DNA of 64,000 nucleotides from Nesterenkonia ebinurensis (GTDB lineage Bacteria > Actinomycetota > Actinomycetes > Actinomycetales > Micrococcaceae). Position numbers and translations under genes: made by a program. The notes beneath the pieces are model-generated. The model did no database searches, had not been told where the DNA came from, and worked only from the letters and a program-made list of their open reading frames with translations. The DNA is taken from positions 1 to 64,000 of the forward strand of contig NZ_VWNF01000011.1 of assembly GCF_008711175.1 (NCBI RefSeq), read 5' to 3'. Below, piece by piece: positions 1 to 64,000 of the stretch. Every line of letters begins with the position of its first letter. The first letter of the stretch is position 1.

Positions 1-136
1 GGCCCCCGGTCATAAAAGACTCCGTGACCAGATGCTCCACCACAAACCGGCGGGCAGCCCGCATCGGCCCCACCGTATGCGAAGACGAAGGACCCACCCC
101 CACACTAAAAAGATCAAAGAGACTGATGGCGCTCAT
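1..136 (-). CDS. sdaA: L-serine ammonia-lyase, N-terminal fragment (cut by window edge)
   Basis: The minus strand reads from an ATG at 136 and stays open to the window edge (about 45 residues). The translation begins [20 protein letters not shown] and continues [11 protein letters not shown], the characteristic start of iron-sulfur L-serine dehydratases, including the [13 protein letters not shown] signature. The enzyme deaminates L-serine to pyruvate and ammonia in the cytoplasm. The start lies 6 bp after the gcvT stop, so it is probably co-transcribed with gcvP-gcvT, and serine made from glycine would be passed on to pyruvate. Most of the gene is outside the window, so integrity and the Fe-S cysteines cannot be judged. 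Confidence 0.87.
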
Positions 137-142
137 GAACCA

Positions 143-1267
143 TCACTGCCCACGCAAATAGAAAGGCGGCTTAACGACTTCGAAGGGGATGGGCCTGCCG
201 CGGACATCCACCTGAAGCTGAGTGCCGGGCTCAGCGTGGGCCACGTCCACATAGCCCAGGGCGATGGCGTGGCCGAGAGTCGGGCTGGGCGCACCGGAGG
301 TCACCGTGCCGATCGGAGTACCGTCGGGAGTTTGGATTTCGTGGCCCGGTCGGGCAGCGCGCTTGCCGGCAGCAGTCAGACCGACCAGGCGCTGGCCAGT
401 GGTCTTGCCCAGCCCCTCAGTCTTGACCTGCTCCAGGGCCGCCCGGCCCACGAAGTCCTCCTTCTTGGAGAAGGCCACCACCGGCAGCCCGGCCTCTTGA
501 GGCTTGCGGTCCACGGTGAGCTCGTTGCCGTAGAGTGGCATGCCAGCCTCTAGGCGCAGCGAGTCGCGGCTGGCCAGACCGCAGGGGGTGATGCCGAATT
601 CGGTCCCGCCCTCCAGCAGGGCTCGCCAGAGCGCGCCGGCCTTGTCATGGGGCAGGTAGAGCTCGAAGCCGTCCTCGCCGGTGTAGCCGGTGCGGGCCAG
701 CAGGATCTCCTGGCCGCCGATGGTCACCGTGGTGTGCGCGTAGTAGCTGAGCCTCTCCACCAGTTCGATCTCATCAGCACGCACCACCGAGGAAATGATC
801 GCCTCACTGGTGGGGCCTTGGACGGCGATCAGGCTGATGCCCTCAGACTCATCCCAGACCTCAACATCAAACCCGGAGGCACGCTCGGTGAGTTCTGCAG
901 CCACGGTTTCCCGGTTGGCGGCATTGGGAATCACCAGGTACTCCTGCTCACCGATCCGGTAGGAGATCAGGTCATCCAGGATGCCACCAGCAGTGTTGAC
1001 AATCAGCGAGTACTTGGCCTTGCCCGGAGCGATCTTCGCCAGATTGCCCACCAGTGCGGTATTCAGGAAGGTGGCGGCATCGGGACCGATCACCCGCACC
1101 TCACCCATATGGGAGAGGTCGAAGATCCCGGCAGCGCTGCGCACCGCCTTATGCTCCTCAAGTTCTGAAGTGTACTTCAGCGGCATCCGCCAGCCGCCGA
1201 AATCGGTGAAGCTGGCGCCCAGCGCCTGATGCTCTGCGGCCAGTGCGGTCTCTTTCAGCTCAGTCAT
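143..1267 (-). CDS. gcvT: Glycine cleavage system T protein (aminomethyltransferase)
   Basis: The 374-residue product matches GcvT in length and sequence: GIFDLSHMGEVRV near the N-terminus, a central folate-binding region, and GYTGEDGFELYLP followed by GLASRDSLRLEAGMPLYGNE. It transfers the methylene group from aminomethylated GcvH to tetrahydrofolate, releasing ammonia. The frame is open further upstream to 1324, but that stretch runs into a palindromic repeat. The ATG at 1267 has an AAGGAG five bases upstream and gives the family N-terminus (MTELKETALAAEHQALGASF). It lies downstream of gcvP on the same strand. No gcvH is present in the window. Confidence 0.96.
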   Translation of the reverse strand: MTELKETALAAEHQALGASFTDFGGWRMPLKYTSELEEHKAVRSAAGIFDLSHMGEVRVIGPDAATFLNTALVGNLAKIAPGKAKYSLIVNTAGGILDDLISYRIGEQEYLVIPNAANRETVAAELTERASGFDVEVWDESEGISLIAVQGPTSEAIISSVVRADEIELVERLSYYAHTTVTIGGQEILLARTGYTGEDGFELYLPHDKAGALWRALLEGGTEFGITPCGLASRDSLRLEAGMPLYGNELTVDRKPQEAGLPVVAFSKKEDFVGRAALEQVKTEGLGKTTGQRLVGLTAAGKRAARPGHEIQTPDGTPIGTVTSGAPSPTLGHAIALGYVDVAHAEPGTQLQVDVRGRPIPFEVVKPPFYLRGQ

Positions 1268-1283
1268 CGTGACTCCTTGCCTC

Positions 1284-1349
1284 GAGTGCGTGATCTGTGC
1301 AGCTTTTCTGTCTCTGAGGGGCACGAATTACTGCACAGATCATGCACTC
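1284..1349. repeat. 66-bp palindromic repeat, copy 1
   Basis: Imperfect palindrome with outer arms GAGTGCGTGATCTGTGCAG and CTGCACAGATCATGCACTC (one mismatch) around a 28-bp centre. It lies in the gcvP-gcvT intergenic region just upstream of the gcvT ribosome-binding site. Four other copies of exactly the same length occur at 13931, 28228, 29459 and 32982. It lacks the T-tract expected of an intrinsic terminator. Confidence 0.9.
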
Positions 1350-1410
1350 GGCAGTTTTGGTGGGGCGGTGGGGTGATGGAGGGGGGTGATCGGGAGTAAT
1401 GGGTGGGTCA

Positions 1411-1462
1411 GGGTCAGTCGATCTCGAACGATTCCGGGGTCAGTCGATCTCAAATGCTTCAG
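1411..1462. repeat. 26-bp tandem duplication covering the gcvP stop codon
   Basis: Positions 1411-1436 and 1437-1462 are two adjacent 26-bp units that agree at most positions; both begin GGGTCAGTCGATCTC. The second unit (higher coordinates) encodes the last residues of GcvP (EAFEID and stop). The first repeats them as a near-identical but untranslated copy (ESFEID and stop) directly after the stop codon. Confidence 0.75.
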
Positions 1463-4448
1463 GAGGAGGACATGAGCACACCAGATTGCGGTCGCCGTGG
1501 GCGCCGTCGATCCGGCTCACCGGCGGGAAGTACTTATCCGGCCCGAACCCGGCCCCGTGCAGACCTGGCGCTGGGAAGGCGGCCTGCTGACGGGTGTAAG
1601 CCCGATCCCAGTCATCGGCAACCAACACCGCAGCTGGGTGCGGAGCGTGCTTCAGAGGGGAGTCGGCGGCGTCGCACTCTCCGTCGATCACCTGCTGGAT
1701 CTCAGCGTGGACGGCGATCATCGCCTCGATGAACCGCTCGATCTCCGCCAGGTCCTCAGACTCAGTCGGCTCCACCATCAGGGTTCCGGCCACCGGGAAG
1801 GCCAGAGTGGGGGCGTGGAAGCCGTAGTCGATCAGCCGCTTGCACACATCCTCGGCGGTGATGCCGCTGGCCTTGGTCAGCTCGCGCAGGTCCAGGATGC
1901 ACTCATGTGCCACCAGCCCAGATTCCCCCGTGTAGAGGGTGGGGTAGTAGTCGCGCAGCCGGTGGGCGATGTAGTTGGCGCTCAGCAGGGCGTGGGCAGT
2001 GGCGCTGGTCAGTCCCTCGGTGCCCATCATGGCCAGGTAGGCCCAGCTGATCGGCAGTACCCCGGCCGATCCGTACGCGGTGGAGGTCACCGAGGCAGGC
2101 GTGTCAGACGACGACGCCCGATTGAGTCGAGCGGAGACCGCAGCTTGCGCCGAGTCTCCCGAGGCGCTTGAGGAGCGCCAGCGAAGCGACGCCGCGGCCG
2201 GACTTCCAGGCAGGAACGGCACCAGGTGCTCGGCCGCTGCTACCGGCCCGACGCCGGGACCGCCGCCGCCGTGCGGAATGCAGAAGGTCTTATGCAGGTT
2301 CAGGTGGCTGACATCGCCGCCGAACTCGCCGGGCTGGGCCAGACCCACCAGGGCGTTGAGGTTAGCGCCGTCGATGTAGACTTGGCCCCCGGCGTCATGG
2401 ATCTTCTTGCAGACCTCGCGGACATCGGCTTCGTAGACCCCGTGGGTGGAGGGGTAGGTGATCATGATCGCGGCGATCCGGTCGGGGTGAGTCTCGATCT
2501 TGGCATCCAGATCGTCCAGATCGATGGTGCCGTCCGCTGCGGTGGCCACCACGGCTACCTGCAGTCCGGCCAGCACCGCGGAAGAGGCGTTGGTGCCGTG
2601 GGCCGAGGCGGGGATCAGGCAGATGTCCCGAGCGGCGTCGTCATTGGCCAGGTGGTACTGGCGGATGGCCAGCAGCCCTGCGTACTCCCCCTGGGATCCG
2701 GCGTTGGGCTGGATGGAGACCCCTGCGTAACCGGTGACCTCAGCCAATCTGGTCTCCAGGTCGACGATCAGGTTCCGCCATCCGGCGGTCTGATGCTCCG
2801 GGGCGTATGGGTGGATGCCGGCGAACTCGGGCCATGAGATGGCTTCCATCTCGGTGGCGGCGTTGAGCTTCATGGTGCAGGAGCCCAGTGGGATCATGGT
2901 GCGGTCCAGGGCCAGGTCGCGGTCGGCGAGCTTGCGCAGGTAGCGCATCATCTGGGTCTCAGAGCGGATGGAGTGGAACACCGGGTGGGTCATGTATTCG
3001 GACTCACGCACCAGCTCATCGGCGAAGGCATAGTCGCCCTCGAACTCCACGCCGTCGTAGAGCTCTTCGGCACCGCTGGGCTTCTCCACCAGGCCGAAGG
3101 CGTAGGCCAGCAGATACATCTCGCGGGTGGTGGTGGTCTCATCGGTGCTGACCCCGATGGTGTCCGGGGCCACCCGACGCAGGTTGATCCCGGCGCCCTC
3201 TGCCTTGGCCAGCACGATCTCAGCGGCCTCGGCATCCGACATGGTCACCTGCACGGTGTCGAAGAAGGAGGTGGCCACCAACTGGTGCCCGGCGCCGCGG
3301 AGCACTTCAGCCAGGGCGCGGGCCTGGGTGTGCACCCGGCGGGCGATCCGGGCCAGGCCCTCAGGGCCGTGGTAGACCCCGTACATGGAGGCGACCACGG
3401 CCAGCAGAGCCTGGGCGGTGCAGATATTGGAGGTGGCCTTCTCACGGCGGATGTGCTGTTCGCGGGTCTGCAGGGCCAGGCGGTAGCTGGGGCGGCCCTC
3501 AGCGTCTTTGGAGACTCCCACCAGGCGGCCGGGTAGCTGGCGCTGGAGCCCGGAGCGCACAGCCATGAATGCGGCATGCGGGCCACCGAAGAACAGTGGT
3601 ACGCCGAAACGCTGGGAACTGCCCACTGCGATATCCGCGCCCTGCTCCCCGGGTGGGGTGATCAGGGTCAGGGCGAGCAGATCGGCGGCCACAGCCACCA
3701 GTGCTCCGCGTTCTTTGGCTTCGGCGATGAGCTCCCGGTGGTCTACGACTGCACCGGAATTGCCCGGCTGCTGAAGGACCACACCACAGATCTCGCCCTC
3801 GGGGAGTCCGGCTGCAGCCAGATCCACGAACTGCAGCTCGATACCCACCGCCTCAGCCCGGCCGGTGATCACTGCGCGGGTCTGCGGGAAGATATCGGCG
3901 TCCACCACCACTGGGGCATCAGTGAGTTTCTTATTGGCTCGGCGCATCAGCAGGATCGCTTCGGCCACCGCGGAGGCCTCGTCGAGCAGGGAGGCGTTGG
4001 CCAGACCTAAGCCGGTGAGATCAGCCACCATGGTCTGGAAGTTCAGCAGAGCTTCCAGCCGACCCTGGCTGATCTCGGGCTGGTAGGGGGTGTAGGCGGT
4101 GTACCAGGCCGGGTTCTCCAGCACATTGCGCAGGATCACACTGGGGGTGTGGGTGCCGTAGAAACCCTGGCCGATCATCTGGGTCTTGACCTGATTCTGG
4201 TCCGCGTAGCGGCGCAGCGCCTCCATGGTCTCGGACTCGCTCAGTGCGGAGGGAAGGTTCAGCGGCTCGGACTGACGGATACCAGCCGGTACCGCGGCCT
4301 CCACCAGGGCCTCCAGGGAGTCATATCCCAGCGCCTCGAGCATGGTCTGGGAGGTCTCCGCGGTGGGGCCCATATGCCGGGCAGAGAAGCCGCCGGGAAT
4401 AGAATAATAGTCTGCAGCAGCGGCGCTGGAGGTTCCAGAGAGAGTCAT
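1440..4448 (-). CDS. gcvP: Glycine dehydrogenase (decarboxylating), P protein
   Basis: At 1002 residues this is slightly long for the single-chain P protein (about 950). It uses pyridoxal phosphate to decarboxylate glycine and load the aminomethyl group onto GcvH. Family landmarks include ARHMGP near the start, GSCTMKLN in the middle, the PLP-lysine segment [17 protein letters not shown] near residue 717, and the C-terminal [13 protein letters not shown]. Between LVPFLPGSP and [15 protein letters not shown] (about residues 745-785) there is a Ser/Ala/Arg-rich stretch of about 35 residues not expected in the family; it corresponds to the repeat element at 2108-2197. The gene follows a tandem glycine riboswitch whose end lies about 35 bp before the ATG. 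The frame is intact, so the insertion is tolerated or recent. Confidence 0.96.
2108..2197. repeat. In-frame intragenic repeat element (copy in gcvP)
   Basis: On the plus strand this begins ACGACGACGCCCGATTGAG and ends with a block starting GGCGCTTGAGGAG and finishing GACGCCGCG. The element in the glycosyltransferase at 53127-53296 has the same start and the same end; the 34-bp end block matches at 29 of 34 positions. GGCGCT-TGAGG-AGCGCC is a small perfect hairpin inside it. The element is 90 bp, a multiple of three, and adds about 30 residues to GcvP without breaking the frame. It is read on the opposite strand from the glycosyltransferase copy. Confidence 0.75.
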
Positions 4449-4484
4449 AGGTCCACCTTACGGGCAGGGATGCTGAATGGTCAG

Positions 4485-4694
4485 TGCCCCTTACTCTGTA
4501 GCTGACCTGAGAGATTCACCGGAAGTCTCTTCCGGTTTGCACCTTGGGTGAGAGGAGGTCTGCCCTGCCTCTGCTTTCCAGAGTCGCCACCCTGCTGCGG
4601 TCCATCAGTGTGACCTGGCCTGAGAGATTCGGAGGGGTCTCCTTGCTCCTTCGGCGCCGGCTGCCTTGGGGGCTCTGCCGGACTCTCCCGCACC
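4485..4694 (-). ncRNA. Tandem glycine riboswitch
   Basis: The minus strand upstream of gcvP carries two consecutive glycine-aptamer cores. The first starts GCGGGAGAGTCCGGC and includes GCCGAAGGAGCAAGG and GAATCTCTCAGGCC. The second has ACTCTGG, CACCCAAGGTGCAAACC and GAATCTCTCAGGTC. Twin aptamers joined by a short linker are typical of gcv operons, where glycine binding usually turns expression on. About 35 bp separate the second aptamer from the gcvP start, so control of translation initiation or of a very short expression platform is possible. The boundaries given are approximate. Confidence 0.92.
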
Positions 4695-4745
4695 AGGGAC
4701 GTGGCCTATATTCAATTGTCACCATCATCCCACAAATACGCCTGG

Positions 4746-4774
4746 AGGCCGGACCCTATGACAGGATCCGGCCT
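4746..4774. terminator. Hairpin between the pnp and gcv transcription units
   Basis: AGGCCGGA (4746-4753) and TCCGGCCT (4767-4774) form an 8-bp perfect stem. It lies downstream of the pnp stop and just upstream of the riboswitch, so it probably ends pnp transcripts. The T-tract is weak, so the mechanism is uncertain. Confidence 0.45.
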
Positions 4775-4850
4775 CGGCACTGCTCGTTCCAGCGGCGCGC
4801 CTGTCGCGCTGGCCTCTCGGCCGGCTTACACCGGCCATCACGCCCAAAGT

Positions 4851-4866
4851 AGGAGCTGAAGCTCCT
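4851..4866 (-). terminator. Short hairpin downstream of pnp
   Basis: AGGAGCT-GA-AGCTCCT forms a 7-bp stem 17 bp after the pnp stop codon; on the minus strand it is followed by ACTTTGG. It could be an intrinsic terminator or a 3' protecting structure. Confidence 0.45.
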
Positions 4867-4882
4867 CATACAGTGGAAATGA

Positions 4883-7147
4883 TCACACGTCCACGGGCTC
4901 GTTGACCTGATTGACGCTCTGCTTGTCGTTGCCGCTATCAGCATCCTCGTCCACCACCGGCACCAGGGACAGCTTGCCGCGGTCGTCGATCTTGTTGATC
5001 TCCACCTGCAGCTTCTGGCCCACGCCGAGCACGTCTTCGACGTCGTTGACCCGCTTACCCTCGTTGAGCTTGCGCAGCTCGGAGATGTGCAGCAGGCCGT
5101 CCTTGCCGGGGGTCAGGCTGATGAAGGCTCCGAAGCTGGTCAGCTTCACCACAGTGCCCAGGTAGCGCTCACCCACCTCAGGAACCTGCGGGTTGGCGAT
5201 CGCGTTGATCGCGGCCCGAGCAGCCTCGGCGGACTCACCGTCGGTGGCGCCGATCAGTACAGTGCCGTCGTCCTCGATGGAGATGTCAGCTCCGGTGTCC
5301 TCCTGGATCTGGTTGATCATCTTGCCCTTGGGACCGATGACCTCGCCGATCTTGTCCACAGGGATGGACACCGAAATGATCCGCGGTGCGGTAGCGGCCA
5401 TCTCGTCAGGGGTGTCGATGGCCGCGTTGAGCACGCCCAGGATGTGCAGCCGGGCCTCACGAGCCTGCTTCAGCGCTGCAGACAGCACGGAGGCCGGGAT
5501 ACCGTCCAGCTTGGTGTCCAGTTGGATGGCGGTGACGAACTCAGAGGTTCCGGCGACCTTGAAGTCCATATCGCCGAAAGCGTCCTCAGCGCCCAGGATG
5601 TCAGTCAGGGCGGCATAGCGGGTCTCGCCGTCCACCTCGTCGGAGACCAGACCCATGGCGATGCCTGCCACCGGGGCGCGCAGCGGCACACCGGCGTTGA
5701 GCAGGCTCAAGCTGGAGGCGCAGACCGAGCCCATGGAGGTGGACCCGTTGGAGCCCAGTGCCTCGGAGACCTGCCGGATGGCGTAGGGGAACTCCTCGCG
5801 GCTGGGCAGCACGGGCACCAGCGCCCGCTCGGCCAGTGCGCCGTGGCCGATCTCGCGGCGCTTGGGCGAACCCACCCGACCGGTCTCACCGGTGGAGTAG
5901 GGCGGGAAGTTGTAGTTGTGCATGTACCGCTTGGTGGTCTCCGGGGAGAGGCTGTCGATGGTCTGCTCCATCTTCAGCATGTTCAGTGTGGTGACACCCA
6001 TGATCTGGGTCTCACCGCGCTCGAAGATTGCCGAGCCGTGCACCCGGGGCAACACCTCGACCTCTGCGGTCAGCTGGCGGATATCAGCCAGGCCGCGGCC
6101 GTCGATGCGAACCTGGTCGCGCAGGATCCGCTGGCGGATGACCTGCTTGGTCACTGAGCTCAGCGCTTTGCCGATCTCGGACTCGCGGCCTTCGAACTCC
6201 TTACCCTCACCGGCGAGTTCCTCGACCAGCTGGGCCTTCAGCTCAGAGTCAGCGGACTCACGCTGCTGCTTATCGGCGATTTGGTAGATGTTGGCCAGCT
6301 TCTCCTCGGCCTTTGCCTTCACCGCCTGGAAGACGTCGTCTTCGTAGTCAGTGAAGATCGGTACTTCGATAGGCTCCTTGGCCGCGCGTGCGGCCAGGTC
6401 GGCCTGGGCCTGGCAGAGCACCTTGATGAATGGCTTGGCGGCCTCCAGACCCTCAGCCACTATCTCCTCAGTGGGGGCGGTCTTGCCCTGGTCCTTGATG
6501 AACTTCCAGGAGTCGTCGGTAGCCTCAGCCTCGACCATCATCACCGCGATGTCGTCGCCGACGATCCGGCCGGCCACCACCATGTCGAACACTGCGGTCT
6601 GCAGCTGGGAGTGCTTGGGGAAGGCCACCCACTGGGCGGAGCCGCCGTCGTCGATCAGCGCCACGCGCACACCGCCGATGGGTCCGGAGAAAGGCAGCCC
6701 GGAGAGCTGGGTGGACATGGAGGCACCGTTGATGGCCACCACGTCGTAGAGGTCGTCCGGGTTGATGGACAGGATGGTCTCCACCACCTGAACCTCGTTG
6801 CGGATGCCCTTCTTGAAGGCAGGGCGCAGCGGGCGGTCAATCAGCCGGCAGGCCAGGATCGCATCGGTGGTGGGGCGGCCCTCGCGGCGAAAGAAGCTGC
6901 CGGGGATGCGGCCGGCGGCGTACATCCGCTCCTCCACGTCCACGGTCAGCGGGAAGAAGTCGAAGCCCTCCCGCGGGGACTTGCCCACGGTGGTGGCCGA
7001 GAGGATAGTGGTCTCCTCGTCCAGGGTGATCAGTGCTGACCCGGCGGCCTGCTTTGCCAGCCGGCCGGTCTCGAATCGGATGGTGGATGTGCCGTACTTG
7101 CCGTTGTCGATCACGGCTTCGGCGTAGTGAACCTCAGGTCCCTGCAT
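4883..7147 (-). CDS. pnp: Polyribonucleotide nucleotidyltransferase (PNPase)
   Basis: The 754-residue product is a phosphorolytic 3'-5' exoribonuclease of RNA decay. Two RNase PH domains (about residues 10-150 and 320-460), a KH domain ([20 protein letters not shown]) and a C-terminal S1 domain starting about residue 660 ([20 protein letters not shown]) are all present. The frame is open upstream to 7264. The ATG at 7147 gives the actinobacterial N-terminus [16 protein letters not shown] and has AAAGGA about 11 bases upstream. It follows rpsO in the conserved rpsO-pnp order. A 350-bp spacer containing strong hairpins suggests pnp can be uncoupled from rpsO, as in other bacteria. Confidence 0.97.
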
Positions 7148-7345
7148 GGGGAGGGGTTTCCTTTCATAGTGTGACTTGCATTGCACAGCGCAACACAGCC
7201 CACGAACCTGGAAACGAATGCGAGGCGGTCTTCGATCGAAGCCCACGGGCGCGGAGGTCTTCACGCACTCCCGTAAGCCACTACCGAGGACCTGACCTTG
7301 CTGATCGGTCGGCCCCTGGCTGTGTCAGCTGCTACTAGTGTGACA

Positions 7346-7384
7346 CACAAATGGGACGTCCCCTAAGGGGCCGCCCCATTTGTG
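7346..7384. terminator. Long near-perfect hairpin between rpsO and pnp
   Basis: CACAAATGGG (7346-7355) pairs with CCCATTTGTG (7375-7384), with a further CCCC/GGGG pairing inside. It may attenuate readthrough from rpsO into pnp or be an RNase III cleavage site of the kind known in the E. coli rpsO-pnp spacer; the latter is by analogy only. A second small hairpin, GGCCGCG-TTGC-CGCGGCC, lies at 7459-7476, directly after rpsO. The rest of the 7148-7500 spacer shows no gene. Confidence 0.6.
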
Positions 7385-7500
7385 GCGCTTATGGCGTGCC
7401 TGACTGCACACGCGCCAGTGCTGGTCCTGTCGGTGCGCACAGGTCGCGCACGCCTATCGGCCGCGTTGCCGCGGCCTTCACGCCTAAAGGGCGATGGGCC

Positions 7501-7767
7501 TCAGCGAATGCCGAGGCGCTTCTTCAGCTCACGGAAACGCTCGATGTCCTTGCGCTCCAGGTACTTGAGAAGACGACGGCGCCGACCCACCAGGATCATC
7601 AAACCACGGCGGGTGTGGTGATCCTGCTTGTGCTCCTTGAGGTGCTCAGTCAGGTCGCTGATCCGGCGGGACAGCACCGCAATCTGCACCTCGGGGGAAC
7701 CGGTGTCGCCCTCATGGGTGGCGTACTCTTCGATGATCTGCTGCTTGACAGCGGGATCCAAAGCCAT
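7501..7767 (-). CDS. rpsO: 30S ribosomal protein S15
   Basis: The 88-residue product has the S15 hallmarks [34 protein letters not shown] and [12 protein letters not shown]15 binds 16S rRNA early in 30S assembly. The ATG at 7767 is preceded by TAGGAG at 8-base spacing; the longer open frame to 7806 has no family support. It precedes pnp. In many actinobacteria it directly follows ribF; here a 3-kb block (methyltransferase, NTF2-like, LysR) separates them. Confidence 0.97.
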
Positions 7768-7842
7768 GGAAATGCTCCTAGATGTTGTGCCGCGTTCAAA
7801 AAACACGTGCCAGCCACCGCGGACTGCAGCATGGCAACCCGT

Positions 7843-8805
7843 CTACTTTACCCCAACGCCCGGCTCGGCGCCACGCTGAACGGAACGGCCAGTCTTGGCG
7901 CGAGCTGAGCACGCGGCATCGGCGAGCGCCCTGAGCATCTGCACTGCCGGGCGATGGTCACTACGACGAGTGCACAGCTCGATCCGGCAGGGCTCTGCGT
8001 CCACCAGGGGGACGAACACCACACCGGCGTTGCTGGCCCGCTGTCCGACCGACTCGCCGGTGATGAGCACATGCCCCGAGCCTGAATCCGCAGCGGTGCG
8101 CACACTGGCAACCGCTTCGTGGATTGTTGATACTGCTGGACCGTAACGCACCGCCTGCCCGGAAGGACGCGGATCGATGACCCACCAGCGCGTCCACTCA
8201 GCCGGGGCGGTTGCGGAAGTCACCACCTCAAGCTCGTCGATCTCATCCAAGGTCAAGGACTCCCGCTGCGCCAGGGCCGAATGCTGAGCCAGAACCGCTA
8301 CACGCGGCTCAACCGTCACCACGCGAGTGTCCAGCAGGCGAGTATCAACTCCCGAATGCGGTGGGCGAGCGAAGGAGACATCCACAGCACCGTCAACCAG
8401 AGCAGCCACCTGGTCTTCCCAATGCAATTGACGGTACTCAGCCCGGACATCGGGGTTCTCGCTGTGGAAGCGGTCGAGCAGTCGGCTTTCGGCCTGCGAG
8501 TAGCCATCGATGAAACCGATGGTCAGCAACCCGGCGCCAACGCCGCGAGCGGCCTCCACCGCAGCCCGGGAGGCTTCCAGAGCACGCACTGCCTGGTGCA
8601 TGAAACGCTGCCCAGCCGGTGTGGCGACCACGGGGTGGCGCGTCCGGTTCACCAGCCGGACTCCAAGGTCCCTCTCCAGTCGGTTGATCGACTGGGTCAT
8701 GGCAGAAGGGGTGACGTGGAGGCGTTGAGCGGCGCGGCCAAAATGACCCTCTTCGAGAAGCACTTCCAGTGCGCGCACCTGAGAGAGATTGAGTTCAGCA
8801 GTCAC
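7843..8805 (-). CDS. LysR-family transcriptional regulator
   Basis: The product has an N-terminal winged helix-turn-helix (GHFGRAAQRLHVTPSAMTQSINRLERDLGVRL, about residues 20-55) followed by a LysR substrate-binding domain (about 85-295). I chose the GTG at 8805 because GAGAGG lies five bases upstream; it gives 320 residues. An ATG at 8832 or 8874 would add 9 or 23 residues but lacks a ribosome-binding site. It is transcribed away from the NTF2-like gene at 9012 with about 205 bp between them, the usual layout of a LysR regulator and its target. The effector is unknown. Confidence 0.88.
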   Translation of the reverse strand: MTAELNLSQVRALEVLLEEGHFGRAAQRLHVTPSAMTQSINRLERDLGVRLVNRTRHPVVATPAGQRFMHQAVRALEASRAAVEAARGVGAGLLTIGFIDGYSQAESRLLDRFHSENPDVRAEYRQLHWEDQVAALVDGAVDVSFARPPHSGVDTRLLDTRVVTVEPRVAVLAQHSALAQRESLTLDEIDELEVVTSATAPAEWTRWWVIDPRPSGQAVRYGPAVSTIHEAVASVRTAADSGSGHVLITGESVGQRASNAGVVFVPLVDAEPCRIELCTRRSDHRPAVQMLRALADAACSARAKTGRSVQRGAEPGVGVK

Positions 8806-9011
8806 AGCTACCTCTCGGGCAGAAGTACGCATTAAGCAAGGACTAAATGCGGCCACGATTTTGTCAATATACATCCTAAGTGTTCCATGTCACATTATCA
8901 GTGGGTGGCCGGAACCTACAGAACACCAGCCGGCATCGCCCAATGCACGATTGTTCAGCTCAACACCCCTCCCGCCCAGCCGGGAGGCACGCTCACCCAA
9001 GGAGCACCACC
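8806..9011. promoter_or_regulatory. Divergent control region between the LysR and NTF2-like genes
   Basis: This 206-bp stretch is visibly richer in A+T than its surroundings around 8855-8905 (for example GTCAATATACATCC and GTCACATTATCAG), as expected for divergent promoters. I could not assign a specific LysR box. A strong ribosome-binding site (AAGGAG) ends the region before 9012. Confidence 0.45.
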
Positions 9012-9668
9012 ATGACCACCGCTGTACCCACCCATGACTCCACTCAACCCCAGACCACTTACGAACGGGAGTTCATCAACATGATGGACGACGTCGACCA
9101 GCTGATTGATCAGACGGAGAATCCGCTGCACCGGAAGATCTTGATCAACTACCGCCGGCATGGCCTCCTGGAGGTTGCCGGACGCTACGAGGAACTGCTG
9201 GCCCCCGAGATGACCGTCGAGCACCCCCATTACCGGATTTTCGAGAGCGGCGAGGCGGTGATCCTCGATGGCATGAAGGCGGTGCAGGACTTCTACCGAT
9301 CCCTGGCGGAGATCGACATGCTGGTGATGTGGACCGGCAAACAGAACATGGCCGTAGGAGACTTTGGCTTCGCCGGAGAGGCCGAGTTCAGTCAGTTCGT
9401 CCCCGCCGCGATGCTGGGCGACAACGTGTTCGGCAACGTAGGACAGGCCTCAACGGACTCACCACACAGTGATCGCTGGTTTCTGGTGCGACGGACGTTG
9501 GCATTCTTCTGGCCCTACGATGAGACCGGGCGTATGATCGGCGAGCATGTTTACGAAGACTCCGCTTCGAAAGTGGTGACCGAAGTCGACGCCTCAGAGG
9601 TGATCACCGGACAGCGAGCTGCGGAACTGCTCAACCCCATCATCGATAAGTATCCGCTGCCGAAGTGA
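9012..9668 (+). CDS. NTF2/SnoaL-like protein of unknown substrate
   Basis: The 218-residue product looks like a member of the NTF2-like fold superfamily: an N-terminal helical segment (LIDQTENPLHRKILINYRRH), then EELLAPEMTVEHPHYRI and a C-terminal sheet ending in WPYDETGRMIGEHVYED. It has no signal peptide or membrane segment, so it is cytoplasmic. The ATG at 9012 is preceded by AAGGAG at 7-base spacing; the frame is open upstream but lacks a better start. It is divergent from a LysR regulator, which probably controls it. Members of this fold include small-molecule isomerases, dehydratases and hydrolases; nothing here identifies the reaction. Confidence 0.72.
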   Translation: MTTAVPTHDSTQPQTTYEREFINMMDDVDQLIDQTENPLHRKILINYRRHGLLEVAGRYEELLAPEMTVEHPHYRIFESGEAVILDGMKAVQDFYRSLAEIDMLVMWTGKQNMAVGDFGFAGEAEFSQFVPAAMLGDNVFGNVGQASTDSPHSDRWFLVRRTLAFFWPYDETGRMIGEHVYEDSASKVVTEVDASEVITGQRAAELLNPIIDKYPLPK

Positions 9669-10646
9669 TCAGCCTGGACGCACCCACGCGGTGTGGAGAG
9701 CTGTGATCTGCGGAAGCTCCACGGCGTCATCTTCCGCCAGGCCGAGCTCGCCGTGGAGATAGTCGGCGAGGTTGGCTCGACGTGCAGCCCGCTCGCCGGT
9801 GCCGGCCGAGAGCCAGGAGCTCAGCGTGGTCGCATAGCGGAAGAGCTCCGTGACAGTCAGTATGCGTTTCCAGCGGTATTCGGCACTCTGCACGGGGGAG
9901 TAGAGCGCTGGATCCAGAGTGGGCTGCCAGTCTGGGCGGTAGACATCACCGGCACGCATAATCCGGGTCAGCCGGTGCACAGTAGGGTCCGCCGTATCGA
10001 GGTAGTTCCAGATCAATGCGAGCGCTCCGGTGCCGTCCAGCAGCCTGGCCGCCTCCGACTGGGTTGCTTCCGGGTCGAACCAGTGCCAGGACTGGGCGGC
10101 GACAACGATATCCGCACAGCCATCGGGAAGCCCGGTCTGCTCTGCCGGGGCACACCGGGCTTCCACTGTTGCCTGGGCGCGGCTGCGTGCTCCGGTGCGA
10201 GCCTTTCGGGTTCCTCCAGCGCTCCGCGGCCCGAGCATCTCTTCGGATGTGTTCAGAAGGGCGTCGAGCATCGGAGGACTGGGCTCCACGGCGATCACGC
10301 GGGCTCCGCAGTCAAGCAGCTGGCGAGTCAGAATCCCGGTGCCCGCGCCCAGATCCACAACAGTTGTCAGGCGCGCTCCTCCCAGCGGGCCACCAGACTC
10401 AACGCCAGCAGCACCAGTCTCAGGGGCCCCCTCCACATCAGTGCCGCCAACCCTATAAGACCTGTCTGCGAGAGCGAGGATGTCAAGGACAGCCTGATCG
10501 GGGTAGCGGGGGCGGACGGCGTCGTACTCCAGAGCTTGGTCTGCCGATTGCTCGGCGAAAGAAGTTCCCAGCTGCTGCCGGCGCTGATCACTGACAATCT
10601 GCGGCTGAGCGTCTGAGCGACGCTTGGGCCTGTTCGGCTGACTCAT
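9669..10646 (-). CDS. Class I SAM-dependent methyltransferase
   Basis: The 325-residue product has the SAM-binding motif VVDLGAGTGILTRQLL followed by VIAVEPSPPMLDAL, then PDGCADIVVAAQSWHWFDP and ALALIWNYLD, a pattern common in class I methyltransferases of the Methyltransf_11 type. The substrate is unknown. Two Gly/Ala/Arg-rich stretches appear to be insertions relative to the compact family fold: about residues 63-95, before the SAM motif, and about 140-160, after the acidic loop. The stop directly abuts the stop of the NTF2-like gene (convergent), and the gene lies 12 bp from ribF on the same strand. Confidence 0.85.
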   Translation of the reverse strand: MSQPNRPKRRSDAQPQIVSDQRRQQLGTSFAEQSADQALEYDAVRPRYPDQAVLDILALADRSYRVGGTDVEGAPETGAAGVESGGPLGGARLTTVVDLGAGTGILTRQLLDCGARVIAVEPSPPMLDALLNTSEEMLGPRSAGGTRKARTGARSRAQATVEARCAPAEQTGLPDGCADIVVAAQSWHWFDPEATQSEAARLLDGTGALALIWNYLDTADPTVHRLTRIMRAGDVYRPDWQPTLDPALYSPVQSAEYRWKRILTVTELFRYATTLSSWLSAGTGERAARRANLADYLHGELGLAEDDAVELPQITALHTAWVRPG

Positions 10647-10658
10647 GCGGCCATCAGC

Positions 10659-11654
10659 TCAGGGCAGTGGCCGCTGGAGGCCGGCAGGAGCACCGAGCAG
10701 CACCTGACGGGCCTCACGGACGTCCTGATGCATTTGGGTCACGAGCTTCTCCACACCCTCATAGGCAACCATGCCGCGCAGGCGGTCTACAAATTCGACC
10801 CGTAGGTGCTGGCCGTAGAGGTCGAACTCCTCCACAGGCTCATCCGGCCGGTCAAGAACATGAGCCTCGACCACGCGCTGGACACCGTCAAAGGTGGGGT
10901 TGGTGCCGACTGAGATCGCAGCTGGCCATCGGTGTGCCTGACGGTCGGTGACCCACCCTGCATAGACACCGTCAGCGGGGACCATGCCTTCGGCGTCCTG
11001 GGCGAGGTTGGCGGTGGGAAACCCGAGTTCACGGCCCCTGGCCTCACCGTGGACCACTTCGCCGGCCACAGTGTGCGGTCTGCCGAGCATCTGGGCCGCT
11101 GCTGCGACGTGCCCTTCGGTGAGGGCCCGCCGAATCGCCGTGGAGGAGCAGCGGGCAGCCGGATCCGGAGCCTGGAGGTCGTCCACCGGGAAGTCTTCGA
11201 CCTCTATCACCTCAAAACCGAAGCGTTCTCCCAGCTGAACCATGGTGCCGAAATCACCCTCATTGCCACGGCCGAAGCGCACATCGGCACCAACCACCAC
11301 GGCCGCCGGCGTCAGCGGCAACAGGTACTGCTGCACGAACCGTTCAGCGCTGAGCAGGTAGACCTCCTCGGTATAGTCCAGCACCAGCGCGGCGGCCAGC
11401 CCGCAGGATTGAAGCCGGCGCAGCTTCTCCTGGGTACCGGTGAGCAGCTCGGGTGCGGACTCGGGTCGGTGCACCAGCGCCGGGTGCGGGTCGAAGGTGA
11501 TGGCCAGGGGCGCGGCGTCGTATCTGCCGGCCACATTCACCAGCTCATTGAGCAGATGCTGGTGACCCTGGTGCACGCCGTCGAAGTTGCCGATGGTCAG
11601 GACGGTCAGCCCCAGGTCAGCGGGGACATCATCGAGGCCGTGGAAAATCTGCAC
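10659..11654 (-). CDS. ribF: Bifunctional riboflavin kinase / FAD synthetase
   Basis: The 331-residue product makes FMN from riboflavin and then FAD. The N-terminal nucleotidylyltransferase domain carries TIGNFDGVHQGHQHLL and the C-terminal kinase domain carries GRELGFPTANL and the PADGVYAGWV segment. The GTG at 11654 is the likely start: it gives VQIFHGLDDVP, the usual N-terminus, with TAGGA about eight bases upstream. The ATG at 11714 would add 20 residues with no family match. The usual partner truB lies two genes upstream on the same strand. Confidence 0.94.
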   Translation of the reverse strand: MQIFHGLDDVPADLGLTVLTIGNFDGVHQGHQHLLNELVNVAGRYDAAPLAITFDPHPALVHRPESAPELLTGTQEKLRRLQSCGLAAALVLDYTEEVYLLSAERFVQQYLLPLTPAAVVVGADVRFGRGNEGDFGTMVQLGERFGFEVIEVEDFPVDDLQAPDPAARCSSTAIRRALTEGHVAAAAQMLGRPHTVAGEVVHGEARGRELGFPTANLAQDAEGMVPADGVYAGWVTDRQAHRWPAAISVGTNPTFDGVQRVVEAHVLDRPDEPVEEFDLYGQHLRVEFVDRLRGMVAYEGVEKLVTQMHQDVREARQVLLGAPAGLQRPLP

Positions 11655-11746
11655 GGTGTATATCCTACGGTCTGGAGAACCGGCATCTCCTATCCCGCTG
11701 ATAGCCTCAGCCATAGGGAGGGAGCGCAGCTCCCCTGTGAGTGGGT

Positions 11747-12331
11747 TTAGCTTCTGTTGAGGCGATGGCGGAACAGCCAGAACAGCCCGATGAACGGCAG
11801 TACGAGCGGGATATAGCCATAGTCGCGGCCGAAGAAGCCCCAGACTGTGGCCACCTCGAACAGCTCAGGCTGCAGCAAAGTCCAGGTGCCCACGCCGATC
11901 ACTCCGGCCATCTCGATCAGCACGGCAACCAGCGCCACCTTCCAGGCCGCAGCGGAGGTGCGGGCCAGTGCCAGTGTGGCCAGGATATAGACCGCCGCAG
12001 CGAAGGCTGAAAGGCTCAGCGCCAACGGTGCGTCAGCAAACTGGACCTTCTCCGCCTGCGGGAAGGGCATGATCTGGTAGAAGGCCCGGGCGAAGGCGCT
12101 GACCGCGAAGATCCCATAGGCTGTGATGATCAGCATCCCCAGCCCCCGGTTGCGCGGGGTCGTTTGGGCGGTCCCCGGTGCGGCAGCCGAGAAGCCGGCG
12201 CCAGTCCCTGACGTGGTCCGCGCAGATTCTTCGGAATCTGCGCTGTGGCCTGACGCCAGTGACCCCCCGCTCTTCGTTCGGCTCAATCGGGCGTCGTCGT
12301 TCTCTGCTCGGCTCACAGTGCGCTTCCCCAC
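11747..12331 (-). CDS. Four-helix membrane protein with an inserted repeat near its N-terminus
   Basis: The 194-residue product has a polar N-terminal region of about 60 residues, then four hydrophobic segments (starting near residues 63, 100, 128 and 165) and a short basic tail. I do not recognise the family, though small membrane proteins at this spot between truB and ribF are common in Micrococcaceae. Residues 10-17 (NDDARLSR) are encoded by the ACGACGACGCCCGATTGAG repeat start, and further along the region holds a perfect palindrome, GCGCAGATTC-CG-AAGAATCTGCGC-like, at about 12221-12245. Its start overlaps the upstream gene by 19 bp, which indicates translational coupling. The N-terminal extension may be repeat-derived. 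Confidence 0.7.
   Translation of the reverse strand: MGKRTVSRAENDDARLSRTKSGGSLASGHSADSEESARTTSGTGAGFSAAAPGTAQTTPRNRGLGMLIITAYGIFAVSAFARAFYQIMPFPQAEKVQFADAPLALSLSAFAAAVYILATLALARTSAAAWKVALVAVLIEMAGVIGVGTWTLLQPELFEVATVWGFFGRDYGYIPLVLPFIGLFWLFRHRLNRS
12221..12300. repeat. Shorter relative of the intragenic repeat element (in membrane protein gene)
   Basis: On the minus strand from 12300 it reads ACGACGACGCCCGATTGAGC, the same 5' end as the gcvP copy (identical over 19 bases). It diverges after GAGCCGAACGAAGAGC. Near 12221-12245 a perfect palindrome, GCGCAGATTC around a short centre with GAATCTGCGC, follows. The shared GGCGCTTGAGGAG end block is not found. It lies near the start codon of the membrane-protein gene at 11747-12331. 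Confidence 0.6.
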
Positions 12332-12678
12332 CAGATCTCCTCCATGCGATACACCATCACGAACACCACCAGACCCACAAAGCTCATCACCAAATTGGTC
12401 CAGCGGGTCTTGTCCACCATTGCCCAGACGAACACGCCCACCGGCAGCAGCAGCGCGGTGAGGATATAGCCCCAGAATTCCCAGGCCTCACCGCTGATCG
12501 AAGCACCCATCCCCTGCCGGATACCAGCGTAGACCCCGTAGACGATCAGATACAGCTCGATCGCGGCGATGCTGATGATAGATGAGTCGGCCGGGTGATT
12601 CCGGACCGCGGTCATCACCCAGCAGATCAGCGTGGAGAGGGCACAGACCACTGTGCCCACCAGGAACATGAGTGTCAT
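12313..12678 (-). CDS. Small integral membrane protein, unknown function
   Basis: The 121-residue product has four predicted membrane segments (about residues 1-25, 34-55, 68-88 and 95-113) and few charged residues, with the C-terminus RMEEIWWGSAL. I do not recognise a named domain. It overlaps the next membrane protein (11747-12331), so the two may form a complex or a functional pair. The ATG at 12678 is followed directly by a membrane segment. About 180 bp separate it from truB and hold no other gene. Confidence 0.65.
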   Translation of the reverse strand: MTLMFLVGTVVCALSTLICWVMTAVRNHPADSSIISIAAIELYLIVYGVYAGIRQGMGASISGEAWEFWGYILTALLLPVGVFVWAMVDKTRWTNLVMSFVGLVVFVMVYRMEEIWWGSAL

Positions 12679-12862
12679 TTCAAAGGAATTCTACTCCGTG
12701 TAGAAGCTGGGGTCGCTAGCGGGACTTTCGCCCTTCAGGATCCCTGGCATGGCCCACAAAACAATCGTGCGTTTATGGGGCCCAGGCGCCGGTGGCCTGA
12801 GCGCTGAGCTTGCCTAGCCCGAATGATGACGAATGGGCGAATCCCGCGACAAAAGCTTCAGC

Positions 12863-13906
12863 TCAGCTGGCGAAGACGAGCTCCGGTTTTGCTTGCAGAG
12901 CTGCTGGGCCCGACACTGCGGCCTGGGCGGCATCAGGGGACGACGACGCCCCGGGCTTGGCGGGGACGTCCTTCAGCAGAGCAACCAGCTCACCATCCGG
13001 GGCGAAGGCGGCGGTGAGCTCAGCGCTGGTCCCGCGACCGGGCACAGGGTCCAGCCGCTCTCGGCCGGCTGCAGCGGCGCCGGCCTTCAGACCCGAAGCA
13101 CCACCCGAGGCGGTGATGCGGCGGCCGTGGCGCAGATGCTCGGCCTCCTCTGCGGTGACCTGTCTGGCGGGGAAGAGCTGGGCGGCGGCCTCGGCCATCC
13201 CGATGTAGCCGAAATCCTCGGCTAGCTGCTCCAGGGTGAGGCACTGATCCTGAACGTAGGGGCCCACGGCGGTACGACGCAGCGCGGTGAGATGCCCACC
13301 AGACTCCAACAGCTCGCCGAGGTCCCGGGCCAGGGCGCGCACATAGGTTCCGGAGGAGACGGTAACCTCAATATCCAGGTCGATCAGCCTCCCGCCCTCA
13401 ACCCGGCGCAGATCGTGAATCAGAAAGCGGTGGACGGTGACCGGCCGAGCATCCAACTCCACGTCCTCGCCAGCACGGGCACGGTCATAAGCGCGCCTGC
13501 CGTCCACCTTGATCGCGCTGACGGTGCTGGGCACCTGCATGATCTCCCCGGTCAGCCGAGTGACAGCGTCGTCGATGTTCTCCCTAGTTACTGCATTGGC
13601 GAACCGGGTGGCGGTGACTTCGCCTTCGGCGTCGTCGGTAGTACTGGACTCACCCAGCCGCACAGTGGCCGTATAGGTCTTGTCCACCCCCACGATGTGG
13701 GTTAGCAGCCGGGTGGCGCGGTTAATGCCGACCACCAGCACCCCGGTGGCCATCGGGTCCAGAGTGCCGGCATGGCCGACCTTGCGAGTGCCGGCCAACT
13801 TGCGGATCCGCCCGACCACGTTATGACTGGTCCAGCCGGCGGGCTTATCCACCAGAACCAGCCCGGAGCCGACTTCTAACTCCTCAGGCCTCTGCTTCTT
13901 CCCCAC
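12863..13906 (-). CDS. truB: tRNA pseudouridine(55) synthase
   Basis: The 347-residue product has the catalytic TruB segment KVGHAGTLDPMATGVLVVG, whose Asp is the nucleophile, preceded by LVLVDKPAGWTSHNVVG and followed by VDKTYTATVRLGESSTTDDAEG. It makes pseudouridine 55 in the T loop of tRNA. The start is a GTG at 13906 with GAGGA close upstream. The C-terminal 40 residues are Ala/Pro/Ser-rich and contain the 11-mer ACGACGACGCC (12940-12950, read as SSS). It follows rbfA in the conserved infB-rbfA-truB order. Confidence 0.96.
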   Translation of the reverse strand: MGKKQRPEELEVGSGLVLVDKPAGWTSHNVVGRIRKLAGTRKVGHAGTLDPMATGVLVVGINRATRLLTHIVGVDKTYTATVRLGESSTTDDAEGEVTATRFANAVTRENIDDAVTRLTGEIMQVPSTVSAIKVDGRRAYDRARAGEDVELDARPVTVHRFLIHDLRRVEGGRLIDLDIEVTVSSGTYVRALARDLGELLESGGHLTALRRTAVGPYVQDQCLTLEQLAEDFGYIGMAEAAAQLFPARQVTAEEAEHLRHGRRITASGGASGLKAGAAAAGRERLDPVPGRGTSAELTAAFAPDGELVALLKDVPAKPGASSSPDAAQAAVSGPAALQAKPELVFAS

Positions 13907-13930
13907 CTAGTCCTCGTCCTCTCCGGTGCT

Positions 13931-13996
13931 GAGTGCATAGTTTGTGCAGTAGTTCTACCGTGAAACCCGCCAAAATGCTGCACAGATCACGCACTC
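13931..13996. repeat. 66-bp palindromic repeat, copy 2
   Basis: The arms GAGTGCATAGTTTGTGCAG and CTGCACAGATCACGCACTC pair with three mismatches around a 28-bp centre. It is in the rbfA-truB spacer. The total length is identical to the other four copies although the centre has diverged. Confidence 0.88.
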
Positions 13997-14024
13997 AAAG
14001 ATTGGTTCGGGGGTGGGCGCAGGG

Positions 14025-14456
14025 TCAGGACCCTGTCTCCCCCTGTGAACGGTAGGCGTTGTCGGAGACCGGGTCTGCGTTGCCGCGCAGGTTTTTGACC
14101 CGCTCATCCTGTTCACGGGCCTTGCGCAGCAAGTCCTCCAGGTGGGCAGCGGACTCCGGAATCTCGTCAGCAACGAACTCCAGGGTGGGGGTCAGCCGGA
14201 TGCTCAGCTGCCGGCCCAACTCGTGGCGCAGCGCGCCCCGGTTGACCTCCAGTAACTGGGCACCCTCTGCCTTGGCGTCGTCGTCCTCTGCCAGCACCGT
14301 GTAGTAGACCGTGGCGTGCTGCAGGTCATTGGTGACCCGGGCGTCGGTGATGGTGATTCGCTCGGCGCGGTCATCTTTCACCCGGGTGCGCAGAGCCTCA
14401 GCCACAATCACCTTGATGCGGGCGGCCAGCCGTGATGCGCGTGCGGGGTCAGCCAT
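14025..14456 (-). CDS. rbfA: 30S ribosome-binding factor A
   Basis: The 143-residue product starts [20 protein letters not shown] and contains [18 protein letters not shown] and the KH-like region [19 protein letters not shown], all typical of RbfA. It assists late 30S maturation and processing of the 16S rRNA 5' end. The ATG at 14456 is preceded by AAAGGAG at 6-base spacing. EDDDAKAEG corresponds to another copy of the ACGACGACGCC 11-mer. It sits between infB and truB as expected. Confidence 0.95.
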
Positions 14457-14501
14457 GGTGTTCTCCTTTCAGAGGTCGTAGCTCAAGCCTAGCCCCGTAT
14501 A

Positions 14502-14567
14502 CGGTGGCCCCGGGTGACGACGTTTCATCCCAATAATGGCCGATATCGTGGTCATACGGGGCCACCG
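14502..14567. terminator. Strong hairpin between rbfA and infB
   Basis: CGGTGGCCCCG (14502-14512) pairs perfectly with CGGGGCCACCG (14557-14567) around a 44-bp centre that itself includes complementary segments. It lies between infB (stop at 14586) and rbfA, so it may attenuate transcription or be a processing site. It has no T-tract. Its length of 66 bp matches the palindrome family, but the sequence is unrelated. Confidence 0.5.
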
Positions 14568-14585
14568 AACGACAAGGGCTCGGCA

Positions 14586-17282
14586 CTAGGTGCGCGGGAT
14601 TTCGCGCATCTCCCAGGTTTCGATGACGTCGCCTTCCTGGATGTCGTTGAAGGAGCCCAGGCCGATACCGCACTCGAAGCCCTCGCGGACCTCGGTGGCA
14701 TCGTCCTTGAACCGCTTCAGCGACTCGATAGTGAGGCTGTCTACCACCACATTGCCGTCGCGCACCAGGCGGGCCTTGGCGTTGCGGCGGATGATGCCCG
14801 AGCGGACCATGGAGCCGGCGATGTTGCCGAACTTGGAGGAGCGGAAGACTTCACGGATCTCCGCGGAGCCCAACTCCACCTCCTCGTACTCCGGCTTGAG
14901 CATGCCCTTCAGCGCGGCCTCGATATCGTCGATGGCGGCGTAGATGACCGAGTAGAAGCGCATGTCCACGCCCTCACGGTCAGCCAGCTCGGTGACACGC
15001 TCGGCCGGGCGGACGTTGAAGCCGATGATCACGGCGTTGTCCACGGTGGCCAGGTTGACGTCGTTCTGGGTGATGGCACCCACCCCGCGGTGGATGACCC
15101 GCAGCTGGACCTCGGCACCCACGTCGATCTTCAGCAGGGCGTCCTCCAGGGCCTCCACGGCACCGGAGACATCACCCTTGAGGATCAGGTTGAGGGTGTC
15201 GATCTTGCCCTCGGCCACAGCCTGGTCGAAGTCCTCCAGAGTGATCCGCTTGCGGCGCTTGGCCAGCAGGGCGTTGCGCTCTGCAGCCTCACGCTTCTCA
15301 GCGATCTGGCGAGCGGTACGGTCATCACCGGTGACCAGGAAGCTGTCGCCGGCCCGCGGCACTGTGGACAGACCCAGCACCTGCACCGGACGGGAGGGAG
15401 TAGCCTCCTCGACCGGGTCGCCGTTCTCGTCAAACATGGCGCGCACCCGGCCGAAGGCGGTTCCGGCCACCATATTGTCGCCCACTCGCAGGGTGCCGGA
15501 CTGGACCAGCACCGTGGCTACCGCACCACGACCCTTATCCAGGTTGGCCTCGATGGCCACACCGCGGGCTTCCTTATTGGGATTGGCCTTCAGCTCCAGG
15601 GCGGCGTCTGCGGTGAGCAGCACTGCCTCGAGCAGATCGTCGATGTTCTGGTTCTGACGTGCTGAGACGTCCACGAACATCACATCACCGCCGTACTCCT
15701 CGGGGATCAGCTCATACTCAGTGAGCTGGCCGCGGATCTTATCCGGGGCTGCGCCCTCCTTGTCGATCTTGTTGACCGCCACCACCACCGGCACATTGGC
15801 AGCCTTGGCGTGGTTGAGCGCCTCCACGGTCTGAGGCATCACGCCGTCATCGGCGGCGACTACCAGCACAGCGATATCGGTGACCTTGGCACCGCGGGCA
15901 CGCATGGCGGTGAACGCCTCGTGACCGGGGGTGTCGATGAAGGTCAGGGCACGGTTCTGACCCTCATGCGGGGCCTCCACCTGATAGGCGCCGATGTGCT
16001 GGGTAATGCCGCCGGCCTCGCCCTCAGTGACGTTGGATGAGCGGATGGCGTCCAGCAGGCGGGTCTTACCGTGGTCCACGTGACCCATCACGGTGACCAC
16101 CGGAGCCCTGGCTGCCAGGTCCTCCGCAGACTCGCCTGCTGCCTCCTCCTCCAGGTTGATGCTGAAGGACTCCAGCAGCTCGCGGTCCTCGTCCTCCGGA
16201 GAGACGATCTCCACCACGTAGCCGAGCTCATCGCCCAGCAGCTGGAAGGTCTCCTCGTCCAAGGACTGGTTGGCAGTGGCCATCTCACCGAGCTTCATCA
16301 GCACGGTGATCAGCGCTGCCGGCTCGGCGCCGATCTTCTCAGCAAAGTCACCCAGGGATGAGCCGCGGCGCAGCCGGACAACAGTGCTGCCGTCACCCTT
16401 GGGGACGCGCACGCCGCCGATCTCGCGGGTGTGCTTCTGCTCCAGCTCCTGACGCTTGGCGCGCTTGGACTTCCGTGCCTTGGAACGGGAGCCGCCGCGC
16501 CCGAAAGCACCGGCTGCTCCACCGCGGCCACGTCCACCGCCGCGCCCACGAGGCGGACCACCAGCAGGGGGGCCGCCGGGTGCACCGCCGCGGCCGGGGG
16601 CCGGGGCCTGCCCGGGCATCATCGAAGGCTTAGGCGCACCTCCTGGCCGCGGACCGGGACGCGCCTCAGCGCCTGGCCGCGGACCGCCGGGGCGGGGACT
16701 GCCAGGACGGGTCGCACCGCGGTCGCCGCCGCGCATGCCCTGCCGGGGGGCGAAAGGGTTGTTGCCCGGACGCGGACCGCCGGGACGGGGACCACCAGGA
16801 CGGGGCCCTGCCGGCCGCGGTCCGCCGCTGGAACGCGAGCCCCCCCGGTCGGAGGAGAGGCCGAAGGGGTTGTTTCCGCCGCTGCGCGGCTTGGCCGCAC
16901 CGGGCGTCGGTCCGGGGGCCGGCGGCTTGGGGCCGCCGGGCTTGGGGGCGCCAGTGGATGGTTTGGGTGCTGGAGCCTCAGCCTCTGAGGCCGGGGGCTG
17001 GGCAGCTGAGCCGGCGGCGTCGTCCTTGGCAGGCTGCTCGGCAGCAGGCTTAGGCGCGGCAGGCTTCTTAGGGGCGGGCTTGGGCGCTGGCTTCTTCTCA
17101 GCCGGAGCTTCAGCCGCCTTCTCTGCCTGGGGGAAGGCGGCCCGGAGCTTCTTGGCCACCGGGGGCTCCACCGTTGAGGACGGCGATTTGACGAACTCGC
17201 CCAGCTCCTGGAGCTTTGCGAGCGCTTCTTTGGATGAGACGCCGATCTCTTTGGCAATCTCGTGTACGCGGGCCTTGGCCAC
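14586..17282 (-). CDS. infB: Translation initiation factor IF-2
   Basis: The 898-residue GTPase delivers initiator tRNA to the 30S subunit. It has the N-terminal IF2_N segment ([19 protein letters not shown]), a long Pro/Gly/Arg/Ala-rich linker (about residues 70-270) as in other actinobacteria, the G1 motif GHVDHGKT near residue 400, [12 protein letters not shown] (switch I), DTPGHEAF (G3), NKID (G4) and the C-terminal IF2 domains. The start is a GTG at 17282 with AAGGAG five bases upstream. The GC-rich repetitive linker produces long spurious frames on other strands. It belongs to the nusA-ylxR-infB-rbfA block. Confidence 0.97.
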
Positions 17283-17411
17283 TGTTCTCCTTGTCTGGCC
17301 CGCGCAATACCCCGCTGACCAAGCGGGGCTCGGTATCAGCGGGACATCAGGAGCAGGCCGTTTAGCGTGCTTGATTCCGTGACGGTATGAATGGGGCTCA
17401 TCACTGGGCGC

Positions 17412-17705
17412 TCATCCGTCGGTACTCATCGGGTGTTCATCTCTTTCCAACCCGCTTCCGTTAGTGGTGGTCATCTGATCAAAATCCAGCTGTGCCGTCT
17501 GGACCGCTCGGCGGAAAGCCCGGCTAAAGGCTCTGCGCTTCAGCGCGGTCTCAAAGCATTCGCGGTCCGGATGGAGCCAGGCCCCACGGCCGGGCACCCT
17601 CCGCTCGGCGTCCAGAACAACCTGGTCGCCGCTGAGTGCGAATCTCACGACACTGTCCTGCTCAGTGCGCTGCCGGCAGCCGACGCACGTCCTGATTGGG
17701 ACCAT
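17412..17705 (-). CDS. ylxR: YlxR-family nucleoid/RNA-binding protein
   Basis: The 97-residue product begins [17 protein letters not shown] and continues with [23 protein letters not shown], the two signatures of the YlxR (DUF448) family, conserved between nusA and infB. Family members bind RNA or the nucleoid and have been linked to gene regulation and RNase P; the role here is inferred from family and position. The C-terminal 25 residues are polar and variable. It starts with ATG 18 bp after nusA, so co-transcription is likely. Confidence 0.92.
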
Positions 17706-17723
17706 CCGAGTCTACCAGGGCGG

Positions 17724-18701
17724 TCAAGCCGCAGCCGGGGCGGCGTCAGACACAATATCGATCCGCCAGCCGGTGAGCTTGGCTGCCAGCCGGGCGTTCT
17801 GCCCCTCTTTGCCGATGGCCAGAGACAGCTGGTACTCCGGGACCACGGCCCTGGCGGACCGGGTGGTTTCGTCCAGAATGGTGACTGAACTCACCTTGGC
17901 CGGAGAGAGCCCATTGGCGATGAACTGGGCGGGGTCATCCGCGTAGTCGATGATGTCGATCTTCTCGTCATTGAGCTCGGTCATCACCGCCCGGACCCGG
18001 GAGCCCATTGCGCCGATGCAGGCCCCCTTGGCATTGATCCCGGCCTGGGCCGGGCGCACCGCGATCTTGGTGCGATGCCCGGCCTCACGGGCAATGGAGG
18101 TGATCTCCACGGTACCGTCAGCGATTTCGGGCACCTCGTGGGCAAACAGCTTCTTCACCAGCCCCGGATGGGAGCGAGAGAGGGTGATCTGCGGGCCTTT
18201 GAACCCGCGGTGGACATCCACCACAAAGGCGCGCAGCCGGGAGCCGTGCGGATAGGTCTCACCGGGCACATGCTCCTGGGCAGGCAGGTCAGCCTCCACC
18301 CCGCCGATGTCTACCTTGACGGTGTGCGGGCTGCGATCCTGCTGCACGATTCCGGAGACCAGCTCACCCTGCTTTGACTTGAACTCCCCGATCACTGTCT
18401 CATCCTCAGCGTCGCGGATGCGCTGCATAATCACCTGGCGGGCGGTGGAGGCTGCCACCCGGCCGAAGTTCTTCGGCGTGTCGTCAAACTCACCGATGAC
18501 TGTACCGTCCTCATCGAGCTCCTTGGCCCAGATGGTGACATGACCGGTCTGAGTATCCACCTCGGCGCGGGCCTGCTGCAGCGCGCCGGGGCTCTTGTGA
18601 TAGGCGAGTACAAGCGCCTGCTCAATGGCAGGCATCAGCCGCTCGAGAGGAATGTCGCGCTCTTGGACGAGCATGCGCAGGGCGCTCATATCGATATCCA
18701 C
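17724..18701 (-). CDS. nusA: Transcription termination/antitermination protein NusA
   Basis: The 325-residue product has the NusA N-terminal RNA-polymerase-binding region, an S1 domain ([22 protein letters not shown]), and two KH domains with [26 protein letters not shown] and [22 protein letters not shown]. It lacks the C-terminal acidic repeats of E. coli NusA, as is normal in actinobacteria. The start is GTG at 18701 with GGAGG six bases upstream. It lies after rimP and before ylxR in the conserved operon. Confidence 0.97.
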
Positions 18702-18723
18702 TTGTGCCTCCGGTCAACCATCT

Positions 18724-19317
18724 TCAGTCGGTGTGTGAAAACTCTACCTGGACGCGAGCCCGGGCGATGGATTCGAACCCGATATGTTTCTGCGGCCCCG
18801 CTTTGGGCTTCATCCCCTTCTTGGGTGCCGGCTTGATCTCTTCAACGACGACGCCGCCGGCATCCACCTCTTTCAGCCGGGCTGTCAGCGCTCCCTTCCC
18901 CTTGGCACCCTGGGCCGGGGCGTCGGCGCGCAGATCAATCTCCAGCAGTCGGCCGATATTGCGCCGGAAGTGCCTGGGTTCGGTGAGCGGCCGGGTGGCT
19001 CCGGGGGTGGAGACCTCCAGCTCGTAGGCGGGCAGGGCAATCAGCGGGGAGGCGGCGGCTTCTGCCTTGTCTAAGACCACCGACAGCGCCTCGGAGAGCC
19101 CGGCCAGGGTGTCCAGGCCTACCTGCTTGGTGCCCTCAGCGTAGTCGATCACTACCTGCAGCAGGGTGCGCTCCCCCTTGCCGGTGAGCGTCAGCTCCTC
19201 CAGGTAGAGGCCGTGGGAGGTGACCGTGGGCTCAATGAGCCCGGCCAGCTGCTCGGCCCCGGAACCCTTGAACCTGTTGTTCTCGGTTGCGCGCGGTGGG
19301 ACTGCCATGGAACTCAT
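18724..19317 (-). CDS. rimP: Ribosome maturation factor RimP
   Basis: The 197-residue product fits RimP: an N-terminal alpha/beta domain ([26 protein letters not shown]), the segment [20 protein letters not shown], and a C-terminal SH3-like domain ending [10 protein letters not shown]. It is needed for 30S assembly. The Ala/Lys/Pro-rich insertion before the last strand is common in actinobacteria. Another ACGACGACGCC 11-mer (18845-18855, read as VVV) is in the C-terminal domain. It is the first gene of the minus-strand nusA operon and is divergent from proS, with 57 bp between the starts. Confidence 0.94.
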
Positions 19318-19374
19318 TGTGCCAAACTCTCAGCTCTCAGCATCGGGGCGGCTGGCCGGACTAGACTCTCCCCC

Positions 19375-21243
19375 ATGACCACACGCCTGTCCCATCTGTT
19401 TCTGCGCACGCTGCGCGATAACCCCGTCGGCGCCGAAGTGGCCAGCCACCAGCTGCTGGTCCGGGCCGGATATATCCGCCAGGCCGGTGCCGGGATCTAT
19501 TCCTGGCTGCCGCTGGGGCTGACCGTGCTGCGCAAGATTGAGCAGATCGTACGTGAGGAGATGGCCGCCATCGGCGCCCAGGAGGTGCACTTCCCCGCTC
19601 TGCTGCCCAAGGAGCCCTACGAGGCCACCGGCCGCTGGGAACAGTACGGTGACGGGATCTTCCGGGTGCCCGACCGCAAGGCTGAGGGCATCGAGTACAC
19701 CGATGAGAACGGCGAGACCCTGACCGTCCGGCTGCCCAATCACCTGCTGGCACCCACACATGAGGAGGTTTTCACCCTGCTGGTGAAGGACCTCTACTCC
19801 AGCTATAAGGATCTGCCGCTGAACCTCTACCAGATCCAGACCAAGTACCGGGATGAGGCGCGTCCGCGGGCCGGGCTGCTGCGCGGCCGCGAGTTCATCA
19901 TGAAGGACGCCTACTCCTTCTGCGTCACCGAGGAGGATCAGCAGGCCGCCTACAACGCCTATCGGGCCGCCTACGTGCGGATCTTTGAGCGTCTGGGGCT
20001 GCCTGCGATTCCGGTCAGCGCGGTCTCCGGGGCGATGGGAGGTTCGGCCTCTGAGGAGTTCCTCTTCCCCTGCGCGATCGGCGAGGACACCTTTGTGGAG
20101 TCCCCCGGCGGGTACCGGGCCAATGTGGAAGCGGTCACCACGGTGCCCCCGCAGCCGGTGGATTACGACGACGCCCCGCCTGCTGAAGTGCACTACACCC
20201 CAGGCACGGACACCATCGCCACACTGGTGGATGCCGCCAATGCCAACCACCCCCGCGAGGATCGGCCGTGGACGGCGGCAGACACCCTGAAGAACGTAGT
20301 GGTCGCCGTGGTCACCCCCGAGGGTGAGCGCAGAATCGCGGTGATCGCAGTCCCCGGTGACCGGGATGTGGATCTCAAACGTGCCGAGGCCACTATCGGC
20401 GTGAAGCTCGGCATTCCCGGGGAGATCTCCGTGGAGGCTGCTGAGTCCACGGACTTTGCCAGACATCCGGAGCTGGTGCGCGGCTATATCGGCCCGAGCC
20501 TGAGCCTGGATGCGCCCCACCTGGGCGCCTCTGAGGAGAGGCCCTCAGCCACCGGGATCCCCTACCTGGCAGATCCGCGGATTGTGCCGGGTACTCGGTG
20601 GATCACTGGGGCCAATGAGCCTGATCAGCATGTCTTCGGCTTGGTGGCTGGTCGCGACTTCGCCTGGGACGGGACTATCGAGTCCGTGGTGGTCCGTGAC
20701 GGTGATGAGGCACCGGATGAGTCCGGGCCGCTGAGCACCCGCCGAGGGATTGAGATGGGCCATATCTTCATGCTCGGCCAACGGTATGCCGATGCCCTGG
20801 GGCTGAAGGTGCTCGATGAGAACGGCAAGCAGGTCATCGTCACCATGGGCTCCTACGGCTTCGGGGTGACCCGGGCGATGGCCGCCCTGGTGGAGGCCAA
20901 CCATGATGAGAAGGGGATCATCTGGCCGGCCGCGGTGGCCCCGGCTGATGTGCATCTGGTGGCCACTGGCAAGGGCACCGAGATCTTTGAGACCGCCGAG
21001 AAGCTGGCTGGTGACCTGGAGGCCGCCGGGCTGAGCGTGATCTATGACGACCGGCCCAAGGTTTCCGCCGGCGTGAAGTTCGGCGACGCCGAGCTGCTGG
21101 GTGTGCCGATAATCCTAGTGGTCGGCCGTGGCCTGAAAGACGGTCAGGTGGAGGTCAAGGACCGGCGCAGCGGCCAGGCTCAGGATGTGCCGGTCGGTGA
21201 GGCGGTGGCCCATCTGGTGGAGCGGTCACGCTCAGTCGTCTGA
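19375..21243 (+). CDS. proS: Proline-tRNA ligase
   Basis: The 622-residue class II synthetase has motif 1 ([24 protein letters not shown]), motif 2 ([25 protein letters not shown]), an insertion domain of the bacterial type, and motif 3 ([16 protein letters not shown]). It charges tRNA-Pro. The ATG at 19375 gives the family N-terminus [17 protein letters not shown]; the frame is open upstream through rimP but without family match. It is transcribed opposite to the nusA operon, and its stop overlaps the convergent lipoprotein gene by 12 bp. YDDAPPAEV marks a copy of the ACGACGACGCC 11-mer. Confidence 0.97.
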
Positions 21244-22098
21244 GTCGCCATCTTCTGCTGAGCCTTCGGGCTCGGCCTCTTCATCCGAATCGGCGTTCTC
21301 CTCAGCCTCATCTTCGTCCTCATCCTCTTCGGGCTCCGGCTCGGGGGCGATGATCTCCTCCCCCACCAGCTGAGAGAGGACCAGGGCGGCCTCAGCCTCC
21401 AAGGCGGCCAGTGCGTCGTCCTCCTCTGTTTCCGGGTCTTCAGGTGCGGTGCTGAGCACGATCAGCGCCCCGTGGCGCAGCAGCACGGCCAGGTGACGGT
21501 GCTCCTCGCCGCCGGTGGTCATCACTCGGCGCACGGCCAGGTGCTCCTCGGCGCCGGAAAGCAGTTCGAGCTCGGTGAGCTCGGTCTCGGCCTGCGCTTC
21601 TGCCTCCCCCAGGTCGCGGATCACCGTGTGCTCAGCGCAGCGGCTGATTCCGGTGCGTTCTGAGGAGAGGTGCTCCTGGGCGGCGGCAGCATCCTCGAAG
21701 GAGTAGATGACCGTCTGGGCGTCCCCGTCCTCTGCGAGCGCGCCGAGTGCTCCGGTGGGCACCGGCAGTGCGGAGGCGGTCACGTAGGGCTTGCAGTCGG
21801 TGGGGTCCACCTGAAGCCGCTGCAGCTCCCGGTTGAGATCGCGGATATGCGGCCACCAGTCATCGGTGTCAGTGATGGTCGCTGCACTGGTGTGATCCTC
21901 AAGCGCCTGGCGCATCTGCTGGTGGTCCAGCTGCTCGCCCTCAGGCTCCGGGGCTGAGGCCTGGGCCTCATCCACTGAAGATCCCAGTGAGCCGCCGCCG
22001 AGCGGATCGTCCTGTGCCTCCGGGCTTGCCTCACAGCCGCTGAGCAGCAGAATGGTGAGAACAAGGCAGGGTGCAGCAGGGCGTGGCAGGGCGTTCAT
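21232..22098 (-). CDS. Lipoprotein with acidic C-terminal tail
   Basis: The 288-residue product has a signal peptide with lipobox LLLSGC (Cys near residue 22), an Asp/Glu/Ser/Ala-rich linker, a central folded part (about 75-250) with several paired beta-like segments ([37 protein letters not shown]), and a very acidic tail of about 45 residues. It should be anchored to the outer face of the membrane. I do not recognise the domain; the central part recalls PknH-like sensor or heme-free actinobacterial lipoprotein folds only in general layout. Its 3' end overlaps proS, and a minus-strand neighbour with an OmpA domain lies 72 bp upstream. Confidence 0.75.
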
Positions 22099-22170
22099 CC
22101 TCTCCAGTATCCCCGCAGGCGCCGTCCCCGGCGGCAGGCACGCGCCGGGGACCGGAACCTCGTCTGGGGC

Positions 22171-22776
22171 TCAGCCGTCATAGCGGATTTCCACCCGCCG
22201 ATTGGCGGCGAAGGTTGAGGGATCGTCTTCGTCCTCATCAACGGCCGGCTCGGAGTCTCCGAAGCCTGCTACGGTCAGCTGCAGGTCGGGCCGTTTCTCC
22301 TCCAGCGCGTCTGCCACCGCCTGGGCACGGTTTTCCGAGAGCTCCTGGTTGTCAAAGTCGTAGAGTTCCTGGTTGACCGGCCGGGAGTCGGTGTGGCCGT
22401 GGACTGTGACTGAGGCGCCTTCGGGGATCTGTTCGACCAGCTCGGCCAGGTGGTCCCCGGCGTTTTCCGGCAGCTCCCACTCATTGGAGCTGAAGAGGAT
22501 GTCGGTCTCCAGGACGATCAGGTCCTGCTCCTGCCGCTCCCCGGAGCCGAGCCGGTGCACGAACTCTGCGCCGTCATAGCGGCGGATGAACTCATCACCC
22601 TGATAGCTGACTATAAAGTCGTCTATGCTGCCGATCTCCTCCGGGGCCTCAGGTGGTTCTGTGGGCTGCTCATCGTCTGCAACGCCGGGTGCTGCCGTTG
22701 ACAGCAGCAGTCCTGCAGAAAGCACTGCGGCGGTGAGCATAGTGGTCCCGCGGCGGCGCGCTGCTAGCTCACTCAT
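22171..22776 (-). CDS. Secreted OmpA-domain protein
   Basis: The 201-residue product has a Sec signal peptide (RRRGTTMLTAAVLSAGLLL then cleavage near APGVA-DD), a linker, and an OmpA C-terminal peptidoglycan-binding domain (about residues 75-200): DILFSSNEWELPENAGDHLAEL, VTVHGHTDSRP, LSENRAQAVADAL, VAGFGDSEP and NRRVEIRY. This domain binds diaminopimelate-type or related peptidoglycan. I chose the ATG at 22776, which overlaps the stop of the upstream lipoprotein gene by 8 bp and has GAGGAT upstream. The overlap argues that the two proteins are made together and act together in the envelope. Confidence 0.85.
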   Translation of the reverse strand: MSELAARRRGTTMLTAAVLSAGLLLSTAAPGVADDEQPTEPPEAPEEIGSIDDFIVSYQGDEFIRRYDGAEFVHRLGSGERQEQDLIVLETDILFSSNEWELPENAGDHLAELVEQIPEGASVTVHGHTDSRPVNQELYDFDNQELSENRAQAVADALEEKRPDLQLTVAGFGDSEPAVDEDEDDPSTFAANRRVEIRYDG

Positions 22777-23542
22777 CGTTATCATCCTCAGGGAGATCAC
22801 CGTAATCGCCGGGCTCATAAGCGCCCCAGTCGATCTCCACGTCGCGGAACTCCTGAACCCCGTCCATCACTGCGATATCGACTACCTCGATCTCGTCCTC
22901 TGGTACCGGATAGTAGGCCCAGAAGGCTACCGTCTCCCCAGAGCGCGGCCGGATGTCCAGTCCGGAAGCCCATGGCCCTCTGTTGGCTGGGACCCAGCCG
23001 AAGAGGTGCTCCCCTGCCTCATTGGGCACGTAGTAGGCCTTCATATTGGCGCGGTCACTGACCACCGGCATCAGATGTGAGTCGATGTTGCGGGCGGTGT
23101 GCAGGCCGTCGTAGAACCGTTCCGGCCTGTTTGAGTCATCGTACTCGGGCACAAAGCTCATGGTCAGCAGCATCCCCTGGTCTGTCACCTCCAGGGAGTG
23201 CAATCCCATGGAGATCTCACCCTCGATGCCTGAGCTGGTGGAGATGGGGTAGGTGATGGTGTCTACCGCGTCCTCGTGGTTCAGTGTGGAATCTGTGGGG
23301 GTTCCCGGCGTCTCGGAGTCAGCTTCGTCGTCGTCTTCCTCAGGCTCTTCTGTCTGCTCGGACTCATCAGCCTCCTCAGGCTCTTCTGCCTCCTCGGTGG
23401 TCGCGGCAGGCTCCACCTCCGCTGTCTGTGCGGAGTCGTCTTGGAACTCTGCGGGGGCCTCGTCCTCCGGGCCGCAGGCTGTCAGCGTGAGGGCGGCAAT
23501 GGTGACCAGTCCCGGCACGGTGTATCGGATAGTGGGTCTCAT
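22769..23542 (-). CDS. Lipoprotein translationally coupled to the OmpA-domain gene
   Basis: The 257-residue product has a signal peptide with lipobox LTLTAC, a Glu/Asp-rich linker of about 60 residues, and a C-terminal globular domain (about 95-245) containing ISMGLHSLEVTDQGMLLTMSF and GETVAFWAYYPVPEDEIEVVDI. I do not recognise the domain by name; small actinobacterial lipoproteins with a beta-rich C-terminus paired with OmpA-domain proteins are common. The ATG at 23542 has AAAGGAG at 7-base spacing, whereas the longer frame to 23617 does not. The stop overlaps the OmpA gene start. Confidence 0.8.
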   Translation of the reverse strand: MRPTIRYTVPGLVTIAALTLTACGPEDEAPAEFQDDSAQTAEVEPAATTEEAEEPEEADESEQTEEPEEDDDEADSETPGTPTDSTLNHEDAVDTITYPISTSSGIEGEISMGLHSLEVTDQGMLLTMSFVPEYDDSNRPERFYDGLHTARNIDSHLMPVVSDRANMKAYYVPNEAGEHLFGWVPANRGPWASGLDIRPRSGETVAFWAYYPVPEDEIEVVDIAVMDGVQEFRDVEIDWGAYEPGDYGDLPEDDNDE

Positions 23543-23667
23543 CGGTCGTCTCCTTTGTGCATGTTTCACATCGGTCAGCTGGGTGCTGACACTCATGAGT
23601 CGCAGAGAACCTGCCAAAAGTTGCAGAGTTTACAAATATTTCCTTCTGAAAACTTCCTCGGTCCTCA

Positions 23668-23893
23668 TCACCGATGTCTGCTGCCCTCTCCGCGCTCCTC
23701 ATCGAGGTCATCGAGCTCGTAGTCCAGCTCTCGCTCATAGCCCTCAGGGGCCACTGCGATGACCCCCGGGCGGTTCCCAGCCCGACCCTCCTCGGTGTCA
23801 GACCTGAGCTGGTAGTCACCGTTCTCGCCCCAGAGCCAATGCTGTTGCCCACCGAATCTGCCTCTGCTGCCCGTTCAGCCGGATGCTGCTCAT
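23668..23893 (-). pseudogene. Small gene with an apparent frameshift
   Basis: An ATG at 23893 has AAGGGG ten bases upstream and begins MSSIRLNGQQRQ, but this frame stops after about 26 codons. The next frame is open from 23874 to a TGA at 23670 and encodes a protein-like acidic sequence (QHWLWGENGDYQLRSD, VIAVAPEGYERELDYEL, DDLDEERGEG) that has no start codon at its beginning. One single-base indel would join the two parts into one protein of about 70 residues. It lies between the kinase and the lipoprotein genes, on the same strand. It could be a sequencing error, a recent mutation or coincidence. Confidence 0.4.
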
Positions 23894-23937
23894 ATTCAGG
23901 TATCCCCTTGTGGTCCGTTCCATTCTGGGATCAGCAC

Positions 23938-25212
23938 CTATTCAACCACGCGAATCGTGTGCCGGGCCTCCAATTCGGGCCCGTTGGGCGCTCGAGCGCG
24001 CAGCACGATCTCAGCTGTGCCGGTCCCTGTCGGGGTCAGTACCGCCTCTTCCTGGTCCGCGATGTGATGACCTGTGGGCAGCGACCAGCTCCAGGAGTCC
24101 ACACCCTCAACATGGGCGGTGAACACCGCTGGTTCGCCTATCTCAACCTCATCCGGGCCTTCGATCGCGATGGAGACATCCCCGGCCTCGGCGGGTGGGG
24201 GCGGCTCTCCCCCGGGACTGAGCCACAGACCGGCTAAGAGTCCCAGGGCGGCAGCGCATAGGGCCGCTGAGGTCACCATGACAGTGCGCCAGGGACCTGA
24301 GGATTTATGGGACGACGACGCGGTCTGTGGCTGGGAAACCGTGGGCTCCTCTGCTGCCGACTCAGGTGCTGATTCCGCGGTCGACTCCGCAGCTGACGGG
24401 GGTGCCAGTGCCTGCTCCAGTTCGGCCAGCCAGCTGGCGGCATCAGGCTGACGGCGCTCCGGCTTTACCGCCATTCCGCGCTTGAGCACCTTGTGGACCC
24501 CTTTGGGAAGCTCAGCCTCCTGGGTGAGCCAGAACAGCACAGCGGACATCGCCCAGATATCGGCCCGGGTGTCCACCAGGCCGGGGCCGGACTGCTCAGG
24601 GGGACGGAACCCGGTGGTGCCTCCGGAGACCGTCAGTCCGGAGTTGACCGCCAGGTCCTTGCACATGCCCAGGTCGGCGATGAGCAGACGCTCATCGCTG
24701 CCCAAGATGGCCGAGTCCAGACCCTGGGTCTCATCGCTGATCAGCTCAGAGGGCTTGGCGGTGAGCAGCAGGTTGCCGGGACTGAGGTCGCGATGGACCA
24801 GCTGGGCGCGGTGGACTGCATCCACCGCGGCGGCCAGCGGACGGGCGAAGGCGAGCACATCATCAGCGGTGGCCCGCCATCCGCTGCGCCAGAGCTGATC
24901 CACCCGCTGCTGCACGGTGCCGCGGTCGGCGTGCTCGAGCACCAGATAGGGCTGTTGACGCTCAGTTTCACCGATATCGTGGATGGCCACCACATGGGAG
25001 CCCTGTACCCGGCGGAGGCTGCGGCCTTCGCCGATGAATCGTTCCCGGATCTCAGGGTTCAGGCTGTGGTTCTCGGCCAGCAGCTTGATCACCACTGTGC
25101 TGTCCAGCCGCTGGTCCAACGCCCGGTAGACCGTGGCGAAGGAGCCTACGCCGATCACCTCATGCAGCTGGTAGTGACCCAGCTGCTGTGTGCTGCCTGC
25201 TCGGTCTGCCAT
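23938..25212 (-). CDS. Membrane Ser/Thr protein kinase with extracellular beta-sandwich-like domain
   Basis: The 424-residue product has a cytoplasmic PASTA-less kinase domain (about residues 12-270): IGVGSFATVYRALD, the ATP lysine in TVVIKLL, catalytic loop HRDLSPGN near residue 139, IADLGMCKDL and GFRPPEQ. The catalytic-loop Lys of HRDLKPxN is replaced by Ser and DFG by DLG, so activity may be altered. A Ser/Ala/Pro-rich linker leads to one membrane segment (about 303-325) and an outside domain of about 95 residues (VSIAIEGPDEVEIGEPAVFTA, WSWSLPTGHH, TAEIVLRARAPNG) resembling PKD/Ig-type folds. The ATG shares one base with the stop of the sigma-factor gene (TGATG), so the two are translationally coupled. 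Confidence 0.88.
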   Translation of the reverse strand: MADRAGSTQQLGHYQLHEVIGVGSFATVYRALDQRLDSTVVIKLLAENHSLNPEIRERFIGEGRSLRRVQGSHVVAIHDIGETERQQPYLVLEHADRGTVQQRVDQLWRSGWRATADDVLAFARPLAAAVDAVHRAQLVHRDLSPGNLLLTAKPSELISDETQGLDSAILGSDERLLIADLGMCKDLAVNSGLTVSGGTTGFRPPEQSGPGLVDTRADIWAMSAVLFWLTQEAELPKGVHKVLKRGMAVKPERRQPDAASWLAELEQALAPPSAAESTAESAPESAAEEPTVSQPQTASSSHKSSGPWRTVMVTSAALCAAALGLLAGLWLSPGGEPPPPAEAGDVSIAIEGPDEVEIGEPAVFTAHVEGVDSWSWSLPTGHHIADQEEAVLTPTGTGTAEIVLRARAPNGPELEARHTIRVVE

Positions 25213-25841
25213 CAACTGGTCTCACCACCGGTGGCGTCGGCGTTCTGCAGGCGGGCGGCCACCATGGCCCGGCCACGGCTGATCTGGGCTTTGACCGTAC
25301 CCACTGAGAGATCCAGCCTCTGGGCGATCTCCGCATAGGGCAGTGAGTCGATGTCCCGCATGGTGACCGGTATGCGGTACTTCTCCGGCAGTGCGGCCAG
25401 CGCGTCCTGGACCGTGGTACGGGTGGCGATCATCGAGCTCATCCGGGCAGCCGGCCCGTTCTGTTCATTGAGCTCGGCGGTCTCCCGCTGCCGGCGCAGG
25501 TGGTCTACCGCACGGCGCTTGACAATGCTGTGCACCCAGGTGGTGACCTTGCCGGTGCCGCTGTAGGAGTCGATGGACTCAGCCACTGAGATCAGGGAGT
25601 CCTGGGCCACGTCGTCCACCGCAGTCTTATCCAACAGCAGCGCCCCAGCAAAGCGGTGCACCACTCCGGTGGAGTCGAGGATCTCCAGCAGCAGCTCTGC
25701 CACCTCCGGTGAGCCAGGTGCGTACTGGGCAATCAGGGCCAGGGCGGCGTCGTGCTCTGAAGCCTCCACCAGCTGCGCGGCTGCCCGCCGTGCTGCGATG
25801 GTACTGCCCGTCCTCAGCGCATGCTCCAGATCACCCTCCAT
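25212..25841 (-). CDS. ECF-type RNA polymerase sigma factor
   Basis: The 209-residue product has sigma region 2 (DKTAVDDVAQDSLISVAES, GKVTTWVHSIVKRRAVDHLRRQRE) and region 4 (LAALPEKYRIPVTMRDID, YAEIAQRLDLSVGTVKAQISRGRAMV). About 60 N-terminal residues precede region 2, longer than in minimal ECF factors. An alternative ATG at 25865 would add eight residues; neither start has a strong ribosome-binding site. It is directly coupled to a membrane kinase and no anti-sigma gene is visible, so control by the kinase, by phosphorylation or sequestration, is a reasonable inference. Confidence 0.9.
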   Translation of the reverse strand: MEGDLEHALRTGSTIAARRAAAQLVEASEHDAALALIAQYAPGSPEVAELLLEILDSTGVVHRFAGALLLDKTAVDDVAQDSLISVAESIDSYSGTGKVTTWVHSIVKRRAVDHLRRQRETAELNEQNGPAARMSSMIATRTTVQDALAALPEKYRIPVTMRDIDSLPYAEIAQRLDLSVGTVKAQISRGRAMVAARLQNADATGGETS

Positions 25842-25968
25842 GCGCAAGAGTCTAACGGGACCCATACTATGGCGGTCTTGTGCGGGATGAGATGCACTGG
25901 AGACGGGGCAAGTAAGGCAGGAACCTTGCGACCGAGCTGAGCACAGCTAATCGCCCGCCCCGGGCAGC

Positions 25969-26880
25969 TCAGAACAAGACTGTGCTGAAGCTTCCAACTT
26001 GAGTGAAGCCAACCCGCTCATAGGCTCTGACCGCAGGGGTGTTGTAGGCGTTGACATACAGGCTGACCTGCGGGGCCATCTTCAGCCCGTGCCGCACTAC
26101 CGCCGCCATTCCCGGTGTGGCCAGGCCCTGGCCACGCCACTGGGGGTTGACCCAGACTCCCTGGACCTGGACAGCCTGGTCGGTGACGGCGCCGAACTCT
26201 GCTTTGAACGTGATCTGCCGGGATTCAGGGTCTACTGCGATCAGCGAGTGGCCGGCGTTGATCAGCCCACGGACCCGATCCCGGTACTGGCTGGTGCCCT
26301 GCTGGTAGGGGGAGAATCCCAGCTCCTCGGTGAACATGGCCGCACAGGCCCGCTCCACGGCGGCGAACTCTTCGATCCGGGACTTCCGCACCCCGGGCAG
26401 TGGTGTGATCAGCGGCTGGGAGTCGATGCTCATCAGGGGCTGATCGGAGCGGATCTCGCGGTAGTTGCCCCAGCCGGTGGCGTCGAAGAGCTCCAGCACA
26501 GCCTCTGACCGGCCGTAGATGGATGACACCCGGCGGCGCAGTGCGGCGGCAGCCTGCCCATAATGCACCGCGGCCTCCGCATCGGCGTGCACCGGGATGA
26601 TATTGGAACCTAGCCAGCAGGCGGAGGCGAGCGTGGGTTGGCCGCTGGAACCCCCGTCGTCGTCATCTATCCCCAAAATCAGTGCCCCGCTGCGGCCCTT
26701 TCCGGGGGCGGCGGTGCCTCGGCTGCGCACTGCGGCGGCCACGGAGACACTGCCCACCGGATCTGCTGCAAGCAGGGCCTTCAGCGCTTCAGTGTCCTCT
26801 ACGGCCAGAACGCGGACTTGCCCCCCGGTGGCGCGGGAGACCCTGGACTGGAGGTTAGCTGACGGAGACCACAGGGGCAC
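25969..26880 (-). CDS. GNAT acetyltransferase with N-terminal DUF4081-type domain
   Basis: The product (about 303 residues) has an N-terminal alpha/beta part ([20 protein letters not shown]) and a C-terminal GNAT domain (about 175-300) with [24 protein letters not shown] as the acetyl-CoA loop and [19 protein letters not shown]. Proteins of this kind commonly follow ispG in actinobacteria. The start is unclear: no ATG, GTG or TTG exists between the ispG stop and the conserved region. The GTG at 26880, overlapping ispG by 26 bp, is my best choice; an ATG at 27060 would need a 200-bp overlap. IDDDDGG and GKGRSG form a low-complexity loop. The substrate is unknown. Confidence 0.82.
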
Positions 26881-28039
26881 CGGAGGAGGCGTCCTCTCCC
26901 TCAGTTTCCAGGCCCATCTCCTCGGCCAGCCGGTTGGCCTCTGCGATGAGAGTCTCCACGATCTGGTCCTCCGGCACGGTCTTGATGACCTCGCCTTTGA
27001 CGAAGATCTGGCCCTTGCCGTTGCCGGAGGCCACGCCGAGGTCGGCGTCACGGGCTTCACCGGGCCCGTTGACCACGCACCCCATCACGGCTACCCGCAG
27101 TGGGACCTCCATGCCTTCCAGCCCCGCGGTGACCTCATCGGCCAGGGTGTAGACGTCTACTTGGGCACGGCCGCAGGAGGGGCAGGAGACAATCTCCAGC
27201 TTGCGCGGCCGCAGGTTGAGACTCTCCAGAATCTGGTTTCCCACCTTGACCTCCTCGGCCGGCGGGGCGGAGAGGGAGACCCGGATGGTGTCGCCGATGC
27301 CCTTGGCCAGCAGTGCGCCGAAGGCGGTGGCGGATTTGATGGTGCCTTGGAAGGCCGGTCCGGCCTCGGTGACACCCAGGTGCAGGGGCCAGTCGCCCCG
27401 TTCGGCGAGCATCTCGTAGGCCTGGACCATGATCACTGGGTCATGGTGTTTCACGCTGATCTTGAAGTCGTGGAAGTCGTGTTCCTCGAAGAGGCTGGCT
27501 TCCCAGACCGCGGACTCCACCAGCGCCTCCGGGGTGGCCTTGCCGTATTTGTCCATCAGGCGCTTGTCCAGGGAGCCGGCGTTGACGCCGATCCGGATGG
27601 AGACCCCGTGGTCCTTGGCCATCTTGGCGATCTCGCCTACCTGGTCGTCAAACCTGCGGATGTTTCCGGGGTTGACCCGGACCGCCCCGCAGCCGGCCTC
27701 AATGGCCGCATAGACGTATTTGGGCTGGAAGTGAATATCGGCGATCACCGGGATCTGGGACTTCATCGCGATGATCGGCAGCGCTTGGGCGTCCTTATCG
27801 GTGGGGCAGGCCACCCGGACAATGTCACAGCCCGAGGCAGTCAGCTCGGCGATCTGCTGCAGGGTGGCGTTGATGTCGTGGGTCTTGGTGGTGGTCATCG
27901 ACTGCACCGAGACTGGGTGATCGCTGCCGATCCCCACATCACCAACCATGAAATTGCGGGTCTTGCGCCGGGGGCTGAGGACGGGAGGTTCTTCCTTCAC
28001 CGTGGGCATACCCAAGTTAATTGTGCTCACGGCCTCCAT
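26855..28039 (-). CDS. ispG: 4-hydroxy-3-methylbut-2-enyl diphosphate synthase
   Basis: The 394-residue enzyme catalyses the penultimate MEP-pathway step, reducing MEcPP to HMBPP with a [4Fe-4S] cluster. Seen: [49 protein letters not shown], and the C-terminal cluster ligands in CPSCGR and [10 protein letters not shown]. Dxr, an earlier enzyme of the pathway, lies 2.1 kb away on the other strand. In many actinobacteria the order is dxr-rseP-ispG on one strand, so the locus here seems to have been rearranged by inversion. A GC-rich leader with four G runs lies upstream. Confidence 0.97.
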
Positions 28040-28169
28040 GGTACCGAGTGTGACGCCGCCTGCTCACCTTCTGAGTCGGCCCAGCCGGCTCACCAAGCAG
28101 GCTCACCAGCCTGCCCCACTCCCCTACCTGCCCGCTCCACCTGCCCACTACTCCCCCACCTGCCACTCG

Positions 28170-28195
28170 CCCACTTCCCCACTACTCCCCCACCC
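28170..28195 (-). other. Predicted G-quadruplex motif upstream of ispG
   Basis: The minus strand reads GGG-T-GGGGG-AGTAGT-GGGG-AAGT-GGG, four G runs of three or more with loops of 1, 6 and 4, which fits the canonical intramolecular quadruplex pattern. It lies 130-155 bp upstream of the ispG start on the coding strand. It is part of a C-rich (plus strand) tract, 28110-28215, in which CCCACTACTCCCCCACC occurs twice (28144-28160 and 28178-28194). Confidence 0.6.
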
Positions 28196-28227
28196 TGCTC
28201 ACTCGCCACGCTGCCCCTCATTCAACT

Positions 28228-28293
28228 GAGTGCATGATTTGTGCAGCTTTTTCAGCTTCAAAAGCCCCAAACTGCTGCACAAATCATGCACTC
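28228..28293. repeat. 66-bp palindromic repeat, copy 3
   Basis: The arms GAGTGCATGATTTGTGCAG and CTGCACAAATCATGCACTC are perfectly complementary over 19 bp. The 28-bp centre contains GCTTTT...AAAAGC, which can form an inner stem. It ends 17 bp from the 3' end of the DUF559 gene and is most like copy 4 on that gene's other side. Confidence 0.92.
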
Positions 28294-28310
28294 AGCGCCG
28301 GGACTGGGTC

Positions 28311-29273
28311 TCATGACCTCCAGCCGCGCTCGATCAGCTTGGCACGGATCTTCCGGATAGCTGCTGCACCGCCATTGCGCATGTGCTCCTTGGTAATCCG
28401 GACTTCCACCCATCCGAGAGCTTCGGTGACTTCTTGCCGGTGAACATCTTTCAGCACACGTTCCGGATCTGAGTGGTAGAGCTGACCTTCGTACTGCACC
28501 GCAACTTTGAATTCCGTGAACGCCAGATCGGGCCGGAAGAACATTTCGCCATGAGCATCCCCTATCAGTGGGTTCACCACGGGCTCCGGCAGATCAGCCA
28601 GATGGCAGTAGTACCGGAGTCGGGTTTCCTGAGGCGAATCGGCGACATCGTGGGCAAGCTCTAGAGCGGCCCGAGCGGTGCGAATACCCTTAGTCCGCCC
28701 CCGGGTCTCCAACGCAGCTCTTAGATCTTCCCTTTTGGCCAGAGGCACCGGACGGCCAGGACGTTTGACCCGCGTGGCCAGCACTTGATCCGCCAGGACA
28801 AGCGCATCTTCTTCGCTGGACTGCAGCGCCAGATCCAGCCACGTCCAGGCCGGAGCAGCTACCCGGATGCCTTGAACGTCACACACGAATTCCTCGGGGA
28901 CCCGCACCACATGACTGCGCACCAGCCCCGGTCGCTGGATGCGCGCCGCCCGGTCCGCAACGGTGACATGGTAAGGCTCGCAGATCCCTGCAGCGGATAG
29001 GCCCCAGATAGCAGCTGCAGTCGAATGTGACACCACCCGCCTATGTTCTCGGGTGAGCACGCGAAGCTTGGCCCATACTGGGTCTGGGGCCTGTTCAGTG
29101 GAGGCCTGGAAAACGCCCGGAATCACCCGATGCAAAGTGCCGTTCCGTACCGCGTGCCTGAGATCATTGGGAGAGTATCCAGCCTTCTCCAGTTCTGCCC
29201 GCGAATACCAGCCGGGCACAAAAACGAACGGCGAACGATACCGCTTGTCAATAAGTTTTCCTGCAGTGGCCAT
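28311..29273 (-). CDS. AbiEi-type N-terminal domain / DUF559 (Vsr-like) endonuclease-family protein
   Basis: The 320-residue product has an N-terminal winged-helix region like the AbiEi type-IV antitoxin domain (WYSRAELEKAGYSPNDLRHAVRNGTLHRVIPGVFQ), a central part with VVSHSTAAAIWGL, and a C-terminal DUF559/Vsr-type nuclease-like domain (FRPDLAFTEFKVAVQYEGQLYH, then VHRQEVTEALGWVEVRIT). The Asp of RPDLAF and the Glu of QYEG are candidate PD-(D/E)XK residues. Such proteins are common in actinobacterial genomes and none that I know has a firm function. The gene stands alone on the minus strand, with a 66-bp palindrome on each side (copies 3 and 4). No AbiEii toxin gene is adjacent. Confidence 0.8.
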   Translation of the reverse strand: MATAGKLIDKRYRSPFVFVPGWYSRAELEKAGYSPNDLRHAVRNGTLHRVIPGVFQASTEQAPDPVWAKLRVLTREHRRVVSHSTAAAIWGLSAAGICEPYHVTVADRAARIQRPGLVRSHVVRVPEEFVCDVQGIRVAAPAWTWLDLALQSSEEDALVLADQVLATRVKRPGRPVPLAKREDLRAALETRGRTKGIRTARAALELAHDVADSPQETRLRYYCHLADLPEPVVNPLIGDAHGEMFFRPDLAFTEFKVAVQYEGQLYHSDPERVLKDVHRQEVTEALGWVEVRITKEHMRNGGAAAIRKIRAKLIERGWRS

Positions 29274-29458
29274 GTCACCATTTCACGATGAACTGATTCC
29301 ACTTTGTGCACAGACCCCGCCAGCTGTGGAATACCCGGCGTGTCCGATTGGCGCCAAGCACACCTGGGGAAAACTCTAGGCCTATCTCTGACCTAGCGCT
29401 GTGTGAGCGCCGCTGTCGCTGCGAGCTTGTGGAGCCTCGGCCACCCCACCCCTTCGCC

Positions 29459-29524
29459 GAGTGCATGATTTGTGCAACGTTTGCGGCTTCAAAAGCCTTA
29501 AACTACTGCACGGATCATGCACTC
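29459..29524. repeat. 66-bp palindromic repeat, copy 4
   Basis: The arms are GAGTGCATGATTTGTGCAA and CTGCACGGATCATGCACTC, with a few mismatches. The centre shares GCTTCAAAAGCC and TTAAACT-type positions with copy 3, making these two the most similar pair. It lies 185 bp upstream of the DUF559 gene start. Confidence 0.9.
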
Positions 29525-29556
29525 AAGAAATGAAATGCTGGAATTGAGCAGTCGCC

Positions 29557-30027
29557 TCAGCCCAGCTCGAGGAGCTTCTCGGTGATCACCTCAGCGCGAG
29601 CATTGGAGAAGACCTGTTCCTCACCGATCTCCACAAAGCCACGGGATTCCAGGATTTTCAGCGATCCCACGTTATCGATCACCACCCGGGCCCGCAGCGG
29701 GCGATCCTGGAACTCCTGCAGGAACTGGTCGAAGGCGGTAGTGGTCACGCCCATGTCCCAGAACTGCTTATCAGTCCAGAACATCACCTCATGCACATCG
29801 CCCTCGCGGAATACTGCGATAGACCCTGCAGCCTGCCCGTCCACATCAATAGTGCGGACCAGGGACTTTTCGTCGTTGAGCAGCTCACTCCAGTGATGGT
29901 CGAAAATGCCGCGGTCCTTGGGGTTGGTCGGAGCGAACCCGGCCATATGGGCGGCGTCGGCGTCCTGCTGAAAGGCGAAGAACTGGTCCAAGTCCTCGGC
30001 CTGCACATCGCGCAGAGTGATCTCCAT
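29557..30027 (-). CDS. GNAT acetyltransferase
   Basis: The 156-residue product starts [20 protein letters not shown] and has the layout of a RimJ/RimL-like [21 protein letters not shown], then [20 protein letters not shown] in place of the acetyl-CoA loop and [19 protein letters not shown] at the C-terminus. The ATG at 30027 follows AAGGAG at 7-base spacing. It stands alone, divergent from dxr with about 150 bp between the genes. The substrate is unknown. Confidence 0.85.
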
Positions 30028-30176
30028 GGAAGGCTCCTTCACATCGGCTTGTGGCCGAAACGTCTAAGACTCTGAGTGCATCCAGCCTACCCGCTCCACA
30101 TGACCCGGCTCACTGGCGCCGGCCGACTTGCCACGCGGAGTTTGGCACCGGTGGCTCAGCCGGGATAATGGGGCGC

Positions 30177-31460
30177 ATGTCCGAACCCCGCCGCGTCGCA
30201 ATTCTGGGCTCCACCGGATCCATCGGCACCCAGGCGCTGGAGGTGATCGCCGCGAACCCGGAGACCTTCTGCGTCGTCGCGCTCTGCGCCGGCGCCAACG
30301 CCGCCCTGCTGGCCGAACAGGTCGCCCAGTTCCAGCCCGAACTGGTCGGCATCCGCGACGACGACGCCGCACCCCTGCTCCGCCAGCGGCTGGGAGACAT
30401 CGGCCAGCTGGGGAGCACAGGCTCTCAAACCCAGGGCGAACCGGAGATCCTGACCGGGCCCGAGGCCGCTGAGTACATCGCCGAGCATTCAGGGGCCGAC
30501 GTGGTGCTCAACGCCGTCACCGGATCCATCGGGTTGAAGCCCACCCTCGCGGCACTGCGCTCCGGGGCCACGCTGGCCCTGGCGAACAAGGAGTCCCTGG
30601 TGGTGGGTGGAACGCTGGTCCAGCAGGCGGTGCAGCGTCCCGGGCAGGTAGTGCCGGTGGACTCCGAGCATTCCGCCCTGTCCCAGGCCCTGGCCTCGGG
30701 TCGGCACCAGAAGGGTCTCTGCGCGCACCCCGAGACAGGGAATACCGGACTCACCAGCGAGTCCGAGGTCGCCAAGCTCATTCTCACCGCCTCCGGGGGG
30801 CCGTTCCGCGGCTGGAGCGCGGAGCAGCTGGCGGATGTCACCCCCGCCCAGGCGCTGGCGCACCCCACCTGGAATATGGGCCGGGTGGTCACCACCAATT
30901 CCGCCACGATGGTGAACAAGGCGCTGGAGGTCATCGAAGCGCATCTGCTCTTCGATGTGCCACTGAGCAGCATCGATGTAGTGGTCCACCCCCAGTCGGT
31001 GGTGCATTCGATGGTCCAGTACGTGGACGGCTCGACCATCGCCCAGGCCTCCCCGCCAGATATGCGGCTGCCCATCGCCCTGGCTCTGGGTTTCCCGAAC
31101 CGGGTGCCTGGTGCGGCCGCGGCCTGCGACTTCAGCTCCGCCGCCAGCTGGGAGTTCGAGCCCCTGGACCACAGCGCCTTCCCCGCCGTGCAGCTGGCCA
31201 AACAGGCAGCCACCAGCTCAGCCACTCATATGGCGGTCTACAACGCCGCCAATGAGCAGGCAGTCGCTGCCTTCCACACCGGCCGGCTGCCGTTCACCGG
31301 GATCCTGGCCACAGTGGAACAGGTGCTCGCCCAGCACACCGATGTCCCCCAGGATCGGGCTGATCTGGACGCAGTGCTGAGCGCGGAGGACTGGGCGCGG
31401 AGGACCGCCGATGAGCTGATCGGGGCACCCAGTCCCGCAGCACAGGGAGCCGTCCGATGA
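30177..31460 (+). CDS. dxr: 1-deoxy-D-xylulose 5-phosphate reductoisomerase
   Basis: The 427-residue enzyme makes MEP from DXP with NADPH. Seen: [18 protein letters not shown] (NADPH loop), [79 protein letters not shown] and [17 protein letters not shown]. The length exceeds the usual 390-400 because of two extra segments: [12 protein letters not shown] (about residue 80) and [18 protein letters not shown] (about residues 175-195), between [10 protein letters not shown] and the ASGGPFR motif. The second contains GGACTC-ACCAGC-GAGTCC in its DNA. The stop overlaps the rseP start (ATGA), so the two are coupled. Confidence 0.96.
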
Positions 31461-32938
31461 CCGCACTGCTGATGCTCGCCGGGATCCTCATTATGGTGGT
31501 CGGCATCATCCTCTCCATCGCCCTGCACGAGATCGGCCACCTGCTGCCGGCCAAACTGTTCAAAGTCCGGGTCACTCAATACATGGTGGGCTTCGGCCCC
31601 ACCCTCTGGTCCAAGACCAAAGGCGAGACTGAGTACGGGGTCAAAGCAGTTCCGCTGGGCGGATATGTGGCAATGATCGGCATGTACCCCGAGCCCAAAA
31701 ATCACGACGCCGCCCCAGGCACCTCTGAGGATGACAGCTCAGGCCCCAAGGACCCCTACCTCCAGCAGGTCGGCGCCCAGTACGCGGCTCCGCCGATTGA
31801 GAGGTCCTCTGCTGCCGAACGAGTGCCGGATGAGCGCAAGACGGTGATGTCGCACTCCACTGGCATCTTCCAGCAGATGTCCCAGGAGGCCCGGGAGGTG
31901 GCCGCTGAGGAGCTGAAGCCTGGGGACGAGAACCGGATGTTCTACCGGTTAGCCACCTGGAAGAAGATCATCATCATGCTGGGCGGTCCGGCGATGAACG
32001 GGCTGATTGCTCTGTTGCTGACTGCTGGGACCATCTCCACCCACGGGATGAACACCACTACGACTCAGGTTGCTGATGTCTTCGAATGCATCACCACTGT
32101 AGAGGCCGAGGAGGCTGCAGAGCCCCTTGCGGAGCGCGAGTGCACTGAGAGTGACCCGCCCGGCCCTGCCTACGAAGCAGGATTACAGCCCGGAGATCAG
32201 ATCCTGGCCTTCGGCGGCACCGAGGTCGAGGAGTGGGAGGAGCTCACCCCGCTGATCCGTGACGCGGCAGGGCAGCAGAGTGAATTGGTCTACCTGCGCG
32301 ACGGCGAACAGCTCACTACCCAGGTGACCCCGATTCTCACCGAACGGCCGGTGGAGGGTGCTATGGGCCGTGCCGAGCGGGACTCCCACGGCAGCCTGGT
32401 CACCGAGCCGGCCGGGTTCATCGGTGTGGTCAGCCATACCGAGGTGCAGCGTCAGGCACCCTGGGAGGCCGGCCCGCTGGTGTATGAACAGACCAGAGCG
32501 GTGGGCGGCGTCGTACTCACCCTGCCCCAACGGATGTATGAGGTGGCGATCTCTACGTTTACTGAGGTCGAGCGCGACCCGGACGGGCCGATGTCCGTGG
32601 TGGGTGTGGGCCGGGTGGCCGGGGAGATCTCGGCCCAGGATCAGATTCCTTGGGAGTCGAGGTTCGCCACCCTGATGTCCTTAGTCGCTGCGGTGAATAT
32701 CGCACTGATGGTGTTCAACCTGATCCCGCTGCTTCCGCTGGACGGCGGACATGTGGCCGGGGCTCTCTACGAGTCGCTGCGGCGGGGCTGGGCCCGGCTG
32801 CGCGGCAAGCCAGATCCGGGGCCGTTCGACATCTCCAAGCTGCTGCCGCTGACCTATGTGGTGGCCGTGCTGCTGATCGCCATGGGGGCGCTGCTCATCC
32901 TGGCCGACATCATCAATCCGATCAGCTTCTTCGATTGA
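31457..32938 (+). CDS. rseP: Site-2 intramembrane zinc metalloprotease (RseP/Rip1 family)
   Basis: The 493-residue product has the catalytic HEIGH motif in the first membrane segment (residues 24-28), [27 protein letters not shown], a PDZ-like region (about 200-310; [18 protein letters not shown]), and the second zinc site [12 protein letters not shown] near residue 423, with further membrane segments at the C-terminus. It cleaves transmembrane substrates such as anti-sigma factors. A polar segment of about 70 residues (about 78-150) makes it longer than most Rip1 homologues (about 400-440). It is coupled to dxr by a 4-bp overlap. Confidence 0.94.
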
Positions 32939-32981
32939 CGCTCGGAGACAGGTGTCAGCCTATCCTCACTGCACTGTTGCT

Positions 32982-33047
32982 GAGTGCATGATCTGTGCAG
33001 TAATTTGAGGATTCTGAGGTCGAAAACACTGCACAAATCACGCACTC
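32982..33047. repeat. 66-bp palindromic repeat, copy 5
   Basis: The arms GAGTGCATGATCTGTGCAG and CTGCACAAATCACGCACTC pair with two mismatches (one a G-T type) around a 28-bp centre. It lies between the convergent rseP and DUF1648 genes. The second half of the window has no copy that I could find. Confidence 0.9.
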
Positions 33048-33062
33048 GGCGGAGATCCTGAG

Positions 33063-33617
33063 TCAACGAGCGCGGAAGCAGCGGATGATGCCCACCACGC
33101 AGACCGCCAACAGCAGAGCGGCACCCACCGGAATCAACCAGCCCAGGCCCCAACCGAGCCATATGGATGCCGAGCCGAAGACAGACACGGCCACAGCTGC
33201 CGTGCTCTGCACCATCAGCTGCTGGCCTGTTCGGTAGGCCCGCTGAGCATTCTCTGCGGTGATCATGTACGGGTAGTTGAACCAGTGTGGTGTGAAGCTG
33301 ATCCAGGCCATGGCCAGCGCCATCAGCGTCATACCGCCGGTCACCCACAGGGAGGTCCACGGCGAGCCGTAGCGGGTGGCCTCGCCGATGAAGTCGAAGT
33401 GCACCGGTATCTGGTCCGGCATCTCCGGGATACGCAAGGCGATGAGCACGGTCAGCCCGATAGTAGTGAGCGCACTGGTCAGGAGCAGAAACAGGTGCAG
33501 CGGATCCATGGTGAAATCCGGCTTGGGCCGCGGATCTCCGTAAGCTTGGCGGTAGAGCCGGTCGGCCTTCGACTCAACCTGAGTATCTGCCTGCTGCTCT
33601 GGACGCTCTTCACTCAT
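33063..33617 (-). CDS. DUF1648-type membrane protein
   Basis: The 184-residue product has a polar N-terminus of about 40 residues and four membrane segments. Between the first two lies PEMPDQIPVHFDFIGEATRYGSP, close to the DUF1648 pattern (IPVHFN..G) found in SdpI-like and regulator-associated membrane proteins. It is 35 bp downstream of the ArsR-type regulator on the same strand, so the two may be one transcript. The function is unknown; SdpI itself is a bacteriocin immunity protein, but similarity here is limited to the N-terminal domain. Confidence 0.78.
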   Translation of the reverse strand: MSEERPEQQADTQVESKADRLYRQAYGDPRPKPDFTMDPLHLFLLLTSALTTIGLTVLIALRIPEMPDQIPVHFDFIGEATRYGSPWTSLWVTGGMTLMALAMAWISFTPHWFNYPYMITAENAQRAYRTGQQLMVQSTAAVAVSVFGSASIWLGWGLGWLIPVGAALLLAVCVVGIIRCFRAR

Positions 33618-33652
33618 CGCTTACTCCCCTACTGACAATCCTTCCCGTCCCA

Positions 33653-34294
33653 TTATTGCCCATCGCCCCTCGTGGCCCTCTTGATCTGATCGTCTGCCGC
33701 CAGCGGGAAGAAAGCGAAATGGAGGCGGACTCGGCGCCGTCCCTCGGTCTTCCCCGCCTCACGGCGAGCCTTGGCCGCGTCGGTGTGCTTGTCGATCAGG
33801 TCCCACACCTCATCGCGCAGAGCTTTCATCTCTTTGTGCGTCATCTGTGTGCTCACAGCGCTGTTGCCTGAGGCAGCGACCCATTCCGGGTCCTCCTCAG
33901 CGAGCCGGCCCATGTAATCCAGCAGCTTGGCAGCACCACTCCGGACTTGCCGTTCGGCCAGAGTCTCCAACAGCGGAGACTGCTGAGCTAATGACTGGGC
34001 ATCCTCAGAGGCGATGTTGAGGCCGCCAGAGCGCCACCAGCGTTCACGTGCCGTCCCTTTGCCCTCAACCTCCTTGACGAAGCCGTATTTGGCAAGCTGC
34101 CTCAGGTGGTAGGAGGTCTGCCCGGTGGACTCCCCCAGGTGCTTGGCCAGTGTGGTGGAGGTGGCCTCCTCTCGGTCGTTGAGGTATTCCATAATCTGCA
34201 TGCGCAGTGGATGAGCGAAGGCCTTCAGCGCCTGAACATCTTTGATGCGCGCCTGGTCCCCGAAGCGTTCAGCGGTAGAGCGTCCCTCAGACAT
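33653..34294 (-). CDS. ArsR-like winged-helix transcriptional regulator
   Basis: The 213-residue product has an N-terminal winged helix of the HTH_20/ArsR type (LKAFAHPLRMQIMEYLNDRE, ATSTTLAKHLGESTGQTSYHLRQLAKYGFVKEV, followed by a RERWWRS wing) and a long helical C-terminal part that may sense a ligand or dimerise. No metal-binding Cys pair is seen. It is divergent from an MFS exporter with 98 bp between starts. That spacer carries regular TTGCAG repeats beginning one base after the start codon, so autorepression and control of the exporter are likely. Confidence 0.9.
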   Translation of the reverse strand: MSEGRSTAERFGDQARIKDVQALKAFAHPLRMQIMEYLNDREEATSTTLAKHLGESTGQTSYHLRQLAKYGFVKEVEGKGTARERWWRSGGLNIASEDAQSLAQQSPLLETLAERQVRSGAAKLLDYMGRLAEEDPEWVAASGNSAVSTQMTHKEMKALRDEVWDLIDKHTDAAKARREAGKTEGRRRVRLHFAFFPLAADDQIKRATRGDGQ

Positions 34295-34295
34295 G

Positions 34296-34371
34296 TTGCA
34301 GAAAAACCTTTGCAGTCATATAGTTGCAGATATCCACTTGCAGAGAAAATTATGCAAGTGTTTCTTGGCAC
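34296..34371. promoter_or_regulatory. Array of TTGCAG direct repeats with 14-bp period (candidate operator)
   Basis: TTGCAG occurs at 34296, 34310, 34324 and 34338, exactly 14 bp apart; degenerate units follow in register at 34352 (ATGCAA) and 34366 (TGGCAC). The array fills most of the 98-bp spacer between the ArsR-like regulator and the MFS gene, starting next to the regulator start codon. The spacer is AT-rich against the background. Such regularity suggests tandem binding of a regulator. Confidence 0.8.
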
Positions 34372-34392
34372 TAGTCTACGGAGAAGATCACC

Positions 34393-35721
34393 ATGTCGCA
34401 CGCGCACACGCAGAACGACGACGCCGCCCCACTATCCAGCACATCACCTGACACCGCACCCGCCCCTGCCGAGAAGCTGGGCCGGGAATTCCATGTCCAT
34501 CTGGGCACCGTGGCGCTGAACGCGATAGCCGGCGGCATTCTGTTTGCGGGTGTCCCCCTGGTGGCGGCCACCCTCACCAATTCTCCGCAGGAGATCTCGG
34601 TCATCTCCGCCGCCACTCAGCTGCCGGCTCTGATCGGGATTCTGGCCGGTCTGGTGGTGGACCGCACCGACCGCCGCCGTCTGCGCCTGGTGATGATGGG
34701 AGCTCGGGCCGGACTGGTGCTCGGCGCAGCCGCAGTGGCGCTGACCGGCAACCTCACCGTCTGGGCACTGGCGGGGCTGATGCTGCTCTACGCCTTCGGC
34801 GGGGTGTTCATCGCAGCTGCCAACGGCGCAATGGTCCCCCAGGTGGCTCCGCGTTCTCAGCTGGCCGCGGCGAACAGCCGCATTCAGGGTGCGATGTTCG
34901 TCTTCGAAGACATCGTGGGTGCACCCATCGCTGCCCTGCTGGTGCTGGCTGGGTCATTCTGGATCTTCGGGGTGCCGGGGCTGCTGGGCGTGCTGGGCGT
35001 CGTCGTACTCTGGGCGGGGCTGCGCGGACGCAGCTTCCGCGCTCCGCAGGGCGATCCCGGCCAGGCGGACGGGGCCGGGCCCGGTGGAATCGCACGGGCG
35101 CTGGGCGATATCCGGGAGGGCCTGCACTTCATCATCGTGCACCGGGTGCTGCGCCCGGTGTTCGCGATGTCGATGGCTGCGAACTTCGCCTCCGCCGCCT
35201 ACTTTGCTGTTTTCGTACTCTGGATGACTGGGCCGGACTCCCCGATAGGCGTGCCCGCCGAGCTATTCCCGCTGTACTTCACCGTCATGGCCATCGGAGC
35301 CGTAACAGCCACTCTCACGGTAAGCCTCCTGCTGAAGCAGGTCCGAGAGTTTCCGCTGATGCTCGCCGGGTTCTGGTGCATGCCTTTCCTGCTGGTCGTC
35401 CAAGTGATCTGGCCGACCCCGTGGGTGATGGCCGGGACCATGCTGCTGCTGGGCTACACCCTGACTGTGGGCAATGTCATCGCCGTGACCCTGTCCCAGA
35501 AGCTGGTCCCGGGGCGGATGCTTGGCCGGTTCAGCGGCACCGCACAGACTGCCTCCTCCGGGTTGGCGCCGCTGGGTGCGCTGCTGGGCGGGTTCATCGC
35601 TGAGATCTTCGGCTTCTACGTTCTGCATCTGGGGGTGGCCGCCATTGTGGCTGCAGCTCTGGTCTATCCGATGCTCACCGTTCGCCAGCGCGATGTGGAT
35701 GCCCTGGAAGTTCAGGAGTGA
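34393..35721 (+). CDS. Major facilitator superfamily transporter
   Basis: The 442-residue product has a polar N-terminus and about 12 membrane segments. The loop after helix 2 reads GLVVDRTDRRRLRLVMMGARAG, the conserved MFS motif A (G-x-x-x-D-R-x-x-R-R). The sequence resembles the MFS_3/enterobactin-exporter-like group (LLYAFGGVFIAAANGAMVPQVAPRSQLAAANSR). The substrate is unknown; the adjacent ArsR-like regulator suggests inducible export. NDDAAPLSS at the N-terminus and VVVLW in a membrane segment are two copies of the ACGACGACGCC 11-mer read in different frames. GGAGAAG lies about nine bases before the ATG. Confidence 0.9.
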   Translation: MSHAHTQNDDAAPLSSTSPDTAPAPAEKLGREFHVHLGTVALNAIAGGILFAGVPLVAATLTNSPQEISVISAATQLPALIGILAGLVVDRTDRRRLRLVMMGARAGLVLGAAAVALTGNLTVWALAGLMLLYAFGGVFIAAANGAMVPQVAPRSQLAAANSRIQGAMFVFEDIVGAPIAALLVLAGSFWIFGVPGLLGVLGVVVLWAGLRGRSFRAPQGDPGQADGAGPGGIARALGDIREGLHFIIVHRVLRPVFAMSMAANFASAAYFAVFVLWMTGPDSPIGVPAELFPLYFTVMAIGAVTATLTVSLLLKQVREFPLMLAGFWCMPFLLVVQVIWPTPWVMAGTMLLLGYTLTVGNVIAVTLSQKLVPGRMLGRFSGTAQTASSGLAPLGALLGGFIAEIFGFYVLHLGVAAIVAAALVYPMLTVRQRDVDALEVQE

Positions 35722-35724
35722 CCG

Positions 35725-36285
35725 CTAGCCCACTGAGGCCATGATCTCAGTCATCCGGTCCAGAAAGGCGTCGACCTGGGCCTCGTCATAGGCCTCGCTG
35801 CCGCGGCTGACTCCGAAGGTGATGGTGCGGATCTCGTCCACGCTCATCGGGTTCTCCCCATTGAGGTACTGTTCCAGCTGCTGGGCAAGCTTGTCCACCT
35901 GAGCCTTCTGATAACCGATTCCTACCTCAGCCGTGGGCTCGCGGAAGCGCTGACCGGCCGGCCTCTCCATCCGGACGCGCAGCGGCTCGGAACGCTGGTA
36001 GAGCTCCTCATACCAGGCGTCCTCCCCGTACTGAGCGATGAAGCGGTCGCGCTCAGCACCGGCGAAAGCATCCTCGAGCCGGTCCAGCGCTGAGTCCACC
36101 TCTGCGGGATCATAGCCCCCGGGGCCCATGCTGAAGCTGGCCTCACGTATCTCCGAAAGAGGCATACCGGCCCCGGAGTCATAGGCCTCGCGGGCGCGTG
36201 CCATGAACTGGTCGACCTCGGCCCGGTCATAGCCCTGCTCGTTATCGCCCAGCAGTGTGAACAACGGTACAGAAGTGGTTGCCAT
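35725..36285 (-). CDS. DivIVA-repeat protein
   Basis: The 186-residue product contains three repeats of the DivIVA-domain type: GYDRAEVDQFMARAREAYDSG with LSEIREASFSM, GYDPAEVDSALDRLEDAF, and GYQKAQVDKLAQQLEQYL with DEIRTITFGV then AYDEAQVDAFLDRM. Such short units (TIGR03543/44-like) differ from the long coiled-coil polar-growth DivIVA/Wag31, and the role is unknown. The gene follows cdsA with 5 bp between them, so it is probably co-transcribed with lipid-synthesis genes; a link to membrane or cell-wall growth is inferred. It is convergent with the MFS gene. Confidence 0.82.
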   Translation of the reverse strand: MATTSVPLFTLLGDNEQGYDRAEVDQFMARAREAYDSGAGMPLSEIREASFSMGPGGYDPAEVDSALDRLEDAFAGAERDRFIAQYGEDAWYEELYQRSEPLRVRMERPAGQRFREPTAEVGIGYQKAQVDKLAQQLEQYLNGENPMSVDEIRTITFGVSRGSEAYDEAQVDAFLDRMTEIMASVG

Positions 36286-36290
36286 AGGTA

Positions 36291-37196
36291 TTAGCCTAAC
36301 GGCAGTCCCGCACTCTTCGCGGTCAACGCCACGATCACGAAGTACGCAGTGGGCATCGCGAACACCAGGGAGTCCAGCCGGTCCATCACCCCGCCGTGGC
36401 CGGGCAGCGCCTGCGACATGTCCTTCAGCCCCAGCTCGCGTTTGACCATCGACTCGCTGAAATCTCCAGCCGTTGAGGCAACCACCACCGCTGCAGCAAG
36501 CAGGCCTCCGATATAGAGGGGCTCACTGAAGATCAGCCAGGAGGCGACGACGCCGACAGCCACGGCCCCTGCCATGGAGCCGGCGAACCCTTCCCAGGAC
36601 TTCTTGGGCGAGACCTTGGGCGCCATGGGATGCTTGCCGAAGAAGACCCCGGCGATATAGCCGAAGAGATCATTGGCCACCACCAGCAGCACCACGACCA
36701 CCAGCCGCCATTCCCCTTGTTCCACCTGGAGCAGCAGCAGGGCGAAGGAGATGAGGAAGGGCACCCAGCAGGCCACGAACAGCGAGGCCACAATACTGCG
36801 GCCGGGATCAGGAACCCGCCAGAGGGCTGCGCCCACCAGGACTGCGACCCCGGTGATCATCAGTCCCAAGGTCAGCGCCTCAACCCCGCCCCAGTAGGCA
36901 GCCACAGGCATGGCAGCTGCCCCCAGATAAAGCGGAATCTTGGGAATCCGGAGTCTGGGAGCCTCGTCGAACTCATGGGACTCCAGGGCCCGAGCCACTT
37001 CCCAGACCCCTAGACAGAGCAGCACAATCCACACCGCGATAAGCAGCGGCGGAACGAAGAAGATCCCGAGCACCGCAGGGACCAGCAACAACAGGCCTGT
37101 GACGATGGCTGCCGGCAGGTTCCTGCCGGCTTTGAGCTCCCGCTTGGCGTTGGCGGCCGTCTCAGGCTGAGTCTGCTGCGGCGGCGTGGTACTCAT
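36291..37196 (-). CDS. cdsA: Phosphatidate cytidylyltransferase
   Basis: The 301-residue product is a multi-pass membrane enzyme making CDP-diacylglycerol. The C-terminal signature is present: STAGDFSESMVKRELGLKDMSQALPGHGGVMDRLDSLVFAMP, as is GYIAGVFFGKHPMAPKVSPKKSWEGFAG. The ATG at 37196 lies 8 bp after frr; the frame runs further upstream only through frr. The order pyrH-frr-cdsA is conserved in actinobacteria. Confidence 0.95.
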   Translation of the reverse strand: MSTTPPQQTQPETAANAKRELKAGRNLPAAIVTGLLLLVPAVLGIFFVPPLLIAVWIVLLCLGVWEVARALESHEFDEAPRLRIPKIPLYLGAAAMPVAAYWGGVEALTLGLMITGVAVLVGAALWRVPDPGRSIVASLFVACWVPFLISFALLLLQVEQGEWRLVVVVLLVVANDLFGYIAGVFFGKHPMAPKVSPKKSWEGFAGSMAGAVAVGVVASWLIFSEPLYIGGLLAAAVVVASTAGDFSESMVKRELGLKDMSQALPGHGGVMDRLDSLVFAMPTAYFVIVALTAKSAGLPLG

Positions 37197-37203
37197 CAGC
37201 AGC

Positions 37204-37761
37204 TCAGACCTCGAGGAGCTCGGCTTCCTTACGTTTGGCCATCTCGTCGATGCGCTCGGTGTACTGCTTGGTGAGCCCGTCCAGCTCCTTGAGCGCGCGG
37301 TCGCCGTCGTCCTCGCCGATCTCGCCGTCCTTGACGGCCTTGTCGATGGCTTCCTTGGCCTTGCGACGGGCGTTGCGCACCGAGACTTTGTGGTCCTCAG
37401 CCTTGGACTTGACCAGCTTGACGTACTCCTTGCGACGCTCCTCGGTGAGCTCCGGCATGGTGATGCGGATCTGCTTGCCGTCGTTGGAGGGGTTGGCGCC
37501 GATCTCGGAGTCGGAGAGGGCCTTCTCGATCTCGCGCATCGCACCCACATCGTAGGGGGTGATCAGGATGGTGCGGGCGTCCGGGGTGGTGAAGGAGGCC
37601 AGCTGCTGCAGCGGGGTGGGCGCGCCGTAGTAGTCCACCAGCACCTTGGAGTACAGGGCAGGGTTGGCGCGGCCGGTGCGCACAGTGCCGAAGTCCTCGG
37701 ATGTGGCATCCACGGCGCGCTGCATCAGTTCCTCGGCTTCGAGCAGGGTCTCATCAGTCAC
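37204..37761 (-). CDS. frr: Ribosome recycling factor
   Basis: The 185-residue product shows the RRF pattern: DFGTVRTGRANPALYSKVLVDYYG, PLQQLASFTTPDARTILITPYD, LSDSEIGANPSNDGKQIRI and the helical C-terminus. It splits post-termination ribosomes with EF-G. The start is GTG at 37761 with AAGGAG six bases upstream. About 170 bp separate it from pyrH and hold no gene. Confidence 0.96.
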   Translation of the reverse strand: MTDETLLEAEELMQRAVDATSEDFGTVRTGRANPALYSKVLVDYYGAPTPLQQLASFTTPDARTILITPYDVGAMREIEKALSDSEIGANPSNDGKQIRITMPELTEERRKEYVKLVKSKAEDHKVSVRNARRKAKEAIDKAVKDGEIGEDDGDRALKELDGLTKQYTERIDEMAKRKEAELLEV

Positions 37762-37932
37762 AGGTGTCTCCTTGGTCGGAAGGGCGTTGCGTCACAGTCT
37801 ATCGGGCAGGAAGGGTACGACGAGGTGGGCAGGACAAGGTGCCGTAAGGCGGGGTCGTGATGAGGATCCCGATGTCAGGTGGGCCTCTGGCATCCGGGGT
37901 CCCCGGAAACGCGGAGCGTTTGCGGGACCATG

Positions 37933-38664
37933 TCAGGGCGTGACCAATGTGCCGATATCTTCGCCGAGCAGCGCCTGGGTGACGTTGCCGTCTCCTTCCA
38001 TGCCGAAGACCCGCATATTCAGCCCGTTGTCATTGCACATGGTCATGGCGGTCTGGTCCATCACCCGGATATTACGATGCAGGGCCTCGGTGTAGGTCAG
38101 ATGGTCCAGCTTCTCGGCGGTGGAGTCTTTGCGGGGGTCGGCGGTGTAGACCCCATCCACCCCGGATTTGCCCATCAGTACCATCTGGGCGCCGACCTCC
38201 AGTGCGCGCTGGGCGCAGACGGTGTCAGTGGAGAAGTAAGGCATCCCGGCGCCGGCGCCGAAAATCACCACTCGCCCCTTCTCCATATGCCGGATGGCGC
38301 GCAGCGGGATATAGGGCTCAGCGACTTGGGCCATGCCGATGGCGGTCTGCACCCGGGTGGGCTGGCCGGCCTGCTCCAGGAAATCCTGCAGGGCCAGGGC
38401 GTTCATCACAGTGCCCAGCATGCCGATGTAGTCGGCCCGGGCCCGGTACATACCGGCTGCGGAGAGTTCGGCCCCGCGGAAGAAGTTGCCGCCGCCGACT
38501 ACTACTGCGACTTCGACCTGGTCCCGGACTGCGGCGATCTGTTCAGCGATGCCGCGTACGGTGGCAGGGTCCACGCCGACGGCGCCGCCGCCGAAGACTT
38601 CTCCGGAGAGTTTGAGCAGTACACGGCGGCGAATGGAGGCGCCGGGCGCGATGGATTCAGGCAT
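37933..38664 (-). CDS. pyrH: UMP kinase
   Basis: The 243-residue amino-acid-kinase-family enzyme phosphorylates UMP. Seen: [70 protein letters not shown], and [23 protein letters not shown]. The ATG at 38664 has GGAG at 8-base spacing; a GTG at 38673 would add three residues. It lies downstream of tsf, separated by a strong terminator, so it has its own promoter or relies on readthrough. Confidence 0.96.
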
Positions 38665-38690
38665 TGATTTCACTCCAGTTCAGGCACAAG

Positions 38691-38730
38691 AAAAGGGGGT
38701 GACCACCGTTGAGATGGTCACCCCCTTTTC
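38691..38730 (-). terminator. Intrinsic terminator after tsf
   Basis: AAAAGGGGGTGACCA (38691-38705) pairs with TGGTCACCCCCTTTT (38715-38729), a 15-bp stem with a 9-base loop. On the minus strand the stem ends in TTTTCTTG. It lies 40 bp after the tsf stop and can work in both directions. Confidence 0.9.
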
Positions 38731-38772
38731 GCTAGGTTCAGACGTTCTGCGTCAGTCTAGCCTGTGTGGGGC

Positions 38773-39615
38773 TCAGTTTCCTACGCGGAACCGGGCGAAG
38801 GCCACAGCCTGGGTGCCTGCGGCCTGCAGCACCTTGGCCACGGACTGCTTGGGATCCTTGGCAAAGGGCTGGTCCACCAGCACATGCTCCTTGAAGTAGG
38901 CGTTGGTGCGGCCTTCTACGATCTTGGGGATCGCCCGCTCAGGCTTGTTCTCAGCCTTGGCGGTCTCCTCGGCGATTCGGCGCTCGTTCTCCACAGTCTC
39001 GGCCGGAACCTCGTCCCGGGTGAGGTAGGTGGGAACGATGGCGGCAGCGTGCACGGCCACATCATGGGCGGCGGTCTTGGCGTCCTCAGTGTCTGCGTCC
39101 ACAGCCACCAGCACACCGACCTGAGCCGGGAGGTCCTTGGAGGTCTTGTGCAGGTAGGCGTCCACATAGGCACCGGTGACCTTGGCCAGGCGGCGGACCA
39201 CGATCTTCTCGCCGAGGATCGCACCACCTTCCTCGGTCACGAAGTCACTGACCTTGCGGCCCTCAACCTCAGCCTCCAGCAGGGCCTCCACGGTGTCCAG
39301 CTGGTTGGCCACAGCGGTCTGGAGGACCTTCTCGGCCAGGGAGACAAACTTGTCTGACTTGGCCACGAAGTCGGTCTCTGCGTTGATCTCCAGCAGGTAG
39401 CCGGCGGTGCCGTCAACAACCTCGGCCAGCACAATGCCCTCGGCTGCGGAGCGGCCTTCGCGCTTGGCTGCGCCCTTCAGGCCCTTGATGCGGATGGCCT
39501 CAATGGCCTTCTCGACGTCGCCGTCGGCCTCGTCGAGCGCCTTCTTCACATCCATCATGCCGGCGCCGGTCTTCTCACGCAGGGCCTTGATGTCGGCAGC
39601 GGTGTAGTTCGCCAT
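38773..39615 (-). CDS. tsf: Translation elongation factor Ts
   Basis: The 280-residue nucleotide-exchange factor for EF-Tu begins MANYTAADIKALREKTGAGM and has MDVKKALDEADGDVEKAI, the signature INAETDFVAKSDKFVSLAEKV, and the coiled dimerisation region. It follows rpsB by 45 bp on the same strand, the universal rpsB-tsf order. Confidence 0.97.
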   Translation of the reverse strand: MANYTAADIKALREKTGAGMMDVKKALDEADGDVEKAIEAIRIKGLKGAAKREGRSAAEGIVLAEVVDGTAGYLLEINAETDFVAKSDKFVSLAEKVLQTAVANQLDTVEALLEAEVEGRKVSDFVTEEGGAILGEKIVVRRLAKVTGAYVDAYLHKTSKDLPAQVGVLVAVDADTEDAKTAAHDVAVHAAAIVPTYLTRDEVPAETVENERRIAEETAKAENKPERAIPKIVEGRTNAYFKEHVLVDQPFAKDPKQSVAKVLQAAGTQAVAFARFRVGN

Positions 39616-39660
39616 AAGTTTTCTACGGTCCTTTCGTTGAAGGATCAGTCAGGTGGTCGA

Positions 39661-40605
39661 TTAAGCTTCGGTCTTCTCAGCAGCCTCAGCGGCATCAGCG
39701 TTGACGGGAACCTCCGCCTCGCCGGTCTCGGCCTCAGCGGCGGCGTCCTCATCGGTGGTCGGCGAGGCCTGGGCGGGCTCCTCGGCTTCAGCGGGCGCGG
39801 TCTGCTCAGCGGCGGCTTCAGCGGACTTCTGCTCAGCGGCGTGCTGCTCCAGCAGCTCGCGCTCCCACTCGGCCATCGGCTCAGCGGCTGCGCCGGAGCC
39901 GCCTGAACGGCGCTCTTCGCGGGCAATCAGGCCGTCTGCCACGGCGTCGGCAACTACCCGGGTGAGCAGATCCACAGACCGGATGGCGTCGTCGTTGCCC
40001 GGGATCGGGTAATCGACCTCATCGGGGTCGCAGTTGGTGTCCAGGATGCCGATCACCGGAATGCCGAGCTTCTTGGCCTCATCCACGGCCAGGTGCTCCT
40101 TATTGGTGTCCACCACCCAGATCGCGGAGGGGGTGCGGCTCATATTGCGGATGCCGCCGAGGTTGGCCTGCAGCTTCTCCAGCTCGCGCTGCAGCAGCAA
40201 CAGCTCCTTCTTGGTGTGGCCGGAGCCGGCGACGTCCTCGTAGTCGATCTCTTCCAGCTCTTTCATACGCTGCACGCGCTTGGAGACGGTCTGGAAGTTG
40301 GTGAGCATGCCGCCGAGCCAGCGGTGGTTGATGTAGGGCTGGCCCACACGGGTGGCCTGCTCCTGGATGGCTTCCTGGGCCTGCTTCTTGGTGCCGACGA
40401 AGAGGACGGAGCCGCCGTGGGCCACAGTCTGCTTGATGAACTCGTAGGCGCGGTCGATGTAGGTCAGCGACTGCTGGAGGTCCACAATGTAGATGCCATT
40501 GCGCTCGGTGAAGATGTAGCGCTTCATCTTGGGGTTCCAGCGGCGGGTCTGGTGGCCGAAGTGCACACCGGAATCGAGCAGCTGGCGCATAGTGACGACA
40601 GGCAT
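39661..40605 (-). CDS. rpsB: 30S ribosomal protein S2
   Basis: The 314-residue product begins [20 protein letters not shown] and has the S2 signatures [34 protein letters not shown] and [22 protein letters not shown]. The last 85 residues are an Ala/Glu-rich tail, longer than in E. coli but common in actinobacteria. The ATG at 40605 has AAAGGA seven bases upstream. GNDDAIRS carries the ACGACGACGCC 11-mer. A long leader with hairpins lies upstream. Confidence 0.97.
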
Positions 40606-41079
40606 TGTCAGTCCTTTCGGTGCCGGGCTTTTGAACGTGGGCGCACCACGCAGCTCCGGCTTGTTGTTTATCGGTTGCCGTTCGGAAGTCGCCTCCAGGA
40701 TTTCCTCCGGTAACCCGGAGCCTCGAAGTGACTTCCTCTACTTATTCCCGGACTGCTCCGGGCACCCGGTTCTCCCGGGCTCCTAGCGTGGGGTGAGGCT
40801 GGCGCCTGACACTCCCGGACACACAAAACGCTCCTGGTCAGGAGCGGATTGGATGGACCGAAGGGAGCGCCCTCATCTGCAAGCAGCTGAGCATTCCACG
40901 CGCGTAGTCAGCTGTTGAAGCGGGCACCGCAAAGTGCACGCAGTCAAGCTGCTGGTGTTCAGTCTAGCGTGTGGGCAGAGTTTTCCCCAACTCTGCTTCT
41001 GCCTGTACGACACACCGGGTACTCCACAGGTCACCGGGGAGCTGCGCCGTCGGGGAGCCCAAGCACTGAGTCTGGTGCC
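40606..41079. promoter_or_regulatory. Divergent region between rpsB and the M23 peptidase, with an rpsB leader
   Basis: No gene is evident in these 474 bp. On the minus strand, GC-rich hairpins such as CCCGGA-CTG-CTCCGGG (near 40748-40763) and a terminator-like stem at 40829-40846 could lie in a long rpsB mRNA leader, where S2 autoregulation occurs in other bacteria. On the plus strand it holds the promoter of the M23 gene. Promoter positions could not be fixed by eye. Confidence 0.45.
40825..40846 (-). terminator. Terminator-like hairpin about 220 bp upstream of rpsB
   Basis: On the minus strand CGCTCCTG-ACCAGGAGCG forms a stem directly followed by TTTTGTGTG, the layout of an intrinsic terminator. 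No minus-strand gene ends before it within 500 bp, so it may be an attenuator in the rpsB-tsf leader. Confidence 0.5.
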
Positions 41080-41790
41080 ATGCCCGCACAGACTACGACG
41101 CCGCCCTGCACCCGTGAGTCAGCGCATCGACACGGTTCCCTGGGTGCTTCAGACACTTCCGACACTCTGGGGAATGCTGTCCCGCTGCTGCCGCGGGGCC
41201 GACCATTGTTCTGGTGGCCACGCCCCCTCCAGTGGCTGGGTGTTCTGCTGCTGGCGCTTGCTGTGCTGGGCGCCCCACCCGCCAACGCCGCGCACCCGCA
41301 GTGGCTGCCCCCGGTGGGCGGTGAAGCACTGCGCGGATTCGAAGCCCCAGAAGCACCTTGGGCGTCCGGGCATCGTGGATTAGATCTGAGCGTTCCGGCT
41401 GGTGGTGAGATCCGCTCCCCGGCTGACGGGGTGGTGAGCTTCTCCGGCGTCGTGGTCAACCGCGAAGTGCTCAGCATCAACCACGGCGCCGGCTACGTCA
41501 GCTCCTTCGAGCCGGTGGAGTCAGACCTTGAGGCCGGTGACGCAGTGAGTGCGGGCGACGTCGTCGCTGTTCTGTCCACCTACGACGACGGCAGCAGTCA
41601 CTGCACGGGCGAAAACGGCCCGGCCCAGCCATGCCTCCACTGGGGCGTGCGCCTGCACGGTGACTACATCAACCCCCTGCTGCTGACCGGCGACTTCCAG
41701 CCCTCCGTCCTGCTGCCCCTAAGCTCAGAGGGAACGCTGTCTCACCCAGGCCGTCCGCAAGAAATACCGCGACCGGGTCTGAAACTGTGA
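41080..41790 (+). CDS. Secreted M23-family (LytM-type) peptidase
   Basis: The product (236 residues from the ATG at 41080) has a signal peptide or membrane anchor (WLGVLLLALAVLGAPPANAA, about residues 50-70) and one M23 domain: HRGLDLSVPAGGEIRSPADG carries the first zinc ligands (H, D), and HWGVRLHGDYINPLL the last. The middle reads SFEPVESDLEAGDAVSAGDVVAVLSTYDDG; the usual GHL motif of this segment appears degenerate, so activity is uncertain. The open frame starts at 40915, but the ATG at 41080 is more plausible; there is no clear ribosome-binding site. A decayed fragment of a similar gene lies at 44804-44855. Confidence 0.83.
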   Translation: MPAQTTTPPCTRESAHRHGSLGASDTSDTLGNAVPLLPRGRPLFWWPRPLQWLGVLLLALAVLGAPPANAAHPQWLPPVGGEALRGFEAPEAPWASGHRGLDLSVPAGGEIRSPADGVVSFSGVVVNREVLSINHGAGYVSSFEPVESDLEAGDAVSAGDVVAVLSTYDDGSSHCTGENGPAQPCLHWGVRLHGDYINPLLLTGDFQPSVLLPLSSEGTLSHPGRPQEIPRPGLKL

Positions 41791-41900
41791 GACAGCTATA
41801 TCGGGTGTTCCCAGAGGGTGACTTCAAGGAGGCCCTCAACCTGCATCTGGCCCTGGCGCTGGAACCCTAAACAGGAGGGACCTCTCCTGGCCGCCACTGA

Positions 41901-42029
41901 TCAATGCCCGGGGGAAGCCAACCAATCTTCCCATTGACGCCGCAGCGACCAGAGCGCATGGACCTCGTATTGCATGACAGACACCGGCTCAATCACGTCT
42001 GCTCCCTCGATCGGCCATATCAGCGAGGT
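41901..42029 (-). pseudogene. Remnant of an unrecognised gene
   Basis: The minus strand has a 43-codon open stretch ending at a TGA (41903-41901). It reads IEPVSVMQYEVHALWSLRRQ, then WEDWLASPGH, which looks protein-like (Trp-rich, amphipathic) but lacks a clear start or ribosome-binding site. It lies in the 295-bp space between the M23 gene and the nucleotidyltransferase gene. It could be the C-terminal remnant of a deleted gene or a small protein from an internal GTG/ATG. I do not recognise it. A short frame starting GTGAGACAGC at the M23 stop (27 codons) is also present. Confidence 0.35.
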
Positions 42030-42085
42030 TCAGCAAGCAGGGTATCCACTACACTCAGCGACTTCCTGAATATCTGAATATGAGG

Positions 42086-42919
42086 TCATCTGGACCGCCC
42101 CTTCAGCACAGACTCGATTTTCGACGTGTCAACCTCCGGCAGGTCGGATGCGACGAGCTGCACTGTCTGAGTGAGCAGCGTGTGCAATTCCGGTGCGCTG
42201 TGAACTGGACCGAGCGTCAAAGCGTAGAAGAACCGTTCACTGAAGTCGTTAGGGGCCAGAGCGAATCGACTCGCCAGATGTCGCGACCATTTGAACGAGG
42301 GATGTTCAATGTAGATCCTGTTGACAGCGCACAGCGTGCCGAGCAGCACCTCTGTGACCTCTGAGCACGCCCGCTGCAACATGGCTAGGTCTTCTCGCTG
42401 GACCAACGCCGGCCAGATCCGCCATCGACTCAGCCGTGACGGAGCCAGGAAACTGTCGGCAGTGGCCACCGCCAGGTTGTCCGGATACGCCGCAGCGGTC
42501 CGCCACTGGGCCACCAATTCTTTCCCGTGCAACGGCTTACCCCCGTGAATCGCTGACATCCTCATCTGACGCAGAAGATAGAGATCGTCCGGTGCGGCCA
42601 GTGACGTGGTCCAGCGGCCAATCTCAGCCGTGGTAAACCCACTCACGGTCACATCCACTCCACGGACTCGAACATCCTCGGACCACTCCGCGTCATCAGC
42701 GTCATAGGGCCACAGAGTTGTCACTTCACCGCCCAGTGCTAACGCCGGGGTCCGTCGCTGATCGTCAGAGGGAGGCGTGGTCCAGTAGACATCAAGCTCC
42801 ACGTCGGAGAACTCATCGCCGCGACCGCGGCCGAGCGATCCCGCCAGCATCACCGCGGAGACGTTGCCGGTGGCTACGTACTGGTCCGCCAGCTGCTGCG
42901 TCACTTCAGGTTGATCCAC
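42086..42919 (-). CDS. Nucleotidyltransferase-domain protein (DUF4037-like)
   Basis: The 277-residue product has a pol-beta-type nucleotidyltransferase motif at the N-terminus: VMLAGSLGRGRGDEFSDVELDVYW, i.e. GS followed by the D-x-D/E metal-binding pair (here E-L-D). The remainder is helical (WRIWPALVQREDLAMLQRAC, FSERFFYALTLGP) and resembles DUF4037 or aminoglycoside-adenylyltransferase-like proteins. The start is GTG at 42919. Substrates of such stand-alone proteins are usually unknown; a drug-modifying role is possible but not shown. It stands alone in the accessory segment. Confidence 0.78.
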   Translation of the reverse strand: MDQPEVTQQLADQYVATGNVSAVMLAGSLGRGRGDEFSDVELDVYWTTPPSDDQRRTPALALGGEVTTLWPYDADDAEWSEDVRVRGVDVTVSGFTTAEIGRWTTSLAAPDDLYLLRQMRMSAIHGGKPLHGKELVAQWRTAAAYPDNLAVATADSFLAPSRLSRWRIWPALVQREDLAMLQRACSEVTEVLLGTLCAVNRIYIEHPSFKWSRHLASRFALAPNDFSERFFYALTLGPVHSAPELHTLLTQTVQLVASDLPEVDTSKIESVLKGRSR

Positions 42920-43015
42920 CCAACGACCCTATCTGCCTGACCCCCACCCGTGATGCCTCAGCGTCAAGTCCCCGGCAAATAACCCCCTCGACCCCCACGC
43001 CAGCCTGCAGATAGC

Positions 43016-43477
43016 ATGAATGCCATGTCCCACACAGCGTCCGAGATTCCTTTCCGACCCACCGGCGACGACTTCCCGGGCTGGTCGATGCCCCCATCCG
43101 TTCCGCCAGGCATGCGGCTTGAGCTTTCACGTGCGAAGCTGCTGGAAGCTCAGGAGTCACGCTTCGAGGACTGGATGGCGATGCTGCATGAACGTTACGA
43201 CGAATGCGTCGCTACCCTCACACAGGAAAAGATGGCTCTGGAAGCAACTTTCCTGCATCAGGAAGCCGACGGATCATGGTGGATGTACCACCTCTCACTG
43301 ATGGCAGAGGACTCCCCGGGTCTTGTGCTCAACAACGATCTCGACCGCGCCCACCACGAGTTCGCCACTCAGACTAAACACCGCGGCTGGGAAGAGCTGC
43401 AGCCACGATTCCTGCTGTGCCCTCCAAGCGTGCGAGCAGCACTGGAACAAGCTGCCTTCTCATCGAAGGACTCCTAG
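43016..43477 (+). CDS. DUF6176-like family protein
   Basis: The 153-residue product has a compact core, LELSRAKLLEAQESRFEDWMAMLHERYDECVATLTQEKMALEATFLH, then DGSWWMYHLSLMAED and HHEFATQTKHRGWEELQPRFLLCP. This matches my recollection of the DUF6176 family of small uncharacterised proteins. Starts at 43016 and 43025 are both possible and neither has a good ribosome-binding site. It has no signal peptide. The function is unknown. Confidence 0.7.
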   Translation: MNAMSHTASEIPFRPTGDDFPGWSMPPSVPPGMRLELSRAKLLEAQESRFEDWMAMLHERYDECVATLTQEKMALEATFLHQEADGSWWMYHLSLMAEDSPGLVLNNDLDRAHHEFATQTKHRGWEELQPRFLLCPPSVRAALEQAAFSSKDS

Positions 43478-43565
43478 CGGATAGCTTCGTACTGCGGGAA
43501 ATAGTGATGCCCCGGGGGCTGAGCCGCTGCGCGTCCGGACACCGTCGGCCTAAAGAAAAACCACT

Positions 43566-43697
43566 CTAGACCCCAGTCCCTACGCCAACGTTGGTACGGG
43601 TATCGAGAACGTGGTGGGCTTCAAGCCGCAGGGGGCGCTCGCTGTTGATGCCATACATGATGGCAATTGCCCGTCCGATAGGGTTGCGTCGTGACAT
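43566..43697 (-). CDS. Possible 43-residue protein or gene remnant
   Basis: A minus-strand ATG at 43697 with GGCAGG just upstream opens MSRRNPIGRAIAIMYGINSE and continues RPLRLEAHHVLDTRTNVGVGTGV to a TAG at 43566. It overlaps the first 7 bp of the tandem-GNAT gene on the other strand. The composition is protein-like, but I recognise no family; it may be the tail of a lost gene. It is in the 213-bp gap after the DUF6176-like gene. Confidence 0.25.
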   Translation of the reverse strand: MSRRNPIGRAIAIMYGINSERPLRLEAHHVLDTRTNVGVGTGV

Positions 43698-44800
43698 CCT
43701 GCCGCATCATCCCCATCGATATTCCGACGAGGGCGGAAGATCCGGTCCCAGCGTGGCTGGTGGCCTGGCAGCACCTGGAATCTGAGCATCATCTGGAGGT
43801 GCTCGGCCATAAGGATATGGTGTCCGAGGCCGAACGCATCTGGCCTGCCACTGTGGACCAGACTGACACCCGCAAGTATGTGCTGGCAGCGGTGCCGGCC
43901 GATACAACCGAGAACGTGCCCGCCGAGCCCAGCGAGTACCTGGGTATGGCGCGCATCGGACTGCCGATCTCTGATAATCAGCACCTGGCTGAGACCGACG
44001 TGCTGGTGGCCGGAGAGCAGCGCGGCCAGGGCATCGGTTCCGCCCTGTGGCGAGCCGTGGAGGAGATCGTCCGGGAGGCAGGTCGATCGACGGTGATCAG
44101 CTATTCAATGCATCTGGCCGCCGACAACGACGCCGAGACACTTAGCCCAGCAGGGGGCTCCGGTGCGATCGGCGCTGATGATGTCACCGGGTTTCTCACC
44201 GCCCGAGGATTCCTGCTGGAGCAGGTGGAACAGCACTCCACACTGTTACTGCCTGCCGATGTGAGCCGCACCGCCGCCTGGGTCGCAGAGGCAGAGCAGA
44301 AGGCCGGGGTTGATTACCGGCTGATCCAGTGGACCAACTGGACCCCGGATGAGCACCTGGAAACTATGGCCGGTCTACGGCGCCGAATGAGCGTTGATGT
44401 GCCCACTGGCGAGTTGGATATCCAGGAGGAACACTGGGACGCCAACCGCGTCCGGCGCTTTGACCAGCGGCTGCGGGACAGTCAGCACGACTACGCACTG
44501 ACCGCAGTGGAGCACATCCCCAGCGGAGAACTGGTCGCTTTCACCGAGATCAGAGCCTCACAAGGCCGGGCAGGCGCTTACCAGGATGCCACCCTGGTGC
44601 ACGGTGAGCACCGTGGCAAACGGCTGGGCCTCTGGGTCAAGGCGGCCAACCTGGACCTGCTGGCCCGCGAACTTCCCTACGTGGATCGCATTCATACGTG
44701 GAACGCGGATGAGAACGCACACATGCTGGACATCAACCGTCGCATTGGGTTCCAACTGGCCAGCCTGGAAGGCGCATGGCAACTGCGGATTCTGCAGTAG
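43691..44800 (+). CDS. Tandem-domain GNAT acetyltransferase
   Basis: The 369-residue product has two GNAT domains like mycothiol synthase-type proteins. The first (about residues 1-190) carries TDVLVAGEQRGQGIGSALWRAVEE. The second (about 200-369) carries DATLVHGEHRGKRLGLWVKAANL and ends with HTWNADENAHMLDINRRIGFQ. The start is a GTG at 43691 (VTSCRIIPIDIP). It is longer than MshD and lacks close resemblance in the N-terminal part, so the substrate is unknown. Directly after its stop lies a fragment of an M23 peptidase gene. Confidence 0.84.
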   Translation: MTSCRIIPIDIPTRAEDPVPAWLVAWQHLESEHHLEVLGHKDMVSEAERIWPATVDQTDTRKYVLAAVPADTTENVPAEPSEYLGMARIGLPISDNQHLAETDVLVAGEQRGQGIGSALWRAVEEIVREAGRSTVISYSMHLAADNDAETLSPAGGSGAIGADDVTGFLTARGFLLEQVEQHSTLLLPADVSRTAAWVAEAEQKAGVDYRLIQWTNWTPDEHLETMAGLRRRMSVDVPTGELDIQEEHWDANRVRRFDQRLRDSQHDYALTAVEHIPSGELVAFTEIRASQGRAGAYQDATLVHGEHRGKRLGLWVKAANLDLLARELPYVDRIHTWNADENAHMLDINRRIGFQLASLEGAWQLRILQ

Positions 44801-44803
44801 GGA

Positions 44804-44855
44804 GTTCCGGCGAGGTCATCGCCGTCCTGTCCACCTACGGCGAAGGCTCCGTTCA
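44804..44855 (+). pseudogene. Fragment of a second M23 peptidase gene
   Basis: The 52 bp starting 4 bp after the tandem-GNAT stop align without gaps to 41549-41600 in the M23 gene at roughly 40 of 52 positions (both contain CTGTCCACCTACG). The encoded peptides are GEVIAVLSTYGEGSV here and GDVVAVLSTYDDGSS in the intact gene. The match ends where the peptidase E gene ends on the other strand. Divergence shows this is not a very recent duplication. Confidence 0.65.
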
Positions 44856-45437
44856 AAAGCCCAGCAGCAAGTCCTCTCCGTCCTTCAGCTCGACAAACTC
44901 CAAACCCTCGGCTCGCAAGCAGCTAGCTGCTGCTTCAGCATCCTGCTCCCCCGCATGCGGGATTACCCGGGTGCCTATCAGGTTGAGGGAGTCAGCGGAG
45001 ATCCCTGCGTGATATCCCTCCGGCAGAGTGGCTGGGTCGTCCATAAGCTCAATTCCTCGCAGATCCACGGAAGCCAGACAGGCACCAGCGGAGTAGCCGG
45101 CGTAAGTGAGCTGTGCACTCTCAGTAAGCGCCTTGCCCAGGCCCGCAGCTGTGGCGGCCCGGGCAAGAACGAACGCATTTCCGCCGACCACCCAGAGCAG
45201 ATCAGCCTCCTCGAGCCTGGCCTCCAGCTGCCCGGCTTCACAGTGCCAGTACTCCCGCAGGTCCAGCTCCTGACAGCTGTACCCCAGTGCGCCCAGGTCC
45301 CCGCTCTCCCGCTCCCAGTTGCGCAGCCTGTGAGGAAACTCATCCAGGGCGTTCATGACGATCAGCGCCTGGCCGCCCGCGCCCCGCAATACATGGGAAC
45401 GATGACCCAGCCGGTACGAGCTGAGGTAGATCCGCAT
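44853..45437 (-). CDS. Peptidase E / S51-family serine peptidase
   Basis: The 194-residue product begins MRIYLSSYRLG and has LLWVVGGNAFVLARA and YAGYSAGACLA, whose Ser is the S51 nucleophile, followed by DSLNLIGTRVIPHAG. S51 enzymes such as PepE cleave Asp-X dipeptides or process cyanophycin products; which applies here is not known. It is slightly shorter than the 220-residue norm. It stands alone in the accessory segment and overlaps the M23 fragment by 3 bp. Confidence 0.85.
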   Translation of the reverse strand: MRIYLSSYRLGHRSHVLRGAGGQALIVMNALDEFPHRLRNWERESGDLGALGYSCQELDLREYWHCEAGQLEARLEEADLLWVVGGNAFVLARAATAAGLGKALTESAQLTYAGYSAGACLASVDLRGIELMDDPATLPEGYHAGISADSLNLIGTRVIPHAGEQDAEAAASCLRAEGLEFVELKDGEDLLLGF

Positions 45438-45456
45438 AAGATCACAGTACTCAGTA

Positions 45457-45633
45457 TCAGCCCCGAGCAGGGCAGGGGGTCACTGTGACGCCGTCCTGCC
45501 TGCGATAGGCGTACTTTCCGGTTGTCAGGACGAAAAGGTCGGTGATGTCATCTTCGAGCTGCTCTTTCAGCCACAGCAGATGCTTGACAATAAGTTGGAC
45601 CTCGATGCCGAAGATCTGACCATCACACCCCAT
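45457..45633 (-). CDS. Small hypothetical protein (58 residues)
   Basis: A minus-strand frame from an ATG at 45633 to a TGA at 45459 encodes MGCDGQIFGIEVQLIVKHLL, then WLKEQLEDDITDLFVLTTGK and YAYRRQDGVTVTPCPARG. The composition is amphipathic and protein-like, better than the overlapping longer frame at 45567-45782. No clear ribosome-binding site precedes it, so it could also be the 3' part of a decayed gene. I do not recognise it. Confidence 0.42.
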   Translation of the reverse strand: MGCDGQIFGIEVQLIVKHLLWLKEQLEDDITDLFVLTTGKYAYRRQDGVTVTPCPARG

Positions 45634-45999
45634 CGCGGCACCCAGCGCCCACCATGAGGATACTGTCGGGATCTAGGTCGAACCTGGGCGGGCGAGTTCC
45701 CGATGATCGGGGTGAGCAGCAATAGGTGCTCGTGCTCTACATAGTACGACCTCGCCCAGTCCATCGAGGATAGTGTGAGCATGGCTGAGTAGCCGACGAA
45801 GTACTGGGCAAGGCCATCGCTTGGGTTAGTCCGCCACCTTAGAACGCCCTAGATGCTCACATGCGTTCCGGATGTTGTCACCGGTGTTCGAAGTACGTCC
45901 ACCAGGGTTCCAGACGACGCAGGATGTTCCGATTGGTTCCACTTCCGGCCGCCAAATAGTTGTTATCTGAACCTGCGAGCCCTTCGCGGATCCGGGTCA
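45634..45999. other. Non-coding or fully decayed stretch
   Basis: No convincing gene is seen. Short minus-strand frames with protein-like pieces occur (NPSDGLAQYFVGYSAML near 45790; RRLEPWWTYFEHR near 45890), suggesting remnants of lost genes, but none has a start, a ribosome-binding site and length together. Confidence 0.4.
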
Positions 46000-46605
46000 T
46001 TTCCGCTCTCCGCCGATCGTCTGGGGAACTCTCGGATTCCCTTGTGTGGGGCTGATGCAGGCGATGACGATACCGGCGACTACGAGAACCACGGGGATGG
46101 AAATGGCGAGGATCCAGCTGAGCCCCACAACTTGGCGTATGGCCATGATGATGCCGCCGATGGACATCATGGGGGCCATCACCAGCATTGTTGATGCTTA
46201 TCATCGCTAGCATCTGGACTTGCTGGACGTCGTTGGTGTTGCGGGTGATCAGCGACCCGGCGCCGAAGCTGGAAACCTCCCGTTCGGAGAACGTCGGTAA
46301 CACGGGAGAAGATGTCGTTACGCAGGTCACGGCCCACACTCATGGCGGCGTGAGCGGCGTAGAAGGTGGCTACGACAGCTGCGAGGATCTGCAGCAGCGC
46401 CACGCCAAGCATCCACGCTCCGGTGCGCAAGATGTAAGGGGCGTCGCCATGTGCTACACCCTCATCGATGATGGAGGCGTTCAGGGTGGGTAGGACCAGA
46501 GCGGCCAGAGCTGAGGCGAACTAGGAAGTCCAGTACCCCAATCAAAAGGCCAATATCGCCGCAGATAGCGACTCAGAAGACGCAGAAGCACGAGGGAAAT
46601 ACAAG
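46000..46605 (-). pseudogene. ABC-type multidrug exporter, N-terminal membrane domain, frameshifted and truncated
   Basis: Reading the minus strand from about 46605 down and switching frames gives consecutive pieces of the membrane domain of an ABC exporter: VLLRLLSRYLRRYWP, ALVLPTLNASIIDEGVAHGD, RTGAWMLGVALLQILAAVVA, HAAMSVGRDLRNDIFSRV, SEREVSSFGAGSLITRNTND and VQQVQMLAMISI, then MLVMAPMMSIGGIIMAIRQV. Each is in the right order for the family, but at least three frame changes and an in-frame stop are needed. Nothing of the second half of the membrane domain or the ATPase domain follows. It is a clear pseudogene. Confidence 0.75.
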
Positions 46606-46704
46606 CACGCCGGTTATGGCACCGCAAGGGTTAGGACCAAAGACCATTCTGAAGGATGACATGGGCTCCGAATATGTTGCCCTGTGGCCGGGTGAAGCTA
46701 GCGT

Positions 46705-47451
46705 CTATGTAGTTGGCCGACGCCACACCGAGACATGCGAGGTGCTCTCGCCGCTGAATGGTTGCTTCTGCCAGTCTGCAAACCGCACCTCGAACTCTAG
46801 GTCCGCAAGCCGAGCCATAAGATCGAGTTCCGAGGGCCACACGTAACGGAAGTTATGCGGCATATAGCGGTACGACCCGTCTTCCTTTCGCAGGTAGTGG
46901 TGCGAGATCGCACGCTGAGTAACGAGGTCATAGGTGTCAAACCCGAGGTGATCAACCGAGACGTCGAAGGGTATCGCCTGTTGGCCTGGAGGCAGCCGGC
47001 GCAATGCTGGCACACCGACTTCGACCACGAACCGGCCTCCTGGGACAAGGTGGCGAGCGGCGTTGCGGAAACACTCCACCTGCGCATCCTGCGTGAAGAG
47101 ATTCCCAATTGTGTTGAACACGAGATATACCAGCGTGAACTCTCCCTCCACGCGCGTCGTCGCCATGTCTCCAATGACAACGGGAATCTCTGTTGTTTTC
47201 TGTCTTAGTCGTGTAGCCATGGCTTCGGAATACTCGATTCCAGAGACCTCTACACCCCGGGCATGCAGGGGAAGTGCAACTCGTCCTGTTCCGATCGCGA
47301 ACTCTAGTGCGCGACCATCAGCCGCTAAGTGAGAAAGGAATGACGTTGTGTTGTCCAGTAGTTCTGGCGCGAACATGGGGCTATCTGGATTGTCGTAACC
47401 CTCGGCCTGCATCTCGGTCCACAGATCACTGGGGACCCCGTCTGTCCTCAT
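46705..47451 (-). CDS. Class I SAM-dependent methyltransferase
   Basis: The 248-residue product has RALEFAIGTGRVALPLHARGVEVSGIEYSEAM (SAM-binding motif I and acidic loop), VVIGDMATTRVEGEFTLVYLVFNTIGNL and ARHLVPGGRFVVEVGVPAL, typical of Methyltransf_25/11 proteins. The substrate is unknown. Its DNA is visibly lower in GC than the flanking core genes, suggesting transfer. It is intact, next to the ABC-exporter pseudogene and divergent from the AarF-like gene. Confidence 0.87.
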   Translation of the reverse strand: MRTDGVPSDLWTEMQAEGYDNPDSPMFAPELLDNTTSFLSHLAADGRALEFAIGTGRVALPLHARGVEVSGIEYSEAMATRLRQKTTEIPVVIGDMATTRVEGEFTLVYLVFNTIGNLFTQDAQVECFRNAARHLVPGGRFVVEVGVPALRRLPPGQQAIPFDVSVDHLGFDTYDLVTQRAISHHYLRKEDGSYRYMPHNFRYVWPSELDLMARLADLEFEVRFADWQKQPFSGESTSHVSVWRRPTT

Positions 47452-47590
47452 CTCTTCAGGCTACCGCGTCATGAGCGCTCTCCCCTATGATTCCTGCTCC
47501 CGACCGCTGACCCATGGCACCATGCGCGTCTATTATGGACCAGAGGGGTTCAGCAACCTACCTATGGGATCGAAACGTTAGAGGGTCTTT

Positions 47591-49342
47591 ATGCACAACG
47601 CTAGTGCGCTGCTCACACTTACCGAACATCGTAAGCGTTTCCGCGAGGTGATCAGTGTTCTCGCCACGTATGGTCTCGCCGATACTGTCAGCAAAGATGT
47701 GGTGAACTCTCTGGAGCCGCTTCTTCGTGGGCGGCTGAAGTTATCTGATCCCGCTGTTGTAGATAAGTCACTCGGAGAGCTTCTGCGAGGGGCCATGATG
47801 GAGTTGGGAACGGCGTGGATCAAGCTGGGTCAGATGCTCAGTCTCCGCCCCGATGTGGTGGGCCCCACTGTTGCTGCTGAGCTGAGCCAACTGGATTCAT
47901 CAGTCACCGCCGATGAAGCCTCAGTGGTCATCGGGACCGTTGAGAACGAACTTGGCGCTCCAGTAAATGACCTCTTTGCCAGCTTCTCCCCAGAACCTCT
48001 GGCCTCTGCCTCAGTAGCGCAGGTTCATAGCGCCACACTTTCTGATGGCACTGAGGTGGTCGTCAAAGTAATCCACCACGGTGCCGATGTTCGGGCACGG
48101 GAAGACTTGGAGATCATCACTGCTCTGGCCCATTTGTGGCAGCATAACGATCCAGGTGCTCAACAGTACCGCCCGGTCCAGATTGCTCAAGAGTTCTCGA
48201 CGATGCTCAGAGACGCGGTGGACATGAGGGTGGAGTTGGCAAACTTGCGGACTTTTCGAGACAAGCTGTCTCATCACGAGGATCTCTATGTGCCCCAGCC
48301 ATATGAGGAACTGTGCAGCGGACGTGTCCTGACGATGACCAGAGTTAAGGGCACACCCCTTCGTGATGCCAAGGCCATTCAGGGCAGCGGCTGGAAGGTA
48401 GAGGACTTAACCAACAAGGTCGTCTCTGTGTACTTCGAGATGATCTTTGAACACGGGACGTTCCACGCGGACCCGCAGCCTGGGAATCTCATGGTGATGC
48501 CTGGCCGTAAGCTTGCCCTTCTCGACTTTGGCGACATTGGCCGCTTCACTCCGGCGCGGCGGGAACAGATGGAATGGATTGTTCTGGCACTGGGCTTTCA
48601 GGATGCCGAAGCATTTGCCAATATCCTGATTGAAATCGCCAACCCGCCGCCCTCAACGGACATTGCTCAGCTACGCGCCGACCTGGGTGGCTGGTTCGAC
48701 CGCCATATTTCTGTCGGTGTCGGACAGATCGACATCCCTGCTCTGGTCAATCAGGCTATGGATCTTCTCCATCACTATGGGCTGGTTCTCCCGGGTGACT
48801 TTATGCTGCTGGTCCGGGTGCTGCTTCAGCTGCAGGGATTGAGCAGTGCCGTAGGGGTGGGTCTCAACATCGAAGAGCTGATGAGCCCCTACGTTCGGCG
48901 CATTATGCTCTCCTATCTGAATCCGCGCCGAATCGCCCGTGAATTTGCCTCCAGCGGTCTCAGGTGGAGGCGGCTGGTCAAGAGTCTTCCGGATGATCTC
49001 TCGGAACTCATCAAGGGTGTCAGGCAGGGCACGATGACGGTGAACTTCAGTATTCACGATCCTGACCGCCTCACCGATAATGTGGTGGACGGGCTCATCA
49101 GCGCTGCTGCCTTGCTATCTTCTGCGCAGCTGATCTCTCGGGAGACTCCGCCGAAGGTCGCTGGGATCTCCGTACCGGGTGCTGTCGTGGCCGGGATAGG
49201 GGCAGCTACGTGGATCCGGGCGGCGAATCGCCGTCGTGAAGGATTCTCTTTGGTGTCTTCGGTACGAAATGTGGCCAAACTCGGGGGGAGGGCCTCGAAG
49301 AAGCGCCGCGAGGCGCTCAAGGATCACACAGCTGGTGACTGA
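47591..49342 (+). CDS. AarF/ABC1/UbiB-family atypical kinase
   Basis: The 583-residue product has the UbiB-family hallmarks: the KxGQ motif in AWIKLGQMLSLRPD (about residue 78), an Ala-rich loop EPLASASVAQVHSATL, the ATP lysine in VVVKVIH, the catalytic HADPQPGN (about residue 293) and the metal-binding LLDFGDIGR. The C-terminus has one or two hydrophobic segments, suggesting membrane attachment. Family members act in quinone or lipid metabolism as ATPases/kinases; the role here is not known. Its GC content is lower than in the core genes. It lies between a divergent methyltransferase and the tRNA-Met terminator. Confidence 0.9.
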   Translation: MHNASALLTLTEHRKRFREVISVLATYGLADTVSKDVVNSLEPLLRGRLKLSDPAVVDKSLGELLRGAMMELGTAWIKLGQMLSLRPDVVGPTVAAELSQLDSSVTADEASVVIGTVENELGAPVNDLFASFSPEPLASASVAQVHSATLSDGTEVVVKVIHHGADVRAREDLEIITALAHLWQHNDPGAQQYRPVQIAQEFSTMLRDAVDMRVELANLRTFRDKLSHHEDLYVPQPYEELCSGRVLTMTRVKGTPLRDAKAIQGSGWKVEDLTNKVVSVYFEMIFEHGTFHADPQPGNLMVMPGRKLALLDFGDIGRFTPARREQMEWIVLALGFQDAEAFANILIEIANPPPSTDIAQLRADLGGWFDRHISVGVGQIDIPALVNQAMDLLHHYGLVLPGDFMLLVRVLLQLQGLSSAVGVGLNIEELMSPYVRRIMLSYLNPRRIAREFASSGLRWRRLVKSLPDDLSELIKGVRQGTMTVNFSIHDPDRLTDNVVDGLISAAALLSSAQLISRETPPKVAGISVPGAVVAGIGAATWIRAANRRREGFSLVSSVRNVAKLGGRASKKRREALKDHTAGD

Positions 49343-49485
49343 GCCGCTGTTTGATAGGTCCAACCGGACAGGATGTGAACCTGCGAGCCCTTGCGGCCAG
49401 CTATCAGCAGCCCCACAACGGTCGCCAGCTCGGCGGATGATTTCTCCAAAGCTTGCACTGGGTAGCTGCAGTTAGCAGAGATAGA

Positions 49486-49526
49486 AAAGGTCGCCGATCT
49501 AGGAGAAGTCCTAGTCAGCGACCTTT
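49486..49526 (-). terminator. Terminator downstream of tRNA-Met
   Basis: AAAGGTCGC (49486-49494) pairs with GCGACCTTT (49518-49526), with a further CTAGGA/TCCTAG pairing inside. On the minus strand the stem ends CCTTTTCTATC, so it fits termination of the tRNA transcript. It may also serve the AarF-like gene on the plus strand. Confidence 0.75.
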
Positions 49527-49566
49527 CTCTGTAGGGAGTGCGGTGTCTTCTCTGTAGGGAGTGCGG
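49525..49566. repeat. Direct repeat copying the 3' end of tRNA-Met
   Basis: The 19-bp sequence TTCTCTGTAGGGAGTGCGG occurs at 49525-49543 and again at 49548-49566. The second copy includes the tRNA acceptor stem 3' strand and adjoining bases. Duplicated tRNA 3' ends are typical scars of site-specific integration, although a 23-bp offset also fits simple slippage. Confidence 0.75.
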
Positions 49567-49628
49567 GACTTGAACCCGCGACCCAAGGATTATGAGTCCT
49601 CTGCTCTAACCAACTGAGCTAACTCCCC
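49555..49628 (-). tRNA. tRNA-Met (CAT anticodon)
   Basis: The minus strand folds as a tRNA: acceptor GGGGAGT with ACTCCCT, D arm TAGCTCAGTTGGTTAGAGCA, anticodon loop CTCATAA giving CAT, and T arm CGGGTTCAAGTCCCG. The first acceptor pair is G-U. CCA is not encoded. With CAT it could be elongator tRNA-Met or, if the C is modified, tRNA-Ile; the body looks like elongator Met and not an initiator, which would have three G-C pairs in the anticodon stem. Confidence 0.93.
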
Positions 49629-49654
49629 GAGCGCGCTGAGCACGTCGCTCCATC

Positions 49655-50758
49655 CTAACTGAGGGTGGCGAAGACCTGGGCAGCCTCCTCCCAGGTCGGC
49701 AGAGTACGACGACGCCGCAGTGCCGTTTCCCGCAGCTCGGCCCGGTCCTCGGGTTCCTCCAGAAAGCGGCGTAGGCGGGCAGTCCAGGCAGCCGATTCCT
49801 GTGGATCCAACGGGATGCCGGCCTCACCAGCGGCCTCCTCCGCTCCGGTGCCCGCAGACACGAAGGCCGGCACCCCATGGGCGCAGGCCTCGGTAACCAC
49901 CATCCCGTAGGTCTCCACCAGGGAGGGCAGCAGGAGCAGGTCTGCCTCCGCCCACAGCGCGCCCATCTGCTCCGAGTCCAGCACGCCACGGTGCTCCACG
50001 CGGCCAGGCAGTCTCCCCTGAAGATCGCGGAGAATCTGTTGCCCGAACTCTGAGTCGGCACCCGGTCCGGCCAGCACCAGCTGCCAGTCCAGGTCCAATA
50101 GCGGCTCCAGTGCCTGGCCGAGCAAAGTATGGTTTTTCACCGGGTTAAGGGTGGCTGCTGCCACAAAGTACACCTCCTTTTCATGAAGACACCGGGTTAT
50201 ATGGCGGTGTAGATGAGAAAACCCGGTGTAGTTGTCGCGGAGCGCAGTGCGATTCGGACTCGGGTCGGGTGAGCGAGGGGTTACCTCGACGCTGCTTCCG
50301 GGGTGGGCCACTGCTATATTCTGCCTCCGGTAGCGGCGCCGCAGCTCGCCAGCGCCCCATCGACTGACCGTGACGACATGGTCAGCCTCCAGGACCGCCC
50401 ACTTCTCACGGGTCACCGCATCCGGATCACCGACACCTTCAGCGGCGAGCGCCGCGGCTAGCGGAAGGTGTATCAACAGTACGGTTTGGCCCGACAGGAG
50501 CGATTCCTCGAAGAGCTCAGGATGTGCGGAGCCGATCAACCCGTCAACTACCAGCAGTGCTGGGGCCAGACGAGCCCGAGCCTGCTCCACGGTCCTCTGC
50601 CCTGATCCATTCCTGAAGCGCTCTGGAGGAAGACGCAGCGTCTCCACCGTCACCCCCCGGGCCGCCAGCGCGGCACGCAACTGCTGGTTGTACCGCAACC
50701 CGCCGCTGATGGTGCCCAGCCGGGGCTCCACCCACAGCACCGGTCCTGCGCTGCTCAC
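49655..50758 (-). CDS. GT4-like glycosyltransferase with an inserted palindrome
   Basis: The 367-residue product begins LWVEPRLGTISGGLRYNQQL (N-terminal acceptor domain) and has FVAAATLNPVKNHTLLGQAL, LVLAGPGADSEFGQQI and the donor-site motif PSLVETYGMVVTEACAHGVPAFVS. Between VEVTPRSPDPSPN and VYFVAAATL is an extra segment of about 25 residues (RDNYTGFSHLHRHITRCLHE) encoded by the palindrome at 50189-50229. The start is GTG at 50758, overlapping the stop of the pterin-synthase-like gene (GTGA). The three genes dehydrogenase, pterin synthase and glycosyltransferase form one operon, which suggests glycosylation of a pterin-like product. Confidence 0.87.
   Translation of the reverse strand: MSSAGPVLWVEPRLGTISGGLRYNQQLRAALAARGVTVETLRLPPERFRNGSGQRTVEQARARLAPALLVVDGLIGSAHPELFEESLLSGQTVLLIHLPLAAALAAEGVGDPDAVTREKWAVLEADHVVTVSRWGAGELRRRYRRQNIAVAHPGSSVEVTPRSPDPSPNRTALRDNYTGFSHLHRHITRCLHEKEVYFVAAATLNPVKNHTLLGQALEPLLDLDWQLVLAGPGADSEFGQQILRDLQGRLPGRVEHRGVLDSEQMGALWAEADLLLLPSLVETYGMVVTEACAHGVPAFVSAGTGAEEAAGEAGIPLDPQESAAWTARLRRFLEEPEDRAELRETALRRRRTLPTWEEAAQVFATLS
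50189..50229. repeat. Palindrome inserted in a glycosyltransferase gene
   Basis: ACACCGGGTT (50189-50198) and AACCCGGTGT (50220-50229) are perfectly complementary around a 21-bp AT-richer centre. The structure coincides with a protein segment absent from the family. The sequence is unrelated to the 66-bp palindromes and to the element in gcvP. Confidence 0.7.
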
Positions 50759-51159
50759 GGCTCCAGGTCGATCCGCACGGAGGCTCGGGCCCGTGGATGC
50801 TCCTCCGCGGCCACCTCCAGGGCCAGAAGCCCGTGGCCCTCCGGCAGCGCCTCAACAAGCTGGAGTCCCACATACTGACAGACCACCTCGGTGGTGGAGA
50901 TCTTCCCCGCAAAGTCCGGATGCTCGTCCAGATTCTGATAGCGCAGCGGCTGAAGCACCCCGGCCAGCAGCTCGGAGGCCAGCCCGATGTCCATCACCAC
51001 CCCGTGCTCGTCCAGGCCACGGCGCTCGAAGGTGGCGGTGATCGCCAGGGTGGCGCCGTGCAGCTGCTGGGCAGGCCCGAAGAACTCTCCGGGAAGGGAG
51101 TGGGCGATCATCACGTGGTCATCCACGCTCAGCCGGAACACCGGTATCTGCTCAACCAT
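50755..51159 (-). CDS. 6-pyruvoyl-tetrahydropterin synthase / 6-carboxytetrahydropterin synthase-like protein
   Basis: The 134-residue product has the PTPS/QueD layout: IAHSLPGEFFGPAQQLHGATLAITATF, which carries His residues fitting the zinc site, GVVMDIGLASELLAGVLQPLRYQNLDEHPDF, ISTTEVVCQYVGLQL and a C-terminal strand with Glu. QueD usually has a Cys in the H-x-C catalytic area; none is evident there, so the reaction may differ from the queuosine pathway. The ATG at 51159 has GAGGAG at 8-base spacing; a TTG at 51162 is possible. It lies between the dehydrogenase and a glycosyltransferase, and no other queuosine genes are nearby. Confidence 0.83.
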   Translation of the reverse strand: MVEQIPVFRLSVDDHVMIAHSLPGEFFGPAQQLHGATLAITATFERRGLDEHGVVMDIGLASELLAGVLQPLRYQNLDEHPDFAGKISTTEVVCQYVGLQLVEALPEGHGLLALEVAAEEHPRARASVRIDLEP

Positions 51160-51170
51160 CAAAAAGCTCC

Positions 51171-52148
51171 TCAGTAGGTGACAACATGCAGGATCTCATC
51201 CCGGGTCCAGACCTTGCCACAGGCGAAGTCCTCCATCACTGCGGGCAGCTGCTCAAGCGGCGAGTGCCCGGTCACCAGCGCATCGAACCGCTCATCGAGC
51301 AGGTTCAGGGCCGCGGTCAGCCGCTCCCGGCGGGTACGACGCAGCCGCTTGGGCGCAGCCACCTGGCCCACCTGGGTGGAGACCAGGCTCAGCCGGCGAG
51401 CGTGGAAGTCCGCGCCCAGCGGCACCCGGGGCTGCTGGGCGCCGTACCAGGACATCTCCACCACGACGCCGTCGTCACCGGTGATCTCCAGGGCCCGGGC
51501 CAGCCCGGGCTCACTGGCCGAGGTGTGGAGCACGGCATCGTTATCCCCCTGCGCCTTCTCAGGGCCGACCGCATCGAGTCCCAGCTGCTCAGCAATTGCG
51601 CGTCTGCCAGAGTCGACTTCCACCACCTGGAGCCGAGAAGGGGTGAGCCGCTGGACCAACAGCGCGGTCACCAGACCCACCAGACCCGCACCCACCACCG
51701 CGATCCGGTCGCCCAGGCTGGACCGGGACTCCCACACGGCGTTGAGGCCGACCTCAGCGATCCCGGCCAGCAGGGCACGCTCACTGGACATGCCCTCCGG
51801 CACCAGGTGGCAGTCCCGGGCAGCGGCGACCACATGGCTGCGGTGCCCGGAGAGGGTGAAGACCCGCTGGCCGAGCAGCTCCTGGGGACCGCGGATCACC
51901 GTGCCCACATTGAGATAGCCGTGGCTGACCGGGCAGGGCAGCTCGCCCAGCTGCTGCGGGGCTGCCATCAGATCCGCCACCGCCTCAGGGACCTCCCCGC
52001 GGTAGACCAGGGTTTCGGTGCCCGGGGAGATCGCTGAGCACTCTGTCTCGATGAGCATCTCCTCTGGCCCCGGCTCCGGCAGGGCGGTATGCCGCACCCG
52101 GGCAGAGCCAGGTGCCTCAATCCAGAACTCGCGGCCAGGCGGCGTCAT
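51171..52148 (-). CDS. Zinc-binding-dehydrogenase-like MDR oxidoreductase
   Basis: The 325-residue product fits the medium-chain dehydrogenase/reductase superfamily: CSAISPGTETLVYRGEVP in the GroES-like domain and GDRIAVVGAGLVGLVTALLVQRL as the NAD(P)-binding motif, then VVEVDSGRRAIAEQLGLDAV. The structural-zinc Cys cluster is absent and catalytic zinc ligands are not obvious. It resembles dehydrogenases found next to PTPS-like and glycosyltransferase genes. It is the first gene of the three-gene minus-strand operon and divergent from another glycosyltransferase, with about 55 bp between them. Confidence 0.86.
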   Translation of the reverse strand: MTPPGREFWIEAPGSARVRHTALPEPGPEEMLIETECSAISPGTETLVYRGEVPEAVADLMAAPQQLGELPCPVSHGYLNVGTVIRGPQELLGQRVFTLSGHRSHVVAAARDCHLVPEGMSSERALLAGIAEVGLNAVWESRSSLGDRIAVVGAGLVGLVTALLVQRLTPSRLQVVEVDSGRRAIAEQLGLDAVGPEKAQGDNDAVLHTSASEPGLARALEITGDDGVVVEMSWYGAQQPRVPLGADFHARRLSLVSTQVGQVAAPKRLRRTRRERLTAALNLLDERFDALVTGHSPLEQLPAVMEDFACGKVWTRDEILHVVTY

Positions 52149-52204
52149 AAGCTATATCATCCCAGGTCAGGCCGTACAGAAGCTGGAAGTGAAAGACTGT
52201 GCCC

Positions 52205-53449
52205 ATGAGGCTCTTCGTCGACTGCCGGTATGTGCGCACCCGGGTGCATGACGGCATCTCCCGATACACGGCCTCCCTGGTGGCAGCCGCCGCATCCAAG
52301 GCAGAGATCACCATGCTGATCAGCGACCCGGGGCAGCTGAACCTGCTGCCTGACCTGCCCCATCTGAGGATCAGCTCACCCACCGGGCCGGCCGAGCCGT
52401 TCGTAGCCCGGCAGCTGAACCGGCACTCCCCCGACGTGGTCTTCTCGCCCATGCAGACTATGGGCAGCCTGGGCCGGCGCTACCGGCTGATCCTCACCCT
52501 GCACGACCTCATCTACTACCAGCACCGCACCCCGCCGAAGAACCTCCCCGCCCCTGTCCGGCTGGGTTGGCGGGCCTACCACCTCAGCTACACCCCGCAG
52601 CGGGTGGCACTGAACCGGGCCGACGCGGTGGCCACGGTCTCGCAGACCACCGCGGATCTGATCAGCAGGCACCGGCTCACCAGGCGACCGGTGCATCTGG
52701 TTCCCAATGCTCCCCAGGCGGTGGCCTCCCCGCGCGACCCCGGCAACCGGCCGACCAAGGAGCTGGTCTACATGGGCTCCTTCATGGAGTACAAGAACGT
52801 ATCGGGGCTGATCGCCGGGCTGAACCTGCTGCCGGACTACCGACTGCACCTGTGCTCTCCGGTGGAGCCGGCCCAGCGGGCGCAGCTGAGCGGGCTCGCC
52901 GAGCGGCCCGGCCAGCTGGTATTCCACCACGGGATCAGCGAGCAGGACTACCACCGGCTGCTGCGCCGGGCCACCGCCCTGGTGACCCTGTCCAAGGCTG
53001 AAGGGTTCTGCCTGCCGGTGGTGGAGGCGCTGAGCCACGGCACCCCGGTGATCACCTCTGATCTGCCCATCTTCCGGGAGGTCGCCGGGAATCTCTCCAA
53101 CACCCCGGCAGCCCAACTGGTGAACAACGACGACGCCCGATTTAACCAAGTGAAGAACCGCCCTTCCCCGAGCTCCTCCTCCGAGAGACGACTGAGCCGA
53201 GTGGAATGCGGCGCTTGCGGCGCAATTTCGGCAGCGACTGAGGATTGCCCCCGATGCGGGCAGGCGCTTGAGGAGGGTCAACGAAGGGATGCCGCGAGAC
53301 TGGCTGAGGCCGTCATCCGCCTGGAGAGCCCGGGAACTTTTGCTGAGGCCAGCAGGGCCGCCCACCGACGCAGCCTGGCCTACTCCTGGGAGAACTCCGC
53401 TGATCGGCTGGTCAGCTTGGCGGGCTCACTTCACCAGTCTTCGAACTGA
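52205..53449 (+). CDS. GT4-like glycosyltransferase carrying an in-frame repeat element
   Basis: The product (414 residues from the ATG at 52205; GTG at 52199 is possible) begins MRLFVDCRYVRTRVHDGISRY and has LILTLHDLIYYQ, VATVSQTTADLI, LVYMGSFMEYKNVSGLI and the donor-site region SKAEGFCLPVVEALSHGTPVITSD. After LVNNDDAR comes a segment of about 57 residues not expected in the family (RPSPSSSSERRLSRVECGAC, GAISAATEDCPRCGQALEE), then the fold resumes with DAARLAEAVIRLES. The insert includes a CxxC...CxxC pair resembling a zinc ribbon. Its 3' end overlaps the convergent glycosyltransferase by 19 bp. Confidence 0.88.
   Translation: MRLFVDCRYVRTRVHDGISRYTASLVAAAASKAEITMLISDPGQLNLLPDLPHLRISSPTGPAEPFVARQLNRHSPDVVFSPMQTMGSLGRRYRLILTLHDLIYYQHRTPPKNLPAPVRLGWRAYHLSYTPQRVALNRADAVATVSQTTADLISRHRLTRRPVHLVPNAPQAVASPRDPGNRPTKELVYMGSFMEYKNVSGLIAGLNLLPDYRLHLCSPVEPAQRAQLSGLAERPGQLVFHHGISEQDYHRLLRRATALVTLSKAEGFCLPVVEALSHGTPVITSDLPIFREVAGNLSNTPAAQLVNNDDARFNQVKNRPSPSSSSERRLSRVECGACGAISAATEDCPRCGQALEEGQRRDAARLAEAVIRLESPGTFAEASRAAHRRSLAYSWENSADRLVSLAGSLHQSSN
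53127..53296. repeat. In-frame intragenic repeat element (copy in glycosyltransferase)
   Basis: It begins ACGACGACGCCCGATTTAA and ends with GGCGCTTGAGGAGGGTCA and GGGATGCCGCG, matching the ends of the gcvP element (2108-2197). The interior has a second match, CGACTGAGCCGAGTGGA (from 53189), to the gcvP segment CGATTGAGTCGAGCGGA. The extra length against the gcvP copy lies between the first ACGACGACGCC and 53189. The insertion keeps the reading frame. The protein resumes with DAAR, echoing DDAR at the start, which suggests a short target duplication. Confidence 0.75.
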
Positions 53450-54630
53450 CCGGTCTCCACCCAGTCGTGCCCGTAATAGAGCGCTTCATAGGAGGCCATA
53501 GTCTTATCGATGGCGTGCTGGTTGGCCTTCTCCCGGCTGACCGCGCCCATCGCCACCCGCTCCCCCGGGGAGAGGTGGAAGATCCGGTTGAGCTGGGCGG
53601 CCAGGTGGTCGCTGTCATAGGGAGTGAACAGGTAGCCGTTCTCGCCCTCGGCCACCAGGTGCGGCAGGGCCAAGGCATCGGCCAGCACCACTGGCTTACC
53701 TGCGCTCATCGCTTCCAGGGAGACCAGTGACTGCAGCTCAGCAGTGCCGGGCTGGCAGAACACCTCCGCTGCCAGATAGGACTCCCGGAGGGCGGCGTCG
53801 TCGATATGCCCGCGGAAGGTGACCCGGTCCTGCAGTCCCAGGTCGGTGACCTGGTCTCGGAGCTTATCCCGCTGCTCGCCGTCGCCGACGATCTCAGCGG
53901 CGATCTGCAGCCCGGGGTCGGTCTTGGCCACCGCATCGATGAGCACATCCACGTTCTTCTCCACGGCCAGCCGGCCCACGAACAGCACCGTGGGCTTCTC
54001 TCGCCTGGGGATGGCCTCCCCGGGTTGGGGGCTGTAGTAGTTCACATCGATCCCGTTGGAGAGCGGCAGCACATGCTCGAACCCGCCCTTGGCCTTCATG
54101 GTCTCCGCGGCCAGCGGGGTGGGGGTGGTGACCACTGCGGCTTTGCGCATCAGCTGGCCCATATCCCGCCAGGAGTTCTTCGAGATGATGTTCTTGAACC
54201 ATTGCGGGAAGGGCATGAAGGGGTCCAGGTTCTCCGGCATAAAGTGGTTGGTGGCGATCAGGCGCACCCGGGCGGCCTCAGCGGCCAGGATCGCTGCCTT
54301 GCCGATCATGTAGTGGCACTGCACATGCACTACATCAGGCTGCAGCTCACGGACCAGACGACGCATGGCTGGTTCCACCAGCGGCGGCAGGCAGAGCCGG
54401 TAGTACTCGTGAGTGGGAGCCTTGAACGATCGAAACCGGTGGATAGTGGCCTCATCCCGGTGCTCCACGGTGTCCGGGCCGGGGCCCGAGCGTGCGGCGG
54501 CGATGTGCACATTATGCCCGCGGGCGGTCATATGCTTGGCCAGCCGGTAGCCGAAAACGGCAGCCCCGTTGACATCGGGCGGGTAGGTGTCGGCGGCGAT
54601 GAGCACGGTCAGCGGCTTCGGGACGCTCAC
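53431..54630 (-). CDS. GT4-family glycosyltransferase (phosphatidylinositol mannosyltransferase-like)
   Basis: The 399-residue product has the GT4 pattern: LIAADTYPPDVNGAAVFGYRLAKHM, VHVQCHYMIGKAAILAAE, NGIDVNYYSPQPGE, TVLFVGRLAVEKNVDVLIDA and the donor motif SLVSLEAMSAGKPVVLADA. The start is a GTG at 54630 that overlaps the stop of the CDP-alcohol phosphatidyltransferase gene (GTGA). That coupling suggests the sugar acceptor is a membrane lipid or lipid head group made next door; mannosyl- or glucosyl-diacylglycerol/inositol lipids are candidates, not shown. Confidence 0.9.
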   Translation of the reverse strand: MSVPKPLTVLIAADTYPPDVNGAAVFGYRLAKHMTARGHNVHIAAARSGPGPDTVEHRDEATIHRFRSFKAPTHEYYRLCLPPLVEPAMRRLVRELQPDVVHVQCHYMIGKAAILAAEAARVRLIATNHFMPENLDPFMPFPQWFKNIISKNSWRDMGQLMRKAAVVTTPTPLAAETMKAKGGFEHVLPLSNGIDVNYYSPQPGEAIPRREKPTVLFVGRLAVEKNVDVLIDAVAKTDPGLQIAAEIVGDGEQRDKLRDQVTDLGLQDRVTFRGHIDDAALRESYLAAEVFCQPGTAELQSLVSLEAMSAGKPVVLADALALPHLVAEGENGYLFTPYDSDHLAAQLNRIFHLSPGERVAMGAVSREKANQHAIDKTMASYEALYYGHDWVETGQFEDW

Positions 54631-55403
54631 TGGGCGCGGGCCCTCCTCGGCGTCGCAGCGGCGGCCCCTGGAGCCCCCGGGCTCTGGTCTGCGTCGGTGA
54701 TACGCGGAACAGCTCCGGTCAGCAGCGGATCCTGATGCTCGGCGCTGATCCCGATCCGGGCCCAGGTGCTGCGCTTCCAAGGGTTGATCCCCGCCCTGCG
54801 AAGCCGCCAGAACTTGGCCTGAGCCTGGAGGAGATAGTCAATGGAGGCGATGATATGCATCACCACTCCGGCAATCAGCAGCGATTCGGTCACCAGGGGA
54901 AAGAGCCCGTTGAGGCGCTCCTGGAACTCCGGGAGCTGCGCCAGCAGGAGCATGGGCAGACTGATCATCAGGCAGGCGGTGCGGAACTTACCCATCCCGG
55001 AGACCGGCAGATGCGGGGTCCCGGCGAAGAACAGTGCCGCGTGGGCGAACAGCACCAGGTCCGGGATCAGAATGGCCCAGATCAGCCAGTCCGGGGCGAT
55101 CTCGAAGTACACCAGGGTCAAGGTGACGATGATCATCGATACCCGGTCGGCCAACGGGTCCAGCCAGCGGCCCACTGTGGACATCTGGTTGAAGAACCGG
55201 GCGATGAACCCGTCGATCCAGTCTGTGGCGGCCAGTGCTACCAGCACCCAGAACGCTTCCATGTACTGGTCCTCACGGACCAAGAGCACGAATACCGGCA
55301 CCAGCAGGAAGCGCAGCACAGTGACGACGTTCGGCACGGTCCAGAACGTCTGATGCACGGTGTACTCGAAACCCTGGCGGGTTCCGGCACCAATGATTCT
55401 CAC
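54627..55403 (-). CDS. CDP-alcohol phosphatidyltransferase family protein
   Basis: The 258-residue multi-pass membrane protein has the CDP-alcohol phosphotransferase motif D-x2-D-G-x2-A-R-x8-G-x3-D-x3-D in DWIDGFIARFFNQMSTVGRWLDPLAD (about residues 61-86). It transfers a phosphatidyl group from CDP-diacylglycerol (made by CdsA) to an alcohol; PgsA-like phosphatidylglycerophosphate synthase and cardiolipin synthase are both possible. The N-terminus precedes WTVPNVVTVLRFLLVPVF. A hydrophilic C-terminal tail of about 50 residues is unusual. It is coupled to the downstream glycosyltransferase. Confidence 0.9.
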   Translation of the reverse strand: MRIIGAGTRQGFEYTVHQTFWTVPNVVTVLRFLLVPVFVLLVREDQYMEAFWVLVALAATDWIDGFIARFFNQMSTVGRWLDPLADRVSMIIVTLTLVYFEIAPDWLIWAILIPDLVLFAHAALFFAGTPHLPVSGMGKFRTACLMISLPMLLLAQLPEFQERLNGLFPLVTESLLIAGVVMHIIASIDYLLQAQAKFWRLRRAGINPWKRSTWARIGISAEHQDPLLTGAVPRITDADQSPGAPGAAAATPRRARAQ

Positions 55404-55412
55404 CCGTTCAGT

Positions 55413-56258
55413 CTATTTCTTGATCAGCTCACGTAGGAACGCACCAGCGGCGGCGGTAGCCCCTCCGGCCACGGCTAACGGCTTCCACCGCTGGGCCAGA
55501 AACTGCTGAGCGCCGGACTTCTCCGATTTGGCACCGCTGGCCTCTGGAGCAGGTGCTGCCGGCGGCGCCTGGGCGATCGGCGAACTGGCCAGTTCGTCAT
55601 CGGCGGGTTTCTTCTTGGGGAAGCGGCTGCGCACCTGGTCCTGCAGCCCGGCGATGTGGTCCCGGCGCAGGGCGGTGCGGCGCAGCAGCTCGGAGTAACT
55701 GGGCTGCTGCGGCTTTCCGGCACCAGGTGTCTTGGCATCGCGCTTCTTCTGCTCGGCGGCCTTGCGCTTAGCCTCGGCTTTGGCGCGGCGCTTCTGCTCA
55801 TCCTGGCGGTCCAGGGTCTTGGGATCGAAGCCAGTGCCTTCACGGGCCACACCGAGGTCCAACCGGAAACCGCGGATGGCATCCTCAGGCTTCAGCGGCA
55901 TGGTCCTTTTGAGCTTGAACACCCCGATCAGCGCGAAGATCGCAGCAATCAGCAGGAAGGCGCCGGCTACGATGAGCGCGGCCAGCCAGAGGGCGAGTCC
56001 GGCGGCGTGCAGCCCGGCGATGGCTGCCACAATGAGCGCAACCACCAGGAAGGTGACAAAGACCAGGCCCACCACCATCAGCGCAGCAGCAATACCGGCG
56101 GCGATCCCCTTGGCCTTCATCTGGGCTGCGGCCAGGGCAATCTCGTCGTTGATCTGTTTGGGTCCCAGCCGCACCAGAACCTTGGCGATCTCGAACAGCG
56201 AAGGTTTCGGTGCCGTGCTCTTGGTGTGCTGCTGCGCCAAGACAGCGCCTCCATCCAT
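55413..56258 (-). CDS. Phage-holin-family (DUF1469-type) membrane protein
   Basis: The 281-residue product has an amphipathic N-terminal helix, two membrane hairpin segments (AAGIAAALMVVGLVFVTFLV and ALALWLAALIVAGAFLLIAA, about residues 50-115), then PLKPEDAIRGFRLDLGVARE and a long Lys/Ala/Glu-rich tail ending in another hydrophobic stretch. The core matches actinobacterial putative phage-holin superfamily III proteins, which are chromosomal and not evidence of a prophage. The ATG at 56258 was preferred over the frame opening at 56351, which would overlap the divergent TM2 gene. It may be co-transcribed with the phosphatidyltransferase gene 10 bp downstream. Confidence 0.8.
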   Translation of the reverse strand: MDGGAVLAQQHTKSTAPKPSLFEIAKVLVRLGPKQINDEIALAAAQMKAKGIAAGIAAALMVVGLVFVTFLVVALIVAAIAGLHAAGLALWLAALIVAGAFLLIAAIFALIGVFKLKRTMPLKPEDAIRGFRLDLGVAREGTGFDPKTLDRQDEQKRRAKAEAKRKAAEQKKRDAKTPGAGKPQQPSYSELLRRTALRRDHIAGLQDQVRSRFPKKKPADDELASSPIAQAPPAAPAPEASGAKSEKSGAQQFLAQRWKPLAVAGGATAAAGAFLRELIKK

Positions 56259-56349
56259 AGTTGAGAAGCGGACAATTATGTCCAAACTACCACCTACTGT
56301 CCGGTACAGGGGGCCAGCGCGCACTCCCGACAGCAGTAGAATCTCAAGC

Positions 56350-56811
56350 ATGGCCGGTGACTATGACCTCGATGAGCTCTACGCCAATACCTACACCGAA
56401 GATGACCGGCAGGCCTTCGAGAATCAGCCTGAATCTGAGAAGAAGTTTCTGATCGCCTGGGCTCTGGCGCTGTTCTTGGGCCCGCTCGGCGCGCAGCGCT
56501 ATTACCTGGGCTATATCCCCACTGCGGTGCTGAAGACCACGCTGTGCTGTGCCGGAGCGGTGCTCATGACAGCCGGGGTGACCAATATCGGCTCAGCGCT
56601 GATCGGGGTGGTGGGGGCCTGGACTGTCATCGATCTGTTTCTGCTGCTCTCCGGAACCATGCGGGACCAGGCGGACCACCGACTCTCCGGCTACACCCGC
56701 TATGGCGGGATCTGCGCGGCGCTGACCGTGCTGGTACTGGTGGGCTGGCTGATCGTCGCACTGATCATCGGCACCAGCGCCGGGGTCAGTGCTGGTCCCG
56801 GGGCGCTGTAG
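56350..56811 (+). CDS. TM2-domain membrane protein
   Basis: The 153-residue product has a polar N-terminus (DYDLDELYANTYTEDDRQAFENQ), then the TM2 domain: KKFLIAWALALFLGPLGAQRYYLGYIPTAVLKTTLC with LIGVVGAWTVIDLFLLLSG, where the LGxxGxxRFYLG-type turn and the second-helix Asp are visible. A third membrane segment (AALTVLVLVGWLIVALIIG) follows. It is divergent from the holin-like gene with about 90 bp between starts. The function is unknown. Confidence 0.87.
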   Translation: MAGDYDLDELYANTYTEDDRQAFENQPESEKKFLIAWALALFLGPLGAQRYYLGYIPTAVLKTTLCCAGAVLMTAGVTNIGSALIGVVGAWTVIDLFLLLSGTMRDQADHRLSGYTRYGGICAALTVLVLVGWLIVALIIGTSAGVSAGPGAL

Positions 56812-56992
56812 GCCGTGACCTAACCCGCACCAGCCCAAAGCATTGGCACAGGTGCCCAACATCACGACTCCTGCCGCCGCCTCTCGGCGTACCTTAGGTG
56901 CTATTACCGTTGGGCGTGCGCTTCTCTGCTTGGAACTGCACGCCGCGCCGCTGCTCCGCACAGCGGAGCGGGTCCCGAGGCGGGCGCGTCGC

Positions 56993-57862
56993 TTACTCGG
57001 GGTCGATCTTGCCGATCGGCAGTCTCTTCTCAGCTTGGAAGGCGTCTTCTCTACGGCCGTAGGCCCAGTAGGCGGACAGTGACATGCCCTTGCGGTCCAG
57101 CCCACGCTCGGTGACCAGCAGCCTGCGAATCAACTTCATCTGCTCGCGCTCACCGTGGATGAATACCTGCACATCCCCCTCAGGGATCTGCACAGTCTGC
57201 AGATGCTGGGCCAGCTTGGCTGATTCAGGGGTAAATTCACCGCGATGCAGCCAGGTGACCTCCACACCCTCGGGAGCGGCAAAGGGCACCTCATGGCTGC
57301 TGTCACGGACTTCCACTACGACGACGCCCCGGGCCTGACTGCCCAGGCTCTCCACGGCTGCTGCAATGGCCGGCAGGGCCGACTCATCGCCTGCGATGAG
57401 GTGGAAGTCGGCCTCAGGCCGCGGCGCGTAGCCCGAGCCGGGCCCAAAGAAGCTGATCGTATCCCCAGGTTGGGCATTGGCCGCCCAGGGACCGGCGATC
57501 CCCTCGTCGCCGTGGATCACGAAATCCACCCAGATCTGCTGGTTCTCCCAGTCGATGTGCCGGATGGTGTAGGTGCGAGTCACCGGCATCTGCCCAGGTT
57601 CCAGCTGCTCGCGCAGAGCGTCCAGATCGTAGGGCCGGGTCAGTCCCAGGGCTGGGTCAGCGAAGAGCAGCTTGATGTACTGGTCAGTGTCAGACTTGAA
57701 CTCGATATCGCCAAACTGCTCGCCGCCGAGCACCACCCGAATCATATGCGCGGTGAGCTGCTCAGTACCTACTACCTCAAGCAGGCGTTGGACCCGTGGC
57801 TTCCGGGCTGGTCGGGCAGAGGATTGCGCGGTCTTGGCTGCTGTGGCGGACTCAGTAGACAT
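56993..57862 (-). CDS. Siderophore-interacting protein (ferric-siderophore reductase family)
   Basis: The product (289 residues from the ATG at 57862; 57871 adds three) has the SIP FAD-binding domain with MPVTRTYTIRHID and DFVIHGDEGIAGPWAANAQPGDTISFFGPGSGY, and a C-terminal NAD(P)H domain (LIAGDESALPAIAAAVESL, VQVFIHGEREQMKLIRRLL, KGMSLSAYWAYGRREDAF). It should release iron from ferric siderophores in the cytoplasm. No siderophore transporter or synthesis gene is close. The upstream spacer has an inverted repeat at 57892-57954, but no clear iron-regulator (DtxR) box. RGVVVVEVR carries the ACGACGACGCC 11-mer. Confidence 0.93.
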   Translation of the reverse strand: MSTESATAAKTAQSSARPARKPRVQRLLEVVGTEQLTAHMIRVVLGGEQFGDIEFKSDTDQYIKLLFADPALGLTRPYDLDALREQLEPGQMPVTRTYTIRHIDWENQQIWVDFVIHGDEGIAGPWAANAQPGDTISFFGPGSGYAPRPEADFHLIAGDESALPAIAAAVESLGSQARGVVVVEVRDSSHEVPFAAPEGVEVTWLHRGEFTPESAKLAQHLQTVQIPEGDVQVFIHGEREQMKLIRRLLVTERGLDRKGMSLSAYWAYGRREDAFQAEKRLPIGKIDPE

Positions 57863-57891
57863 GAACCTCACCCTACAAGAAAGGTCATCCT

Positions 57892-57954
57892 AAGTCAGTT
57901 TCGTGAATCACAGGAGACATAACCTCTCCGAGAAAATTGAGCGAAACTGACTCA
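57892..57954. promoter_or_regulatory. Long inverted repeat between SIP and hsp20 genes
   Basis: AGTCAGTTTCG (57893-57903) and CGAAACTGACT (57942-57952) are perfectly complementary, flanked by TA/CA bases that nearly extend the match, around a 38-bp AT-richer centre. It lies 30 bp upstream of the SIP start in the divergent spacer. It could be a paired operator or a hairpin; the regulator is unknown. Confidence 0.6.
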
Positions 57955-58069
57955 AGTTGCGGGAATAGGTGAGCGGACGGCGTCGTTATGCATCACTGAC
58001 AGTGTCAAGACGGCACTGATCTCACCGTTGTAGGTGATGAGTTGCTTTCGCAAAAGGAGCTGATTACTG

Positions 58070-58549
58070 ATGACCAACACCACTTTGACCCGCTTGGATC
58101 CCTTCTCCGTGTTCGACGACATGGTGCGCTTGATCCGCAGCCCGTTGGCCCAGGAAGTCCAGCGCAATTCCAGGTTCGTGCCCGCGGTGGACGCTCACCG
58201 GGACGGCGAAAACCTGGTGCTGCAGGCTGATCTGCCCGGTATCGACCCGGAGAACGACATTTCCGTGGAGCTGACCGGCCGCACTCTGACCATCTCCGGC
58301 GAGCGCCGCAGCCAGAACGAGGCTGAGGGTTTGCGCGAGGTGCGCTACGGCAGCTTCTCCCGCACCGTGACCCTGCCGGCGGACGTGGACGAGGGCTCCA
58401 TCACCGCCGAGTACACCCATGGTGTGCTGAAGGTTGTGGTACCCGGGGTCTACGCCGAGGAGAAGCCCCACCGGATCCGGATTCTCTCCAGCACCGGGGA
58501 GACCACCCAGGTCTCCGGACAGGACGAGAAGAAGGAGATCAACGCCTAA
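58070..58549 (+). CDS. Hsp20/alpha-crystallin small heat-shock protein
   Basis: The 159-residue product has an N-terminal arm (DPFSVFDDMVRLIRSPLAQE), an alpha-crystallin domain (about residues 38-140: VPAVDAHRDGENLVLQADLPGI, LTISGERRSQNEAEGLREVRYGSFSRTVTLPADVD, AEYTHGVLKVVVPGV) and a C-terminal extension with the I-x-I motif (RIRIL). It is an ATP-independent chaperone holding unfolded proteins. AAGGAG lies about 11 bases before the ATG. No HspR (HAIR) or CIRCE element was recognised. It ends in a strong terminator. Confidence 0.95.
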   Translation: MTNTTLTRLDPFSVFDDMVRLIRSPLAQEVQRNSRFVPAVDAHRDGENLVLQADLPGIDPENDISVELTGRTLTISGERRSQNEAEGLREVRYGSFSRTVTLPADVDEGSITAEYTHGVLKVVVPGVYAEEKPHRIRILSSTGETTQVSGQDEKKEINA

Positions 58550-58556
58550 GCAGTGC

Positions 58557-58600
58557 GCATAGAGAAGAGGGTCGCCAGTTGGCGGTCCTCTTCTCTATGC
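58557..58600. terminator. Bidirectional terminator between hsp20 and the LOG gene
   Basis: GCATAGAGAAGAGG (58557-58570) and CCTCTTCTCTATGC (58587-58600) form a perfect 14-bp stem with a 16-base loop. It starts 7 bp after the hsp20 stop and overlaps the stop codon of the convergent LOG gene. Confidence 0.85.
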
Positions 58601-59179
58601 GGCGCTCTGGACGGGCTCGAAGTGCTTCAGGTCCCAGCCGCGCAGCTTACCGATCAGCTCTTCGGGCTCCTCAGCGATGACCAGGGCATCCCGTCGCCAG
58701 GCGGCAATGAACCCCTCCTCCACCTGATGGTCGATCATCTCCAGCAGCGGATTCCAGAACCCCTTGGTGTTATACAGGGCCACCGGCTTGGCATGAATGC
58801 CCAGATACTGCCAGGTCCACACCTCGAAGAGCTCCTCCAGGGTGCCCATTCCGCCAGGAAGGGCCACGAAGGCATCCCCCAATTCCCCGAGCTGAGCTTT
58901 GCGCACGTGCATATCAGGCACCACCTGGAGGTCGGTCACCCCGTGATGGGCGACTTCACGCTCCATCAGCACTTCAGGGATCACACCGACCACCTCACCA
59001 CCAGCCTCGAGCGCGGAGTCGGCCACCTGACCCATCAGCCCCACTTTGCCGCCGCCGTAGACCACCCCGATCCCTGCTTGGGCCAGGGATGTGCCGAGAT
59101 TCCGAACCTCCTGCTGATAGGTGAGGTCATGGCCGGAAGCTCCCCCAGTGAATACCGTGATGCGCTTGAGTTCAGTCAC
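58595..59179 (-). CDS. LOG-family protein (TIGR00730; possible cytokinin riboside 5'-monophosphate phosphoribohydrolase)
   Basis: The 194-residue product has the LOG family signature LPGGMGTLEELFEVWTWQYLG (PGGxGTxxE) and VYGGGKVGLMGQVADSALEAGG with MHVRKAQL. Family members hydrolyse nucleoside 5'-monophosphates at the N-glycosidic bond; bacterial functions vary. The GTG at 59179 has GGAGGA about seven bases upstream and gives VTELKRITVFTGGAS. The frame continues upstream into the tRNA-Asn gene, which rules out the longer start. It is probably transcribed soon after tRNA-Asn, on the same strand. Confidence 0.92.
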   Translation of the reverse strand: MTELKRITVFTGGASGHDLTYQQEVRNLGTSLAQAGIGVVYGGGKVGLMGQVADSALEAGGEVVGVIPEVLMEREVAHHGVTDLQVVPDMHVRKAQLGELGDAFVALPGGMGTLEELFEVWTWQYLGIHAKPVALYNTKGFWNPLLEMIDHQVEEGFIAAWRRDALVIAEEPEELIGKLRGWDLKHFEPVQSAA

Positions 59180-59244
59180 AGAATTTTCCTCCTGAGATGA
59201 ATGGAGCCCTCTGCCCGGGCGGGCAGAGGGCTCCATTCGTTGCG

Positions 59245-59316
59245 CTCCCCCGGCTGGACTCGAACCAGCAACCACTCGATTAACAGTCGAGTGCTCTGCC
59301 ATTGAGCTACGGAGGA
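59245..59316 (-). tRNA. tRNA-Asn (GTT anticodon)
   Basis: The minus strand folds as a tRNA: acceptor TCCTCCG with CGGGGGA, D arm TAGCTCAATGGCAGAGCA, anticodon loop CTGTTAA giving GTT, and T arm CTGGTTCGAGTCCAG. CCA is not encoded. It lies between the LOG gene and purU, with no duplicated 3' end visible. Confidence 0.95.
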
Positions 59317-59364
59317 ATGGACCTAGAAATCTTAGCAGGGAACACGCCTGCGGGAAAAATCCGT

Positions 59365-60240
59365 ATGATGTGGCGGGTGAGCCCAAGCCCCGATATCGCC
59401 CGACTGATCATCTCCTGCCCCGACCAGCACGGCATCGTAGCTGCCGTCTCGCAGCTGATCGCAGAGCTCGGCGGCAACATCATCACCCTGGACCAGTACT
59501 CCACCGGGGTCGAGGACGGCCAGTTCTTCCAGCGCACGGTCTTCCACCTGCCCGGCTTCGCCCAGCGGCGGGCTGAAATAGAGCAGGTGATCGAGGAGCG
59601 GCTGGCCCAGCGGTTCTCCATGGACTTCCAGCTCACCGATGCCTCTGCCCCCAAGCGGGTGGCGATCCTCGCCTCCAAGACCGACCACTGTCTGCTCGAC
59701 CTGCTTTGGCGCCACCGCCGCGGCGAACTGCCCATGGAGATCCCCCTGGTGGTCTCCAACCACCCCGACCTGGAGGGGGATGTCCGCCGCTTCGGGATCG
59801 AGTTCCATCACGTCCCGGTGGACCGGCGCAATAAGCCGGAAGCCGAGACCGAGCATCTGAAGCTGCTTCAGGGCAAAGTGGACCTGGTGGTCCTGGCCCG
59901 TTATATGCAGATCCTCTCACCAGCGTTCCTGGAGACGGTAGGGGTGCCGGTGATCAACATTCATCACAGCTTCCTGCCCGCCTTCATCGGCGCCGGCCCG
60001 TACCAGAAGGCCAGGGACCGCGGGGTCAAGCTGATCGGCGCCACCGCCCACTACGTCACCGAGGATCTGGACGAGGGCCCCATCATCGAACAGGACGTCA
60101 TCCGTGTCTCCCACGCCGACGACGTCGCCCAGCTCACCCGCTACGGGGCAGACGTGGAGCGCGCTGTGCTCTCCCGGGCGGTGAAGTGGCACTGCGAGGA
60201 CCGGGTCATCCGCCACGACAACACCACGATCGTCTTCTGA
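59365..60240 (+). CDS. purU: Formyltetrahydrofolate deformylase
   Basis: The product (291 residues from the ATG at 59365; starts at 59368 or GTG 59377 are possible) has an N-terminal ACT domain ([35 protein letters not shown]) and a C-terminal formyltransferase domain with [17 protein letters not shown] (catalytic Asn and His) and [15 protein letters not shown] (catalytic Asp). It hydrolyses 10-formyl-THF to formate and THF, balancing one-carbon pools, which links functionally to the glycine cleavage genes at the other end of the window. It stands alone on the plus strand. Confidence 0.96.
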
Positions 60241-60263
60241 ACGGCCCGCAGCAAAGCACCGGA

Positions 60264-60953
60264 TCAGGGGTTGACCGGGCGGATGGTCAGCTCCTGGATC
60301 ATCGAGGCTGCCTCATTGTCCACAGCCAGCCGGGCAGTTTTGGCGACCGCCTCTGGGGAGATGTAGCGGGCGCCGTCGTACGCGTTGTTGCCGTAGGAGG
60401 CCTGCAGCGCAACCTGCATCTCAGTGTCCACCTGCCCCGGATGCAGCGAGGTGACCCGCACTGCCCCGCGCTCCTCCTCACGCAGCGCATCGGTGAAGGC
60501 GCGTAGGGCGAATTTGGTGCCGGAGTACAGTGCGGAGCCAGCCCGTGAGGCGTACCCGGATCCGGAGTTGATGGTGATGACCTGCCCGCTGGCTTCGCGC
60601 AGCGCCGGCAGGGTCAGCCGGGTCAGCTCAGCCACCGCGAAGACATTGATCTCAAACATCTGCCGCCATTCGTCAAGCGGGGCCTCAGCCACCGGCCGCA
60701 TCCAGGCCAGGCCTGCCGAATGCACCAGCACATCCAGGGTTTCCCGCCCGGCCTGCACCCAGGCGCGCTCCACTGCCTGAGCATCCCCCAGGTCGGCGAG
60801 GAAGGGCTCGGCACTGGGCAGGGCGGCCACCACCTCGTTGACCCGATCAGGATCAGTCCCGCCCACCAGCACATGGTGGTCGCGGCCCAGCTCCTGGGCC
60901 ACTGCCTTGCCGATGCCGCGGGAAGCTCCAGTGATCAGTGCTGTCTTCTGCAT
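60264..60953 (-). CDS. Short-chain dehydrogenase/reductase
   Basis: The 229-residue product is a classical SDR: TALITGASRGIGKAVAQEL (TGxxxGxG nucleotide motif), LDVLVHSAGLA (NAG-type motif, here HSAG), INSGSGYASRAGSALYSGTKFALRAF (catalytic Ser and YxxxK) and SLHPGQVDTEM. The substrate is unknown. It is convergent with purU and divergent from the GNAT gene at 61082. Confidence 0.93.
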   Translation of the reverse strand: MQKTALITGASRGIGKAVAQELGRDHHVLVGGTDPDRVNEVVAALPSAEPFLADLGDAQAVERAWVQAGRETLDVLVHSAGLAWMRPVAEAPLDEWRQMFEINVFAVAELTRLTLPALREASGQVITINSGSGYASRAGSALYSGTKFALRAFTDALREEERGAVRVTSLHPGQVDTEMQVALQASYGNNAYDGARYISPEAVAKTARLAVDNEAASMIQELTIRPVNP

Positions 60954-60993
60954 GACTCCACCCTACCCGTGTGCTCTCTGCCAACTCTCGGCA

Positions 60994-61038
60994 GGAAACT
61001 GTCGGAATAGCAGCCGCATCACGCATTCCAGCAGTTTC
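60994..61038. promoter_or_regulatory. Inverted repeat in the SDR-GNAT divergent spacer
   Basis: GAAACTG-TC-GGAAT (60994-61007) is complementary to ATTCC-AG-CAGTTTC (61025-61038) except at the two central bases. The 128-bp spacer separates divergent starts, so the repeat may be an operator. No adjacent regulator gene is present. Confidence 0.5.
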
Positions 61039-61081
61039 TTGACGTGAGTTTCCCAGCGGCGGGCAGAGATAGGCTTGGAGG

Positions 61082-61846
61082 ATGAGCAATGCACCGAACA
61101 CCCCCGCCGAGCAGCTGACCCTGAGCTCCGGGCTGATTGTCCGCGAGCTGGCAAACTATGGCGAGCTCAAACAGGCCTGCCAGCTCTACCGCGGAGTCTT
61201 CGGCTACACCGGGGAGGACGAGTCGCTGAACCCCCGTATGCTCTCCTCGCTGCTGACCCATTCCGGCTCAGTGGTCGGCGCGGTAGACACCTCCGGAACG
61301 GTGCTGGCCTTCGCCTACGGCTGGACTGCGGTGGAGGGTGGCGACGACGCCCATACCTACCATTTCTCCCAGGCGGCCGTGGTCTCCTCCACCCTGCAGG
61401 GTCAGGGGGTGGGTCGGTCGTTGAAACGGGTTCAGGCCTCCCTGGCTACCCGTTCCGGGGCTCAGCGGATGCGCTGGACCTATGATCCGCTGCTGGCGCG
61501 CAATGCCCATTTCAACCTGGATGTGCTGGGCGCGCAGGGCCGTTGGTACACCCCCGATGCCCAGGGGCTGCCCGGCACCGACCGGATCACCGTGGAGTGG
61601 CGGTTCACTGGGCACCAGGGCGAGCCCGCGGCGGGCGGCTCCGCACCACCTCCTCTTGGCGTAGCCGAACTGCACACCGAGGGCTCCACCACCTATCTGG
61701 GGCTTCCTGCGGCTAAACCGGTTGACCCTGATCTGGCCGCGGGTTTGCGCCACACCATTCGCGGGCTCTTCGAGCAGGGCTTCGCCGCAGCCTCCTGCAC
61801 CCGCACCGACCCGCACACTGCTGTCTACACCTTCACGAAGGACTGA
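61082..61846 (+). CDS. GNAT acyltransferase paired with N-acylamino-acid racemase
   Basis: The 254-residue product has a GNAT core with FSQAAVVSSTLQGQGVGRSLKRVQASLA as the acyl-CoA loop and MRWTYDPLLARNAHFNLDVLGA, which resembles the N-acyltransferases found beside NSAR/OSBS enzymes. It is followed after 4 bp by the racemase gene. In Geobacillus a succinyltransferase of this kind, an N-succinylamino-acid racemase and a desuccinylase convert D- to L-amino acids; a similar role is inferred here. GDDAHTYHF lies near a variant of the 11-mer. Confidence 0.84.
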   Translation: MSNAPNTPAEQLTLSSGLIVRELANYGELKQACQLYRGVFGYTGEDESLNPRMLSSLLTHSGSVVGAVDTSGTVLAFAYGWTAVEGGDDAHTYHFSQAAVVSSTLQGQGVGRSLKRVQASLATRSGAQRMRWTYDPLLARNAHFNLDVLGAQGRWYTPDAQGLPGTDRITVEWRFTGHQGEPAAGGSAPPPLGVAELHTEGSTTYLGLPAAKPVDPDLAAGLRHTIRGLFEQGFAAASCTRTDPHTAVYTFTKD

Positions 61847-61850
61847 ACCT

Positions 61851-62981
61851 ATGCGCATTGTTGAAGCCGTGATCCATGATGTGGAGCTGCCGCTGGTGCA
61901 CTCCTTCGAGACCTCCAGCCATCGGAAGTCCTCATTGCGCCACCTGCTGGTGGAGATCACCGATGCCTCCGGGGTCAAGGGTTGGGGCGAGATCGCTTCC
62001 CCGGCCGGCCCCTACTACGCCTCAGAGACCACCACGGTGGCCTGGCACACCGCCACCGAATATCTGCTGCCGGCAGTGCTCGGCAAGGAATGGGAGCACC
62101 CGGATGAGGTCTCCGGGCTCTTCGCCAAGATCCGCGGCCACTGGTTCGCCAAGGCGGGGGTGGATATGGCTGCTTGGACGCTCTGGGCCGCGCAGTCCGG
62201 CCAGTCGCTGGCCCAGGCTCTGGGCGGCACCCGACAGTCTGTGGTGGCCGGGGTATCGCTGGGGATTGAGCCGAGCATCGAGGAACTGCTGGTGCAGGTG
62301 GCCAAGCATGTGGACTCCGGCTACCCGCGGGTCAAGCTGAAGATCGCACCGGGTTGGGATGTGGAGCCGGTGAAGGCGGTCCGTGAGGCCTATCCGGACC
62401 TTGATGTGCATGTGGACGCCAATGGCGCCTACCCGGGTCAGGGCCAGGCAGGGTACGACGACGCCCTGGCTGTCTTCGGTGCCCTGGACCGGTACGAGCT
62501 GACCATGATCGAGCAGCCTTTCGCCCCGCGGAACTTCTTGGACTCTGCCCGGCTTCAGGCCGAGCTGGACACCCCGGTCTGCCTGGATGAGTCGGTGGAG
62601 ACTCTGGATGATCTGCGCACCGCGATCGAGCTGAAGGCCGGCGGGGTGCTGAACATCAAGGTCTCCCGGATGGGCGGACTGAGCGCTGCCCGGGCTGCCC
62701 ATGACCTGGCACAGCAGGCAGGCTGGCCGGTCTGGTGCGGGGGGATGCACGAGTTCGGCATCGGCCGGCTGGCCAATGTGGCGATCAGTTCGCTGCCGGG
62801 CTTCACCCTGCCCTCGGATGTCTCAGCCAGCAAGAAGTACTACGCCGAGGACGTCATCAGCCCGCCGGTGACCGCGGAGGCCGGGAACGTCACCGTCCCC
62901 TCCTCCCCCGGACTGGGCGCCGAGGTGCGCACCGAGCTCATTGCCGCCCACGCCACCCAGGTCCGGAGATTCACGGACTAG
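61851..62981 (+). CDS. N-acyl(succinyl)amino-acid racemase / o-succinylbenzoate synthase (enolase superfamily)
   Basis: The 376-residue product has the MLE-subgroup layout: an N-terminal capping domain (VELPLVHSFETSSHRKSSLRHLLVEI), then the barrel with catalytic VKLKIAPG (KxK), VHVDANGAY (metal Asp), MIEQPFAP (metal Glu), VCLDESVETLDDL (metal Asp) and LNIKVSRMGGLSAARA (second Lys). This closely follows the NSAR/OSBS family, in which both activities occur. No other menaquinone gene is near and a GNAT gene is coupled upstream, so racemase activity is more likely than a MenC role. GYDDALAV carries the ACGACGACGCC 11-mer. Confidence 0.88.
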   Translation: MRIVEAVIHDVELPLVHSFETSSHRKSSLRHLLVEITDASGVKGWGEIASPAGPYYASETTTVAWHTATEYLLPAVLGKEWEHPDEVSGLFAKIRGHWFAKAGVDMAAWTLWAAQSGQSLAQALGGTRQSVVAGVSLGIEPSIEELLVQVAKHVDSGYPRVKLKIAPGWDVEPVKAVREAYPDLDVHVDANGAYPGQGQAGYDDALAVFGALDRYELTMIEQPFAPRNFLDSARLQAELDTPVCLDESVETLDDLRTAIELKAGGVLNIKVSRMGGLSAARAAHDLAQQAGWPVWCGGMHEFGIGRLANVAISSLPGFTLPSDVSASKKYYAEDVISPPVTAEAGNVTVPSSPGLGAEVRTELIAAHATQVRRFTD

Positions 62982-62988
62982 CGACCGT

Positions 62989-64000
62989 TCACTTGGTGGC
63001 CGCAGGGGCCTCCGGGATCTCCATCTCGAGTTTGTCCCCGGAGCCCATATCTGCTTTGTGGCCGCGGGCACGCAGCACGGCCTGGATAGCCACGCCGGCG
63101 GCCACTACGGCCAGGCCGATGCCGGAGACCACCACATCCGGATAGACGAGCATCACCCCGCCCAGAAATAGCAGAATCCGGTCCACTGCGGTGCCGTGTG
63201 CGATCAGATAACCGGCCAGTCCGGAGGCGACGCCGATCATGCCCAATACCACCGTCAGCAACGGAATGATCATCTCCGTGAACGTGCCCTCCAGTAGCAG
63301 CGCTGGTTCCAGAATGAAGGCATAGGGGATCAGGAATCCGGCGACTGCGATACGTAGGGCGGTGACCCCGGTCCGCATCGGATTGGCTCCGGCAATGCCT
63401 GCACCGGCAAAAGCCGCCAGACAGACTGGTGGTGTGACATCGGCCAGGATGCCGAAGAAGAACACGAACATATGGGCCGCGATCAGCGGCACATCAAAGT
63501 TCTGGTACAGGATGGGGGCGGCCACCGTGGCGGTGACTACGTAGTTGGCGGTGGTGGGCAGGCCCATGCCCAGGATGATGCAGGCGATCATCACCATGAC
63601 CAGCACCAGCAGGAAATTGCCACCGGCAATGTCCACAAGACCTCGCCCGAGCTGTCCGCCGAGCCCAGTGGTGGTGACAGTGCCGGCCACCATGCCTGCG
63701 GTGGCACAGGCCGCGATCACCGGCAGGGCAGTACGCGCGCCGGCGATGAGCATCTGCAGCATCACATAGATCAGGGAGAGGACCAGTTTGCCAACTTCCT
63801 CAGGGGTGGACTTGCCCTCCTTCTGAGCCTGAACAAGCACCGGGACCATATGTTCGAAGATCGCTCGGAGCAGGCTCAGCGCCACGGCGGTACCGATGCC
63901 GAAGAGCGCAGCGCGCATGGGGCTGGCTCCGCCGAGCAGGGTGCTGATGATGACCACTAGTGGCAGCAGCATATCGATCCGGGTGAGGATTGACTTCCAA
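62989..64000 (-). CDS. TRAP transporter large permease, DctM type (TAXI-associated, cut by window edge)
   Basis: The minus strand is open from the window edge to a stop at 62989 (337 residues visible). It is a multi-pass membrane protein with MVAGTVTTTGLGGQLGRGLVDIAGGNFLLVL, ACIILGMGLPTTANYVVTATVAAP and FFFGILADVTPPVCLAAFAGAGIAGANPM, the hallmarks of the DctM half of fused 4TM/12TM TRAP permeases. These take up organic acids by sodium-coupled transport with a TAXI-type binding protein, presumably encoded outside the window. The N-terminal half is missing from the window. It is convergent with the racemase gene, with 7 bp between. Confidence 0.9.
   Translation of the reverse strand, partial: WKSILTRIDMLLPLVVIISTLLGGASPMRAALFGIGTAVALSLLRAIFEHMVPVLVQAQKEGKSTPEEVGKLVLSLIYVMLQMLIAGARTALPVIAACATAGMVAGTVTTTGLGGQLGRGLVDIAGGNFLLVLVMVMIACIILGMGLPTTANYVVTATVAAPILYQNFDVPLIAAHMFVFFFGILADVTPPVCLAAFAGAGIAGANPMRTGVTALRIAVAGFLIPYAFILEPALLLEGTFTEMIIPLLTVVLGMIGVASGLAGYLIAHGTAVDRILLFLGGVMLVYPDVVVSGIGLAVVAAGVAIQAVLRARGHKADMGSGDKLEMEIPEAPAATK

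Follow-up and report, generated by a model that had tools for sequence, protein, structure and literature searches.

Rickettsia palindromic elements (RPEs) are short palindromic repeats that occur in many copies, both in frame within unrelated conserved genes and outside genes, and that measure 105–146 or about 150 nt according to PMC10969869 and PMC2229807. The preliminary description of the present locus, in Nesterenkonia, had likened its elements to RPEs, and this comparison fits in behaviour: the Nesterenkonia repeats are also short, palindromic and numerous, and they lie in frame in unrelated protein genes as well as outside genes. They differ from RPEs in belonging to another phylum, in having a shorter core (70 nt, against the lengths given in those two papers), and in showing a GACGCC target preference, a usual net length of 25 codons and a zinc-ribbon-like form. 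The CGTC- and GTAG-tagged REPs, as presented in PMC3733652, are palindromes of 20–40 bp with a tag at one end, mainly intergenic and in some cases intragenic, the CGTC group having 8–9 bp stems and no dedicated transposase; in that paper the word Actinobacteria does not occur, and REP-like repeats of M. tuberculosis without conserved tags are named. The Nesterenkonia elements are likewise small palindromes, mostly outside genes and some within, and, as the CGTC group has no dedicated transposase, so no IS200/605-type transposase was detected in the Nesterenkonia draft genome. However, they consist of a hairpin, about 55 nt long and flanked by GATTGA on either side, and a second, variable hairpin; both consensus and structure differ from the unpaired CGTC tag beside one 8–9 bp stem, and the Y1 tyrosine transposase of the GTAG REP/RAYT system was not found in the genome under study (G000). 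MITEs are described in PMC10969869 as non-autonomous, high-copy elements with some in-frame gene fusions. The Nesterenkonia repeat resembles them in these three respects, but it has no clear terminal inverted repeats (its ends, CGATTGAGCCGA and, as reverse complement, CGCTTCGCTCAC, are equal by eye at 5 of 12 positions) and a target duplication was not supported by a permutation test. A search of the open-access literature returned no description of this repeat.

The repeat family and its forms

The window, that is, the whole stretch of 64,000 nt analysed, contains the following features:

1440..4448, minus strand: gcvP, glycine dehydrogenase, host gene (Pfam GDC-P and GcvP2_C; solved relatives 4lgl and 6i33)
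2114..2118, plus strand: left pentamer ACGCC of the gcvP copy
2119..2188, plus strand (antisense to the gene): alpha-form repeat unit of 70 nt in gcvP (model match 2110–2175, E 3.9e-19; 25 aa more than in G003)
2189..2193, plus strand: right pentamer ACGCC of the gcvP copy (a single ACGCT at the empty G003 site)
11747..12331, minus strand: ORF of 194 aa hosting the third copy, without a Pfam family at E<=1
12218..12298, minus strand: diverged third copy near the ORF start (model match E 0.0015; class uncertain, frame +0; 33 nt with 88% complementarity to the copy in gcvP)
52199..53449, plus strand: GT4-type glycosyltransferase, host gene (Pfam Glycos_transf_1)
53133..53137, plus strand: left pentamer ACGCC of the glycosyltransferase copy
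53138..53288, plus strand (sense to the gene): Z-form composite repeat unit of 151 nt (model matches 53180–53245, E 2.1e-5, and 53129–53199, E 0.05; 52 aa more than in orthologues)
53189..53272, plus strand: zinc-ribbon-like unit of 84 nt, RLSRVECGACGAISAATEDCPRCGQALE (among 17 aligned units; Pfam Zn_ribbon_6 E 0.02, below cut-off)
53289..53293, plus strand: right pentamer ATGCC of the glycosyltransferase copy

The two segments reported in the preliminary description were confirmed in sequence and position, and both belong to a single repeat family in the Nesterenkonia genome. As had been noted, they are read on opposite strands relative to their genes, both elements being on the plus strand while gcvP is a minus-strand and the glycosyltransferase a plus-strand gene. 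The 34-bp end block common to both, with 29 of 34 positions equal, had 2 matches in the window versus 0.00 expected, and ACGACGACGCCCGATTNAG, with up to 3 mismatches, had 3 matches versus 0.09 expected, a number reached in 0 of 100 shuffles. Further copies, on which the preliminary description had made its proposal depend, were numerous. A covariance model gave 134 matches at E<=1 in G000, and 126 of them (E<0.01), at 116 loci, were used further; the eight left out before counting (E 0.02–0.9) included the 5' half of the copy in the glycosyltransferase gene, and 126 may be a lower bound, as the best 150 candidates were scored here and in the genus searches. The alpha core, CGATTGAG...AAGCG, is 70 nt long (in 23 of the 37 copies whose alpha-type tail was recognised) and usually has an ACGCC-like pentamer at both sides. 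The longer Z form, to which the glycosyltransferase copy belongs, is present in 18–19 copies in the genome and codes for a peptide of the pattern CxxC...CPxCG. When the 126 contexts, each reaching about 800 nt to either side, were compared all against all, similarity stayed in the vicinity of the element apart from 14 short matches away from it, and a larger parent element was rejected.

Empty sites in relatives and distribution

Most of the orthologous sites compared were empty, rather than carrying the same segment at the same place in all relatives. For gcvP (29 loci fetched, 26 comparable), the element was present in the sister genome G013; at its site the protein of G003 was 25 aa shorter, a net surplus of exactly 25 codons in G000; in seven others the deficit was 28 aa, and in 16 species further away it was 8–19 aa, these having an unrelated loop of their own. 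These loops indicated that the gcvP site is a naturally length-variable loop, so that the claim of a segment absent from the family holds for the repeat, missing in most compared orthologues, and not for every loop at that place. The corresponding claim for the glycosyltransferase was borne out: 52 aa were missing in 16 of the 16 other rows reaching the site (0–5 residues there), the pannonica row, one of 17 in the alignment, ending before it. Within the 1.6 Mb of G013 that were fetched, 38 matches had collinear flanks; none was occupied there, and no gap held any of the 13 model matches of those 1.6 Mb. The G000 sequence was longer by 43–469 nt in 32 of these comparisons and not longer in 6; divergence was too high for element ends to be placed in junction-level DNA alignments. 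At the protein level, two of 18 comparisons (94 and 95) showed no net surplus, and five fell below 50% identity and may involve paralogues. The surplus was exactly 25 aa in four cases, gcvP against G003 and numbers 28, 35 and 57 against G013. This presence and absence between genomes fits the proposal that the elements are mobile, movement being deduced from it and not observed.

The repeat reaches high density in three of the 30 Nesterenkonia genomes (G000, G003 and G013); in the searches of more than 40 genomes the best 13 candidates per genome were scored, and low-copy relatives may be missed. One family-level match, in G264, was rejected by eye. The IS200/605-type transposase (PF01797) was found in 1 of the 30 genomes and not in G000 (draft, 98.65% complete), G003 or G013, and the reverse transcriptase PF00078 was present in G003 and G013 and not found in the G000 draft. 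Both IS200/IS605 or RAYT and a reverse transcriptase were accordingly rejected as mobiliser in G000. Phage or plasmid carriers gave no match by blastn with the alpha consensus, by tblastn with one Z peptide, or with one exact pattern in viral contigs.

Taken together, we consider it probable that the segments belong to a mobile repeat, non-autonomous and hairpin-forming, which prefers GACGCC-like sites and carries a passenger peptide when in genes. Nesterenkonia would then be another lineage besides Rickettsia, a GC-rich actinobacterium, where in-frame entry of palindromic repeats into protein genes is routine. Since it has more than 100 copies, and those compared are missing from a sister genome, it would be a good system for the study of element movement, protein tolerance and new protein segments.

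Reading frame and target site

By codon statistics, 50 of the 116 loci were in frame within genes (one, L154, being presumably a wrong-frame ORF; Pfam NAD-GH), 20 were uncertain and 46 were not. Many in-frame hosts are housekeeping genes, and open frames are kept in rho, an IMP dehydrogenase gene and gcvP. Copies fell inside genes less often than random points did (55 of 126 matches versus 977 of 1260). The 50 in-frame loci used element frames +0, -2, -0, -1 and +1 in 34, 8, 4, 3 and 1 cases, and the codon phases of GACGCC in 16 window genes, in the same order, were 23, 3, 8, 0 and 2. The commonest element frame thus agrees with the codon phase of the target in genes, which largely explains the frame bias and gives frame neutrality a simple explanation that is open to testing. 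Frames -2 and -0 depart from it (8 and 4 uses versus 3 and 8 targets, small numbers), and some protein-level filtering may operate too.

The ratio of non-synonymous to synonymous changes to the consensus in alpha copies was 2.37 in frame versus 2.23 and 2.28 elsewhere (69 copies kept, limited to 66-nt, non-Z loci); no purifying selection on the alpha peptide was seen in this comparison, and the peptide is a tolerated passenger that is not used. Since the 70-nt core also occurs in 8 of the 23 copies of that length outside genes, as called by the classifier, a net length of 3n seems to belong to the element itself. The earlier suggestion that the elements are selected for frame neutrality is thus borne out by half: the usual net length of 3n stands, but no purifying selection was seen on the alpha peptide, and target phase accounts for most of the frame bias.

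The repeat prefers GACGCC-like sites, and its commonest form adds net 75 nt, made up of the 70-nt unit and a single 5-nt flank. This length is divisible by three, and the frame usual for the target in genes (GAC GCC, Asp-Ala) contains no stop. In the mechanism that we propose, insertions in genes would therefore be read as hydrophilic segments of roughly 25 residues. Intragenic copies would survive where the protein tolerates them, the others being kept outside genes. New copies would come from a hairpin intermediate transposed by an enzyme acting in trans, and the flanking pentamers may be a target duplication. The gcvP copy has ACGCC on both sides where the empty site has one ACGCT; across 37 copies, the permutation test (5 nt) was negative, with 109 matches versus 107.6 expected (p 0.40).

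Hairpin covariation and the zinc-ribbon-like form

In 42 held-out copies, compensatory changes were found in 16 of 18 pairs of the hairpin, and 82.1% of cells were paired; the figure was 72.1% in shuffled controls (0 of 500) and did not exceed 45.6% in slid ones. Such strong covariation is what would be expected if the repeats were structured RNA elements, such as mRNA stabilisers or terminators, under RNA selection, with the in-frame copies as by-products; yet the same covariation is expected from a hairpin required for DNA transposition. The symmetric internal loops (GATTGA/GATTGA and GA/GA), the folding of a hand-typed beta-form composite sequence at z -2.85, and an apparently orthologous copy 3' of a stop codon in G007 and G021, whose stems differ yet still pair, also favour an RNA role. 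Against it stand the 50 of 116 loci called in frame within genes, in both orientations, and the absence of any site common with G013 among the 38 compared; moreover, no curated Rfam family was found at 14 element loci (E<=1) or at the element in the window scan (gathering threshold). We regard the RNA explanation as unlikely, and the DNA-level mobile repeat is preferred.

A further proposal concerns the Z form, whose zinc-ribbon-like peptide might fold, bind metal and be retained as useful, as a mobile protein module. Cysteines were retained at 27 of 28 positions in seven in-frame units versus 30 of 40 in ten others (one of which, number 66, may be in frame), and non-synonymous/synonymous changes were 46/20 versus 116/32. 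However, the in-frame units are less diverged, and age may account for both contrasts; the Cys codons also lie within palindromes, and the Pfam zinc-ribbon match is below cut-off. The AlphaFold2 model of the glycosyltransferase had a mean pLDDT of 88.9, but the insert blocks scored 57, 50, 55, 63 and 83, the last only at the junction with a helix. We thus find a useful module improbable, and equally doubtful that a codon-neutral selfish repeat (in length, target phase and open frame) evolved a form spreading a compact zinc-binding module into unrelated proteins; if it did, a mobile DNA element would be a domain-insertion machine.

That the segments reflect chance similarity, or conserved protein segments instead of inserted repeats, is hardly credible: the gcvP site is indeed a loop with natural length variation, but the shuffle controls for ACGACGACGCCCGATTNAG and the 34-bp block and the orthologues without the segment (glycosyltransferase and gcvP) argue against it, and the copy number already refutes it. 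Finally, the third copy, which the preliminary description had placed from 12300 downwards in a membrane-protein gene, was recognised by the model as a diverged member of the family.

Copies and hairpin structure of the repeat

The preliminary description had reported inserted segments in two unrelated genes, and their sequences were found at the positions it gave. The refined units within these segments are as follows:

2119..2188, + strand: copy in gcvP
53138..53288, + strand: copy in a glycosyltransferase gene

The 5' block shared by the elements was above chance (3 matches versus 0.09 expected), as was the end block shared by the gcvP and glycosyltransferase elements (2 matches versus 0.00 expected; 29 of 34 positions equal). 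DNA searches for further copies at E<=10 retrieved 42 matches in the own genome with the gcvP element as query and 32 when the query was the glycosyltransferase element's second half, 15 of the latter with E below 1e-5, self counted. A covariance model (R1), built from an alignment of 28 copies, gave 134 matches in this genome at E<=1. The 126 matches with E<0.01 were kept for analysis and, merging those within 300 nt, represented 116 loci.

The core of the repeat comprises CGATTGAGCCGAG, a hairpin, CCGAGGCGATTGAG and a second hairpin with variable sequence, in this order. Three forms were told apart by eye:

Alpha form: tail GAGCGTGAGCGAAGCG, as in the gcvP copy
Beta form: several copies show one more stem on the outside
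Z form: an additional core-like unit whose peptide, about 28 residues long, contains CxxC and CPxCG

An alpha-type tail was recognised in 37 copies. Measured from CGATTGAG to AAGCG, 23 of them were 70 nt long, six 71 nt, two 66-68 nt and six 99-101 nt, these last being Z copies counted from the second unit. We think that in most of the six 71-nt copies the start was placed one base too early.

Covariation was analyzed in 42 copies outside the model, Z copies being excluded. Compensatory changes were found in 16 of the 18 hairpin pairs, and 82.1% of the cells paired versus 72.1% after shuffling, with 0 of 500 shuffles reaching the observed value; sliding the partners lowered pairing to at most 45.6%. 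The stem is interrupted by symmetric loops (GATTGA/GATTGA and GA/GA), which would form tandem G-A pairs.

Host genes and empty orthologous sites

Coding status was assigned from codon usage, by a classifier for which 16 ORFs of the window served as training set: 50 of the 116 loci were in frame within a gene, 20 were uncertain and 46 were not. The repeat avoids genes, since 55 of the 126 matches received coding calls versus 977 of 1260 random points from the same regions used as control, yet genes are far from closed to it. A Pfam match at E<=1e-5 was obtained for 43 of the 50 in-frame host ORFs; the family matched by the host ORF at locus L154 (NAD-GH) is presumably a wrong-frame one. Host domains included the following:

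RNA and translation: tRNA 2-thiouridylase-like (MnmA), TrmD, class I tRNA synthetase, Rho, RNase E/G
Metabolism: IMP dehydrogenase, citrate synthase, 2-oxoacid dehydrogenase E2, GcvP, two biotin-dependent carboxylase subunits
Others: signal peptidase II, ScpA, LigD

Judged by eye, the element lay inside a listed Pfam stretch in 12 of the 43 hosts; the other 31 were outside the stretches shown or not placeable. The GcvP insert sits in a loop, and comparison with solved P-proteins shows variability there too. A glycine riboswitch is located upstream of gcvP (window 4588-4700, - strand). The glycosyltransferase, whose Foldseek relatives are GT4-type, was modelled by AlphaFold2 as a confident fold (mean pLDDT 88.9), its insert blocks scoring 57, 50, 55, 63 and 83.

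Orthologues with empty sites were found for both genes. The glycosyltransferase, with 85% identity to that of N. alkaliphila in its best segment, places the window in Nesterenkonia; the N. alkaliphila protein lacks the inserted segment, which adds 52 aa at the boundary between GACGAC and GACGCC. For gcvP, 29 loci were retrieved, three of them not comparable and one being the own gene. The proposal that its orthologues lack the segment held for G003, another Nesterenkonia (91% identity; exactly 25 aa shorter), for seven other species (28 aa shorter) and for 16 more distant species, which are 8-19 aa shorter and have an unrelated loop there, but not for the sister genome G013 (92% identity), which carries the element.

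At the DNA level, comparison with 1.6 Mb of G013 revealed collinear flanks for 38 of the 126 matches (about 35 loci). This genome was longer by 43-469 nt at 32 of these sites and not longer at six, and none of the 13 model matches in the 1.6 Mb fell in the 38 gaps. Among 18 protein comparisons with both flanks (identities 0.33 to 0.81), the surplus was exactly 25 aa in three, 16 to 42 in 13 and absent in two (numbers 94 and 95); five, with identity below 0.5, may involve paralogues.

Frame neutrality and the inserted peptides

The idea that the elements are selected for frame neutrality was sustained only in part. The net insert is 75 nt, that is 25 codons, and the repeat usually has one open frame on the plus strand (+0) and mostly three on the minus strand, the stop-free state of in-frame copies being partly a matter of definition. 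In-frame loci used frames +0/-2/-0/-1/+1 in 34/8/4/3/1 cases, and the phases of the GACGCC target in window genes (+0/-2/-0/+1: 23/3/8/2) resembled them; therefore, the main frame bias needs no protein-level choice. Purifying selection on the alpha peptide was not seen. In 69 alpha-length non-Z copies, non-synonymous versus synonymous changes relative to the consensus were 194 to 82 in frame +0 within genes, 183 to 82 outside genes, and 157 to 69 in or near other frames. Since the non-synonymous share is equal inside and outside frame +0 genes, the alpha peptide looks like a passenger, and frame neutrality can be explained by target and length.

The Z form was searched with a 55-aa query (E<=0.01), giving 19 matches in this genome (18 reaching the Cys part), six in G013, four weak ones spread over three other genomes and none in G003. 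By hand count, seven in-frame Z units retained 27 of 28 cysteines and ten other units 30 of 40, although the in-frame units are less diverged. PDB and Pfam matches were weak.

Distribution and likeness to known elements

Repeat matches (E<=1e-3) were present in 9 of 30 Nesterenkonia genomes: 121 in this genome, 35 in G013, 18 in G003, two each in G002 and G020, and one each in G007, G010, G015 and G021. The family sample of 395 genomes yielded nine with matches at E<=1e-4, one of them being G264, which was rejected by eye as a carrier. Four of the 396 genomes in the order sample matched at E<=1e-5 (this genome, G412, G525 and G575), with related hairpins, and the phylum sample (396 genomes) gave no match beyond this genome.

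A search of this genome for Y1 transposase and RVT_1 families as mobilisers found neither, and plasmid and phage sequence searches with the repeat gave no match. Searches of an open-access library listed no description of the family. The suggested resemblance to Rickettsia palindromic elements was supported as to behaviour, in-frame copies occurring in unrelated host genes; the likeness implies no membership, and the Nesterenkonia repeat appears to be a distinct family.

In other genomes, copies directly adjoin the 3' end of a tRNA-Arg gene (L114, G002) and of a tRNA-Leu gene (L116, G020), the latter followed by a degraded tRNA-like stretch. One copy that follows a stop codon seems to be shared by two species (L118 in G021 and L119 in G007, about 1501-1566); both sides of its stems have changed, with pairing retained. 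Tandem related hairpins occur in other Micrococcales families (L333 and L336 in G412; L335 in G525). The window also contains a second palindromic family, consisting of CTGAGTGCATGATTTGTGCAG and an inverted copy (1282-1366, 13929-14013, 28226-28310, 29457-29541 and 32980-33064), with 59 matches in the genome, both strands counted.
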